This document shows positions 1 to 64,000 of a DNA stretch of 64,000 nucleotides, in pieces. This DNA is from Terramyces sp. JEL0728 (taxonomy: Eukaryota > Chytridiomycota > Chytridiomycetes > Rhizophydiales > Terramycetaceae): assembly GCA_027603945.1 (NCBI GenBank), contig JADIIU010000021.1, positions 1-64,000 of the forward strand. The letters are read 5' to 3'. The notes under the pieces were generated by a model that saw only the letters and a list, made by a program, of their open reading frames with translations, was not told where the DNA came from and searched no databases. The position numbers and the translations under genes are program-made. Position 1 is the stretch's first letter; each line of letters starts with the position of its first letter.

Positions 1-840
1 AGCTGCTCTCATTTTGGAAAAAAAAAAGATATTTTCCGACCCAACAATTTTCATTCTCCTTAAATAATTGGAATTGTATTTTTGATCTGCAATCTCTTTA
101 CTCTATTTAAATAATGGTTGGAAACGATTGCTTATCCACCTGTGTGTTACTTACAAAATAGTCTTTGCGAGATATCTCAAATATACTTTCAAATACAGCA
201 GTGCATGATACAATTTTGTGCACCGCAGAAGCTTCCTAATGTTGATTGGTATCACAGTATTCTAAACGAGATTCCATTAAACTTGCCTTAACCCTATGAT
301 GTAGAGTATCCGAGCTTAAATCATGAGTGGAATCCACATACAAAAAAGTATCAAAATCACAAGGTGTTCAAGTGATTTGCACTAGAAATCACAAAGGATA
401 GTACTATAAGGAGCCGGTTGTTTCCAGGTCTCTGCAGATTTGCGTAATGATTAACTAGCTTATCAAGGACCTACAACTCAAATTTTACCTCCAAAATAAA
501 AAAACATCTTTTTAGGATAGTACGGCTGTTGCATCATGACTACTAAAAGAATGTCGTGCAACTAATCACAAATAGTCTGACAAATTTGCATGGGGGTTGA
601 CAAGCCAAGTCTGGAACCTGTCAAAATTTAAAAATGGAATTATCAACGAAAAACAAGAAACAGAGAAATGCTCTTTCAATAAATGGCTACACCCGATAGA
701 TATTGAGCTCATGTACCTTTTATTTATTTTGATTCAGCTGTTTCTCTGATTTGATCGGAATGAGCCAAACATAACGAGCCTGCGCATCACACTGATCAGC
801 TATTTCCAAAACAATTCCCGATTTTATTTTCATAAACTTA
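1..840. other. intergenic, no gene recognised
   Basis: No open frame on either strand here has coding character, and no exon chain joined by the local 19-20 nt introns could be built. The sequence is AT-rich. The distal part may be the flank of a gene outside the window, and the last 100 or so bases are the presumed promoter of the gene that starts at 841. Confidence 0.5.
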
Positions 841-1854
841 ATGTACAGTGTATTCTTTCTGATATCTGTTTGCCTTGCAATAAAATACAACGGATTCGAT
901 GTAAAACAAGATAACTTTGGAATTGTTTTTGGACTCAAGTGCGGATTTACCAACCAGCCATACACCAGCATGCCTTCACTTGATACACAATGTGGTCCTG
1001 CTTGTAAAGCAGATCCTACTTGTACCCATTTCACGTTCAATCCAAATTTGCTGCAGTGTTATTTCCTCAGTGGCCCTGTCCAGAGCGATACAATTATTGT
1101 TTCTTCAATCCCGTCTACGAGTGACCATGTTGATCCTAATTGCGGGTTTGTTCTTGCAAAGAATCCACAATGCCCGGTTAACGGCGATTCTATCACTTGC
1201 TCCACTGCGACTGTGGATAACGATGGCCCAGCCCCTGCTGTTACCACCCTTCAAACAACTCCACAACAAACTAATCAACCAGATACACAGCAGAATACTA
1301 GGCAACAAAGCGCGCCAACATTTGTACCTGGAAACGAAAACGGACGCCTGCCATCACCCATTCCGACTCAACCATCAGAACAGCCAATATACGGATCATT
1401 CTTTGATGCTAAATTCATTGTGATTTCCGTAGCGGTCAGCTTCATTCTACTGTTCCTTGTAATCCTAAAGTTTATTGTAATTAGAAAACGCAACCCAATC
1501 AAAGATGCGCCAGTGGATTACAATCCCGCAAGAGATACAAAATCAGATTTATATCCTGAAAAACAAGATACTGTAACTGAACCAAAGGTATCCCTCCTTC
1601 ACAAGAGTCTGGGCAAATGGTCATTATTTTCTAGAGACTCTGACTTATTCAAAAGGGAATCGAATGAAGATTCGTTCGATGATTCATTTGTGCACTTCAA
1701 TAGCGAGCTGTCAGAAGTCACCGTTGACAAGAGCCAGGAAAAGACCTTTTACTATAAAACAAAGGAAGAACCGCATCTCAGCAATTTGCTGTTGAATCCA
1801 ATGGCGCTGTTTTCCATTCAAGAGCCTAAAGTCACTTCTGTAAGTGACCCATAG
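841..1854 (+). CDS. single-pass membrane protein with PAN/apple-like ectodomain
   Basis: A 337-residue intronless protein of unknown specific function. Residues 1-13 form a hydrophobic signal peptide. Residues 34-120 are cysteine-rich (C34, C51, C55, C61, C73, C101, C111, C120); the block from C34 to C73 resembles a PAN/apple module, a fold used in extracellular binding. Residues 130-185 are a Thr/Gln/Pro-rich stalk. Residues 191-214 are a transmembrane helix followed by the basic stop-transfer sequence RKR. The cytoplasmic tail (about 120 residues) is acidic and Ser-rich with no known domain. The ATG at 841 is chosen because it starts the signal peptide directly. A cell-surface receptor or adhesin is the simplest reading; the apple assignment is by cysteine spacing only. 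Confidence 0.75.
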   Translation: MYSVFFLISVCLAIKYNGFDVKQDNFGIVFGLKCGFTNQPYTSMPSLDTQCGPACKADPTCTHFTFNPNLLQCYFLSGPVQSDTIIVSSIPSTSDHVDPNCGFVLAKNPQCPVNGDSITCSTATVDNDGPAPAVTTLQTTPQQTNQPDTQQNTRQQSAPTFVPGNENGRLPSPIPTQPSEQPIYGSFFDAKFIVISVAVSFILLFLVILKFIVIRKRNPIKDAPVDYNPARDTKSDLYPEKQDTVTEPKVSLLHKSLGKWSLFSRDSDLFKRESNEDSFDDSFVHFNSELSEVTVDKSQEKTFYYKTKEEPHLSNLLLNPMALFSIQEPKVTSVSDP

Positions 1855-1910
1855 GGTATTATATAAAATAAACCTGTAAATTAAATTACTTTAGCACCAA
1901 GCACTGTTTA

Positions 1911-4900
1911 TTACCAATCATATTCAAACCGTTCCAGCTGCTCAAGATTCAGATTAACGTCCTTTTGAACTTTTTTGCGCATATAGAAAATTGGACAATC
2001 TTGCGATGTGCATAGTACTTCTTGGACAAGCGATCCTTGGCAAGCTTGGCACTGGGTCCATAGCTGTGCGTAAAGTTTGCTATTTTGATCGAATTGGTGG
2101 ACAGTTTTGCTGTAGAGTTCCGGGAGTTGTTCTTCACAGTGGTCGCACACTGCCTTTTTTGTTTTCAGGGGAGTTTTGCATCCCATACAAGTATTGCTCT
2201 TGATGGCAAATTTCATCAGTGCTCCGCTGGTTGGTGCTGCAACCGAAACTGTACGTGTGTGATTACCAACTAGATTAAATAAAAATACCCAACAAGGAAT
2301 TGGCTTTTTCTCCCATCACAGGTTCAAAGATACGCATGAGAGGTTTAGACAACTGGTTGTCCAAATAATACTTTGTGTCAATAGGCAAATTGTTTTCAAG
2401 CACATAAATCGGATCCTCTGCCTTTTCGTAAGCCGCTGCTGCTTTGGTTCCTTTAATAATAACATAGGAAACACGATCGCCAATTGCAGGTGCAGATCCA
2501 GCATCTCTTTTACGCATCCGTTCAGCCAACTCATTGTGCGCTTGTTTGGCGGCATACTCTTGTTTGCCCAAAGCCTTTGAAATAACAAGCAACGATAAAT
2601 CCACTTTGTTTTGCAGCAAATCGGCAATGGTTTCCTTTACATATTCAACCGCACCTTCACGATCACGATCTATTAGCAGTTTGCGCAAACAAGTTTCAAT
2701 GACAATAGAAACAAGTCTGCAACTATCTCTACGCACGGTTTCAATCCCTTTGGCGTCCATTTTGTCGTGCTTGTCAGGCTTGGTCCAGTATAATCCAGCA
2801 TATCTCTTCTTGTTGATTAGCAGGTATGGGAAATATACTTTTTCAAAATCAAGGTTAATGGGACGCTTGAATTCCTTTGTTACCAGCTCAGCAGCTTCTC
2901 TCCCTAGTCTCATTGCTTCCTCAACTCTGTCAGTCCCAAACTTAACCATGATTGAATCAGTATCGCCGTAAATGACTCTGGCATCGTATTCATATCCATT
3001 TTCAATTGTATACTGTGCTTCTACTACCTGTTTGGATTTTTCAATCATCACTCTGCCAAAGGCGGTTACACTACTACTAATCGCTAACAGCGGAAGTTTA
3101 CCAATAGTAGCGCCAGTGAAACCATACACAGAGTTGGCACTAATCTACATTAGGAAAAAGCACCTTGAGTGCGAGTTGTCTGCCATCCAACACAGCCCTC
3201 TTGAACGGATCGCTTTCTTTTTTCAAATCACTCTTGGCCTTCTTACGGGCTTGAAGTAAATCTTCCAAAATAGTCGGTAGCAATCCTTTTCGGACACTTG
3301 CTTTCAAAAAGATATCTAGATAAATAATAAATCACCATTGTTTGGAGTTACAATATAGTCATTTTCAGTCAATCCAAATCGGGCCGCGTGAGACTTGTCT
3401 TGGATCCAAGAAGAATAACATAGATTGTGCGCCATCATAATCGATGGATACAAACTGGTGAAATCCAATGTGGCAATAGGAACCTGGTAGAACCCTTTCT
3501 CGGGTTCAATTACAGTCGCACCTTCATACTGTTCATCGGTACCTTCAATTTCCATTGCTGGAATCACCAAGCCCTCGGATACAGCTTTACGGAATAGCTG
3601 TGAGACGACTTTAATTTGCTGCCCTCTAGTCAAGAGATAGTTAAAGTTGACACCAGTTACACGAGCCATTTCAATATAATTGATTACAATCATTAGTTTA
3701 TCAATCAATCTCTGGGGTAGGTATGCATCCTTTAGACAGTAAACAGCCAGTCTCTTTCGCGTTTCTTCATTTCCATTTTGAAGGTCAGTGATAATAGAGT
3801 AATGTACGTCCTCTTTCTGTTCGCCAAGGAAATGGGCAGAAACAGAATTAAGCGAGTAACTTCTTAGTTTATGATCTCTTTGCATGTACATGAGCACATC
3901 CAGTTGAATACGTCCATCGGTGTTGATACTCTTTGAATTTCTAGTTCCGTAGGCTTTGGAAGAGAATTGTGTATCTTTGGCCACAGTTTTAATATTGTTA
4001 ATTCTACCAAGATATGGAAAGTTATCCAATTTCAATGCAATCGCGCGGTCTAATAGGTATGGCAAATCGAAACCATTAATGTTATAGCCTAGATTACCAA
4101 TAATTACCGGTAAGGATATCAGGATCAGCTTCTCTGATAAATCTAGCCCATTCCATCAGTAAATCTTGTTCATTGTCAAATGACAGTACGTGGCTTCCAG
4201 GTATATGCGCACAAGATCCAAGAGTAAAGATATTCTTGATTAATGGCTTTGATTGCCCTTGTACGGTGATAATATTGGCAATCTGGATCACAGGGTCAAT
4301 TGCAGGGTCAGGGAAAACCCCTTTTCTGCCAGCACATTCAATATCAAAGGACAAGATTCGTAACGGCGCAATTTTGCTCCACTCTTCCTCAGGCTGATGT
4401 GCAATGATATCCTTGATGTTTACATCGACTTCGTACTGGCAGTTGCTGGTGGTCTTTGCAGTTGTATAGTTTCGTAGTTCGACCCAGCTCATTCCTTGAA
4501 TTTGCGTGTCAATCATGAATCGCAACGGGTACGGAATATTGGATTCAAAAGTTTGGAAGCAGGATACCTGTCCTAAAGAAGGGACATTGAAGCCATCTTT
4601 GAACGCTCTCTTGCATGGAGCAATAAACGATTGCATTCTTTCTTAGATATTCAATACCTTAATTTGATCAAGAGAAACATTGATTTTGTTTGATATCCAT
4701 AAATATTTGCTTTATCTTTAATCTCTACAGAAATGACATTCTTTCCTCCAATTTTAGCTTTTGGTATCCTGGAATTTAGTGCAGCCTTGTTAATAATTAG
4801 TTACATCCAGAGCACTACTGAAAGCTGATATATGAGCAAAGGTAAAGCCAGATGGAGCTGGAATATAGAGGTAAGGAAATCCACCATGGACATGGCAGAG

Positions 4901-5059
4901 GACCGAATGCCCTTCTTCAGTGATACCAAACATGCGAATTAGTGATTGCTCGCCAAACGACCTGCTGCCAAGGTAATCTTCCACCTCAATTTGCTGGAAT
5001 ATTAACGGTTTATTCGTATCTAGTTTTTGAAACGGTCTTTTCCATTCCTGATCTGACAT
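1911..5059 (-). CDS. POL3: DNA polymerase delta catalytic subunit
   Basis: Catalytic subunit of the replicative polymerase delta, acting in the nucleus on the lagging strand and in repair. Seven exons join in frame to 1010 residues, the usual family length. Introns: 4786-4804, 4638-4657, 4089-4107, 3316-3335, 3145-3163 and 2270-2288, all 19 or 20 nt. The 3'-5' exonuclease motif (FDIE, residues 225-228), polymerase motif A ([10 protein letters not shown], 513-522), [11 protein letters not shown] and motif C (YGDTDS, 665-670) are intact. The C terminus keeps two cysteine modules: a CxxC pair plus CDHC (zinc), then CQAC and CTSQDC (iron-sulfur binding, joins the B subunit). The start at 5059 gives the normal N terminus. 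Exon joints restore conserved strings such as [12 protein letters not shown], so the model is firm. Confidence 0.97.
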
Positions 5060-5197
5060 TTGAATGACAACTTTCGGACTCTGCTTGGATCAAGACTCTG
5101 GACAAGCCAAAACATACCGCTACACCTCTCCGATCACAAGTCATGTTGGTGCTCGTAACTTTTTGGTTCAGCGAATGTACCGCATGGAAGGTATATA

Positions 5198-6073
5198 TTA
5201 CGTAATAAAATCAACCATTCGATTATACCAAGATTCAAACCCACAACACTCGCCATGTCCGCAATCAACAATACAAATTTCTTTAGGGCCACGGTAGCAC
5301 TTGTAGAGCTCAGTCGACTGGTAAACCAATGTGAGCACATCTTTTTCACATCCAAAAACAAGCAACTTGAATCCACTCATCTTTTCCAGCTTCTGTTTGC
5401 TATTATACTCGTGGTCCATCACGTACAACAATGAAGAAATGGGATAATCCAGTATGTAATCAAATATACTAGGTACATAGGGCTTCTTTAGATCGTGGAC
5501 TGTTTGGGCCATTGACGTAAATGTAGATTCCAGAATGATTCCAGAGATTTTAATCTTGTTTTCAATCAAATGTTCGGCAAGTCCCAAGCAAATCCCTCCT
5601 CCCAAGCTCTGGCCGTAAAGGTACAAGGTGTCTGGTATATTAAAGTGTTTTTTTGCGTATTCGTAAACGCTGATGGCGTCTTGTTTCATCCTGGCTTCGG
5701 TTGGATGCTGCCCATTCTTTCTGTACATGAACATTAGTATATTTACATTGATTGCGGACTGGATGTACCGAAACACCGACTCTGGCGGTTCAGTTACTCC
5801 GTTGCCATTGAAATAAAAGAGCAACTTGTCTGCAAAGATGTTGTAGTAGAACGTGTCCAGAATAATGTCGCCCGAAGGAACTTTGACTGATCCACGGATT
5901 TCTGTTGGTTCGTAAGCGTATGGGTACATCAACTCCAGAATAACTTGAGGGGTCTGCATTGAAAAAAAGCAAGAATTTTGGACACTTGCAGGTAGGATAT
6001 ACATATAAATACTTACTAGCTCGTGTAATGCCCCAGAACAACTAACCACCACGGGTCGGCCGATATTTTTCAC
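5198..6073 (-). CDS. alpha/beta hydrolase, ABHD13/BEM46-like
   Basis: Serine hydrolase of the alpha/beta fold, closest in pattern to the BEM46/ABHD12-13 group; the substrate is unknown. Up to 291 residues. The oxyanion-hole strand FYFNGNG lies near residue 90, the nucleophile elbow GQSLGGG has Ser156, the acid is probably Asp245 and the catalytic His is H273 in CGHGE. The N terminus is uncertain. Residues 20-40 are encoded by 63 nt that begin GTAAGT and end with a pyrimidine tract and CAG, so this could be one longer in-frame intron. Alternatively Met39 (5959) could be the start, which would leave a 126 bp rather than a 12 bp gap to the divergent neighbour. The core domain is certain; the first 40 residues are not. 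Confidence 0.85.
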   Translation of the reverse strand: MKNIGRPVVVSCSGALHELVSIYMYILPASVQNSCFFSMQTPQVILELMYPYAYEPTEIRGSVKVPSGDIILDTFYYNIFADKLLFYFNGNGVTEPPESVFRYIQSAINVNILMFMYRKNGQHPTEARMKQDAISVYEYAKKHFNIPDTLYLYGQSLGGGICLGLAEHLIENKIKISGIILESTFTSMAQTVHDLKKPYVPSIFDYILDYPISSLLYVMDHEYNSKQKLEKMSGFKLLVFGCEKDVLTLVYQSTELYKCYRGPKEICIVDCGHGECCGFESWYNRMVDFIT

Positions 6074-6085
6074 CTCTTAACCAAA

Positions 6086-6520
6086 ATGAATGATCAAGTA
6101 TTCAAAGAAGCAAGCAGAGTAACTCTTGGGTTTGTGGGCTCCTTCTTATTCACTGTTGCAATCCAAGTAGGATACAAAGCCAGATCAATCATTAATCATA
6201 AAGAATTGAAAAAAGCAGGAAGTAAGGAATTGTACGATCGCTACAAGGACGAAATAATGGTTCCGGTTGATAGAGCTGTGGGCAATTATCTTGAATGGCA
6301 AGGAGCATTTCTTTTGTTGTTCTGGATGAATGCCTATTTGCGTGGAACTGACATCTGGGTTGGATGGATTTACGTTGGTGTTAGAATGGCTTATCCTATG
6401 CTTGCATTGTTGGGTGGAGTAACTAGAAAAGGCGCTCAGCCATTGATCTTCCTGACTACCTTGCCTGGGTACGGCATTTTGTCATACTATGGGTATCAAA
6501 TCTACAAAGTTTTATACTAA
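6086..6520 (+). CDS. MAPEG-family membrane protein
   Basis: A 144-residue integral membrane protein of the MAPEG superfamily (microsomal glutathione S-transferase/eicosanoid enzymes), probably in the ER membrane. Four hydrophobic segments are visible, near residues 10-30, 74-90, 94-115 and 121-142. The family signature region is present: an Arg-Ala-x-x-Asn-x-x-Glu stretch before helix 2 (residues 63-70) and an Arg-x-x-Tyr in helix 3 (VRMAYP). No intron. Its start lies 12 bp from the longest possible start of the divergent hydrolase. The enzymatic activity cannot be told from sequence; glutathione transferase or peroxidase activity is the usual function in fungi. Confidence 0.75.
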   Translation: MNDQVFKEASRVTLGFVGSFLFTVAIQVGYKARSIINHKELKKAGSKELYDRYKDEIMVPVDRAVGNYLEWQGAFLLLFWMNAYLRGTDIWVGWIYVGVRMAYPMLALLGGVTRKGAQPLIFLTTLPGYGILSYYGYQIYKVLY

Positions 6521-6642
6521 TAAAGACAACCCTATCCTATCTTGATACAGGGCTACTTTGAAACGATTGATGACATTTCAAATGTCTGCCGGCGAGATCA
6601 ACACCAGAAAGCACCACACTAACTCAAATAGGTCACAAATGA

Positions 6643-8601
6643 TTAGTCTTTTATTACATCGATTACTTCAAAGTCTGGGAATGGCGAAGTCTTGATAGAC
6701 GGAGGCGGTAGTGTAGGCGGAACTTCAGGTAGTGGTTTGCTAGCCGTCCTTGTAGGAATAGGAGTGCCAGGCTCGCTCTTTGGGGGTCTTTGAATCCTAG
6801 ACTCGTTAAAGAAATCTGAAAGGCCTTTTGTGCTTGCCATCTTTGGTTTGCCTTCATCATCAAACTCCTCCCTTGGATTCAACACTTGTTTGCGGATATT
6901 GTTTGGATTCCGTTCAGGGATCGGGGTTGATGATGCTGAAGCTGCTGGTGTTGTATTGGCCTTTATTTTATCCCATTTCTTGTCAATTTTAGTTTCAGTT
7001 GGTGTAGTTGCGGGTTTAGCCACTCTTTCTATTCTAGATTCGTTAAAGAAATCAGATAGTGCTTTCGTCGCGGCTATTTTCGGCTTCTCATCTTCGTCAT
7101 CTCTTGGTTTTATATTTTTTAGGATTGGTTTCGGCAAGGGAGATGCGGTTGGGGTTTCCGTAATCTTGCCATCCAGCATTTTATCTGAAACTAGTTTCTC
7201 TGGCGATCCAATCGCTTTGTCCGGAGAGGAAAAAAGCTTTTCTGTGTTGTACTTGATATTTTCAGGTGACCCAATATTATTTGGACTTCTAGTTGGAATC
7301 TTTGGAAGTTCTCTTTCCGCTTCGCTGTGAGGGGGACGTGCTTGTTGAGGCCCACCGCCAGCAATTGGCTCTGTTTGAATTCTAATTGGAATTGGCAGAC
7401 GAGGGCTTGCATTCTTTGGCCGATCAATTCGAGATTCATTAAAGAAATCGGCAAGCGCTTTCGAATTGCCCGCCGGTTTTTTCACTGTATCGCTGAATTC
7501 TTCGTCAATCTCGTGTAAATCTGGTTCTGAGCGGATTAGTGGCGCTGTTGTATCCTTGTTTGACGACCTTCTAGTAGGAATATACACTGGTTCTTTCCTG
7601 GCAGGAACTGCTTGTCTGTCAATAATCGGAAACAGCAAATCACACTGCACAATAAAAACCATCAATAAAGCTCCACCGAATCTAATTGTTGGACTCCATA
7701 CCACTTGCAGATTATTTAAACCCATCTTGTTCACTGCGCAATTGGCTGCAATTTTGTTTAAATGCTTCAGGAACAAAGCCAAAAAATCTCGATTGATGAT
7801 TGGTAATCTTGAAATTAATGCTGCCAAATTATCCAGCAGCGCTTTGTTTTGCGCTATTGGATGGGGATCGGTAGCTTTTAAGGTATCTGGAAAAGAGCAT
7901 TCCTGTTCATTCAATGGCTGCACTAGAGCCGCAAACTGAGGCTCCAATTCATCTGTCAGAACAACCTCTGGCACTATTTTTAGATTAAAAATACATTCTC
8001 TGACGTATGCTTTAAACATGGAAGTTACTGAAGCAGAATCTGGAAGTATTTGATACAAATCCGCGTCCTGATATTGGTTGAAAATATTCCTTAATTCATT
8101 AACTTCAATTGTAGAACCAGACAGTCTATAAATTCCCAGTTCGTTAACGCCTAGCATTAGAATAAAGCACCTTTAGCTTCTATATATGAAATACACGTCT
8201 TGACAATTCGTGGGACACTGTCGTTTGCCCCTAATATTTCGTTGGAACGAGCCGTAGCATCAGCCAGCGACATTCCAAATATTGACGGGCCATTGTAAAG
8301 AGGAGATATCCCTATATTAATTCCAAAAACCTTTCTTGTACTGCGTCTGGCTTTTCTTTTCTGACCATTCCTTTGTCCTCTCCATTGCGAATTTCCTCAT
8401 CTCGTTTCCTTTCTTTGTCATTGATTTGAGAAATCCAAATTTGGTTGCTTGACTGATATCCTCTGCTGAATGCGAAGTGTTTCTGTCCTTTTTCATCATT
8501 TCGTGGACAGTGTTTAATTGTGGGTTGGAGTATTTCTGCTCTGTCGGGGAGTCCTGCGATAGATATGCATCCAGTACGTCCTCTACTTCTTCCTCTTGCA
8601 T
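6643..8601 (-). CDS. RhoGAP protein with three DFFNESRI repeats
   Basis: GTPase-activating protein for Rho-family GTPases. Three exons (introns 8312-8330 and 8151-8170, 19 and 20 nt) give 639 residues. Residues 1-95 are an acidic/helical N-terminal region. The RhoGAP domain runs from about 110 to 315: FGMSLADA marks its start, the arginine finger is R146 in GIYRLSGS, and the helix with NLQVVWSPT follows. The C-terminal half is Pro/Ser/Lys-rich and disordered. It carries three copies of an identical core, DFFNESRI, at about residues 374-380, 506-512 and 585-591, each preceded by K(A/G)L(A/S). No lipid-binding or BAR domain is seen. The repeated peptide looks like a short docking motif; its partner is unknown. 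Confidence 0.9.
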
Positions 8602-8977
8602 TCTTTTTACAATTCACGGTAGGAAAAAAGCCATCAACTCACGCCTCTTCTTGCCTCAGTGGCTTCAGTCAACAGCCCAAATAACCCCAAAGGTGTAATT
8701 CTCAAAGCCATACTCAAACAAGCTTGATGTCTTTTGATTATATTGATGGCACCAAATAACTAAGCACGGCAGTATGAATTTGCGGCCATTGTGAATCACA
8801 AGCCTAACAATTCATTCTGAATAGTGAGCCAAGTTGACGAAGGGGTGTAAATTGTAATCAGACGGGCTTCAATCCCGTCAGCGAATCGCAAGTCTCTGGA
8901 TATGAAAAGTATCCTGCCCGCAGCAATTCTATGGCCAGGCACTGTGAGTAAAATAGTTTCTTTTCGCGTCAGACACG
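8602..8977. other. divergent promoter region with a GC-rich hairpin
   Basis: This is 376 bp between two divergent starts (RhoGAP gene and kinesin-9), long for this genome. It contains a perfect 6-bp stem with a 7-nt loop at 8861-8879 and a relatively GC-rich stretch up to about 8945. No coding exon was found. An unannotated small RNA is possible but nothing identifies one. Confidence 0.4.
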
Positions 8978-11389
8978 ATGAGTAGCAATTCTAATAAATC
9001 CAAACATGTTAAAGTAATCATTAGAACCAGGCCAACCTCTGCATTCGTCCAGGATCTAATTCAATTTGGAGAAGATAAAAAAGTGTGTAGAATTAATGAT
9101 AGGGCGTACATATCCATATTCCAAAGAATGAGGAATGGGGCTATATCAATAACCAGCAAGAAAACTGGGACTTTAAATTCGACAAGATCTTGCATAACGC
9201 ATCGCAAGAAACCATGTACGAGGAGTGCGGTGTGCCGGTTATAAAGAGCGTCTTAAGCGGATACAACGGTACTTTTCAATAATATCAGCAACCGTATTGG
9301 CTTATGGACAAACAGGTGCAGGGAAAACCTTTACCATGACTGGAGCTTCCGAAAATTACAAGCATAGAGGTATTATTCCAAGGGCCATCACACATTTATT
9401 CAGAGAAATCGATGACCAGGTCAACCTCGCATTTACTGTTCGTGTCTCTTACATGGAAATATACAACGAGCAGATAATAGACTTGCTGTCGACGTTAAAT
9501 GAAGATAATGCGTTTACGGGTGACATGTTGACTGTTGCGGAGGACAAGAACAGTAGCTGTTTACTAACAAGATTCAACTTATGTCAAAGGATTGACCGTC
9601 AAGATTGCCAATAATGAAGAAGAAGCCTTGAATTTGCTGTTTGAAGGCGAGACCAATAGATCCATTGCAGAGCATCAGCTAAACAGAAACTCTTCGCGCT
9701 CGCACTGTATATTTACCGTGTATGTTGAATCAAGGTCTAGGGTTGAATCTTCTGAAAAAGTATTGACGGCAAAATTGAATCTGGTTGATCTTGCAGGTTC
9801 TGAAAGACTATCGAAAACAGAAACTAGCGGGATCACTCTAAAGGAAGCCATGTGTAACTATATATTAACTTGGATATCAATAGATCACTGACTTACTTGG
9901 AGCAGGTGATTATCGCACTGGCAGACAAGAAGAGAGAACACATCCCATTCAGACAATCCAAAATGACCCATGTGTTGCGAGATGCGTTAGGCGGAAACTG
10001 CAACACGCTCATGATTGCAAATATCTGGGGACAAAAAGAAAATATCGAAGAAACAATTTCAACGTTAAGATTTGCTACTAGAATGATGTGTGTTTCACTC
10101 TCGCCTGAAGTGAATATTCAATACGACCCTTTGGCACTGATTAAAAAGTATGAAAAGGAAATCAAGGAGCTTAAGCAAGAGCTGTCGATGCACGATACAC
10201 TGGCAAACAGATCTCATGTTCAATACGAAGCTTACACAGAGGCTCAAAGGGCAGAACTGGTAAAACAAATCAAAAGTTTTATTGAAAATGAGATGGAAGA
10301 GCCAGAGATTATAAATATCAGACATATTCGGGAAATGTTGGTTGTTTTTAGATTGCTGTACAAGAATTTGGAAGGAGAGTATGAAAGTGGGAAACCCAAA
10401 GCTGGTGTTCCGCCGCCAACAGCAGATCCAAACCGCGAAGGCAGTAGCGTAAGAAATATTAAAGTTAGCAAAACCGTAAACCAGCTGTCGTAGAAAACGA
10501 AAGAGATGAAGGTGGAGTGGGCGACGTTGAAGGCGCAGGGTTTGGCGTTGGTGTAGCGCCGTTAGGAAAGAATGCCAAAGTTTCCAATGTCCAATTCCCA
10601 AAACAACCAGCCCATAAAAAGAAAGCTACGCACCATGATGAAGGAGAGCAAGTTCTTGAGGTGCAGCTCGTTAACATTAGCAACCAGATGATCAAGATCA
10701 ATATGCTCAACAAGGAGTCCCAAACAATTTCGCAAGAAAGATTCCATTGTCGAGAGCCGAGGAATTTGAAATTTTCAAAAGAAACAAAGGAGCAGAAATG
10801 AATCGCATCTTGGCCGAAAACAAATGTACCTATATTTAATGCAGTGATCCTCAAGACTAAAAAGAAACAAGCCAGAGAACTCGCGGAAAATGTCAATGAC
10901 ATTAAGCACCAAATCGATGAACTCAAAGCAAAACTAGGAAACAAAAAAATTACGCAAAGTGATGAGAGTAAGCCAGAATTCACGCTAGATAGCCAAATTA
11001 TTATAGATCAGGAGGAATTCAACGATATCACGCATTTAAAGAAACTCAAGGACGATTACAAGAAAATGTACGAAGCACTGAAACCGCTCCGGTCTGATAT
11101 TGAATATTGCCACAGACTAACTGATCAGTGCCGTCAGAAATTGATGACAGAGTTTGAACAGTGGTACGACTCTAGTTTTGGGCCAACGCAATCCGAACAA
11201 GCAAAAAATGGTGACGACGTGTTGGATATTGGTGAAAAGTTTGATCGCTTGCAAATGGAACGCATGTCGCTTGAAGATCCAGACTCGCTGCCATTCTACA
11301 ACGCGAAAAAGAATTCTGACCGTCGAAACGTAAGAGCTGTAAAGAGAGGACTAGCCCCTGTAAAAATAGCTGCTGCAAAAGCTAAATAA
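8978..11389 (+). CDS. KIF9: kinesin-9 (KIF9-like) flagellar motor
   Basis: Plus-end microtubule motor of the kinesin-9 family, known from ciliary axonemes. Eight exons give 757 residues, close to animal KIF9. Canonical introns: 9083-9102, 9269-9288, 9553-9571, 10449-10468, 10661-10680, 10826-10844. The motor domain (residues 8-340) has the P-loop GQTGAGKT (97-104), NSSRSH, and DLAGSE. The tail matches KIF9 along its length, including AEEFEIFKRNKGAEMNRIL, EEFNDITHLKKLK and the C-terminal SLPFYNAK. One junction is odd: 20 nt must be removed at about 9850-9871 to restore the DINRSL switch II helix, but no GT-AG pair fits there; AT-AC or GT-TT boundaries would. This could be a non-canonical intron or a sequence error. 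Confidence 0.95.
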
Positions 11390-11512
11390 AACTGATATTG
11401 AATTCTCCCGTTTGTTGTCAAAGATCATCTGTGCGCGATAACCTAAAAACTGCGGTAAATCACTCTTCATTTGGAGGATTAATTTACGAGCGGGATTATT
11501 TTAAACAATTTA

Positions 11513-13034
11513 ATGATCAACAAAAAGACCAAGATTCACGCTGCGAATAAGATGTACGACACAGATTCAGATGATCCGAGCTACCCACCAAGTTCAGTAA
11601 CCTCGAATCCATCATCAACTACGTCAGAAAAGTTTTCAAGCTTGCCTGAAAAATACCCAGTTATAACTACACCTGATTCGAAAGTATGTGTTTGTGGAGT
11701 GGAGCACTTGGATCATACGCTATTGAAAAATATTTATGAAATTCCTTTGGAAAGCACTGTTAATGACTTGTTTGGAGATCAAGGCCAGACAATTTACAAT
11801 TCATCGTTGATTGAGTCTGGGGCAACTGGTATACCGTCGTCTAACCTAGATCTGGTATCAAGCGCTTGGGAAGGAAATGACAACGCTCAGCATCGAACGG
11901 TGTCGTATCATGTAATATCCAAACGGGCGATATGTAGTTTTTATTAACGTAGTTGGCCCAGTCAAAATTAACATTGCTGAAAAACAATCATTGAACACCA
12001 TATCAGAAAGGAAAGTTCAAGCTAACCGTAGGGGGTTTGTATTCGTATCTGAAATTTCCTTTCCTGGTGATCCTTCACAGATTGTCAACCATCGAATATG
12101 CATGTCGTCAGCAGATGACCATTTCACAGAGATGCAAGCAACGGTGGATGTTTCATTCTCCAAGAACACCAAAAACAAGAAAAAAACCACATTGAAACAA
12201 ATTGGAAAACTGCTTGGGCTCCATAGAATCATTCAGTACTACTTGAATCAGGAAACGCTCAAGCGGAGCATCAAACCTGAAAAAGCCAAACAGATATCAG
12301 GCCCAAGAAAATTCAATGGAATTGACACGGCAAAGCTATTGAAAGACCAGAAATCAAATGAACGGACTGGGTTGTACGGCACGCTAAAGAGAAATCTGAA
12401 TGCTCTTAGCGAGTCGTCAGCAACCGGCACTCCCAATCGTTCTCCTTTCAGTCCAGCTGTCAAACTTGAAACACCCATAGACGCTGTCCAGTCAACAGTA
12501 AGGTCGCTGGATGGCTATCTGTCTGCAAAGAAAACCACTTTTATGGAAGGCGGTCCTCCACCAAATACCCCAAACATATCACCAATCAGCTCACCTTCAT
12601 TATCTCCCAGATCAATGAAAACCGCAAGGCCAGAACCGCCATCGAGAAAAGAAACAAAGAGGATTAAAGCATACATGTTTGATGAGCCGGAGAGCAAATA
12701 CTACACCCCGCGTTCTTCGTCGGTTGATTATGCCTCAAAAAAGCGCTCGTTTTCTACAAATAGCCCTGATGCGCTTGTTCCCACATTAACGAATTCTCAA
12801 ATACCGCGGCTAATGCCGAGGTGCAAAACACCCTTAGAGTACAGTGAAAGTGCAGAAACACTTACAAATGAAGCAGTAACGTTCCCTGGCCAGTACTATG
12901 AAAATCTGGACCAGAAAAGGTCTGCAAAGTATGATAATGTGCAGAAAGCCTACGTAATCTTTCACCTGTTCATAATTTTATTTAGTGTCGTTGGATTTAA
13001 AACTTTTATAGATCTCGTCAAGTCATTTTATTAA
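11513..13034 (+). CDS. VASt-domain protein with C-terminal membrane anchor
   Basis: A 500-residue protein with one 19-nt intron (11934-11952). Residues 55-240 form a VASt/StART-like domain as in the Lam/Ysp/Aster sterol-transfer proteins: it starts with the VEHLDHTLLKN region, and the joint over the intron restores the KRAIFGPVKINIAEKQ core. The middle (260-460) is Ser/Pro-rich and disordered. Residues 475-500 form a single hydrophobic helix at the extreme C terminus, a tail anchor. No GRAM domain is visible before the VASt domain, unlike most family members, so it is shorter than usual. A role in sterol or lipid transfer at ER contact sites is inferred from the family. Confidence 0.8.
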
Positions 13035-13327
13035 TATATCGAATTAATTTACAAATGCCCTCATTAGAGTTGTGCTGGTCTCCAATCCATTTTCAATCAG
13101 AAATGAATCTCACATAATTAAGGCCAAGAATTAAACCTATCCCGAGAAAATTGCGTTAAATCATGTGTCCAGTATGTATTTCAAGCAGCTCTCTTATAAC
13201 CAGATAAAGCCAAATCTTTCAATACACCACAGAATATAAGATACAGATTCAGTTTATTGATGTCCAGTACTGGCGTGTTGGCAGCAATGTACGCGAATGT
13301 AAAATACAAACTGTTTTGCCAATAAAT

Positions 13328-14091
13328 CTATTCCTCCAGTGGATTAAACTACTGTTAAATTGCCTTACTATAAAATCTACAAATGTATTGGCATCGTTCA
13401 GCGGGATCATGAATTGTAAAAACAACATTCCGACAGAATTCAATCGCAAGCAAGTTCTAGTTGAAGCAGACAGGGCTTTAAATGTGTGTTTGAATTGCGA
13501 AAATGTGAATCGCAACTCTGCTTCCTGTAATTAATCTATTTTACTCTTGTAGATTCAAGGGATTCGAGGTTATTGCACTGGATAATTGATTTGCCAATCA
13601 GTCCAATAGTCTTGATAACAAACGACTCATTTACGCACAAAACAATTTCCGAACACGTTGAATCAATTTCCTGAATAGCGTCCAAGAGATACTCTGATTT
13701 CAGAATAATTTTGGTTTCCGTTTCATAAGAATTAAATATCTCATCCAATAACTCCACTTGGATCTCGTCATACAGCATCAACGTTGCTCTGGTATTTTCA
13801 AACCACATGATGAGTTCTCCATCTCTAATGTCCATGCAAATCACTTCAAAAAACTCTAATAATTCTCTAAAACGGAAGAGGTTGAGACAGGTCTTTTGTT
13901 GCAGCACAGTGTATTCTATAAAATGATCCGACGGAACAAACGAGTTCATTTGGATTGTCTGGGAGACGATAGAGAATAGCATTCCTGGATGAGTTTCTTG
14001 TACCTTTGGAAGTGATGTCTACCACTGCTGATTGTTTCAAGTCTAATAAATACAGGGATTTGAATTTTTGTGTGCTGATTTTGCAATTCAT
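13328..14091 (-). CDS. RAD1: RAD1 checkpoint clamp subunit
   Basis: Subunit of the 9-1-1 (Rad9-Hus1-Rad1) PCNA-like clamp loaded at damaged DNA in the nucleus. Four exons give 234 residues; introns 13985-14003, 13525-13544 and 13349-13368 (19, 20, 20 nt). The joined protein follows RAD1 in order: DITSKGMLFSIVSQTIQMN at the first fold, KIILKSEYLLDAIQEID in the linker region, and SVGMLFLQFMIP near the end. The last exon is only 21 nt and gives the C terminus FNPLEE after the conserved TFVDFI strand. The start at 14091 makes it about 20 residues shorter at the N terminus than animal RAD1. Individual blocks are weak alone; together they are convincing. Confidence 0.88.
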
Positions 14092-14307
14092 GGACAAGAA
14101 AATCGGACATTCATTTTCTGTGGATAACCGACCGTATGCTGAATATACTTTATTCGTTGTCTAAACTCGCACGCATCCAAATCGACGGGTGAATGCAGTT
14201 TGTCGTCGTCAATGAATCCAAGGTAAATACACCGAATATCAGGATATTAGGACTGGTTGTCCATCCAAGCAGGACGATATAGATTTGGCATTCCACCGCG
14301 TTTTTTC

Positions 14308-17300
14308 ATGAATTCCACCAGCCAAAATTCAGACGCACAACTAATAGATTCAGCGGTAATAGTATTCGTCCCATTCATTTTCATTCCAGTATCAATTCTT
14401 GGATTCCGGCTATTCAAATATTTTTATAGATTATACAAAGCAAAGTTATATGGAATTGAATACGCCAAAGAAATGCTGCAAAATCCCTTGAAGCAGTTAG
14501 GCTTGCGTGCGGATGAAATTACAACGAGCAAAGCAAATAGAAAGAGATTAAAAACGCAACTGAAACTCGAATTGAAAAACAAGATTCAGAAACAGGAGAG
14601 TGATTCGTTATTAGGAAGAAAAGTTATTGCTGCTGAACAATACTTTGAAGTATTGAAAACGCACTCGATGAAGACTTGGTACGATATTCTATCCCCATCT
14701 GCAGTCCGTACTTTCTTGGAGACTTCAAAGTATGCTCGATGGTGGATGTTTTTGCAGTTGGTTGTCACAATACTCTCAATAGGAAACTATATCAGTCTGA
14801 CTTACTTGACAAATTCCAACAACATTGATGGCGAGAGTATCATTAAAACTATGGATATGATCTACCCAATCGTGATTATCATTGACTACGTTCTTGGATT
14901 CTACATTTCAGAAGATAAACTAAAGTTCTATTGCAGCCCTATCGCGCTGATTAGCTTACTGTCGATAGTAACCCCGTATGTCAATCTAATTGCGGAAACT
15001 CCAACAAAATATATTTGGCTTTTGGGATTCGTGCGTATATTTAGAGCAATCCGGCTGCTAAAGATTTACGAACTACTAAGCTATGCTCAAACAGAGACAG
15101 CAAGGCAGTTGACTCTATTCGCTTTGAATTTCTTTTGCTTTATTTTTTTCTCTAGTAACTGGCTCTAATTGTAGCTTCAATCATCAATGCAACTGAAGAA
15201 TTACATTTTGCTTTGGAAGATGCTTCAATGAAACATTGGCATGACGCCTTGTACTACATTATTGAAATATTTAGGTATACTCTGATTAATTTAGTGGGAC
15301 AACGTGTGATTTGGTTCCGACAAACTACATTTCGCGAGCTGTTATGACTGTTCTTATTCTAATAGCCATGGTTTATATTCCAATGCATGTTTTCAAAGTA
15401 ATAGAGTTATTCAACGGCAAAAACACGTTTCAAAGAAATCCATTTAGGCCAAAGCGCGGCAAATGCCATGTTGTTGTAACTGGAGTGCTAGACTACAATT
15501 CTATCCTCATCTTTTCCAAGGTACTGCCTATTTAATTAGATGTTCTTTACTTTTGACGCTGACAGCACGATCGTGTTTCTTTTCGATGCACCACCAACTT
15601 TGAAAATGCGAAATCTACTGGGGAACCCATTGTACCAGTCAAGAATAAAGTATATCCAAGGTGACACTCTGAATCTTGATGATCTCAATCGAGCTGTTGT
15701 ACAAAAAGCAACAGCACTGTTTGTTCTTGGGGACAATAAATGCCAGAAAAACGGAGTGTACGACAATATTGAAACAAAATTACTGCAAAAAGCAATGTTT
15801 ATCAAAAGGAATTTTATTGGGATACCTATCTTTGCTCAAGTAAATGAATTGAAATCCAAGGCAATCTGTAAAGACTATGGTGTCGAAGTAGTAGTTTGTC
15901 TAAATGAATTAAAAGGGGGGTTGTTTGCCAGTAACTGCGTTTATCCTGGTTCACAGACACTGGTTACAAACTTGTTCCAAACGTTCAACAACTTTGACTT
16001 TTGTCCTTCAAAAGAAAAGTGGACCAAAGAATACCAGTGTGGATTGGCAAACCAGATACACATTCTCAAAGTACCTTTAGGATTCGTGGGATGCAGATAT
16101 ATTGTGCTCGTAAAGGAAATGTACCGATCAAAGAACATTCTCATTATTGGACGTGGAACAAGAGAAAAGAAATTCATCCCTAATATCAAAAGAGGCTATA
16201 TTCTGAATGAAGAAGATACCCTGTATTGCATTACCGATGAATCTGAAGAGTCGTTAATGCAAGTTGGACTCGAATATGAAGATAAATTCCAGAATACAGA
16301 GAAAAAGCATATTCATTTGGACATTGATGAAATTGCAAAAACATCAGTGATATCTGCTCCCTCAATCAGTGCTCCTTCAGTAGAATTCTTGCATAACCCA
16401 TTACCATCACGAACAAACTCTGCATTCAACTTTTTACCTGAAAAATTGCAAGATCATATAGTACTGGCCGGAAACTTTAATGTAGAGTTGGTGAAAATAG
16501 TCGTTGGAAAGATTAAAAAGTGGAACGCTGAGATCCAAATATTGTTAGTCTATAGCGGGAGTTCAAAAATGGACAATTCTTGGAAAACCATTTTCTCTCA
16601 ACCTGGCGTGTATGTATTAACCGGCCATCTTTGTATTAATGCAATAGTGGAAAAATCAAACCTGAAGGCATGCAAGCGGCTGGTATTGTTTTCGGAATCT
16701 ACCGACCCAGAAACTATTCTCTTGGTGAAATTGTTGCAAAGCTATCACCCTCATGTGAGCATGATGGTGGAAGTGTTTGATGGGTCTACTCTAAAGTATT
16801 TTGGGAACCAATCGTGGGAAAATGATATTGAACATGTTAAAACAAAAACGTTGCTCAACAGCTGCTCTTTGAATATCAGCGAACGCAAATTCTACTACCA
16901 TTCAACAAGGACTAGAGTAGAGCAAGAATCTTTGCTATCTCGGCTGTTTAAATTCTTTTTTGCAAAAGAGTCATTACGAAATAACGACGACAGTGGGGAG
17001 CAAAGCGATGTTACTGATATGTTTTTGAAAAGAATGGCTGAAATGAGCAACAGCGATGAAATTGGACATTCAACGACCTTTCAGTTGGAGTCTACGTTTG
17101 CTTCGGGTAAAACATCAACAAGCACATCCTCTACTGGATTACTCGCGCATTCCTACTTTAAACCATACCTCACAGTAGTCATAAAAAGCCTCATTGACCA
17201 GATTCAGCTAGTCCGAGTTGAAACCCAATTTGTTGGCAAATGCTACTTGGAATTGTTTGACAAACTGATTGAAAATGGCAAGATCCCACTTGGATTGTAT

Positions 17301-17399
17301 AGGTTCAATTTAGAGGCAAACTATGTCTACACAAATTGCCGAAAGGGCGATACTGTGTGTCCCAATGATCAAGTGTATATCCTGCAGCTCTCCCAATAA
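14308..17399 (+). CDS. BK/Slo-like channel with RCK domains, copy 1
   Basis: Six-transmembrane channel subunit of the Slo (BK) type, 1010 residues in four exons; introns 15155-15174, 15275-15294, 15521-15539. An extra N-terminal helix (S0, residues 15-33) is followed by S1-S4 (about 143-257); S4 carries regular arginines (FVRIFRAIRLLK). RCK1 begins near 375 and RCK2 covers the rest; the C terminus has the Slo-type GLYRFN and YVYTNCRKGD segments. The pore is unusual: residues 316-321 read SGTTCD where potassium channels have TVGYGD. The aspartate-rich calcium bowl of animal BK is absent, although the PFASG-like strand after it is recognisable. Channel architecture is secure; ion selectivity and calcium gating are not. 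A tandem paralogue follows 48 bp downstream. Confidence 0.9.
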
Positions 17400-17447
17400 A
17401 TCCATCTGTATTTTTTCCATTGGATTTCCACTTTTCACGCGTCAAAA

Positions 17448-20400
17448 ATGTCAACGAACGAAACATCTGTGGTTTCCAGTGATGAACCATTCATTGACGC
17501 AACGGTCTTGTTAATTTTTCCGTTTATATTCATACCCGCAACGATTATTTCATTCCGTCTTATAAAATACTTTTACAGGTTGTACCTCGCGAAGCTGTAT
17601 GGAATAGGTAATCTCCAGTTAATGAAAGCCAATGCCAATGAACTGCTGCAAAACCCTCTAGCACACCTTGGGATAGGAAAGCAAGATACCACATTTACAA
17701 AGGAAATTCGGAGGATACAAAAAACTAGATTGAAACTTGAATTGGAGAATCAAAAACGAAAGCAAGAAAACGATACATTATTGGGAAGAGGGAGGTTTGC
17801 TGCACCAATCATTGCAGCCGAGCAATACTTTGAAACCTTGAAATCGCATTCAATGAAGACTTGGTACCAAATCCTCTCACCGACTGCAATTCGTAAATTC
17901 CTTGAAACTTCGCAGTACGCAAGGTGGTGGATGTTTTTGCAATTGGTAGTAACTATATTGTCCATTGGCAACTACGTTAGTTTGACGTACTTGGCAAACA
18001 CAACCGATATCAACGATCAAAACATTATCAAGACGTTGGATATGATATATTCTTCAGTGTTCCTTGTCGATTATTTTCTCGGATTTTATATTTCTGAAGA
18101 CAAGTTGAAATTTTACTGCACGCTGATGTCGCTGATTGACCTGCTGTCTATCATTACCCCATACATATACTTGTTTGTCGTTAGTCCTACAAAGTTTGTT
18201 TGGTTTATCGGTTTCGTCAGGGTGTTTAGGGCTGTTCGTATTCTTAAAATTTACAGGATCCTTAGCTTTGCTCAGACAGAAACAACTAGGGAGCTGACAG
18301 TGTTTGCATTGAATTTCTTTACCTTTATTTTCTTTTCTAGTAACCTGTTTTTAACCTAGCTTCTCTGATCAATGCCACCGAAGCGTTGGATTTTGGTCAA
18401 GCTCCGCCTACTATGAGAAATTGGCACGACGCATTGTATTTTATTATCGGCACATTCAGGTGCGTTTTATTTGATGTAGTACTGCCGGATCAGATCTAGT
18501 TCCGACGTCCACAGTTTCGAGAGTGATTGTTATGATTCTGATTATTATGGCAATCATCTATATTCCTTGGCAAACTTCCAAGGTGATTGAAGTATACAAT
18601 AGTCAAAACGCATTCCAGAGAAGCATATTCAAACCGAAAGACAACATCTCGCACATTGTGATTACCGGGGACATTAATTACAGCTCTATTGTCAATTTTG
18701 CTCGAGTACTTTTTCGTTAACATTAGCAATTCTTTATGTTTGACGATGAGAGCTCAATTGTAATTCTGGCAGATAAACCGCCGACTTTGGAAATTAGAAA
18801 ACTACTGAATCAACCATTATACCGATCGAGATTACACTACCTTCAAGGTGATAACCTGTCACTATCAGATTTAAATAGAGCAGTGATTCAAAATGCCACA
18901 GGGTTCTTTATATTACAAGATACGTCTAAACCAGATAAAAACTTGGCAGTTAATTTGAGTGATGCTAAAACATTACAATTAGCAATGTTAATCAAATCTC
19001 ATTTTGCAGGATTGCCAATTTTTGCGCAAGTTTTTGATGAAAAAACCGCAAACTTGGGACTAATCAGTGGTATCGAAAGGGTTTGTTGTATCAATGAATT
19101 GAAAGCTGGATTGGCGGGAGTTAACTGCTTACAGGCTGGCGCGCAAACCCTGGTGATGAACTTGATCCAAACCTTTAGGGATTACGAAACAGCCTACTAT
19201 AGTGAAAGATGGATTAAAGAATACCAATGCGGAATGTCCAACCAATTACAATCTTTAAAAGCGCCATCTGGGCTGATTGGAGTTAAATACAAGGACATGG
19301 TAAAAGAAATATTCAATAGTTTCAATACGGTTGTAATAGCAATAAAAAGGGAGAGTGCCGGGGATCAGTCTGTAAACATACAATTCAGTCCGGATAGGAA
19401 TTACAGATTAAACGACGAAGACATATTGTTTTGTGTGGGTGAGGTTACAGATGAAAATTTGTTACGGATGCATTTGTACTATGAGCAAAGCTACAAAAGA
19501 CAGGAATTGCAATATATTGATTTAGAATCAGAGATGGAAAAGAAACCCGTTACTCCACTGGCTGTTACTAAACCCAAAGAATTGCAGTCCAGCTTTGAAG
19601 AGTCAGATTTGAAATCAGAAAACATCCCCAGTCTTGAAAATCATATTGTTGTGTCGGGACAAGTGCCTCCATCTGTCATATATTCATTCATTCAACATTT
19701 GCGAAACAGCAACTCTCCAGAATCAGAAACAGCAGTTGTAGTTGTAAACGATGGAGTTGTTGAAAAGGATATTATTGTATGGGAAAACATCATCAAGTTC
19801 AGCAACGTTTTTGTTCTGACAGGACACCTGAGTTTTGATTCAATTGTAGAAAAAGCAAGCCTTTCAAAGTGCAAACAGTTGGTCCTGTTTTCAGAATCAA
19901 ATGATCCGCAAACAATCTATCTGGTAAAACTTTTGAAGAGTAAAATCCCAAATATCCAGCTAATGGTTGAACTATTTGACGGATCAACCATAAAATACTT
20001 TGTTAAAAACATCTGGGAAACGAATTTCGAACACCTGAAAACAAAAACCATCGTGGACAACTGCTCTCTAAATGTAAGTGAGCGTATTTCATACTACAAC
20101 TCATCAAGATCAATAACAGCGGAGCAAAGCCAGTTTGTGCGAGTATTTAAATTCTTTTTTACCAAAGAATCACTTAAACAAGACGATGAGATTAATCTTA
20201 TTGATAAAAAGAAAGTTGAAACTGGTGTTACAGACATGTACCTGCAGAAAATCACCGACATGAACAATGTGGATGAAATACAAAATTCGGCTCATTACCA
20301 GGCCGAATACCCTTTTGCAACCGGATCAATATCAACGACTACGATTGCTTATGCCCTCTTATCTCATTCGTATTTCAAACCGTACCTTATTGATATCACA

Positions 20401-20613
20401 CATGGGCTTATTGATAATATTCAATTGCTCGAGTTGAAGCATGAATCTATTGGGATCACGTACCAGGAATTGGTTGAAAACTTGGTGGATGTGGGCTATG
20501 TCCCATTAGGTCTGTCAAGATACAATATCAATAGCAGTTACGTGTATACTAATTGCCGTAAAGGCGACATCGTGGCCCAAAATGATCAAGTTTATGTGTT
20601 GAAAATTCAATAA
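17448..20613 (+). CDS. BK/Slo-like channel with RCK domains, copy 2
   Basis: Tandem paralogue of the preceding gene, 1034 residues in four exons. Introns 18340-18359, 18460-18479 and 18706-18726 (20, 20, 21 nt) sit at exactly the same codon positions and phases as in copy 1, so duplication followed intron gain. S0-S6 and two RCK domains are present; the S4 reads FVRVFRAVRILK. The pore segment at residues 331-336 is STAGSD, again not TVGYGD, and one residue shorter when the flanking Ser-Thr and Asp-Leu-Val-Pro are aligned. Divergence from copy 1 is substantial but spread along the protein, with no stops. The promoter must fit in 48 bp or the two genes may be read together. Selectivity is unknown. 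Confidence 0.9.
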
Positions 20614-20630
20614 AGAGCATTTTTAATTGC

Positions 20631-20688
20631 TGAGTAGCTTTGGATGATTGAGTAATCTACCAACTTGAATCTCAAATTCAGCCGACTT
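20631..20688. repeat. 58-bp direct repeat, left copy
   Basis: The sequence from 20631 to 20688 recurs at 22531-22589 in the same orientation, identical except for one inserted T. The two copies bracket the nuclease-kinase gene at 20725-22461 almost exactly. It begins TGAGTAGCTTTGG and ends TCAGCCGACTT. It has no coding content. It could be the trace of an insertion, a duplicated gene flank, or a mobile-element end. Confidence 0.85.
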
Positions 20689-20724
20689 AATATTTTGTCT
20701 TTCCAAATTTATTTCTGATCAAAA

Positions 20725-22461
20725 ATGGATTGGAATGCAAGAATGGAAAGAGCAGAAATGGAAATGGAACAAGTCAAGAGTGATTATTTTAAATTTGTTA
20801 ATATTTACAAATCGAAATGGTCGATTAATAACGAAAATAGGGAGATGACGATGGAAGATTTAGCCGAAATGCAAAATAACCCTCAAATTAAACAACTATA
20901 TTCGGTATGGCAAAGTTCAATTGCATCATGTCAAATTTTGAGTACTCAAAGGCCAACGGTAGAACCTCCAGGTTAAATCGTATTAATTCCAGCAAAAAAA
21001 CAAAAGGTTGACCATCAAGGATCAGTAACTAAATTGTCGGCAAAGCAACGTCGTGCATCTGATTTCGTAGCATCTTTAGGAAATGAAATCGAGAATGTTG
21101 GATTGAACGGATGCTTTCCTGCACCACTATTACCGGAAATAGTCAAAGACGCAATGAATGCACCTCTGGATCCCAGTGATGTAAATCGCGCTCTTCAAAT
21201 GATCAAGAAAAGTTTGATATTCTCTTTTTTTTGCTTGCGAACCAAAGAAAAAGGCACTAACAACTCTGTCTCGCAAATACTTGCTCCATCACTTAACAAT
21301 TTTTTCGATATGTATTCCAAACAGGACGTTACAGTGAAATTATTAAATGCCACTGATGGATGTGCGTCTGTCGAATCAATACCTGACTTTGTTGTCAAAA
21401 CCTCAAGTGATCCCGTTATTGCTTTGGCAGTGATTGAACTCAAGGACACCACAAAATCCCCGCTTGAGCAAATGGGCCAAGCAATTGCATATGGGACGAA
21501 TATCGTTTTGAGTCACTTGAGAATGGGACTGAGATATCAGGATTGTGCTGTTCCTTTGGTTTTAACAAATGGTAATTTGTATCAGTTTGCATGGGTGACA
21601 CTTTTAGAGCCATCGTTCCCAGTATCTCATGTTTCAACTGGAGTGTACGATGCAAGTATACCAGAAAATAGGAATATCATTGCACAGCAGCTTGCTATTG
21701 TCAAAGCATTCTGCTCCAGAACAGAAGGACTGTTAGCTGGTCGAGAACGTGCGATATCCGAGTTAGACAATGAAATTAGCAATGAACGGTATTTCATGAA
21801 AGATATCGACAATGTATTCTTGCGATGGGAAAACGACTTTGACAGGTCGATTCTCTATATGTGGAGAGTGGTGGAGTTATTGGCTGATAACGAGTATGCT
21901 GTGCTGCCACTGTGTATTGCTAATATACTAGGGATGGACGGAAAGAAAAGACGGGTCATGATATTCCCAAAGCTTGTAGGATACATGATGGGAGTTCCTG
22001 CAGACAAAGGTGTGTTGCAATTGTACTTGGAGTCATTGAAACAAGCCATCTTATGTGTCCATAAAAGCAGAGTAGTTCACGTTGATCTCTATCCAAGCAA
22101 TATTATGTGGTACTATGACGGTGAGAACATGCACATTCGTTTTGTAGATTGGGATGCAGCAACTCAGATTGGCGACAAATTCACCGATGTTATGGCAGAA
22201 CGAATGGACGACAGTAAATATAAAAACTACCACTGGTCTGGTAAATCCAACGCTGTTGCGGATGTTCGCTGTGATTTCTGGCATTTGTTTATTTTATCGC
22301 ACTTGACTGACCAAGAAATACTGGAATTGAATGGCGATGCTGATAACGTGAACAGGGTTTATTATGAAATTCTTACAAGACATGACAAAGACAGTAACCT
22401 GAAAGAGAAATTTGAGCTGTGGTATCAGAACTTGGTACACGAAATGGATGCCAGCGAGTAG
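20725..22461 (+). CDS. PD-(D/E)XK nuclease-like plus kinase-like protein (Crinkler-type architecture)
   Basis: A 571-residue protein in two exons (intron 20972-20992, 21 nt). Residues 1-80 are helical and charged, followed by a basic patch PPAKKQKV (81-88) that resembles a nuclear localisation signal. Residues 160-260 show a restriction-endonuclease-like core: Pro-Asp at 213-214, then ELK at 231-233. Residues 340-500 are a protein-kinase-like C lobe: HVDLYPSN at 445-452 as catalytic loop, and VDWD at 467-470 where DFG is expected. No glycine-rich loop is clear. This nuclease-then-kinase order is known from Crinkler-RHS-type effectors and from mobile elements in chytrids, Rozella and oomycetes. 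No secretion signal is visible. Function is inferred from architecture only. It is bracketed by a direct repeat. Confidence 0.7.
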
Positions 22462-22530
22462 GATCTATCGCTGCTAGTTAACATTGAATTTGCAAATACA
22501 ATAATAAATTAATGAACATATCCTTATTAC

Positions 22531-22589
22531 TGAGTAGCTTTGGATGATTGAGTAATTCTACCAACTTGAATCTCAAATTCAGCCGACTT
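22531..22589. repeat. 59-bp direct repeat, right copy
   Basis: Right copy of the element at 20631-20688, with one extra T. It sits 69 bp past the stop of the nuclease-kinase gene and 112 bp past the stop of the convergent EXO84 gene. The bases after it do not match those after the left copy, so the repeat boundary is sharp. Confidence 0.85.
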
Positions 22590-22700
22590 TCTTTTCAATA
22601 TTTGGAATTCAATAGGAACCAATCTACTTGCAATACAAATAGATATGCCACCTACTTGGAGATCAATCGACGGTTTAGCATTGAAAATAAAAAGATAGTA

Positions 22701-25491
22701 TTATTTCTTGAAAACAGTATTAATGGCAAAGAGGACTCTCTCGTCGTAAAACTCGCCAGTCTACATTAGATTTCAAAAACCTTTAGCGGCGTTGCCAGGT
22801 CCTTGTTTTGTTGGAAATATAATCGCAATGCGCGCTCACACAGCGAATTTGCCAGCTCATTCGATTCATCTGTAATTTCATTTTCAAAGGCTTTTAATAG
22901 GAAATTGATATCCAAGACAAACATCTGTACTCCGCCAAACCCAAATTTTCGCTTTTTCCATCCAGTTTCTTGTTAATTACTCGTTACCACTCAAGTCAAT
23001 TTCCATTAATGTGTCTCTGATTAATTTTTCATTCAATTTGTTTGGTTGGATGAATTTGGGCGATGCGTCAATTACTTTGAGCATTTTGCAGAAAGTAATC
23101 ATTGTTTCTGAAGGGATAATTGAATCAAGCAACTGGGAATTAGCCGAATAATCCATCTTTACATAATTGTATTTTTCTTTGGTCAAAATTGATAGTATCT
23201 GCTTTAGGGTTCTAAATTAGCAACGATTTACTGATTCCTGATTTTAAGCAGTTGTTCTTGAATCTCAGTCTGTAGAGAATCTAGTTCTGGAATGGTTCTA
23301 TCAAAACGTTCCATAAGTTGGGCTTTAGTGATTGGATAGACGTGGTCAGCTATGAACATTGCATCAATGAGAATCTTCAAGTACTGCTCTACCGTGTACA
23401 CATTCTCTGACTGCAACAGTAAGCCATCGATAAACGTTTTAAAGAACTTTCCAAGTGCAGTAACTATAGTATTGTAAAGCGAGAAATTGAGCAAGAACCC
23501 AATGTCAGATCCAAAAGTAGTAAGAATAGAGTAAAAGTCGTACGCAGACGCACTCATTATGGGAATATCGATTCCAAACGTGATATTGGAGTCTTGGAAG
23601 ATTGAATTATCCTTGACTTCATCAAAAGTATCCCGTTTCACGCATTGGAAAATAGCTTCGTCGCATTTTTGGGCATGAGCGTCGATAGAAAATGACAAAT
23701 CATCGTTAATTAGACTTTCAAATATAGTAGATAGATCCATACCAATAGAATGCAACTAGATTAATTTGGTTATACGTCTTGTGCTTTGTCAATAGAGGTG
23801 ATTACACATTCGCTGATCATGTGGAAACTATGATGAGGTTGGAAAACATGTTTTTTAAACATTGACGTAAAGAAATGCAATTCTTTTTGTATCCATTTCA
23901 TAAATCCACTCGCCATTGCCGGATTATGAAAACTAACACTGAACCACTCACATGTATTTCGTATCAACCGAAAGAACACTTCAGAGTAATCCATGATGAA
24001 TGATACTATATCCCCGTTAAAATACAATTGGCGCAGCCTGTGTCTTATGGTTGCGGATCTAGCTTCTAAATATGTGTCCCTTGCTTGATCTCCCAACCCT
24101 AGCCGTAGCAATCTTTCAATATCCTGTTGAATTTGTATTTTAGTAGCTGCGGGACTAGTCAAATCAAGCGACACCAATTTGGCTAGGTTATTGATTTTTT
24201 CCTGGATGTTTGATCGTAATATTTTTAATCGTTGAGTTTCACCAGTACAGGAAGCTAGTATTTGCCGTGCTGATATCAAATCCACGTACCTTTTTCAACG
24301 TATACAACTGCCTGATCAAAATCTCTATGCGCAATCAAGACATCCAGCTCATCAGGAATTTCAATCAACCAATGAAAGTCTGAATCGCTCAAGCCATCAG
24401 AGGCAATTTTCTTTACGACTGGCTGTTCAACCTGCTCATCCATAACAACAGCGCTTTGCAATTTCTTTAAATTTTCCAGCTGTTGCTTCTTTTGCGCAAC
24501 TATTTCATTGGTGAGTTTCGTAATGGCGTTCAAAACAGTTCGTTTTTCTTGGAGAGTTTCGGCTTTGTACATGAATGTATCGCTGCCCTTGGTTATTTTA
24601 AATGAATTTTGCAAGTCTTGTTAGGTAGTGCGTACCTGGCGAGTCTTTCATGTCAATGAACCCAATCTCGGTAATGTTGTACACTTTATCAACCGAAAGT
24701 CGGTTTTTGCCCGATAATACATTCTTTTTCCAACAGCAAATGACTAGAGAATCTGTGAACACGTGTATATAGACGGAATCTTTCGGTTTGAATGTATTTG
24801 GATTGATTTCAGAGATTCTCGTTGAAGTGCCGTTATGGATTACAAACCGGTTTTGCGATTCAGGCAGACTCTTGCTTAGCCCATCTACGTCTCTGTAAAG
24901 TGCTTTTAGTTGCTCCATCTTCATTTCTAATTCTGCTTCATCACGAGCTTTTTGTTTTAATATTTCATCCTGCGATGGCTCTTCTGTGTGCGCAATAGCA
25001 GAACTTTCTCTCGCATACTGTTTGAATTTCTGTCTTATTTCTGCAACTTCATTTAGTATCCCACGAACGGCAATCATATCGCCTGTATTAGCAACAAAAA
25101 CCTTCTAATTTGGATATTTCCTTTGAGATAATTACAAACTCGTTGTAGTTTTTGTATACATTCTTTTGCAACTGCCCTGATGTTGAATCTTTGGCATCAG
25201 CTAATGATAGGTGTAGCTGTTGAACTGCGTCTTCGTTTGGTAACTTTTGCAATAAAGTCCGTACATCTACATAAAGATTAATTTACAAACTTCAACGTCA
25301 AACGATTCATCGCCCAGTTTGGATAATTCAAATGTTGGCAGCGATGGATTTGATAGGTTAGGGGTGAGGATTGACGGTGTCATTACGTGTCCAGCTGGTT
25401 TCATTTTGCCGGCAATATTACCGACCAGCCCTTTTTTCTTGTCTATCGATGGAGAATTTACATCTTGCCGAACTGCTGATGGTCTGCTCAT
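22701..25491 (-). CDS. EXO84: exocyst complex subunit Exo84
   Basis: Subunit of the octameric exocyst that tethers secretory vesicles to the plasma membrane. Nine exons give 877 residues; introns 25267-25286, 25083-25101, 24617-24635, 24270-24289, 23756-23775, 23212-23231, 22969-22987, 22761-22780 (19 or 20 nt). The order is that of Exo84: an N-terminal coiled coil with YKNYNEFVIISKEISKLEGD, a PH domain (about residues 175-305) and the helical cargo-binding region starting at PDELDVLIAHRDFDQAV. The last intron was accepted because it fits the local consensus exactly; without it the protein would end 17 residues earlier at KVFEI. The gap to the epsin stop upstream is only 43 bp. Confidence 0.92.
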
Positions 25492-25534
25492 TACGCGTTG
25501 GATGAAAAAAAGTTTACTTTACACTAATCTTTTA

Positions 25535-27329
25535 TTAGAAAAAGGATTGTCCAAATGGATTAGCTTGTTGTTGCTGTTGAAATGGATTTGGATTTTGCTG
25601 TTGCATACCCATTGGAACTTGGCCCATTTGATTCATTCCCATTGGAGCTTGGCCCATATTTTGCATTTGGTTTTGGAACGGATTACCTTGACTGTTTCCA
25701 GTTAAAGAAGGAGTCATACGCGATGTACCAGTACTGGTAGGCTGCATTGGTGTAAATCCAGATAGCTCAGACAATGTTGGTTTAGGCTTTTGTGGTTCCC
25801 ATTGGTAATGGTTGGTATTTGTCGAGGAGAATGGGTTCTTTGGAGCAGCTGACGAAGTTTTAGAGCTAAGACTGGAAGCATCCAAGTTGAACAATTGCTT
25901 ATTTTGTTGCTGTGGCGATGGGTTCTGCGAGAACTGTGTTGGACTGCTATTGGTTTGTGAGAATCCGCCAAACCCACCCATTTGTCCAAACTGACTCTGT
26001 CCAGTTTGGTTTTGAGACATTGCGCCAAATGGATTTGCCGAGCCAGTGTTCCCTTGGAATTGTTGAGTATTTGGGCCAACTGGGTTAGTTTGAGTTTTAG
26101 CAATTGCAGCAAATGGATCCAATACAGCGCTAGAATTAAATAGAGTTACTTTGGGTTTGAAGACAAGTCCATATCCTTTTGCGATGGCACTGGCTTTTGA
26201 ACTGGAGGTGGAGCTGGTGCAGCAAATGGGTTATGAGGTGCATTTATGCCAGTATTTTGCTGCTGCATATTACCAAATGGATTCTGCTGCATCATTTGTT
26301 GCTGTTGCAGTTGTTCATTATACAATCGCTGCTGCTCTTGTTGCAACAAATACTGTTGCTGTTCTTGTTGCAACAAATACTGTTGCTGCATCTGTTGCTG
26401 CATAAACATTTGCTGCTGTTGCTGCTGTAGTAATTGCTGCTGTTGCTGGAACGGATCAAACCCGCCAAATGCTCCAAACGGATCTTGCTGTTGAATAGGA
26501 GCTGGCTGTTCCAAACTACCGAAAAAGTCAATGATATCATCCTTCTTTCTAGAATTAAAACAAATTACGGTTTTGGGGAAACATACGAATCGCCAGTGTT
26601 GTTCATTTGCAAGCGTCTTCGATCCAAAGCTTCCCTTTCGCTCAACTCGATTGCACGCTGCAAATCAGCTTCTTCTTGTAGTTCTCGTCTTTTATTTTCA
26701 TCAATAGAGGCTTGTTCCTTGGATGCTTCAATAGCACGGCGCAAATCTGAATCTTCTTCGTTTGACTTTCTGAACCCTGATTGGTATCCCATCCGTTCGT
26801 TCAATTGGCCTCTTCCTTGACGGCGCTCTCTCAACATGGACTCGTCATTCAATAGTAAAATTAATTCTTTAACAATATTACGGACTGGATTAATTATTAG
26901 TACCGTTCGCTCCTTGATCTCTTCCCTCTTCATCCACGTACTGATATTCCTTTAGGGTTTTTATTACATGGAGGTTATCCTTTGCGTGCTGTATAGTCAT
27001 TTCACTTCCGTTTTCCAACAAGTATTTGAGTACTGTGAGTGCTTTGAATACATGTCTCCAGTTCTTTCCAGAGTCGTTCATTCGCTTATCCAATACATGC
27101 ATGATGACCACAAAATCTCGCCTACGTTAATGCAGAGTACTCGTTGTAACTGTACTGGCATATCTCTTGTAATAGCGAACCCGACGGACCCCACTAGGAT
27201 TAGAATCGGTTACTGTATCGTTGCAGGTAGCTTGACGCACTTTAAGCTCCAGATCGGAATATCCCTTTCCAATTGCTTTACTAGGATTAGCGGTGGTTAC
27301 ATTGTACGGACTGCACTCTTTAAAGACAT
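25535..27329 (-). CDS. epsin (ENTH, two UIMs, NPF/DPF tail)
   Basis: Clathrin endocytic adaptor at the plasma membrane. Seven exons give 558 residues; introns 27281-27300, 27194-27213, 27122-27140, 26885-26903, 26549-26568, 26130-26149. The ENTH domain (1-140) is recovered only after splicing: MSLKSAVRTIKAIGKGYSD, then NDTWGPSG and VLDKRMNDSGKNWRHV. Two ubiquitin-interacting motifs follow (DLRRAIEASKE and DLQRAIELSER). The rest is low complexity: a Gln-rich block encoded at about 26290-26450, and NPF and DPF motifs that bind EH domains and AP-2, ending NPFGQSFF. The first exon holds 29 coding bases. Identification is secure. Confidence 0.95.
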
Positions 27330-27518
27330 TTTGTGGGAAATTTAATCTGTGGTTTCTTTTGAGTTTGTCAGCCACAGGATATCCATGATCTCAAAATCAT
27401 AAACTCCGATGAGATTAAATTGGACGAGGGATGCAACTGGATATTGGTTGAGCTATTCGCTGCACCTTTTGAATCTATTAATGTACATTGTATTTTCAGC
27501 CATTATTTTTGGGGCTGG

Positions 27519-28992
27519 TTAAATCAAAATTCTAATTCCCTCGAGTTTGGTATCGGTAGTGAAATCAACGAGAATATCGAGTTTAGTTTGCGCTTTGAAC
27601 GTGGTACCGTAAGATACAGTTACCAGGAATATTTCCTGGATTGCACAAATCCACCATCCCATTTTTTCTCTGCAAACCAAATAATCTAAAAGAACCAATC
27701 TTTAGACAGTAAATAATTCCGCTTTCAGCAGTTGACAAGTTTGCGAGAAACGGTTTATTACAATTCAGCAGAATTTCTTCCTTTACCAAACTCTGTTAAA
27801 TATTTCTCCTTCACCATCGTCAAATGAACAAGCAAAAGCTTATCCAGATACCCGCTATTGCCATTCGCTCGCGTCTCTTGAATCCATTCAAGCAGTTCTA
27901 TTACACTTGGGTCCTTGTACAGCACATCCACTGGAAAAGTAGTACCTGTAGAATTAGTCTCGTACAATGAAATCAAATGCGAATTAGTTGACCTGTCTAT
28001 AGATGGGTACTGTAAATGACTTTGGTATTTTGTAATAAGTTTGTAGTATGAGGATCGTGATGATTTTGAGATTTGCGTTTTTTGTAATTCAGTTGATTTG
28101 ATTTGCGATTCTGGTGATTTCGACAGCGGTAAATCAAACAGGCGTTTGGCGGGATTTGAATAAGTCTTGGATAGATTCAGACCAGTGATTGAAGATATAC
28201 CTCTTGGGGACGTTCTAGTGTTGATTACTGAGCCGTTTCTGATTGACGTAGGTGTACTTGGTCTTTCAACCAGTGACAATGGAGAACTAACAAATGGCGG
28301 TGTAATCTGGGATTCTATTGCAATTGGATTCGAAGGTGTAATTTGGCTTGCGGTAATAGAAGGTGAATTCAAGGTTGAAGGAGACTTTGTATTTGAAAGC
28401 ACTGGTGAACTCTTGAACTGGGAAGATCTTGGTAAACTAGAACTGCTGGGGAAATTAGGATAACTGATACTTTTCAAGTTGGATTTAGGGAATTCACTAA
28501 CCGTGCTCTCTTGGTAATTGGAATCTGGTTAGTATTAATTACCTATAGATGAGAATTGCACTGTTGTTGAATCTATCGAATCCCTTTCAAAATCTTCAGC
28601 AAATTCAATCTGGTCCAGATCTTTTCCTGTAAACGAGTAAATTTCATCAATCGCAAAGCAAATCCGTCCACTCCATTTTGTTTTCAAGAACGGAAATACC
28701 CGCTCGTCGATCCATTCCAGCCCGACATTGTTTCCAACCAGAAACAAGACTACCAAAAGCGCTTTATATACATGCATTTCTTTTTTACTTTTCAGTCTAT
28801 TCAAAAGCACAGAGTATATTTCTTTTTGGTTCTTTTTTTCAGGAATCAATTCCAACAGAGTGGTGAGTTGGTGCCGTGTGGGTAGGAGTTCATCGTTCTG
28901 CGTGGTTGTTTTCACGAGATTCGTAGTATCTGAGGCGAATGCAGATTTGCTACAGTTAATTTATCTTACGCTTTTCTTAAATATTTGAGCAT
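27519..28992 (-). CDS. second ENTH-domain adaptor, possible ear-like C terminus
   Basis: Five exons give 464 residues; introns 28950-28969 (20), 28525-28542 (18), 27793-27814 (22), 27636-27654 (19). Residues 1-135 form an ENTH/ANTH-like helical domain: MLKYLRKAKSAF at the start, then LNRLKSKKEMHVYKALLVV. Residues 140-330 are Ser/Pro-rich and disordered. Residues 340-464 are predicted beta-rich (IYCLKIGSF, then IFLVTVSYGT and LDILVDFTTDTKLEGIRIL) and recall a GAE or adaptin-ear fold. The stop at 27519 cuts that fold early; an open frame continues downstream on the same strand but no GT-AG intron connects it. Best read as an epsin-related trafficking adaptor, perhaps truncated. Confidence 0.7.
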
Positions 28993-29195
28993 TTGAATTT
29001 TGGAAAGGGACGAAAGGCGAAACTCACCGTTTTGCGGCCATCCCCTTTTTGTTTACTTTTATAGGCTGTTGGTATAAATGGTTTTAGGAAGTGTACCAAA
29101 AACAAAAGGAATTCAACTTGATGGATTCTATGAGAACTAAAATACTGTTTTGATGTCCGAGTTATTTGGTGATGTGAGGCGTAAATTCTTGCAAA

Positions 29196-29732
29196 ATGTT
29201 TTGGTTGTTTGCAGTAGCCCTCGCTGACTGTTCCTCCCAATTCAATACCAATTTAAACCAAATAGTCCAGACATGTACAAACTACGACTCTCAGCTGACA
29301 TTTACAAGCATACAAATAGAAACTACGCTGACATTTATTGGTTCCTCGCTACCCAAAATTTGCACTCCATTCTGTCAGGATTATATTTCAAATACGATAA
29401 AGAATTATACGAGCGACGCTTGTGCACAGGCTCCGTATAGTCCGCAATTTACAAATTTACAAGTGCTGCAGTTGATTAGCATTGGCGGACAATTAAGCTG
29501 TGTAAAAAATGATACTTTATACTGCTTTAACCAGCAAGTCAAGGCTCTGCCTTCATTGAACTTGGATGACCCGCAATCAACCCAGCCCTTACTGGATTAC
29601 CTGGTAGATACAAAAGCGCTTTGCGGGACTTGTTCTACTCAGCAGAATACTTTGCTGAAGCAACGGAATGAAACCGGGATTGTTGGCCAGCTCGTTAATA
29701 TTCTTTCGAATGCTATTGCTTCGGTTTGTTAA
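29196..29732 (+). CDS. secreted cysteine-rich protein
   Basis: A 178-residue intronless protein with a short signal peptide (MFWLFAVALA) and nine later cysteines, including CTPFC, LYC and CGTC. The cysteine order resembles the larger GPI-type protein encoded at 61014-61715, including a final CxTC, so the two probably belong to one family. There is no C-terminal hydrophobic anchor; it ends at a cysteine. Several N-x-S/T sites fit secretion. Families of such proteins are common in chytrids and Rozella-type fungi, where they coat the cell surface or act on hosts; the role here is unknown. Confidence 0.75.
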   Translation: MFWLFAVALADCSSQFNTNLNQIVQTCTNYDSQLTFTSIQIETTLTFIGSSLPKICTPFCQDYISNTIKNYTSDACAQAPYSPQFTNLQVLQLISIGGQLSCVKNDTLYCFNQQVKALPSLNLDDPQSTQPLLDYLVDTKALCGTCSTQQNTLLKQRNETGIVGQLVNILSNAIASVC

Positions 29733-29993
29733 TGCTTTAAATCAGCCTACATTGGTCTAAATAAAATCCATACTCGGTATCTGTCTAATTGTACTTGAAT
29801 TGCAATCCAATTATACCAAGATTGTCCGTTTAATTGCTTTACAGGACTGTTTAGCTTTAGATGATTCGGAATCAAAAGAATCATCCTTTTCTGAATTATT
29901 ACACACTGGTTTCATTCATATTATAAATTACTGTTGCCAAGATCCTTTCTCTTCAGGCACTTTGATAAGTTTGTTTTAAATCTGCACATAAAA

Positions 29994-30713
29994 ATGAAAT
30001 TTCTGCTGATTGGAGATATCCACAAATCTCACTATTTGAACGATGTAAAGAATATCCAAGACCAATTTGATGCAGTCCTAATCAATGGAGATTTTGTATC
30101 AATTCAACACCCGAATGAAATACCACAAGACGACAAGGATTTCCAATTTATCCTTGATCAATTCCATATTCCAGTTTATTACGTCCCAGGCAACCATGAT
30201 CCGCAATCTAGATTCGATTCAGCTCCAAGTGTGCTTGATTCAATCAAAGATCAATATAGAAATATCCATTTAAAGTGGATCAGTGTTAATGGGATAAACA
30301 TTGGTGGAATAGGAGGTGCAGTTGGTGGAATTTTCAAGCATAGTGGAAAAGAAAAGTTTGAAGGATATCCATACGATCAACACTCTTTCACAAACGATTT
30401 CAATAAGCTAATATCAAGTGCACCCGACACCTACATTTTGCTGACACACTGCGGACCAAGCAATACAGTTACTACAGATGAAAACTTTTTATTAGATGAA
30501 AAAGAAAGGGTTGATATGGGAGCTGATTGTCTCTATCAATATCACTTGAAGAATAAAGCGATGGTGCATGTACATGGTCACTCGCATCATTGTTTTGGAA
30601 TGACTAGAATCGGAGAGAATCTGGTAGTGAATCCAGGTGCATTGGAAGACGGCAGGTATGCTGTACTGGAGATTACAGATACCATCCGTTCGGTGCAGTT
30701 TCATCAACTGTAA
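29994..30713 (+). CDS. calcineurin-like metallophosphoesterase
   Basis: A 239-residue single-domain phosphoesterase. All metal-binding motifs are present: GDIH near the N terminus (residues 7-10), NGDFV, GNHD, a single His in LLTHCG and HGHSHH near residue 200. The start at 29994 is the first ATG and puts the first motif seven residues in, as usual. No signal peptide or membrane segment, so it is probably cytosolic. The family covers nucleotide, protein and phospholipid phosphatases; short proteins of this type in eukaryotes are often called UPF0046/MPPED-like, but the substrate is not predictable here. Confidence 0.88.
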   Translation: MKFLLIGDIHKSHYLNDVKNIQDQFDAVLINGDFVSIQHPNEIPQDDKDFQFILDQFHIPVYYVPGNHDPQSRFDSAPSVLDSIKDQYRNIHLKWISVNGINIGGIGGAVGGIFKHSGKEKFEGYPYDQHSFTNDFNKLISSAPDTYILLTHCGPSNTVTTDENFLLDEKERVDMGADCLYQYHLKNKAMVHVHGHSHHCFGMTRIGENLVVNPGALEDGRYAVLEITDTIRSVQFHQL

Positions 30714-30877
30714 GACAAAGTATGTTCAAGAAACGCTTTTACACGCGATTAATAGCAGTTGATAGCAGTTGAGTTGCTTGTCACTAGTAAAAGTAGACTC
30801 CTTTTAGTAATAAAGCTCTCTTTTTAGTTCTGGTGTATTTTCTGTGCTGAGCCAATGGAGCCAAGTTTCCAAATCAA

Positions 30878-31278
30878 ATGTTGATATCAATTCTATTCCA
30901 TCTTGTATATTGTAATAATAAACTGGGAAGTGAGGGCGGAATCAATGGTAGAGTAACTGGCGGTAAATATCTAATTAACAAGACCCTTTTGCAGCAACAG
31001 CACCACCACCAATAGCTTCCAGTATCGTTATCATAGAACAAATAACTACAATACCACTCACCCCTAAAGCAGTGTTTACGGTGACAAAAGCTAGCCAAGC
31101 GGTAACAAAAGCTAGCCAAGCGGTAACAAATCCTACACCCCAATCTACCAAAAGTCCGATAATCACAAGCCAAAACTCTCAGAATATAAATTATGACCCT
31201 AGACCATTGAATTCAGCATACAAATATTCGCCGTGCCTATATTTCTTTCTCCTTCAACTTGCAGCAGTATTCATGTAA
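30878..31278 (+). CDS. small GPI-type secreted Thr/Ser-rich protein
   Basis: Two exons around a 20-nt intron (30963-30982) encode 126 residues that no single long frame shows. The first 12 residues (MLISILFHLVYC) are a signal peptide. The body is Thr/Ser/Pro/Gln-rich, typical of O-mannosylated surface proteins. The end, YFFLLQLAAVFM, is a hydrophobic tail directly at the stop, as in GPI-anchor signals. A perfect 21-bp tandem duplication encodes VTKASQA twice. The antisense strand here has a deceptive hydrophobic frame. Evidence is the consensus intron plus signal peptide plus anchor; no homologue is recognised. Confidence 0.7.
31084..31125. repeat. perfect 21-bp tandem duplication
   Basis: Two identical 21-bp units, 31084-31104 and 31105-31125, lie in frame in the small surface-protein gene and add seven residues. 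The start of a third unit (ACAAA) follows. Likely a recent slippage product. Confidence 0.9.
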
Positions 31279-31318
31279 AATGTAGCATTCAAATAAAAAT
31301 ATCTTTTTTTATTGTACA

Positions 31319-32326
31319 TTAAGGTAACTGCCATTTGTATATCAACGCAGGATCATATCTGGCAATCATTGTGATTAGTTCTACTGGTAAATTCTCCCAA
31401 AACGATCCTTTGAATGCTTCTAGTAACAGTAGCATTTTGAATTTGATTCTGGTTTTGGTTGATAGATTGACTGGGAAATCTCCTTCTTTTGAATTGAGCA
31501 TCAAGCCCATAAACATTTCTGCTTGCAGATTGTGCGAATAGAATAGTTTGATATTTGGCGTGTGGCATTCTTCAAATCCATCATTTGGTTCATTAGGACT
31601 GCCTATCGATTCTAATGGGCTTGCATCCAATAATTCTGGTACATTTATTGATTTGATTTGATTTGGCTGCAATATAGTGATATTCTGGACTCCCTTTTTA
31701 GCCGTAGGTTCTAGCACTACTGGATATGGTTGAAACTGCGTTCTTATCAGATCTGAAATGCATGTTATGAACGTGGCTCCTCTATCTGCATATGTCACAA
31801 ACAGCGGTTCGCATGTAACCCGATGTCTAATAGAAAAGAAAATATCGCAATGTGATTCGCTTCCAGCATTGAATTGCATCCGCATTGGGATAACAGCTTG
31901 GTTCGCCGACAGCAAATCGAAATCCATTATTGCGTCAATAGGGAATATATAACCGCCGTTTTCAAACAAGTGATCAGGCTGTATTAAAGGATCAAATGGG
32001 AGCAATTCCGGCGAAAATTCTTCTACTTTGTCTACTAGTGACGCAGAATGATGTACAGGCTGATATTTAACAAGTCTAAGCATTGGATATAGTTTCTGAA
32101 ATGAATCCGACGGTGGCGATGCAAATATATATTTCTTGACTGCACTACTGAAATACGCTTTGTTCTTTTTAAATTTCTTGTCCAAATAAGTTGATTCCGT
32201 TTGTTCATCATACGTCCTTGGCCATTGAAAATCAATTGTGCGGGCGGTTTCTACTTTACTGGTCTTGCACCATTCGCAATCGCATGACAGCAAGTCCAGC
32301 TTAATTGGGACTATAAGACTTTCCAT
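31319..32326 (-). CDS. protein of unknown function, F-box-like C terminus
   Basis: An intronless 335-residue protein that I do not recognise. The N terminus has a CDCEWC cysteine cluster (residues 15-20). The middle has alternating hydrophobic residues suggesting beta strands (AVIPMRMQFNAGSE, FFSIRHRV), a pattern seen in arrestin-like sandwiches. The last 30 residues, FWENLPVELITMIARYDP, resemble the first helix of an F-box. No signal peptide or membrane segment. If both hints are right, it could be a substrate adaptor for ubiquitin ligases, but this is speculation. Confidence 0.65.
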   Translation of the reverse strand: MESLIVPIKLDLLSCDCEWCKTSKVETARTIDFQWPRTYDEQTESTYLDKKFKKNKAYFSSAVKKYIFASPPSDSFQKLYPMLRLVKYQPVHHSASLVDKVEEFSPELLPFDPLIQPDHLFENGGYIFPIDAIMDFDLLSANQAVIPMRMQFNAGSESHCDIFFSIRHRVTCEPLFVTYADRGATFITCISDLIRTQFQPYPVVLEPTAKKGVQNITILQPNQIKSINVPELLDASPLESIGSPNEPNDGFEECHTPNIKLFYSHNLQAEMFMGLMLNSKEGDFPVNLSTKTRIKFKMLLLLEAFKGSFWENLPVELITMIARYDPALIYKWQLP

Positions 32327-32627
32327 TAGAAAAATTGAAAAATTTGCTCCTTTGTAAGGTTAAAAGAGTAAAACCGAATTTGGAAAAGAGGGTTGGTAGC
32401 ACACAAGAGGGTTGGAATAGTTGCTGGTGATTACAGTCTCTCTTTGATTGGATATGGAATAAGAGAGTAGGGAATTGGTTCTATCGTGAAAGACTGGTGC
32501 ATTGGCTTTGGTGTTTCAGAAGTGATCTTACCATTGAAAGGAACAAACACTGGAATTCGCAAGCATTCGTAAAATCAATTCCACAAAGAAATGTTTTTTC
32601 CACTGCTGGCTAATTTCATTTTCGGAA
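32327..32627. promoter_or_regulatory. divergent promoter region
   Basis: These 301 bp separate the starts of the unknown minus-strand gene and the methyltransferase gene. A short direct repeat, ACAAGAGGGTTGG or near it, occurs twice at about 32385-32415. No coding exon or RNA gene was seen. Confidence 0.4.
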
Positions 32628-34158
32628 ATGAATCTTGAACAAGAACCAGACGTAACTTTTATTCAATCTTACTGCCAAATTGACAAGGAAGAGGCAAACA
32701 AGCGGGTTTTGGATACAATCAAAACCGTTGAAGAAACACTGCATGTCTATGGCTGTGTTCGCGCGGGTTTGTTTGGTAAAGCATTCATCCATCTGCATCC
32801 AAACTACAGCAAAGTAAAAGCTCGATTTGCTACCGCCGACTTTAAACTGCTTGAATTAGGATGCTGCTTTGGAACCGATATCAGAAAAATGATTTCCGAT
32901 GGATTAAGACAAGAAAGTACAACTGTCTCGGATTTGACCGACGGATATTGGAATGTCGGAGCTAAAGTACTCTTTAAAGACAATTTAAAAGTCAAGCAAG
33001 TGTTTACTGATTTCGCTGCTGAACCGGCTATCGGGCTAGAACCGGGGTTTGACGTTATTTCGGCTCAAGCGATTCTACATGTATTATCTAAATCGCAGGT
33101 AGAAGGGTTTCTCAAAAACTGTTTCAAGTACTTGAACACGGATGGAATACTGTTTGGCACTTGTGGAGGAAGTGAAGTTGCAAAGGAATGGGAAGAACAA
33201 ACCCCAACTAAAGGTTTGGAAGGCCGTGTTGCTACCAACCGGTTCTTGCACAGCGTAGAATCATTGACTGATTTGCTAGCCTTCATTGGGTTCCAGGATA
33301 TAGAAGTGTCTGTTGTTCCCAAGGATTTCCTCTTTAAGCAGCCTCCAAATACCCCAACCAATTGTTTGTTTGCATATTCGGCTAGAAAAGCAGAATTCAA
33401 ACCGGATGTATCATTTCTCAAATCTTATTGTGGAATTGACGAACAGGAAGCTACAAAAAGAATTATGGATACAATTGAGTTCATTGAGAAGAGCCACCAT
33501 GGTAACTGTCACTAATGTAGTGTATAAATGTATTCAAATGGGAATGTTTGGTCGCTCTACCATACATTTACACCCCAAATACAACTCAATTTCCTCAAAA
33601 TTCACTGATCCAAACCTCAAACTGCTTGAACTCGGATGCTGCTTTGGAACAGACGCACGGAAAATGATTACTGATGGACTAAACCCGTCATCTATTACTG
33701 TTTCTGATTTGACAAACATCTATTGGGAAACTGGCCGTTCTTTACTGTTCAAAGACAATCTGACAGTTAAATCTGTATTTGCAGATTTTGCAGTCGGATC
33801 GCCAGTTGGATTAGAGCCTGGATTCAATGCCATTTCAGCTCAACTGATTCTTCATGTCTTGTCTAAAGAGCAATGCGAATACTTTTTATCAAATTGTTTC
33901 AAGTACTTGGCTAAAGGCGGTGTGCTATTTGGCACTTGTGTGGGATCTGCAAAAGAACCAATAGTGTGGGGCAAGACGCCAACTAAGGGGTTGGAAGGTA
34001 GACAAGAAACAGAACGGTTTCTGCACAACAAAGACTCCTTGACTGATCTTTTAAAGTCATTTGGGTTTGAAGTGGAAGTTGGGCACATGGAAAGTTGGGT
34101 TCGTCAAACTTCAGTTAGTCAGGTTAAACCCCTGTATTTCTATGCCTCCAAGGCGTAA
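32628..34158 (+). CDS. tandem-domain SAM-dependent methyltransferase-like protein
   Basis: Two exons (intron 33502-33520, 19 nt) give 503 residues made of two similar halves, residues 8-253 and 260-503. Each starts with a D-V-(T/S)-F-x-x-SYC segment and carries a motif I glycine loop (LKLLELGCCFGTD) for S-adenosylmethionine, a VSDLT motif II and an AQxILHVLSK segment. The halves are strongly alike along their whole length. The intron lies only in the second half; the matching codon in the first half is uninterrupted. The motif set is Rossmann methyltransferase class I; substrate unknown. Both copies look intact, so both may be active, or one may serve as a dimer partner. Confidence 0.82.
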
Positions 34159-34304
34159 TAAACTTGTCTTTTTTGAGATGAACTGAGAATATTCTACTCA
34201 ACCATTACTTAATATTGAACTGGATTATTCTCGGATTGCTGGATCATACAAGCTCTTTCCAGAGAAACTGCACATCAAATTGTCCGAACGAATATTTTGA
34301 AAAA

Positions 34305-36289
34305 ATGAAAAGTACATCATGGGAGAGGAAAGTTCCAAATGGTGTAAATATGGAGAGTATCAAGCAACCATCTGCACAACCAATATCTAGAAATCCAAAC
34401 GAATCAGCGAAAGAGAATCGAAATAAATCCCAGGTTAATCTAACAACAATATTCAAACAGAAAATCAAGAATGATAAACCGCAAGTGGTAGCTGCAGAGT
34501 CCAATCTATCACCACTCCACATGCATGCACCGCAGTTGGCAAAGAAATCGCAGGAAGGAAACGGAACTGAAACTCAAAATCGCGCTGAATCTAGAGGGAT
34601 TTTCCATCAAAAACGTGAGGTTACAACTGATACTCGACTACGGCTATCTGAACAGCAAGTGGTTAAACAAGAATCAAAACCACAAGATCCAAAATACAAG
34701 TATGGCACCAAGCCGAAACTTTTGAACAATCCAATGAAATTTACTTTGTTCCAAAAAGGATCTGGGGTTAAAGCGGAACTGAAAGGAACTAAATTGCGTA
34801 TAACTGAACCGGCGATACTCAAAAGAAAAGCAACAGGAGAGGATTCAAGAACAAAACAAGCGAAAACAGAACCAGATGGGTTAATTCCTAATCACTCCTT
34901 GAACCAATATCAGCCAGCTGAATTTACCTCTTCAGTGAAAAAAGACAGAGATTCTAAACCCAAATACGAAAATGTTTTGTCTGGCGAGCAGGAGCATATC
35001 ATGTCTCTGGTTTTTGCTGGAACGTCATTCTTTTTCACTGGTAATGCTGGAACCGGAAAGGTAAGTGCTATTGATGCTAGTCTTTTGTATTAAAGGAACT
35101 GGTAAAGAGGTGGAAAAGGCTTGGGCACAGCGAAGTAAAATATGCATTGACTGGTAATACTAATCTAAAATAGCGGCTACCGGCGTTGCTGCTTACAATA
35201 TAGGCGGATGCACTTTACATTCTTTTGCTGGCATTGGGCTTGGAAAGGGAACCAGAGAGCAGTGCGTTGGATACCTTAAAAAATCACTTTCGAGTATCAA
35301 CAGGTGGAAAAGTTTAAAACTGTTGATTATTGATGAAATATCAATGATTGATGCAGACTATTTCGACAAATTGGATTTCATTGCTAGACATATAAGAAAC
35401 TCTCCAAAACCGTTTGGTGGAATCCAAATTATTCTTTGCGGGGACTTTCTTCAACTGCCTCCTCCTTCAAGTAGCTCAAAATTTGTGTTTGAAAGTACAG
35501 GTACTTTGCATCTAAAGTAGCTTGGAAAGACTTGGATTTGCAGATGGTATGCTTGAAAAAGATATACAGACAAACAGACCCACTTTACATGAAAATTTTA
35601 AATGAAATTAGGATAGGTAGAGTGACTGACGAAGCAATGAAGATTATTAAGGGCTTAGCAGAGAACAATATCGAAAAGAAATTCAATGTATGCACAAAGC
35701 TATTTCCTACCCGCCAAGAGGTACAGAAGGAAAACACGGGCCAATTAGCAAAACTTGACGGTGAACCCAGGTCGTTCAGCGCCAGTGACAGTACTGACGA
35801 CGAAAAGCTTGTTCAGAAACTCAACGATACACTATTGGCACCGCCAAAGCTGGTTCTTCGAATAGGGGCTAGTGTAATGTTGATTAAAAATATTTCTGGT
35901 AAAACGCTGTACAATGGCGCGATCGGAACCGTTAAATCATTCGAAAATGAGGGGATACATGTTGAATTCCAAGGCTATGGCGTGGTATCTATAACCCGTG
36001 AAAACTTTGAATTATCAAGACCCGACAAGACAATTTTAGCCAGTCGGTGCCAATTTCCACTTATTCTTGCGTATGCATTGTAAATTAGATTGACAATAGG
36101 AGTATTCACAAATGTCAAGGACAGACATTAAAGTCTGTTTATGTGGACCTGAAAAATATATTTGAAAATAGCCAAACTTATGTCGCACTATCCCGTTGCA
36201 CATCATTAGATGGATTGCAAGTAAAGAACTTTGAACGTTCAAAAGTTAAAGTTGATCGAAAAGTAAAGCGAATTAACGTAGGTGATTGA
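34305..36289 (+). CDS. PIF1: PIF1-family DNA helicase
   Basis: 5'-3' superfamily 1B helicase acting on G-quadruplexes, replication forks, telomeres or mitochondrial DNA. Five exons give 634 residues; introns 35061-35080, 35154-35173, 35501-35520, 36080-36099, all 20 nt. The first 230 residues are basic and disordered, with QVNLTTIF resembling a PCNA-binding box. The helicase core has Walker A GNAGTGKS (246-253), [13 protein letters not shown], Walker [15 protein letters not shown], and the C-terminal [10 protein letters not shown] and [10 protein letters not shown]. The start at 34305 is the first ATG of the frame. Nuclear versus mitochondrial use cannot be decided. Motif order and splice joints make the assignment firm. 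Confidence 0.93.
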
Positions 36290-36454
36290 ATTTTACAAGA
36301 ATCTGGGATTACTAGAATGAGAAATATATTAATGAAATAAATTAGCAAAATGTCTTTCTGTGTTGACGGCTCGTCGATTCTGGCAAAGAAATAATTACAC
36401 TCTTCAATTTTGTTGAAATAAACCCTGATTCATACATGATTTATTGCGAAAATA

Positions 36455-39400
36455 CTAGCCGTCCGAGTCATAATCTGAATTATCGCTATTTTCCTCTGGT
36501 TCATCTCTAGCAAGCACTTTCTTTTCCTTCTTTTTCGTCTCGATGCCTTTCTTTGCTAATAGTTTGGCAGTACTTTTCTTTACTTTTCTAGTTCTTTTTG
36601 GAGTGGTAATAGGTGACTGATCAGATGAGCAAGGTGTCGATTTTCCCAGCTCTGCGATATTCTTTGAACACAAGGTATTCACTTCAGCATGGCTCAACAG
36701 CGTGTTGACTGCTTTTGCGAAATCCACACCCATCTTTTCCAAATCTGGGATTTGCACTTGCATACCCTATAATTAGTTTGGTCTACTCTTTTTTCGCCAA
36801 AGTCCATCCCGCAATATGTAGATTCAAGAGTAAAACTATTGATTATTTTGAATTCTCTCCGCAATACCACTCTAGCTGTAGATTCTTTTGATTTCTCAAT
36901 GTTAAAGCGACAAGCATTAAAATCAAATATCGAAGACTGTTGAGCCAGTATCTGCGGGAATATTTTTTCTAGTCCTTCAATTTCGGATCCAGGTGGATTT
37001 TCGCAGCCAAATATAAATGCGTTCTTTTTCCTTGAATGGCCATGAAAGTCGCAAGATAGCTATAATTAATCCAACCGTACTAAAATCTGGCAATTGAGCT
37101 TTATCAAGAAACGGTACAACAATTTTGTCCAAAATATAGTTGGCGAGAGCACCCTTGAGGGCGATTTCCAGTGTCTGTTCAGATCAACTCCCGCTAGTGA
37201 ACATCTGTGGCTTCCGTTGATGGTGCCGTCTGGATTTAACATAGGAACCACTTTAAATACACAGTTTCTCCTCAGATTAACAGCAGTATCATCGTTGCTA
37301 AGTAGGAATTGAATCAATCCATTCATCATATGGCTAGAGTTACTTTCTCCAGGATGAACTCTGGCACTCAGCAATACATATTTTCTATCCTTGATGGGAA
37401 TATCACCTACTGTAAACTAAACACTTACTATTTACAAAATCTGTGATGGTTAGTAAAATACAATCATTTCCTCCCAAGGTTCTACATAATAGAGCTCGTC
37501 TGCATATATTTTTGAATTTAGAATTATTGCTAAGCTGGTATAATGATCTTTGAAGTTCAGAATAAGTATAAGGATAGTGATAAGCAAAGTAGCATGTATC
37601 ATTTGGGTTTTTAAAAGTGATTGACATTACCAGGGTAGAATACGTATTTGCATCGGTAGCAGCAGAATCTATCGTGCTTGGATCTGCTCCTGTCTTTCTG
37701 TAATGATTCCTACTATTAATTGCAAAAACTTTATATAAAATACATAGTCTCCGACTCTTTTCCATCCAGGCTCCTCTACGCAATACATTACGGGCTGCAT
37801 TCCGTTATTAAACTGGCTAGCCGGCTTGCTCAAGTTTAAAATGTTAAATTTGTATGTTGTGTTTGCAGCCATTCGCTTAACAGAAAAATAGAACCACTGA
37901 TTATGTTTGCCAAGTCCCGAATTGATATCTGATTCAATGAGTAAATCATATTCAAACTGTGAAATTTTGACTGCTAGCTGTAGATTCCCGCTTTCGAATC
38001 TGGAATCGAACATCAGTGTTCTACATAAAAACGGATTTACCCATCAATAACATTGGAGTTTGGAGATTTGGAGTAATCCATCACGTCATAAACAATCGAT
38101 CCTTTTGGAGACTGTTGAAACATCCTCGCTGTTTGATCAAACATGACCTTTCTAACTTATATTAACACCAAGGTACCTAAAAGTCATTGGCGACCTCCTC
38201 AGCAACTGTTCCGAATCGCAACCAACCAAATTTCGGCAAACAAAGTGTTTTCCAGGCGCCATTGGTTGCACATGTCTGACACTTATGTTGCAATTTGCAA
38301 GGTCGCATTTTGCTATTGGTAGATTTTCAAGGTAGGATAATTCTGGGCAGAGTTTTCTGAATTTCGATTGAACAAGATCTTGGATTGATTGTGGTGGTAT
38401 TCCCTGAGCCTTTGCCTTTCCTCTGCTCAGATCCTGGGCAAAAACATCGATTATATTTTCATAATCTGTTTCCAAATCTTTTAGATGATCAGATTGGGTT
38501 AAATTGGGTGAGGTCTTTGGTCTTTTTCCTAAGAATGGCGGAGTAAGGGTTTCTGTATACAAGTTTGGAGCAGATTCAAAGTGAACTGGAGCATTCATCT
38601 CATAGCTTTTTTTTGCTACTGGTTCGACTGGTAGTGGAAACGTTCTCTCGACATGGAAATTCATAAAAGGTAAATCAGCTTGACCTGCAGCCGAACGCAA
38701 AGCTCCAACTAGCAAGGAAGATACTGAATTTACAGACGTTAGTGACATGTTGACACACTCAGAGGCTACGGTTAATCATTTTTACTTTGTAACAGGGTAT
38801 TCAATAAATCAGACAAGATTTTGGAGCCGTCTGCACTATCAAATGCTTTTTTGCCGAATTCTTGTCAATATACAATTACCATAATCATTAAGGACTTTAA
38901 CAGCTTTGAGCGAGGCTTTTTGCAACCCTTCAAAAACTGAGCAGCAATGAGTTAGGAAAAATTTCATCCCAAATGTTTTTACAATTTCCGAAGCAGTTGA
39001 TTTTGATTTGGCTAGATAGGCCATCAACTCAACAGCGTTGTCCAATTTTGACAAAGTTACTTGTTGAGCGCTGTTTTTGAAGATACTGTCAATCAGGGGG
39101 ACCAAGTTGCTCTTTTGCAAAATTGACAGGTTATTTTCTTGTTAAATCCAGTGTACCGTTTTTAGAAGCAAATATCCTCAGAATGTTGAAGGTAATCGTC
39201 ATTAAGGCGAAATCCTTTTTATCCACGCTGCGCTTTAAAGTTTTGATGGCAATCGGGACAGCGCCATGAAGTCTAGCTAAAAGGGCAAGCTTTGGTTCTA
39301 AATAAAATAAAGAATTACCATACTTGGATAATTTACATAATATTGTAAAAATATTCATAAATATTTCATCTGTTCGCTGTAGAATATTGAGGGAAACATT

Positions 39401-40203
39401 GGATATTGAAGAGTTGTTTAAATAGTCGTGGTGGATATTGTAGATGGTTACTAGCAGTATTTGACATAGATTTTTCTTTGTCATCATTATCATATTGCTC
39501 GAAGCACTCTCGCAAGTTGTAATCAGCCTCAATAAAAGGTTAGTAATCACAATTGAAGTATCGATATCTGATATTTCCTGTTATCAGTGGCGCTAGTACC
39601 TTTAAACATCTGAATAAAACAGTGACGTTGGTGTTTGACTTTGAAAACAGAGATTTTTGAATTGGCGATTCTTCAATTAGGATTGTTTACCAGCTATTAT
39701 AGTTGAACTGTCCTTGTCAATTAATCTTTTCAGATCTAAACAGCTCCGTATTATTTTCCTCTTAGCTTCACTCGAGATTGCGGATTTTTCAAAGCTCGAT
39801 CCTCCACTTTCTTCCAAATTTTCAATTATTGAAGAAGACAAGGAAATCCTCGACATTTCAGATATTAATGTCCCAGATTCGTCTCTCGACGAGGCGATGC
39901 TATTCCTTTCGGACAGCTGAAACGCGGTCGAATCCTTATGCGAAGCCAACTCTTCCTTTGCTGTGTCCTCGTCTAATGTTTGTGAAATTGAAATCAGTAT
40001 TCTCAATACCGGTCCCGGAACATTTGGAGCCGTTATAGCTTGCGTGGAATCCCTTGCCTTTCTAAGGTTATATTGAATTACAATTTGGGCAAGTTGATGG
40101 ATTTTAGCTTTGGAGCTTTGAGTAGCGGTAAATTTGCCTGCTGATCAGGTATTGGTTTCTTTTGTTTTTCAGCTCGCTTTGCCAGAGAACCCTTTTTTAT
40201 CAT
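36455..40203 (-). CDS. AGTPBP1: CCP1/AGTPBP1-type cytosolic carboxypeptidase with ARM region
   Basis: Metallocarboxypeptidase that removes C-terminal or side-chain glutamates from tubulin, known from cilia and neurons. Thirteen exons give about 1167 residues; introns 40062-40081, 39671-39690, 39578-39599, 39138-39156, 38861-38879, 38766-38785, 38152-38176, 38021-38040, 37710-37729, 37410-37428, 37060-37080, 36767-36786. An armadillo-like helical region (to about 470) precedes the CCP N domain ([10 protein letters not shown]) and the catalytic domain: zinc ligands in VHPGES and DFHGHS, then NPDG, DLNR and the catalytic Glu in TLEST. The stop near 38772 lies inside a consensus intron, so the ARM and enzyme halves are one gene. 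The 25-nt intron could instead be 19 nt (38148-38166), changing a few residues. Confidence 0.93.
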
Positions 40204-40294
40204 GGGTAAGTTTAGTTTTGGTAAAAGCTCGCGTCGTCTAATGACATCACCTTAACGTGGAACAAGCTCAATTGAAATTGATGATGACTAGGAT

Positions 40295-44673
<4,379 letters not shown>

Positions 44674-45019
44674 TAGCAACTTTTGAATTTTCTTGAAAAA
44701 ATTTTTGGACACGTCAAGGAGGATTGCTTTTGAAGCTGATTTGCCATAATATATAATTATGCAGACTATGCCATTACTCCAAGATAGCCTCGTTAGCAGT
44801 GGTAAATGCTTTCAGAAAGGACAAGATTATTTGAGAATAAAGAAATCTTGTGGGATTATAAAATCAATTCTGAAGGGAGATTCAAAGACGAGTAGAATAA
44901 AGCGCTTCTTCTTGCAGTTGAATTTCTGCTGATTTTCCCCTCTAATCACCAGAAGTTCAACGGATATGAAAACGTTCAAGTCACATGATTTATTCTTTCA
45001 ATCTGCCAGAAAACAGGAA
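44674..45019. promoter_or_regulatory. divergent promoter region
   Basis: These 346 bp lie between the starts of the ABC transporter and the Pho85-like kinase. A short ATG frame inside (from 44745 on the minus strand) runs into a stop and cannot be spliced to the transporter. No RNA gene or repeat was found. Confidence 0.4.
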
Positions 45020-45935
45020 ATGGAAAAATATCAGAAAATAGAAAAGCTGGGAGAAGGTACTTTGAATATTAAAAAGGGACCTACGGAATAGTGTACAAAG
45101 CCCAGAATAAAGAAACAGGAGCCGTCGTTGCGTTAAAGAGAATCCGGCTGGACAATGAAGAAGAAGGAGTCCCATGCACAGCGATAAGGGAAATCTCTCT
45201 ATTAAAAGAACTCAAGCATCCAAATATAGTCAAATTGTACGATGTGATTCATACCGAAAAGAAACTCACATTGGTTTTTGAATACTTGGATTCTGACTTG
45301 AAGAAATACTTGGACAGCAATTCAGGTAATTTTTGTTAATGAAGGTGATATATCAGTAAATACAATTCAGCCGTTGATGCATCAGTTACTGGAAGGAATC
45401 GCCTACTGTCATGAACATCGGGTCTTGCATAGAGATCTCAAACCCCAGAATTTATTGATAAACAAAAAGATGGAATTGAAGCTGGCGGATTTTGGTTTGG
45501 CCAGGGCTGTTGGAATTCCAGTGCGGGGGTATTCGCATGAAGTAGTGACGCTGTGGTATAGAAGTCCAGATGTGCTTATGGGATCCCGCAACTACTCGAA
45601 TACTATAGATATGTGGTCTATAGGTACTTTTAATTAACCCAGGCTGTATTATGGCTGAAATGGCAACTGGACGGCCATTGTTTCCTGGAATATCGATTAG
45701 GGATCAATTATTAAAGATATTCCAAACTCTAGGGACACCAAATGAAATTATATGGCCGCGAATCTCTGAAATACCAGATTACAAGCCAGATTTCCCAATT
45801 TATCCTGCTGTCGAGCTGTCCGCAATACTACCTAAATTACAAGGAGATGGGATTGTGTTGATCAAGCGGATGTTGGAATATGCTCCTGAGAAGCGCATAA
45901 GTGCTGAGATGGCGTTGACTAGTAATTTTTATTAA
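45020..45935 (+). CDS. PHO85: cyclin-dependent kinase, Pho85/CDK5 group
   Basis: Serine/threonine kinase that works with cyclins in nutrient signalling and polarity. Four exons give 285 residues; introns 45057-45076, 45326-45344, 45624-45642. The glycine loop [11 protein letters not shown] is restored only by splicing; catalytic [15 protein letters not shown] and the APE-equivalent SPD are present. The sequence [26 protein letters not shown] and [19 protein letters not shown] matches the Pho85/CDK5 group better than CDK1. The cyclin-binding helix reads PCTAIRE instead of PSTAIRE. The C terminus is a little shorter than in relatives and ends at SNFY. Confidence 0.93.
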
Positions 45936-46020
45936 TCAAGGTCCTTTTTTCAATACACCCAAAGAATAATTTATATACTGTCTCTAGATTTAAATTTAAT
46001 TGTATTTTGTATCTTTATTG

Positions 46021-46080
46021 AGACACCACAGAGCTGCTTCTAATGGCATTAGACACCACAGAGCAGCTTCTAATGACTAT
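46021..46080. repeat. 30-bp imperfect tandem repeat in a 391-bp spacer
   Basis: Two 30-bp units, 46021-46050 and 46051-46080, start with AGACACCACAGAGC and differ at a few positions near the end. They lie in the spacer (45936-46326) between the kinase stop and the TLC gene start. The spacer holds no supported gene. Confidence 0.8.
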
Positions 46081-46326
46081 CTTCTAAGCTATATTGCGGT
46101 TTGCGATCCACTCGCGGGCCGCAAATGAAGCATTTCAAAATACAAATTCACACCCTAGAGCTATGTAACATGTCTGCCTTTAACAATACGTGGGCCGATG
46201 TCTGGACAAACAATGGCTGGATCAGGTGTCCAGAGGTGCCTCGATCAAAGCCAATACAAACCAATCACAAGATACGGGCACATCACATGAAGACATATAT
46301 AACCCTCCCAGTTTGCAATTACGCTG

Positions 46327-47010
46327 ATGAACTCTACTTTTGTCCCAGCAGTTGCAAATTTGCAAAACCAAACATTTCTAGCAAGCTTTATTTCGTATAC
46401 CCTCTTCCAACTAGTAATGTTTTACAAAATTACCAGCGATAACAGCAAGATATTTACTCTAAATTCAAAGCAAATCGCCTGGCTTCCAACGTTTTTCATT
46501 ACAATTCCAGTCTGTGCAATATCGATTCCGTATTCGTATCACTTATTTTACAGACAAGATTTCAGTTGGGTTAATAACTGGGTATCACAATTCATTGCGG
46601 CTTGTTTTATTTCGTATTTGATGGTTGATATGGTGTTGGGGACACTCTACTATCCGAAAAGATTTGGACTAGTCACTGGGTACATTCACCACACTCTATA
46701 TCTACTAATATTGTTTGATTTCCTTAGACATGGGGTCGGCGGATTGATGGGGCCATTCTGCCTTATGGAATATCCAACGTTTGTGTTGACAATGGGAAAC
46801 TTGAACCAGAAATGGAAGAGTGACTTGGGTTTCGGATTGCTGTTTTTTGCGACCAGAGTAGTATTTCATGGGTATATCATTTTGCAGTACTACCAATGGT
46901 TTGGATTCAGCAGGTTCTTGTTTTATGTTGCCGTCAGCTACCCAATGCATTTACATTGGTTCAAAAAGTGGTATTCGTCATACACGAATCCAAAAATCAA
47001 GTTTCTCTAA
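46327..47010 (+). CDS. TLC-domain membrane protein (TLCD4/TMEM56-like)
   Basis: A 227-residue intronless multi-pass membrane protein with five to six hydrophobic helices. The TLC (TRAM-LAG1-CLN8) pattern is visible: a lumenal DMVLG segment, GYIHHTLYL with paired histidines near residue 120, then the EYPTFVL motif near 150. The ceramide-synthase Lag1 catalytic double-His region is not fully matched, so it is more like the TLCD4/5 or TMEM56 group than a ceramide synthase. Likely ER or plasma membrane; lipid-related role inferred. Convergent with the ZIP gene, stops 25 bp apart. Confidence 0.8.
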   Translation: MNSTFVPAVANLQNQTFLASFISYTLFQLVMFYKITSDNSKIFTLNSKQIAWLPTFFITIPVCAISIPYSYHLFYRQDFSWVNNWVSQFIAACFISYLMVDMVLGTLYYPKRFGLVTGYIHHTLYLLILFDFLRHGVGGLMGPFCLMEYPTFVLTMGNLNQKWKSDLGFGLLFFATRVVFHGYIILQYYQWFGFSRFLFYVAVSYPMHLHWFKKWYSSYTNPKIKFL

Positions 47011-47035
47011 TTTAATTTGAAATAAAAGTAGTTTA

Positions 47036-48115
47036 TTATGCCCATATGCCAATTATCGCCATTGCAGCTGCACCCGCGTACATGGAAATGAAGCAAGCTG
47101 CTTTGAACTTTTTAGAGAATCTATTGAATGATGGGCTGTGGTTGACTTCATTGCTGATTAGTTCCGCATAGCAGTTATAAAACAAAATACCGGCAGAGAT
47201 GGAATCTAGGATGCCTTGAATCAGAATCATCTTGGGATCGTTTGCATTAAACACGTTACGTACCCCTACACCGATTGAAATACCGATTGGGGTAGTTAGA
47301 GGGTATAAGAATCCCAACACGTACTTTACTTTGGTGTCAAATTTAGCATTTGAAATCAAGATTCCCAGGGCCATTCCTTCAAACATCTGATGGAAGCAAA
47401 TTGCAATCAATAGAGAGACAAATCCAGTATCAGGTGTAACACCAAGGGTCAGTCCAATAATTAGGGAATGAACCAAAATGCCAGATTCTAAAATAATTGT
47501 TTGGAATCTCTTGTTAGGATCTACATGCTGATGTTTGTGTGGATCGATTGATTCTATTGTAATATTGTGATCCAAAGCAACCGCAATAGGTTCAGTGATT
47601 GAAGATTCGTCCATATCTTCTTTAGCTGAGCCATGGGTATGATGCAAGTGATCCAAGTCTTTAAGGATATGCTCATGCTCGTGTTCATGAGTGTGCTGTG
47701 AAGAAGCTAATTCTAGTAACTGGACCATAAATGAAGCTGCAACACCAAACAAACCAACGTAATTAGTTCCATAACTCTTCCAGCTATCTCCAAGACAAGG
47801 ATTAGAGAATTGAGAGAAAGCATCGGGCAGCAAATGAATCCAAGCCGTTCCAGCAATTATTCCCATTCCGAAAAACTTTAGAATGTGCAAAAGTTGTCCG
47901 ATTATCGGTATTTTGAAGCCATCAACAAACATTGCACCAAACATGCCTGCTGCAGACACTACAAAGACAATGAAAATACCTCCGATGTGGAATGGGAGAT
48001 CATAGCTATCTATAGAGTCTCCAGAACAGACAGCCGTGTTGTCACCGCTTTCACCAGCGGCTTGCGAAAGCACTACGGCTGTTAATAATGACGCTGCTAT
48101 GATATTATTGAACAT
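47036..48115 (-). CDS. ZIP-family zinc/iron transporter
   Basis: Divalent metal importer, 359 residues, intronless. A signal peptide or first helix (1-20) is followed by eight transmembrane segments. The cytoplasmic loop between helices 3 and 4 is His-rich, with HTHEHEHEH and further pairs such as HKHQH, a typical metal-sensing loop. The metal pore motifs HSLIIGLTLG (helix 4) and HQMFEGMALG (helix 5) are complete, which places it in the Zrt1/IRT-like subfamily. Probably plasma membrane. Expression is likely metal-regulated in related fungi, but no zinc-response site was identified here. Confidence 0.93.
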   Translation of the reverse strand: MFNNIIAASLLTAVVLSQAAGESGDNTAVCSGDSIDSYDLPFHIGGIFIVFVVSAAGMFGAMFVDGFKIPIIGQLLHILKFFGMGIIAGTAWIHLLPDAFSQFSNPCLGDSWKSYGTNYVGLFGVAASFMVQLLELASSQHTHEHEHEHILKDLDHLHHTHGSAKEDMDESSITEPIAVALDHNITIESIDPHKHQHVDPNKRFQTIILESGILVHSLIIGLTLGVTPDTGFVSLLIAICFHQMFEGMALGILISNAKFDTKVKYVLGFLYPLTTPIGISIGVGVRNVFNANDPKMILIQGILDSISAGILFYNCYAELISNEVNHSPSFNRFSKKFKAACFISMYAGAAAMAIIGIWA

Positions 48116-48461
48116 CCTTGGATATGTTTTGAATTTTTTTTGAGTACCTCAAAGGACAGGGGCATTCCTTTTTAAGCTACCCCAAGCCACACCATACGCT
48201 CTTTATAATATATTGCATTGACCTGTTTCTGTATCCTTTATTTAAGACTGCATCGGAGAAATTGGCAGCCGGAATAGAGGATCGGCGGGGGATTGCGCAA
48301 TATTGACACTGGCAAATTAAATACGGGATCTATCGATAAATTCAAAATAGTATCATAAGGCACTCTATATTTTATTTGCTCAAACATGCAAACAAAAATT
48401 ACATCATTGTTCTTTTTCTGATGGACACTGATATTAATGTAAAAACAGCCTAAAAATAGAG
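48116..48461. promoter_or_regulatory. divergent promoter region
   Basis: These 346 bp separate the ZIP transporter start from the coiled-coil protein start. No coding exon, repeat or RNA gene was found. Confidence 0.35.
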
Positions 48462-49898
48462 ATGGAGAAATATAGGAGCAACAAAGATATATTCGCATCC
48501 AGCTCAAAAGGTGGTATTTGCCGAAAAAATTAAAGACAAACACCCGCCAGTGTCATCCTTAAAATACACCAAAGAAAAAAAGGAATTGAAACAAAAGAAG
48601 GAAGGGCTGGGATCTCTTATGGATAGATATGTATTACAACAACGAAAGGAAGTGCTGGACCTCGCGTCTGGATATTTATCAGCCAACAAATCAAACAAAA
48701 TCTTGGAGGACAAAGCAAAGGAACAGAAACAGCCTGGATTGTTTGGAGTTTATACTCCAAAGAATATCCTCGATGAAGAAAATGGAATAGGAATAGGAGC
48801 AATGCATGATATTTTAGGGGAATTTGACTCTGTAAAGAAAAAGACGGACATGGTAGCTCAACCAGAGAACCCCAAAGTAGAACGGCAGATTCCCCCATTG
48901 AAAAAAGTGAGTAGGAAATTTATTGAACCTTTCCAATTGCATTTGACAAAGATTGATCAGTATAAAGTGGTTTCGCAAATCAAATCAAATTTAATTAGCG
49001 ATGGAGTTAGAATAAAATATTGCGATACTGCCAAGCAAGACAAATTGAAAAAATTCAAGGGATTCATTCAAAAAGAGTTGTCTGCAAGTGAATGTCCAGA
49101 AAAGGGGCCGGATGTTGGAAGGCTAAGTGTGTATTCCACTTGTTTTGAACAAATAATACAAGAATTTACTACATTTGGCCCACTACTGGCAGAAATCAAA
49201 GTAATTGGCACTAATAATAGGCAGAATATGACAAAATCCTGAATAATTACCAAGAAAAGGAGGACGAATTTACATTCTTGAGAACCAAAGTACAGAAACT
49301 TATTTCTCAAAATGAAAATAGATTCTTGCTCCGATTCGAAAAACAAAAATGCACCGAGCTAGAACAAAAGATTGAAACCCTAGAAAGTAATTTGCATATT
49401 AAAGCCAGCTGAAAACGATAAACTGAAAAAAGACATGATTTATAAATTAACTGTCTATGCAAGTTATCTGCCAGAATCAATTTTGGCCCAACATAGAAAA
49501 GATGATTTGATGCTGCAGGATGTTGGGGAAATACTACCGTTTGAGCTTGGAAAAGATCCTCTATCACTAAAAGATCAAGCTATTTCAGAAAGGGATAAAT
49601 TAATCAGAGAAAAGATGCTGGAAATTCAGGAACTAAGGCAAACGCAAGAAGCAGAATTTGTACCGCGAGTTACGAAAGAAAAAATAGAGGAAAACCTTCG
49701 AATATTAGAAGTAATTAGGAATTAAATTAGCAAAAATATAAAACTTACTCTGAGCAGAATGCTCAGTACGAAATCGAACTTGCCGAAAAGAAAGAAAGGG
49801 TGCGTACTTTGGAAAACCAATTGCGAGAAAAAGAGCAACAATATCAGTTCTTGGTTGCCGAGTATAGTGAATTATCAGAAACTTTAAATAAACAATGA
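48462..49898 (+). CDS. coiled-coil protein with TSNAXIP1-like N-terminal domain
   Basis: Five exons give 450 residues; introns 48514-48535 (22), 49201-49220 (20), 49387-49408 (22), 49711-49730 (20). The central block (about 185-260), with FEQIIQEFTTFGPLLAEIKAEYD after splicing (quoted in part), recalls the translin-associated factor X-interacting N-terminal domain, found in TSNAXIP1 and C6orf118, proteins enriched in ciliated cells. The rest is charged coiled coil, ending LSETLNKQ. The first exon was added because the following frame has no ATG; a second possible donor at 48511 would change one residue. A cilium or sperm-tail role is inferred from family distribution. Confidence 0.65.
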
Positions 49899-49933
49899 TA
49901 AATCAGACAATGACACATTGTTTTTCAACCAAG

Positions 49934-51345
49934 ATGGACCAAGATTTGATCTGGAAGGCAAAATTGGATGCGATTAAACAGCAAGCTATCGCTAGTATTG
50001 TACATTTCATATAATGTTAGGGAAGTGACAGGTTAGGTGGAAGAAATAACGACACGAGTAATTATGATCAAGTACGGGTTGTTAATAATCCTTGCCAGAC
50101 AAATTTTCACTACATGCCATACCAACAGATCCATTACGGTTTTCCGGTACCTTGCTATTCCCAACAAATCCCACATGCACCCGCCTACAGCCAATCGCCG
50201 TCATTGGATGTTGGCAACCTCATCCAAACGATTGCTCTCCAAACTCTCCAGATACAGCAAAAAGTTCTGGCGGACGCATTGCCAAAACCTCATCCAGTAT
50301 TGACCGACGCTCAACTAAGACGAGAAAGATATAGAAACTTTGTTATACCAAAAGCTGAGCATAAGAAACCCAGCAGAGTCGGTTCTTTTGGACAGGGTTT
50401 ACAAACAAAGGTATCAAAATTCAAAATCTATTGTTGGTTTATTATAGCAGCCCTTCGGCTTTCAAAAAAGGTAATTTGTATTAATTCAGTATCGAATATC
50501 TTTTGCAAAGCTGGCTAAATCCAGACAAAAAACTGAATTTGACTTTGCTATAGAAGAGTTGGCAGAGATGATAATGAGTGCAAAAGAATACAAAGCACTG
50601 ATCTCTGATGTAAAAGAGATCTCTCAAGATACAGATTTTTTGATAAAAGAAGGAGGTTTGGGCGGTCTTTTTGCAAAGAAGCCATCAAAGTCAAAAGTGC
50701 AAGTATTTGGGTTTTATCTGGAATCGCTCTGTAGAATAGTTACTTTAGTAACCCACTGATTTACTTTAGATTAAATATGAAAACTATCCCCAAGTCCTGA
50801 AAGATGTGCTGTCAAATATCGTAAAAGATGAAAAAATACCTTTGGGATACTATTGGGAAAATGAGCAGATATTGCAAGCGCTGAAAAATGAAGAAGCATG
50901 GAGTGTAGCTATTTTATACCTTTTCTTTGTAAAAACTCTGATATTTAAATGCATACTGACGGGTTTCAAGGACAAGTCTGCAATAGAAGAGCATAACTTG
51001 CGAGCACTCTCTTATCTAATATACCGGTGCATAAGGAATGCGCCGAGTAATACGGAAGAAGTATTGGAATTTGAGCCGCAGTTCAAGAGAGGAATCCAGT
51101 TTTGGATGGGGAGCAGCGAAACCGCAAATCAATGGGACGATGCAGCTTGCAAGTTGCTCTATAAAACATTTGACGTAAATATCGATGCATTAACGGGGGA
51201 ATTGGTAAACTGGACTGTAAAGATTATTGAAAAGGCAGCCCTAAAGGACGCGAATGTTGATTCTACAAGCGACAGTGAACCAAAGAAAGAGCCAGCATCC
51301 GAGAATGATTCATCAACTGATCAACCTGCCAAACCCAGAGATTAA
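49934..51345 (+). CDS. protein of unknown function, Gln/Pro-rich then helical
   Basis: Four exons give 449 residues; introns 50000-50020 (21), 50471-50489 (19), 50748-50769 (22). Residues 1-120 are Gln/Tyr/Pro-rich (MPYQQIHYGF, PAYSQSP). Residues 160-420 are helical, with KTEFDFAIEELAEMI and a hydrophobic stretch near 290-310. The C-terminal 35 residues are acidic and Ser-rich. I do not recognise the family. It starts 35 bp after the TSNAXIP1-like gene on the same strand, so the two may be co-transcribed or simply crowded. A segment around 50420-50458 reads through in frame but looks unlike its surroundings. Confidence 0.6.
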
Positions 51346-51365
51346 GCTCAAGTAAATAATAAACT

Positions 51366-51927
51366 TTATTCATATTTTGCAGCATTTTGCTTCCACTCTT
51401 CCAGAATCTACATTAACAAAATTCACCTTTTCAGATACATTGCGGCTGAATTTTGTATCCAGTACTGTCTTGATTTTACTCCAAAACACTTGCGTGTCAA
51501 TGCTGGAAGGAGTAGCTTCCTTTGCTTGTGAAACGGGCACAAGGTCCTCCCCAGCACTATCTTCTTGCTTTACAGACAAGTGTAAGGTAGCATTCGGTTT
51601 AATATTGCAATCAAACAACGTCTTTAGATCGCCCAACCCCTTTCCAGATTGCAGCAATCGTTGATTTGCAATTGAGATCCCTGTGGCAGTTGAAATCTTT
51701 AGTTTTACTTCAGTGATTGTTTCCAACAGGTCTGCTTCGATTGTAAATGGTGCAAGTCCTTTCAATGGCTTTATATTCACCGTAATGTGCTTGGCTGTGC
51801 AATGTTTTAATAGAAAAGGACTACTAACCGGTCCAAGAGGTTCTAATGTATATACTGATGGCACTTGTGGTTCATTCGCATAGATTCGAGCAAGTAAGTC
51901 TGCGCATCGCTGAGTCTCGATTTCCAT
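51366..51927 (-). CDS. GET5: Get5/UBL4A-like ubiquitin-like protein
   Basis: Component of the GET pathway that hands tail-anchored proteins to the ER insertion machinery in the cytosol. Two exons (intron 51408-51426, 19 nt) give 180 residues. Residues 47-118 are a ubiquitin-like domain (VNIKPLKGLAPFTIEAD through LHLSVK). Residues 143-180 form the helical homodimerisation domain, which begins QVFWSKIKTVL. Splicing changes the C terminus to SEKILEEWKQNAAKYE, which matches Get5/UBL4A; the unspliced frame does not. The N-terminal 45 residues may bind Get4. Confidence 0.82.
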
Positions 51928-52000
51928 TTTTCAAAAAATGCGACACAAGAGAATAAAATGAAAACAGTTTAATTCAGCATTTATGCTACTCGAGTTGTAG

Positions 52001-52342
52001 TTACACGGATAAATTCAACTTCTTTGCAACCTCCTGGGATTTTTGGCCGGAAATGCGACTTTTCACGAAATCAACAATAGATTCATCAAACAATAGCAGA
52101 TATTGAAAAGCACGTAGTACAAACCTATTATCCAAATGATCTGCTTCAATCTGGCTCTTGTTCAAGACTCATTCGAGACAAATCTTGCTCATTTACTTGT
52201 ATTCTCTGCCATTCCAACTCTGTCGGAATTTGGGTACATTTCCATCTTGAATTGCTTCAGTTGGATCATACCATTTTCTTGAATAACACAAAGTGTAATC
52301 CTTTCAGAGGAATGATAAAAACGGCCAGATTAATTGATTCAT
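52001..52342 (-). CDS. probable small multi-exon gene, unrecognised
   Basis: The last exon is well supported: a frame from about 52165 to the stop at 52001 gives DNRFVLRAFQYLLLFDES and VDFVKSRISGQKSQEVAKKL. Upstream frames in all three phases look coding, and a chain of about 95 residues from the ATG at 52342 can be built, but it needs introns of 22 and 29 nt that lack the TAAY motif. The exact exon structure is therefore uncertain. The gene would start 24 bp after the FNTA stop on the same strand. No family is recognised. Confidence 0.4.
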
Positions 52343-52365
52343 AAATCTAAACAACAACCATCACA

Positions 52366-53243
52366 TTATATTGAATCATGCTTGAAACGCCAATATGATT
52401 GTCGGACAGGATCAATTTCTTCAAGCTTCAAACACATGTTCTTGTACTCTTCCTTCATTCCTTTTTCCTTGTAGTAATCTAAAAATACAGACAGCGCAAA
52501 TCTATTATCCTTGTACTCTACAATGTCATTAGAATCGAATTCAGTGTATAATAATACCCCTTTGTAGTAATTCCATGGCGATTCATTATTTGGTGCCAGT
52601 TGAATCTTTCCAAGAGTATAATTAATTTCCTTTTTTACTACATCTGGAGTAGGGTTTCTTGAAATAATAAAGAAACGTTGGTTCCACGCAGAGTTGTTTC
52701 TGACATCATCAGCAATAATTCTGTGTTAGAAACATCAACCTATCAAGTTCAAGCAATTCTTGATCCCATAAATCATATGTCTTTACCAACCATTGGCGGT
52801 AGCTCCAGGCGTGGTAGTTCTTTCCATCATTTTCAATCATTGCATTTACAAAATCCATTTCGTCTTTAGGGTTTGATGCTTTCTCAGCAAGCGCTTGCCT
52901 CTGGTGCCATATTTGATACGATTTAGGATTATGGTAAGCCAAGTTGTTTAAAAATATCCATTCTTCTTCAAGTGACGCATCAATCTTCAAGATGGTATCC
53001 AACCTGTACTTCCTGAATTAAAGCATATTACCAAACAGAGTAATGGGAAGCGTTTTCTGTCAATATCTCAGTCGTCAAGTCCAGTGCTCGTTTAGAGTAT
53101 TCCTTTACAGAACAAATAGTGCGGAAATAATCCATACATTTTTTGTAATATGGATCATAGTTGATTGGACATAATGGTGTCGGTCCGTCTTCCTGTAGCA
53201 TTGGAGCCAGGTCTTGGAATATATTGAAATCAATTTTGGACAT
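52366..53243 (-). CDS. RAM2: protein farnesyltransferase/GGTase-I alpha subunit
   Basis: Alpha subunit shared by farnesyltransferase and geranylgeranyltransferase I, which prenylate CaaX proteins in the cytosol. Three exons give 279 residues; introns 53013-53031 and 52721-52739, both 19 nt. The protein starts near DGPTPLCPINYD and carries five prenyltransferase-alpha repeats with the W-x-x-R core: HYSVWKYR, YQIWHQR, YHAWSYRQW, NSAWNQR and ESPWNYY. The third exon was found by splicing, since the second frame ends soon after the intron. It is somewhat shorter at the C terminus than animal FNTA, as in yeasts. Confidence 0.92.
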
Positions 53244-53382
53244 TTTCTAGAGATTAAACAAAAATTTGAATAACTAGCACTCAAGAAAATTATGCCCAGC
53301 AGATAAACCAACCAGCCTTGGAAAGCACTTGTTCCAACCTTCAATTAGCCAGATAAAACAAAGATCAGTCGTAAATTACAGT

Positions 53383-54159
53383 TTATTTGTCGTCTGCTGG
53401 AGGTACATACTTTTTTCGCTTTGCACCTGCAAATTAATAATCGATTACCAGTCTTTCTCATCCTCACCCCTTGCTTATTCTTTGCTTTCTTTAAATCGTC
53501 TCTTTCCTTTTTGCTTAGGATCCTTTCCTTTTGAAACAACCCAGGATCATTCATCGCTTCCTCCTTCTTTTGCATCCCAAGCAATTTTAATTCCTTTTCC
53601 TGTCTTTGCAACTCCAATTCTTTTTGTCGTTGCCAGTATTCCTCATCGCTTTCAGGCTCTGATTCACTGACCTGTATTATTTCTAATGTAGTGTTAATAA
53701 CTGTATATCGCCTCTGTGATTCTCCAGATGATGAGGTGCCCAAGTACATTTCTAGCATTAAACTGTCCTCTAATGGGAGAATATTCGCCAAATTCACTTA
53801 CCTAAACATGACGGTTCGAGGGACAGCAATTCAGCGTAATTATTATACAAATAATCGTAAAATTCCATCAACTTCCACCCGTTAAATTTCCCCAATAAAT
53901 CGAAATAATATGGTTCGATTTTATCCAGAATTTTAGTTTTCAGTGCCATTGGGATATTATTCAAATCTAGAGGCAAGTCCAGCTGTATTTCTACTGGATC
54001 GACATTGATGATAATCAACAAATTCAACTCCTGCAGATCGAATTGCGCATCTTTAAAAATCTTTAACAGCAGATGGAAATGCTCTTTTTGCTTGGTTAAC
54101 TTGAATTCCGTTTTTTCCTTTAGCTGCAGTAATTCCTGCTTTAACAATTCCTTGGCCAT
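53383..54159 (-). CDS. protein of unknown function, helical then acidic/basic tail
   Basis: Three exons give 240 residues; introns 53770-53801 (32 nt, the longest clear one in the window) and 53427-53448 (22 nt). Residues 1-120 are predicted helical with EFYDYLYNNYAELLSLEP. The next 50 residues are acidic, then a charged coiled coil follows, ending in KRKKYVPPADDK, a basic tail that could direct it to the nucleus or RNA. I do not recognise the family. The start at 54159 is the first ATG; the neighbour on the other strand is UNC119, 261 bp away. Confidence 0.6.
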
Positions 54160-54420
54160 TTTCGTTAAATTTTTTGCATTGATCAGCCACAAATTACAGC
54201 AGCCACAGCTAAAAGTAATACTAGATCAAAAACCGCTTGCTAATAACCTCGTCTTAGAGATTGACATCTCCACCAGCATTCTTTGGCAAGTAATATTGCA
54301 GTTTGGTTCAGTCGCGTTCAAGAATTTAAATATATTCTTATGACCACAGCTTCCATGCTTGGTTTTCGTGTATCCAGCAGCAAAATAGTGTGGTTTTTTT
54401 CGAAAAACACACGCGTTTGG

Positions 54421-55044
54421 ATGAACATCACGCCAGAAACAGTCTTATCGTACAAATTACTAACATAGATTTAAAAAACCAACAGCAGAAGTACTATTTA
54501 TTAACCCAGTTCGTATGTTCTGATGTAGGATACAAGTCATTTCTAGTAATAATCTGTAACATAGTTTATTGAATTTCAAATTAAAAATAAAACCAAAAAT
54601 CAAGTATTATTTCATGTCAAAAGACCAGATGCGGTTCAATGGGAAGACAATGATACAAATGAAACAGAAGCGCGAGTCATATCTTATCAATTTCCAAAAG
54701 ATTTTCTGGATGCAAAGGAAATTCAAACAAAGTAATTTTTACTCACAAGACTTGTATTTGCTGTTGGCCCAAAAGAAATCAAGAATTTAAGAATGATCGA
54801 ACGACATTATTTTAAAGACAAATTGTTGAGGTCCTACGATTTCAATTTTGGATTTTGTATTCCAAACACAGTGAATACTTGGGAAAGCAACTACGAAATA
54901 CCGGAATTGGATCAAGAGACAAGTATAAACAAAATTAATGTAGAAAATGAAATGATCTTGGAAGGGAACGTATTGTCAGATTCATTTTATTTTATAGACA
55001 ACAAGCTGGTGCTACAAAATAAAGCCAGCTATTCGTACGTATAA
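54421..55044 (+). CDS. UNC119: UNC119 lipid-binding ciliary trafficking protein
   Basis: Immunoglobulin-like fold protein that carries myristoylated cargo to the cilium under Arl3 control. Five exons give 182 residues; introns 54450-54468, 54491-54509, 54546-54564 (19 nt each) and 54732-54749 (18 nt). Two internal exons are only 22 and 36 nt. The spliced protein matches UNC119 from the start (ITPETVLSFKKPTAEFVCSD) through VISYQFPKDFL, LRMIERHYFKDKLLRSYDF, FGFCIPNTVNTWE and the C-terminal SDSFYFIDNKLVL and KASYSY. It is UNC119 rather than PDE6D because of the RMIERHYF and SFYF(I/V)D blocks. No single open frame reveals it. Confidence 0.95.
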
Positions 55045-55102
55045 TAAAGAAATATTGACAGTAGCGCAACAGGTTTGCATAATTTGAAATATATACATCA
55101 AT

Positions 55103-55615
55103 TTATTGAGAATTTTGATTGTCCAGCATGGCTTGCAGGTCAGTTAGACCTTGTTGTAAATCGGCATCATCTGGTTGTAATGCAGCCATTTTTTGCAACA
55201 TGTCCATCGCTCTGTTAGCTGCAGCTAGACCCTGTGCATTTAATTGTCCATCTTTCGCTGGTCCGTCAAAGAGATCTTGGTATTGAACATCCCTCTTGCC
55301 CAAGAGACCTCCCAACAATCCACCCAACTTTCCTAGACCGCCAGCTGCTCCTCCTGCTGCTCCTGCTCCTCCAGAAGCATTTCCTGCACCAGCGCCGCCA
55401 GCTGCTTGTTGTGCTGCTAAACTATTTGGAGGATTTGGGGCATTAGGTGTGTGGGCTGCCAAAAACAAGTTTTTATCAGTTAAACCAGCAAGCGAGTGAA
55501 CATTCTTGAATTCTCCGGCATTAGTGTGGGCAAGAAGAATTTCCTTGGTATCAGGTTTGGCAACAGGTGCGGCAGAAACAATAGATAAGAAAGTAAGAAC
55601 TTGAGCGAATTTCAT
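55103..55615 (-). CDS. secreted Ala/Gly-rich protein with dibasic site
   Basis: A 170-residue intronless protein starting at the ATG 55615, which opens a clean signal peptide (MKFAQVLTFLSIVSAAP). The middle is rich in Gly and Ala (GGAGAGNASGGAGAAGG, then GLLGGLLGKR). A Lys-Arg at the end of that block is a likely Kex2-type cleavage site, giving an acidic helical C-terminal peptide of about 60 residues. No known domain. A 53-bp sequence 57 bp upstream of the start is shared with the region upstream of the small secreted gene at 61808-62062, which suggests common regulation. Confidence 0.75.
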   Translation of the reverse strand: MKFAQVLTFLSIVSAAPVAKPDTKEILLAHTNAGEFKNVHSLAGLTDKNLFLAAHTPNAPNPPNSLAAQQAAGGAGAGNASGGAGAAGGAAGGLGKLGGLLGGLLGKRDVQYQDLFDGPAKDGQLNAQGLAAANRAMDMLQKMAALQPDDADLQQGLTDLQAMLDNQNSQ

Positions 55616-55671
55616 ATTTGATATTTCTTTCAAGATGGACTGTCTATTTATACTTTTCACGATAACTCCAC

Positions 55672-55724
55672 TTCTGACTTCATACCATCCTACCAAATTA
55701 GCCAATGTATATCTTTGGCCATCC
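55672..55724 (-). promoter_or_regulatory. shared upstream element, copy A
   Basis: A 53-bp block that matches 62161-62214 at all but about four positions plus one indel. Both lie upstream of a minus-strand gene for a secreted protein (57 bp before the ATG here, 99 bp before it there). On the minus strand it contains TATACATTGGC, a possible TATA-like core. It is probably a conserved promoter or a small dispersed repeat. Confidence 0.6.
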
Positions 55725-58412
55725 CTTTGTGAGCCAACTTTTTCAAGTTGTTGGCTCAGATGAGGAGGGGATCACGACGAAACAGGTTCGAACAATGACA
55801 AATTTGAAATATGGATACTAGTACACTGGCGCTATTCTGTTGGTTGTATGTATGCGTATCAATTGATTGATAAAGATAAACTTGCCATCCGCCTGTTCCC
55901 GTCCATACTCGACCAAGGTATTAATCTGAAACAAAATAGAGCCCACGAGCTATTATCGCTATTGCAGATGCACAAAGTGATGAAAGAATGATACCGTGCT
56001 ATTAACCTCAGAGTGTTTACTGCTGTCAAAGAGAAAGTGGTGATCTCATCCATGTCTTTGTGTGATACGATCGATGATTAATCTAAATGTCAGAATGATT
56101 AAATGTTGGTAGATCCCAATCCACTATCAATCAGTGTGTAATCAGGGTATTCACCTTTGCATTACTGCGCAATTGGTGCAATGGCACTCAACTCTGGCCA
56201 AAGACACCTAACTAATGGAATAAAGCTATTGATAACATTTGCAAGGTATTAATAGTAAATGGTTTGTTGGTATAGCTCAACCTAAATTCCAGCTAGCTAT
56301 ATTCCAAGTTGAACAGCAAAAAGAACCAGCTTACCAAGATAATCCCCATTGCTGCATATTAAAAGTATTAGAATAATCATGTTGGCGCAATCAAATCACA
56401 ATAACGGCTATTCTATAATCTATTTTCATCTGTTGAAATATGCAAATTATCAACCATTCTGTAAAAACTAATCGATTATTCATTTCTTTGGAATATGTGG
56501 ATATAGAGTTTGTTCAGCCATCTCCACAAAGCAAATTATTCTACTAAATTAAAGTATCAGTTGTCAAAAACGAGAGGTACTGCAGCATTGCATTGAGAGT
56601 TCGTATGGAGAAACGAGCACAATCCACGAGTGTGGATTAAAATAACACTTTAGATTAAGCATCAAAATACATGTTAGCATCATTTACTTTACCAATTTTG
56701 GCAATTTAATCTACATTGGAAAAATTATATAAATTGGCATCAGTTTAAAAATAAATGTTAACCAAGTGTAGAATTTCAAATCACAAAAGCCCAGATTTGA
56801 CGACTACCTTCATTGCAAAATACTTGGTTGAGGTTGTTATCGAGTAGAAATCAAAGTTGATTAGCAACAATAATCTTTCCCTCAGCGCATTCGAAAATTG
56901 TCAGGCTACGTTAAACTAATGCTAAAATTGCATTGCTTCAGACATGGTGCAAGTATATCGAATCAAATATTCCTTAGAGAAATATCAGTTGCATCCCCAA
57001 GATGTACAGCAGCAATGTCAAAGGAGTAGAATAAATAATGCAACTTTGTCTTTGACTAAAAATATATCATCATTGCACAAACATTTGCTGGTTAAAATGC
57101 AATCATAGCTTTTAACCATCCAGCAAATTGGGATAAAGTAAGCTGTTCAATATTGTAATAGATCTCTGGTTGTTCTTCGACTGCTTGGTATTTAGGAGAT
57201 ATTCATCAACACTTTGTTACTAGACTCAGAAAGATCATTCCAATCAAATTGGCATCCCCGTGTTAATTGTAGTCGCCTGGTAGTTACATTCTGGCCATAC
57301 TCTTAAACTATATGCTGAAAGTAAAGTTCTCAGCTGATAAATTTAATTCTTGTTTGTTATTTTAGAAATCAATGAGTAAGTTGCGCGTGAAATATCATAA
57401 ATTGGCACCACCTTTAAAATATCCTTTCAGGTGTTCAATTTTCAAATTACCAAATAAAATTAATAAAAGGTAATTGATTCTAATTCAAGTAAATTTTGAC
57501 TAGTTAATCACTTATCATTAAATATGCAGACTAGATACGAACATGAATACTAACTTCTTTGGCATTACTATCCGAATTATTTAGTTGTTTGGCGACTAAT
57601 TAAATCGGCACATTATCGAGTGATATTTAATTTTTTAAAAATGATAATTATTTGAAAAACAAGATCATTTAGGAATCAGTAAAATACTTTTAAGTATGAA
57701 AGTGAGTAGCGCAGGGTTAAAATAGCTTGCTTAAAATCAAATATAAAATTTAGCTGAACTCGAAATTAGTATAATTCTTATATCCAATGGTTGCAGGAGT
57801 AAAAATTTACCAATTTAGTCAATTTTAATTGATCTCAATGGTAAATTATTTCTTTATCAACGAAACAATTGCAATTAAAGGAATATAGAAATTACACCTA
57901 GGAATGTATTTTTTTTATTCCTACTTTTTTAACAGCATCGAATAGTTGTAGTAATTTCAACCTTTATTTGCAATTGTCACATTTAGTAGCTTAAATACTG
58001 AGGGTATATCACAAAGTCTTTAGATCTTTATGTCTATAGGGGAGATGTGCATTTCCCTAATTTTAGCTCAGGTATGAAACTACAGATGTCTTAAGAGAGT
58101 CGAGGAGTATTGCAACAATATTCTCCAATAATATGGAATTTTAATTTGCATTGGCAGGTAGCTTTGATTTTCATAAGAACGACTACAAATGCCGTACATC
58201 GGTCTTTCTTTAGGCTGATACTGCGATTGCTTTTAAACTTACGATGCATATCTCTGATATCAAACCACAATTTAACTATTGATGTCAATGAGAATTTCAG
58301 CTTGAATCTGTATACTTTAGTCGAAAATTGGAAGTTTATGTACTATAGAGAGGTTGTAGTAGTATTCAATTAATAAAGTGTGCCTGTTGCACTATAAACG
58401 AGATTAAAATGT
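55725..58412. other. 2.7-kb AT-rich region without a supported gene
   Basis: The largest gene-free stretch in the window. Open frames are short and without coding character on both strands, and the 19-20 nt intron consensus does not link them into exon chains. Homopolymeric A and T runs and ATTA-rich text are frequent from about 56650. Two overlapping frames at 58091-58373 were examined and not accepted. It may be a replication origin, a decayed element, or simply spacer. Confidence 0.5.
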
Positions 58413-59573
58413 TTATTTCTTGTAGAATGATTTAATTTCCATATCAGTAATCGCAGCCCAAACCGTAAAAATAGTTGCCAATAGAGGAGTAGCCAAGATC
58501 TAAGGTTAATGCATATTACTTCAACGAAAGGATATGGTCTTGGGTTTCCACCACTCACCGATACACGTGCCAACTCTCCTAATAAGTCGTTGGAGTAGTA
58601 AAACAAGTTGCGGTCGAATCCAGCCAATAGTGATTCAGCTGCACTCTTTGCAGATACAGTTTCACTTGAACCTTCAATCTTTGCCGTGATTTTCGGCTTG
58701 GTCTCATTTTCAATTTCAAATCCAGGAGTAGCCATATTACCTGGATAGTAGATTCCAACATGAATCCCTAATGGTTTTAATTCGCTTCTAATAGCATCAG
58801 CGAATCCTCTAATAGCATATTTGCTGAGTTAGTGGGTATTACCTGGCAGAATAAGCACTGAACCCAACAAAAGACAAAGTGGAAAGTACACTACCAACCA
58901 AAATAATAGACTTTGGTAATTTAATGGCAATTTTAGATGATATTCCACAGATAGAGTCTTCTTCACTTGATTCTCCTTTTCTCGCAACTTGTAACAATGC
59001 GCGAATAACATTGACATGGGTGAAATAGTTTGATTTCATCATCCATTCATGTTCACCTTCTTCATACTTGTCCTTGTTTTGAACTGGCAGTTGATCAATG
59101 AATAATCCAGGTGTAGCAGATCCAGCATTACAAAACAAAAAGTCTGGGTTATGTCCTTGTTCAAACAGCTTTTCAAACATTTCAACTACTTTATCATAAA
59201 CAGTCAAATCAACCGCAAAAAATTGAATAATTTGATCAGGGTTTGCTTTAGATATTTCCAATTCCTTTACAACTCCGTCCAACGAAGAAATTCCGGTTTT
59301 TAGATCCTTTTTCCCTCTTGCAATTATTGTAACATGGGCTCCTGCCTTGACTAATTCAACTGCAGTTGCTTTTCCAAGTCCTTGCGAAGCACCAGTAACC
59401 AGGCAATGTTTTCCTTTTACTTTTTTTGAGACTGACTGTTGCCTGTATGAAAGCGAGAGCTTCCAATTAACAATTACCCCCAACAATCCAGTGATTGGTA
59501 GCCCCGCGAGTACAATTAGTGTCAAAACCAAGTATTCTCCATAATATTGCGAAAGGGCAGCTGAAAAATTCAT
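58413..59573 (-). CDS. TSC10: 3-ketodihydrosphingosine reductase
   Basis: NADPH-dependent short-chain dehydrogenase for the second step of sphingolipid synthesis, on the ER membrane. Three exons give 373 residues; introns 58824-58842 (19) and 58500-58519 (20). An N-terminal membrane helix (residues 15-38) precedes the Rossmann fold with TGASQGLG, FCNAG, and the catalytic YSASK restored across the first intron (SAYSASKYAIRGFA). The KDSR-type ATPGFEIEN follows. Splicing at the second intron restores a hydrophobic C-terminal segment (LATPLLATIFTVWAA) and ends SFYKK, a possible ER-retrieval KK signal. Confidence 0.93.
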
Positions 59574-59769
59574 TTAGTGGCAAAGAAAAAGTTGGTGCCT
59601 TCAATGATCATGTAGAATCTGATCCAACTGTAAATCTTGCTTACCTCCAGGCAAGACTCAGGTATGGGATAGTGGGTTCAATCGACGAAAATCTTCCAAC
59701 CCTTGCCGTCCAAAATGCTTAGTTGGCAGTATCAACAGGCACAATAGAATTGGATTTATTAAAAACATT

Positions 59770-60204
59770 TCAAATGTCATCGATATCAAATTCAACATCA
59801 ACATCTACGGTTAAAGATATTTTACCTTCTTCTTCTCCCTCCCCTTCGTCATTTTCATTAATCTTTACGCTATCCGCCAATTCACCGTAACTCTTCAATA
59901 AACGAGCTTCATCCGGAGTATATTTCAATATAACATCAGCTTTTTCTTCTTGATAATCTCTGAGTCCCAATAATATAACATCTCCAACATTAATCCAAAC
60001 CTTTTTTCTGAAAGCACCTCTAATGTGTGCCATTCGCTTTTCGCCATCTGCACATGAGGCAGATAGCCATCCATTACCCAGCATTTTTTCCACGACAGCA
60101 TATTCTTGTCCATCTTCCTTGAATACTAACTCTCTTTTGTCTCCTTCGCCAATGTTCTTTCCTCTCTTGTGATTTTTACCTCCCTTTCCTTTGTTCTTTG
60201 GCAT
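59770..60204 (-). CDS. TIF11: translation initiation factor eIF1A
   Basis: Cytosolic factor for 43S complex assembly and start-codon scanning. Intronless, 144 residues, the usual size. The basic N-terminal tail ([17 protein letters not shown]), the OB fold with [17 protein letters not shown], and an acidic C-terminal tail ending DVEFDIDDI are all present; the last motif is the conserved DIDDI end that contacts eIF5B. Confidence 0.98.
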
Positions 60205-60464
60205 TTTTTGAAAAGATTTTTCTCATGAATTAAGCCACTCTGACTCGATAATAACAGTGCTACTGCAATTGTGATTGCAGGATGTGCTTATTGGTTTAAT
60301 ATTCGCTTCATGTACATGTGCTGCATCGTGCTTGCTTATCGCTAGAGGCAATCGGAAATTCAGAATTAGTGAATCTCAAATCTCATTCCATTGATTACCA
60401 GTATAATATTTGCTGGGGTGTTCAATGTCTGGTTGCATGAAATATTTTTTTCTTTTTTCAAAAA

Positions 60465-60995
60465 ATGGCATTGCTAGTAAGCGAACGGTGGGCATTCTTC
60501 CAAGAAGCAGTTGATGTTGTATTCACCAAATGGACTGCTCTTCAAATCGGTATCGACAATTCGCCATATCCAGGACAGACACCGCAAAAGGATTTGGTTG
60601 AAGATACTGTAGAGTTTTTCAAGGAATACAATGGGCAAATTCATGCTGATGAACTAGCGTCCAATTTTGACAGGTTTTTGGAAGAGCAATTGGATTGTTA
60701 CTGCGAAGATAATTCCCCTTACCAAGTATCAACTCATTTATTGAAATTATTTGCAGAAATTATTGGAAACTCTGACTTGACGACGCTACAAGTGATGAAA
60801 GAAGAACTGAGTAAAAGAGGAAGAGAAGTTGTTTCTAAAGTGGTTGCTGATGAAGGTGCTTCAGACTCTGAAATGGAAGATGAAAGCATGGATGTTGAAA
60901 TGCAAGCTGACACCCCAGTGTATACAAAACCAGAACCGATTATCGATGAAGATGGATTTGAATTAGTTGTTCGTAAAAAGAAGGGAAGGAAATAA
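60465..60995 (+). CDS. TSR2: pre-rRNA processing protein TSR2
   Basis: Chaperone that escorts ribosomal protein eS26 into pre-40S subunits in the nucleus. Intronless, 176 residues. The conserved helix pair with VDVVFTKWTALQIGID and the acidic stretch (DSEMEDESMDVEMQAD) match the family, and the C terminus has DEDGFELVVRKKKGRK as in other TSR2 proteins. Divergent from eIF1A across 260 bp, a pairing of two ribosome-linked genes that could share a promoter. Confidence 0.9.
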   Translation: MALLVSERWAFFQEAVDVVFTKWTALQIGIDNSPYPGQTPQKDLVEDTVEFFKEYNGQIHADELASNFDRFLEEQLDCYCEDNSPYQVSTHLLKLFAEIIGNSDLTTLQVMKEELSKRGREVVSKVVADEGASDSEMEDESMDVEMQADTPVYTKPEPIIDEDGFELVVRKKKGRK

Positions 60996-61013
60996 ATTAT
61001 TGAAAATTTCTAT

Positions 61014-61715
61014 TTAAATGATAATTGCTAGAGCAATAACAATTGCTCCAAAAGACAATACCGCTCTGTCGCCATAACTCCCCGCCTCTTTTTGCAAGTT
61101 TGAAGCAGTGCAATTGGAATTGTATGTGTTGTTTAATTGAACTGCGGCGTCTTGGAATTTACCGGTTGCGCCATCCAAGTTTGAAATAGCAGCCAATTGA
61201 CTCTTTACGCAGGTAGAACAGACTAAACCTTGCTTAAGGCTGCCAGTAGCAATTGCCTTTTGAACTACACCAGCACCAACGCCAAATGGCTGAGACATGT
61301 CAACACCAAAAGCTCCAGCCATGTTTAATTGATCGATAATGCAATAGTTGTTGTTATCGTCCTGTACGCAAGAGGCTGCAGTTGCGAGTAGGTTAATAGT
61401 TGAGAAATCTTCAGCAGTGACATTTGAATTTTGAAATAGTGGAGTAGAGGAACAGGCAAAAAGTACAGCAGAGTGGAAATAATTGACAGCCTTGGCGCAA
61501 TTGCCTGAGCAAATGCTTGGAATATTTGATTTGTATACTGAAATAATATCCCCGGTTGAAGTTGGCGGGTTGCTGACATTGTAGTTTGGAAAGCAAGCAG
61601 AGTTGAGAATCTGGCCTTGGTAATTCAAAACGTTTTTGCAATTGACGCTCAATGAAGAGGAAAGAGTGGAAGGGACTAGTTGGGAAGCTACACTGGAAAT
61701 TAACAAGGAAAGCAT
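61014..61715 (-). CDS. secreted GPI-type cysteine-rich protein
   Basis: A 233-residue intronless protein. The start at 61715 opens a signal peptide (MLSLLISSVASQ). At least nine cysteines lie in the body, including ICSGNC, SCVQDDNNNYC and CSTCVKS. The C-terminal 15 residues are hydrophobic right up to the stop, as in a GPI-anchor signal, preceded by a small-residue omega-type region. The cysteine order resembles that of the secreted protein at 29196-29732. Its stop is 18 bp from that of TSR2. A cell-surface role is likely; nothing more specific can be said. Confidence 0.8.
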   Translation of the reverse strand: MLSLLISSVASQLVPSTLSSSLSVNCKNVLNYQGQILNSACFPNYNVSNPPTSTGDIISVYKSNIPSICSGNCAKAVNYFHSAVLFACSSTPLFQNSNVTAEDFSTINLLATAASCVQDDNNNYCIIDQLNMAGAFGVDMSQPFGVGAGVVQKAIATGSLKQGLVCSTCVKSQLAAISNLDGATGKFQDAAVQLNNTYNSNCTASNLQKEAGSYGDRAVLSFGAIVIALAIII

Positions 61716-61807
61716 TCGTATTTTATAGTGAAACTTTTCCAAACGAAATTTCAAGGTGCACAACGGCTGGCACAAGACATTTTTAAATAACTCTTAAAAA
61801 TAATTTA

Positions 61808-62062
61808 TTATCCTTCAATTGCTGCTAGCACTTCATAACTCTTGGCTGCAAACTTTTTTGTAATTGGGGATTGGATTTCTTCTTCCAGTTGAAACTCTGC
61901 AGATATCGAATCGCATTTAATTATTTTCAACGGGTATAGAGTTGCCTGAGCTAATGGTAATCTTCTTGGGATGCACTTCATGATTTTGTGTATTGTCACT
62001 AATTTTCCATTTGAAAATTGCAATAGAATCAAGAAGGCAGCAACCACAGACCAAACATTCAT
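61808..62062 (-). CDS. small secreted protein
   Basis: An 84-residue protein from the ATG at 62062. It starts with a signal peptide (MNVWSVVAAFLILLQFSNG) and the remainder is basic then acidic, with only two cysteines. No family is recognised. A longer in-frame start exists but would place the signal peptide internally and run the coding region over the shared upstream element, so it was not used. It could be an ER or vacuolar small protein or a secreted peptide. Confidence 0.55.
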   Translation of the reverse strand: MNVWSVVAAFLILLQFSNGKLVTIHKIMKCIPRRLPLAQATLYPLKIIKCDSISAEFQLEEEIQSPITKKFAAKSYEVLAAIEG

Positions 62063-62160
62063 AACAGGACTCTGAAATCTGTGCGCTTTTAACGCGTTGG
62101 GAACAATGGGTTCATCGTGAAACGAGAAAACGGAATATTCCTGGAGAATTTTGGTTCTGC

Positions 62161-62214
62161 TTCCGACTTCATGCCATCCTACCAAGTAAGCCAATGTATA
62201 TCTTTGGCCCATCC
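62161..62214 (-). promoter_or_regulatory. shared upstream element, copy B
   Basis: A 54-bp block near-identical to 55672-55724, in the same orientation and upstream of another minus-strand secreted-protein gene. The core TTGGYNTAYTTGG-like text lies on the minus strand within the match. The flanks on both sides are unrelated, so the conserved part is sharply bounded. Confidence 0.6.
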
Positions 62215-62343
62215 ACGGATCGTGAAACGGTTTTGAACAGTGCAGATTCAATATAAATTGGAATCTTTTAACCTGACCTTTAACATGCTAACTATCTTAA
62301 ACCAGCAAAAGTTGGCAGAACACGATATTAGAATGGCGATTTA

Positions 62344-63664
62344 TTAAAACAATTTCTTTGTCTCTGGACCTCCTAAACTATTACTTCGTTTCATTCCTAC
62401 ACCGCCTAACGTATTCCCAAACAAACTGGTATTCAAAGTTGGCACAGCTGCTGTTGCCGGTTTGGTATTTAGCGAAAACGCAGGTTTTGCATCAGGCGGT
62501 TTGTTGAATAGGGACTGAGCACCAAATTGAGATTGATTCATCTGTTGTGGGGCGGGTTGTTGCACAGTTGGCTGGAGATACTGTGCTAATTGCGAGTAGG
62601 ACTCTCTATTATTTTCTGGGACAATGCTGCCATAATACATTTCATGGAACTGTATATACGTATCTTTTGCTTTAGTAATAGAGTCATGCACTTGCGCAAC
62701 TTTTCCTGCAATTGACATAAACGATTGATATTGATTCTTTATAATTTCTTGAATAACTTCATTAATTCAAATTACCTGTTGCATTGATCTTTGAAGAATG
62801 CGAGCTACGCAAATTTAATTCCAACTCTTCTATATTTTGTCTACATTGGTTCATTCTCATTTCCAAATCGGCAGTGAAATTCAAGAAATAACTATTGTTA
62901 ATTATAAATACTTTGAATATGCGTCATTAGTCTGGATTCCCTTATTGAAATCATTTGTTGGGGAGGACTCAATAAATCTGGCTACTAAATCGGAATTTCT
63001 TAGTTCATTGGCAACTAGACTCTTCAATTGGTCAATCACATACACATCTCTTTGTAATATTGTCTTTAATCCGCTCAGTTTCTACTATTAACACAAATTA
63101 CTCTTGCCGTCTCTTCAGTTTCTTTAACAATTTCCTCCAGATCAGTTTCCAAAGTAAGATTTGCAATTGATGTTGATACATTAGTCTGCGAGTTTATAAA
63201 TTTATCGATTGTATCTAACTGCGCTTGGATATCTGCAGGAAGTTCCGAATACTTTGTTGTAAGAGTAATACTAAATTAGCTGGTTATTACGGTGCCTGTG
63301 CATTTTGAGTTTGTCCAAATCCGGTTTGTCCAGTACCTTTTTGGCCAAACATCCCTCCAGCAGCCGGTTGAGTAGTGTTTGTATTATTTTGTCCAAATAA
63401 ACTATTATTTGGCTGATTTGTGTTACTATTTTGACCAAACATTGCTCCAGCAGCTGGTTGGGTAGCAGTGTTTCCAAACATTCCTCCAGCAGCTGGTTGA
63501 GTACCAGTGTTTCCAAACATTCCTCCAGCAGGTTGTGCTGATTGCGCGTTTGCACCAAACCCACCAGTATTTTGCTGGGTCTGTTGTCCAAATCCAAATG
63601 TATTCTGAGCAGGCTGTCCAAATCCAGAAGGTTGATTTTGATTTTGCTGGCCAAATCCAAACAT
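62344..63664 (-). CDS. NUP49: nucleoporin NUP49/NUP58-like
   Basis: FG-repeat nucleoporin of the central-channel Nup62 complex. Five exons give 413 residues; introns 63271-63290, 63082-63101, 62892-62911 (20 nt) and 62757-62775 (19 nt). Residues 1-125 are GFG/MFG repeats (GFGQQ, GGMFGN, SLFGQN). Residues 125-320 are the coiled-coil region, with KYSELPADIQAQLDTID and YFLNFTADLEMRMNQCRQNI after splicing, which is the NUP58/45-NUP49 family order. The C terminus has more SLFG motifs and ends ETKKLF. The start at 63664 leaves only 18 bp to the divergent ArsC-like gene. Confidence 0.92.
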
Positions 63665-63682
63665 CAGATCTTTGAAAAAAAT

Positions 63683-64000
63683 ATGAGATTTCTTCTGTTG
63701 CAAAAACCTACTTGTTCCAAGTGCAAAACCGTCCTCGCTTTCTTGAATGAAAAGATTCCTAATCAGTTTGAAGCCATTGATTACACCACCAATTTATTGC
63801 AAAAAGAAAAGATCCTTGAAGTATTGAAATTGATGGGAAAAGAAGACCTGGACCTAGTATTCAGAAAGGATGAATATAAAGGACAAGTACCTACAGAATT
63901 GGATGCATTGGCTACATTGCTTCAAGACCCGGCGATTATGCAGAGACCAATTCTGGTTGACTATGAAAAGAAAAGAGCTGTGGTAGGAAGACCGCTGGAA
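63683..64000 (+). CDS. ArsC/Spx-family arsenate reductase-like protein, 3' end beyond window
   Basis: The first 106 codons of a thioredoxin-fold protein, cut by the window end. The start ATG at 63683 gives RFLLLQKPTCSKC with the ArsC active-site CxxC-like segment (Cys12 and Cys15), followed by an IDYTT strand, and the ArsC-type IMQRPILVDYEKK and VVGRPLE. This is the bacterial-type ArsC/YfgD fold, in which the first Cys attacks arsenate with glutaredoxin as reductant; family members are uncommon in eukaryotes. Its promoter must overlap that of NUP49. A non-arsenate thiol role is possible. Confidence 0.8.
   Translation, partial: MRFLLLQKPTCSKCKTVLAFLNEKIPNQFEAIDYTTNLLQKEKILEVLKLMGKEDLDLVFRKDEYKGQVPTELDALATLLQDPAIMQRPILVDYEKKRAVVGRPLE

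Follow-up and report, generated by a model that had tools for sequence, protein, structure and literature searches.

Introns of comparable shortness have been described in ciliates, mikrocytids and nucleomorphs (PMC9505925, PMC10245619, PMC5014332, here and below as far as the excerpts available to us go). In the ciliate Stentor coeruleus they measure 15-16 nt, have GU-AG ends and place the branch at the 10th of 15 nucleotides, followed by a 5-nt tail; the commonest intron starts with GUAAUU, the U2 snRNA carries the canonical GUAGUA, and 18% of genes have introns (PMC9505925). Mikrocytids hold 224 introns of 16-17 nt in a reduced parasite genome with a small spliceosome (PMC10245619), chlorarachniophyte nucleomorphs, which are relic endosymbiont nuclei, hold more than 800 introns of 18-21 nt (PMC10245619, PMC5014332), and the ciliates Paramecium and Nyctotherus have ultra-short introns of around 25 nt (PMC5014332). 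The mean intron of the fungus Cryptococcus neoformans is 63 bp, and the excerpt of that survey, which covers 644 fungal genomes, names no mean below this (PMC8476143). We found no report of such introns in a chytrid in the open-licence literature that we searched; the excerpt of one chytrid genome paper mentions introns once, as a gene-finder setting (PMC13391722).

The window analysed here, a stretch of 64,000 nt, comes from Terramyces sp. JEL0728 (Rhizophydiales, Terramycetaceae), whose genes are interrupted by short segments that end in GT-AG and stand where homologous proteins require a join. Judging from the sequence, we hold with a probability of about 95% that these segments are U2-type spliceosomal introns shrunk near their working minimum. 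In size they come near the minimum known for any organism, and they are far below the lengths usually reported for fungi. A first-pass annotation of the window had read them as real ultra-short spliceosomal introns widespread in the genome, a reading that our analyses support. It had named nucleomorphs, some ciliates and microsporidia as the lineages with introns so small; the present source, a chytrid, is none of these, and mikrocytids need adding to the list.

As far as the excerpts describe Stentor, the likeness extends to the GT-AG ends, a near-fixed branch position with a short tail after it, U instead of G at donor position +5 and the canonical GUAGUA of U2, whereas Terramyces, a fungus, has a strongly conserved branch site (YTRAY), a donor arm longer by 4-5 nt, and introns in 93 of 133 predicted genes. 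As in mikrocytids, the introns are very short, uniform and conserved, but against the 224 of those parasites extrapolation gives about 15,600 in the 15-Mb genome of Terramyces. Chlorarachniophyte nucleomorphs have nearly the same length range, but here the introns belong to a fungus and to its main nuclear genome. The genome-wide occurrence of very short introns is shared with Paramecium and Nyctotherus, which differ in being ciliates with introns of about 25 nt, and C. neoformans, a fungus that likewise has many short introns, has them three times longer. The debate on how far spliceosomal introns can shrink, and on why they collapse to one size, has until now drawn on ciliates, reduced parasites and a relic nucleus. 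The 15-Mb genome of this chytrid suggests that such shrinkage requires neither an unusual nucleus nor the genome reduction seen in parasites. The group to which this chytrid belongs is known for a free-living, saprobic way of life. Knowledge of spliceosome structure is most advanced for fungi and humans, and the mechanism of minimal introns therefore becomes testable.

The length peak appeared in a motif scan that used no gene models. On both strands of the window, GTA[ACT] ... TAA[CT] ... AG matched 26 times at 19 nt and 30 times at 20 nt, against 4.85 and 4.65 expected from second-order Markov shuffles, with at most 11 matches at each remaining length from 14 to 59 nt (about 5 in shuffles). 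In 210 kb elsewhere in the genome, 80, 71 and 45 matches at 19, 20 and 21 nt compared with 15, 18 and 15 expected. A frame-joining program with uniform length between 12 and 60 nt and GT-AG as its sole requirement placed 33 of its 55 jumps in the window at 19-20 nt; with nine other pairs of edge dinucleotides, 0-10 jumps fell there. Spliced alignment to proteins of other species, run with a flat length prior (10-300 nt, no length preference), backed 33 introns in seven window genes, 28 of which are 19-20 nt long, and when eight dinucleotide pairs were compared on three genes, with one homolog per gene, GT-AG scored highest every time. Twenty-two of these introns were counted on a majority of spanning outgroup homologs and 11 on one PDB chain each. 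The genes and introns are as follows, features outside the count of 33 being marked as uncounted.

1911..5065, minus strand, DNA polymerase delta catalytic subunit gene (conserved part), 6 introns by spliced alignments
2270..2288, minus, 19-nt intron (25/25 outgroup homologs)
3145..3163, minus, 19-nt intron (25/25 outgroup homologs)
3316..3335, minus, 20-nt intron (25/25 outgroup homologs)
4089..4107, minus, 19-nt intron (25/25 outgroup homologs)
4638..4657, minus, 20-nt intron (21/25 outgroup homologs; the other 4 give 50 nt)
4786..4804, minus, 19-nt intron (24/25 outgroup homologs)
8978..11389, plus strand, KIF9-type kinesin gene (homologs, spliced alignment)
9083..9102, plus, 20-nt intron (21/22 homologs)
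9269..9288, plus, 20-nt intron (24/24 homologs)
9553..9571, plus, 19-nt intron (21/24 homologs)
9852..9883, plus, 32-nt intron, the longest counted (23/24 homologs)
10449..10468, plus, probable 20-nt intron, uncounted (edges disputed: 11/24 homologs, others 14 or 17 nt nearby)
10661..10680, plus, probable 20-nt intron, uncounted (branch motif fits 20 nt)
10826..10844, plus, 19-nt intron (24/24 homologs)
10968..10988, plus, possible 21-nt intron, uncounted (4/24 homologs)
34977..36289, plus strand, PIF1-like helicase gene (helicase part, homology)
35061..35080, plus, 20-nt intron (spliced alignment, one PIF1 chain)
35154..35173, plus, 20-nt intron (same chain)
35501..35520, plus, 20-nt intron (same chain)
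36080..36099, plus, 20-nt intron (same chain)
36455..40203, minus strand, cytosolic carboxypeptidase gene, about 13 introns by spliced alignments
36767..36786, minus, 20-nt intron (7/7 homologs)
37060..37080, minus, 21-nt intron (5/7 homologs)
37407..37428, minus, intron with edges at 22, 19 or 13 nt, uncounted
37710..37729, minus, 20-nt intron (6/7 homologs)
38021..38040, minus, 20-nt intron (7/7 homologs)
38152..38176, minus, 25-nt intron (6/7 homologs)
38766..38785, minus, 20-nt intron (7/7 homologs)
38861..38879, minus, 19-nt intron (7/7 homologs)
39138..39156, minus, 19-nt intron (7/7 homologs)
39298..39318, minus, 21-nt intron (6/6 spanning homologs)
39578..39599, minus, 22-nt intron (5/6 homologs)
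39671..39690, minus, 20-nt intron (6/6 homologs)
40062..40081, minus, probable 20-nt intron, uncounted (20 nt by three Terramycetaceae proteins; 29 nt in 2/4 outgroups)
43079..43097, minus, 19-nt intron of the ABCC-type transporter gene at 40295-44402 (spliced alignment, one MRP1 chain)
43657..43676, minus, 20-nt intron, same gene and chain
45057..45076, plus, 20-nt intron of the cyclin-dependent kinase gene at 45020-45935 (spliced alignment to CDK2)
45326..45344, plus, 19-nt intron, same gene and alignment
45624..45642, plus, 19-nt intron, same gene and alignment
52721..52739, minus, 19-nt intron of the farnesyltransferase alpha gene at 52366-53243 (spliced alignment)
53013..53031, minus, 19-nt intron, same gene and alignment

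The alignment to the MRP1 chain covers the first half of the transporter gene, and a laxer penalty adds further intervals, 25-61 nt long, to the weakly aligned end of the farnesyltransferase alignment.

The introns could be real and many of them nevertheless longer or shorter, through other frame-preserving splice sites, with 19-20 nt a product of the search; we consider this very improbable. The first ab initio models did choose 29-51 nt for several introns, and homologs place two introns at 11 and 13 nt. However, the preference-free alignment to CDK2 replaced first-model introns of 35 and 31 nt with introns of 20 and 19 nt, and in the motif scan outside the window 19-21 nt were the only lengths in clear excess, 22 nt showing a trace of it. 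The 11-nt placement (kinesin 10670-10680, 21/24 homologs) and the 13-nt placement (carboxypeptidase 37410-37422, 7/7 outgroups) were taken as 20 nt and 19-22 nt, respectively, because acceptor and frame are the same; at the latter site two Terramycetaceae proteins give 22 nt. These two and the 246-nt and 284-nt placements at the edge of the carboxypeptidase gene (2/2 homologs each) are well supported but were judged misplaced and excluded; with all four included the count would be 28 of 37.

Ab initio gene finding in the window predicted 74 introns, among them 22 with a length of 19 nt and 32 with a length of 20 nt. Since its models recovered only 20 of 27 homology placements, the total of about 92 introns given by the first-pass annotation is plausible. 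That annotation had put 78 of the 92 at 19-20 nt, the same proportion as our 28 of 33 (85%), and the peak it claimed there was recovered by motif scan, frame joining and spliced alignment alike. Its treatment of 21 nt as a minor length did not stand, as this is a real third length class genome-wide; the excess lies at 19 and 20 nt in the window and at 19, 20 and 21 nt elsewhere. The claim that short introns occur throughout the genome agrees with 22 other 10-kb stretches, two of which are alleles of each other: 20 contain at least one predicted 19-20 nt intron, and two contain none. A sharp length peak near 15-25 nt was found over the window and these stretches together, that is, over 284 kb of 15.0 Mb.

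Predicted introns have the donor consensus GTA(A/C)TT and a branch site, YTRAY, that is complementary to U2 snRNA. The canonical U2-type donor consensus is GTRAGT, with G at +5; the donors depart from it, G standing at +5 in about 14% of introns. The missing G would weaken the label of canonical donor and not that of spliceosomal intron, and it is likewise missing from the commonest intron of Stentor. Of 184 predicted introns of 19-20 nt, 173 have the branch A as nucleotide 14 or 15; it is preceded by 13 or 14 nt and followed by 4 to 6 nt (mostly 5 or 6), in keeping with the spacing of a TAAY motif before AG recorded earlier, and the first AG 3' of the branch A is used in 240 of 248 predicted introns of 18-22 nt. 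Branch scores were 3.9-4.3, compared with 0.4-0.8 in shuffled introns, under a scoring model trained on the same introns. Within gene spans, regular-expression matches at 19-20 nt numbered 171 in sense and 26 in antisense orientation. A score threshold passed by 157 of 224 predicted introns left 11 matches when spliced coding sequence (195,774 nt) was scanned, some of these matches probably being missed introns. An exonic avoidance of intron-like decoys was rejected, these 11 matches being more, not fewer, than the 4.8 (sd 2.0) of synonymous shuffles. In-frame stops, present in 39 of 40 predicted 21-nt introns, were likewise rejected as a translational check, as the gene finder is biased and missed the intron 39298-39318, which as we read it is stop-free in its frame.

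Among the snRNAs and spliceosomal proteins to which the earlier annotation had pointed, a canonical U2 snRNA (140 bits, with GUAGUA) and an SF1-HH profile match above cut-off were present, while the U2AF large-subunit match was read through frame breaks and reached 251.7 bits and lay below the curated cut-off of 310.3. Genome searches that scored part of the candidates, run without a positive control, found none of U1, U4 and U6. An exact ACAGAGA-based pattern for U6 had no match in the genome, and a pattern for its 3' stem with one mismatch had 14, 12 of which were inspected and none of which was U6-like; the remaining two (C21:92215 and C153:20152) are identical in their matched letters to two of those inspected. 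Two candidates of 27.4 and 26.9 bits first looked like U6 with a changed catalytic triad and were taken as chance matches, because their loci look like the coding exon of a VMP1-like protein beside a tiny intron. The domain RED_N, picked as a search target from the abstract of PMC6692369, was not found in the genome search, and no control genome gave a match to U1, U4 or RED_N.

We infer from these sequence features that the segments are removed from RNA. The major spliceosome would take the whole intron as its unit of recognition (intron definition), relying on the fixed donor-to-branch arm; a lariat loop of 14-15 nt would form, and the next AG would then be used. A polypyrimidine tract does not fit into the 2-4 nt that lie between branch A and AG, and U2AF65 would therefore probably contribute little by binding one; recognition would probably owe most of its specificity to the branch site and its spacing. 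The nucleotides by which introns of 19, 20, 21 and 22 nt differ are divided between the two arms.

Translational bypassing or programmed frameshifting would instead have ribosomes hop the segments in retained mRNA, which short frame-breaking segments would allow in principle; we give it almost no weight in view of the spliceosomal ends, the U2-complementary branch site, the canonical U2, the matches to U2AF and SF1, and a density of about 1.5 segments per kb of coding sequence in predicted genes, which to our knowledge far exceeds known bypassing. It is just as hard to credit that the joins are illusory, the frames being broken by pseudogenes or by errors of assembly or sequencing. Although the assembly is a draft in 231 contigs, no analysis requires this explanation, and breaks made by errors would have no GT-AG ends in common, nor a branch motif at fixed spacing or a length of 19-21 nt. 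Moreover, comparison of one 10-kb pair of alleles gave two indels, each of 1 nt, over 252 nt of predicted introns and none over 6,624 nt of predicted coding sequence; one of the two makes a 20/21-nt intron pair. After joining, DNA polymerase delta matches that of Boothiomyces at 94% identity over the whole 882-residue query (78% to Kappamyces). A second candidate allele pair (L032/L033) turned out not to be allelic, and for window positions 34000-44000 the genome search yielded pieces of 70-72% identity but no allelic copy. That the segments, short and numerous as they are, could be DNA excised from a somatic genome is scarcely conceivable, since ciliate internal eliminated sequences have TA-repeat ends, not GT-AG with a branch site, and the organism is a fungus not known to have nuclear dimorphism.

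Within the reading as spliceosomal introns, a further and tentative proposal, which we think somewhat doubtful, is that Terramycetaceae collapsed nearly their whole intron complement to 19-22 nt together with a remodelling of donor recognition, in which the +5 G would have been given up for U as in Stentor and a fixed donor-to-branch arm of 13-14 nt would have replaced the polypyrimidine tract. The +5 G of the donor normally pairs with U1 and U6, and both may have changed to match the remodelled donor, which could be the reason why neither was found. If true, this would represent an independent, intron-rich fungal route to minimal-intron splicing.

The published polymerase delta protein of Boothiomyces lacks residues adjoining the site of intron 4089..4107, and the published carboxypeptidase of Terramyces sp. 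JEL0728 and some proteins of its relatives lack residues at the sites of tiny introns; comparative work on these chytrids may consequently use damaged proteins.

The first-pass annotation had claimed a sharp peak at 19-20 nt in intron length, and a scan made without gene models bears this out both in the window and, independently, in 210 kb elsewhere in the genome. Matches to GTA[ACT]...TAA[CT]...AG (donor, branch motif, acceptor) were counted on both strands of the window, with second-order Markov shuffles as the control. They numbered 26 at 19 nt and 30 at 20 nt versus 4.85 and 4.65 in the shuffles, and no other length within 14-59 nt gave more than 11, versus about 5. Outside the window, 21 other stretches (the allelic copy L023 excluded) yielded 80, 71, 45 and 23 matches at 19, 20, 21 and 22 nt versus 15.0, 17.7, 14.7 and 15.8 expected, and no more than 24 versus about 15 at any remaining length within 14-40 nt. 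A frame-joining program that knew only codon usage and GT-AG, with length flat over 12-60 nt, placed 33 of its 55 jumps in the window at 19-20 nt; nine other dinucleotide pairs gave 0-10 such jumps. The 10 obtained with GG..TA, the highest control, are probably true introns displaced by one base.

Joins demanded by homologous proteins were located with a custom spliced aligner that applied a flat penalty to introns of 10-300 nt. We aligned homologs of DNA polymerase delta (25 of 120 listed), carboxypeptidase (7 of 10) and KIF9 kinesin (24 of 120), Terramycetaceae excluded. In these three genes a majority of the spanning homologs agreed on 26 places, 22 of which were counted as introns (polymerase 6, carboxypeptidase 11, kinesin 5). 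An 11-nt intron at 10670-10680 (21 of 24 homologs) was rejected, its acceptor and frame being common to a 20-nt reading with a donor and a good branch motif, as was a 13-nt intron at 37410-37422 (7 of 7), which shares acceptor and frame with a reading of 19-22 nt that has a donor. Two longer placements at the carboxypeptidase gene's edge (246 and 284 nt), agreed by 2 of 2 spanning homologs, were also left uncounted. Alignment of one PDB chain per gene contributed 11 further introns: CDK 3, farnesyltransferase alpha 2, PIF1 4 and the ABCC transporter, aligned over the first half of the gene, 2. At a laxer penalty farnesyltransferase gained three more intervals of 25-61 nt, within a weakly aligned end. 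The 33 counted introns comprise 13 of 19 nt, 15 of 20 nt, two of 21 nt and single introns of 22, 25 and 32 nt; with the four omitted placements added, the share at 19-20 nt is 28 of 37. Seven control dinucleotide pairs, run with one homolog for each of the three genes, scored 5-27% lower and produced 0-4 introns of 19-20 nt per gene versus 6, 7 and 5 with GT-AG.

A gene finder retrained with donor, branch and acceptor models, still without any length preference, was applied to 284 kb (the window plus 22 stretches, two of them allelic to each other). It predicted 296 introns in 133 genes, 93 of which hold at least one, at a density of 1.5 per kb of coding sequence; extrapolation suggests about 15,600 introns in the whole genome, the assembly being of 15.0 Mb in 231 contigs. 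Lengths of 18, 19, 20, 21 and 22 nt were predicted 3, 79, 105, 40 and 21 times, and the other 48 introns, part of them surely wrong, spread over 23-99 nt. The finder recovered 20 of 27 homology placements, five of those 27 having unsettled edges. The predicted donor is GTA(A/C)TT, about 14% of introns having G at +5, and YTRAY is the branch site. The branch A occupies nucleotide 14 or 15 in 75 of the 79 19-nt introns and in 98 of the 105 20-nt introns, and 177 of these 184 have 4-6 nt after it; the extra nucleotides of longer introns lie on both sides of it. The acceptor is the first AG past the branch A in 240 of the 248 predicted introns of 18-22 nt. The initial observation, and the reading of the segments as real ultra-short introns, are judged right. 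The sequence shows their architecture, and we infer with high confidence that they are spliced.

Inside gene spans, matches of 19-20 nt to the scanned expression, which fits 138 of the 184 introns predicted at those lengths, numbered 171 in sense and 26 in antisense. A score threshold that 157 of the 224 introns predicted at 19-21 nt reach leaves 11 matches in spliced coding sequence (195,774 nt) and 8 on its antisense strand; with matches so few, the motif at its spacing is nearly sufficient to mark an intron. Synonymous shuffles gave 4.8 (sd 2.0) at the same score; the excess of the 11 over this value argues against active avoidance of decoys, and part of it may be introns missed by prediction. 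No intron of 19-20 nt was predicted in two stretches, L004 (C1:20001-30000), with no predicted intron at all, and L008 (C20:20001-30000), with 10; both may be rich in repeats or poorly modelled.

Stretches L022 (contig C111) and L023 (C199) are alleles, 98.6% identical, which shows that the assembly is partly unmerged. Between them lie 62 substitutions and no indels over 6,624 nt of predicted coding sequence, two substitutions plus two single-nucleotide indels over 252 nt of predicted introns, and 11 indel events, many clustered, over the remaining 2,998 nt.

The cytosolic carboxypeptidase published for Terramyces sp. JEL0728 aligns to the window across 1,026 residues, with an identity of 1.00 to two decimals. 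By our own alignment it requires 11 intervals; seven measure 19-22 nt and four 101-156 nt, and two of these four each engulf two tiny introns and the intervening exon. At 36455-40203 the deposited protein (P0121) is without the exon between adjacent tiny introns in two places, and similar gaps occur in published Boothiomyces proteins. The window polymerase shares 94% identity with that of Boothiomyces macroporosus, 78% with Kappamyces, 77% with Globomyces and 72% with Batrachochytrium dendrobatidis. These matches identify the source as Terramyces sp. JEL0728 or the same species, in the family Terramycetaceae of the order Rhizophydiales. The Boothiomyces polymerase is without a stretch adjoining the 19-nt intron at 4089-4107 that the other three genera have. 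Together, the carboxypeptidase and polymerase models indicate that deposited annotation already holds the tiny introns in part and is also damaged by them.

Of the two snRNAs proposed earlier for a search, U2 was found in canonical form (GUAGUA present, 140 bits with the Rfam model) and U6 was not; Rfam models across the whole genome likewise returned no U1 or U4, and RED_N was not found, which does not establish absence. The U2AF large-subunit family matched across frame breaks and, at 251.7 bits, stayed below the 310.3 cut-off; by eye this locus holds GT-AG segments of 19-20 nt with a branch motif. SF1-HH scored above its cut-off as two pieces that overlap and lie in different frames. A precedent in humans is SPF45, which takes the place of U2AF at short introns whose polypyrimidine tract is truncated (PMC8363638).

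Open-licence full text in PubMed Central yielded no report of ultra-short introns in a chytrid, a search that may miss papers behind subscription, among them any that describe the genomes of these strains. The sources consulted give introns of 15-16 nt in heterotrich ciliates (PMC9505925), 16-17 nt in mikrocytids (PMC10245619), 18-21 nt in nucleomorphs (PMC10245619, PMC5014332) and about 25 nt in Paramecium (PMC5014332); a survey of 644 fungal genomes cites Cryptococcus, with a mean of 63 bp, as its short example (PMC8476143). The fungal source adds interest to the observation.

Three other window genes were noted:
14308-17399, plus strand: first of two tandem paralogs, resembling large potassium channels by eye
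17448-20613, plus strand: second of the pair
32628-34158, plus strand: predicted protein whose two halves resemble each other, methyltransferase-like on visual inspection

The tandem paralogs have predicted introns in matching positions, one pair being unequal in length (19 versus 21 nt).
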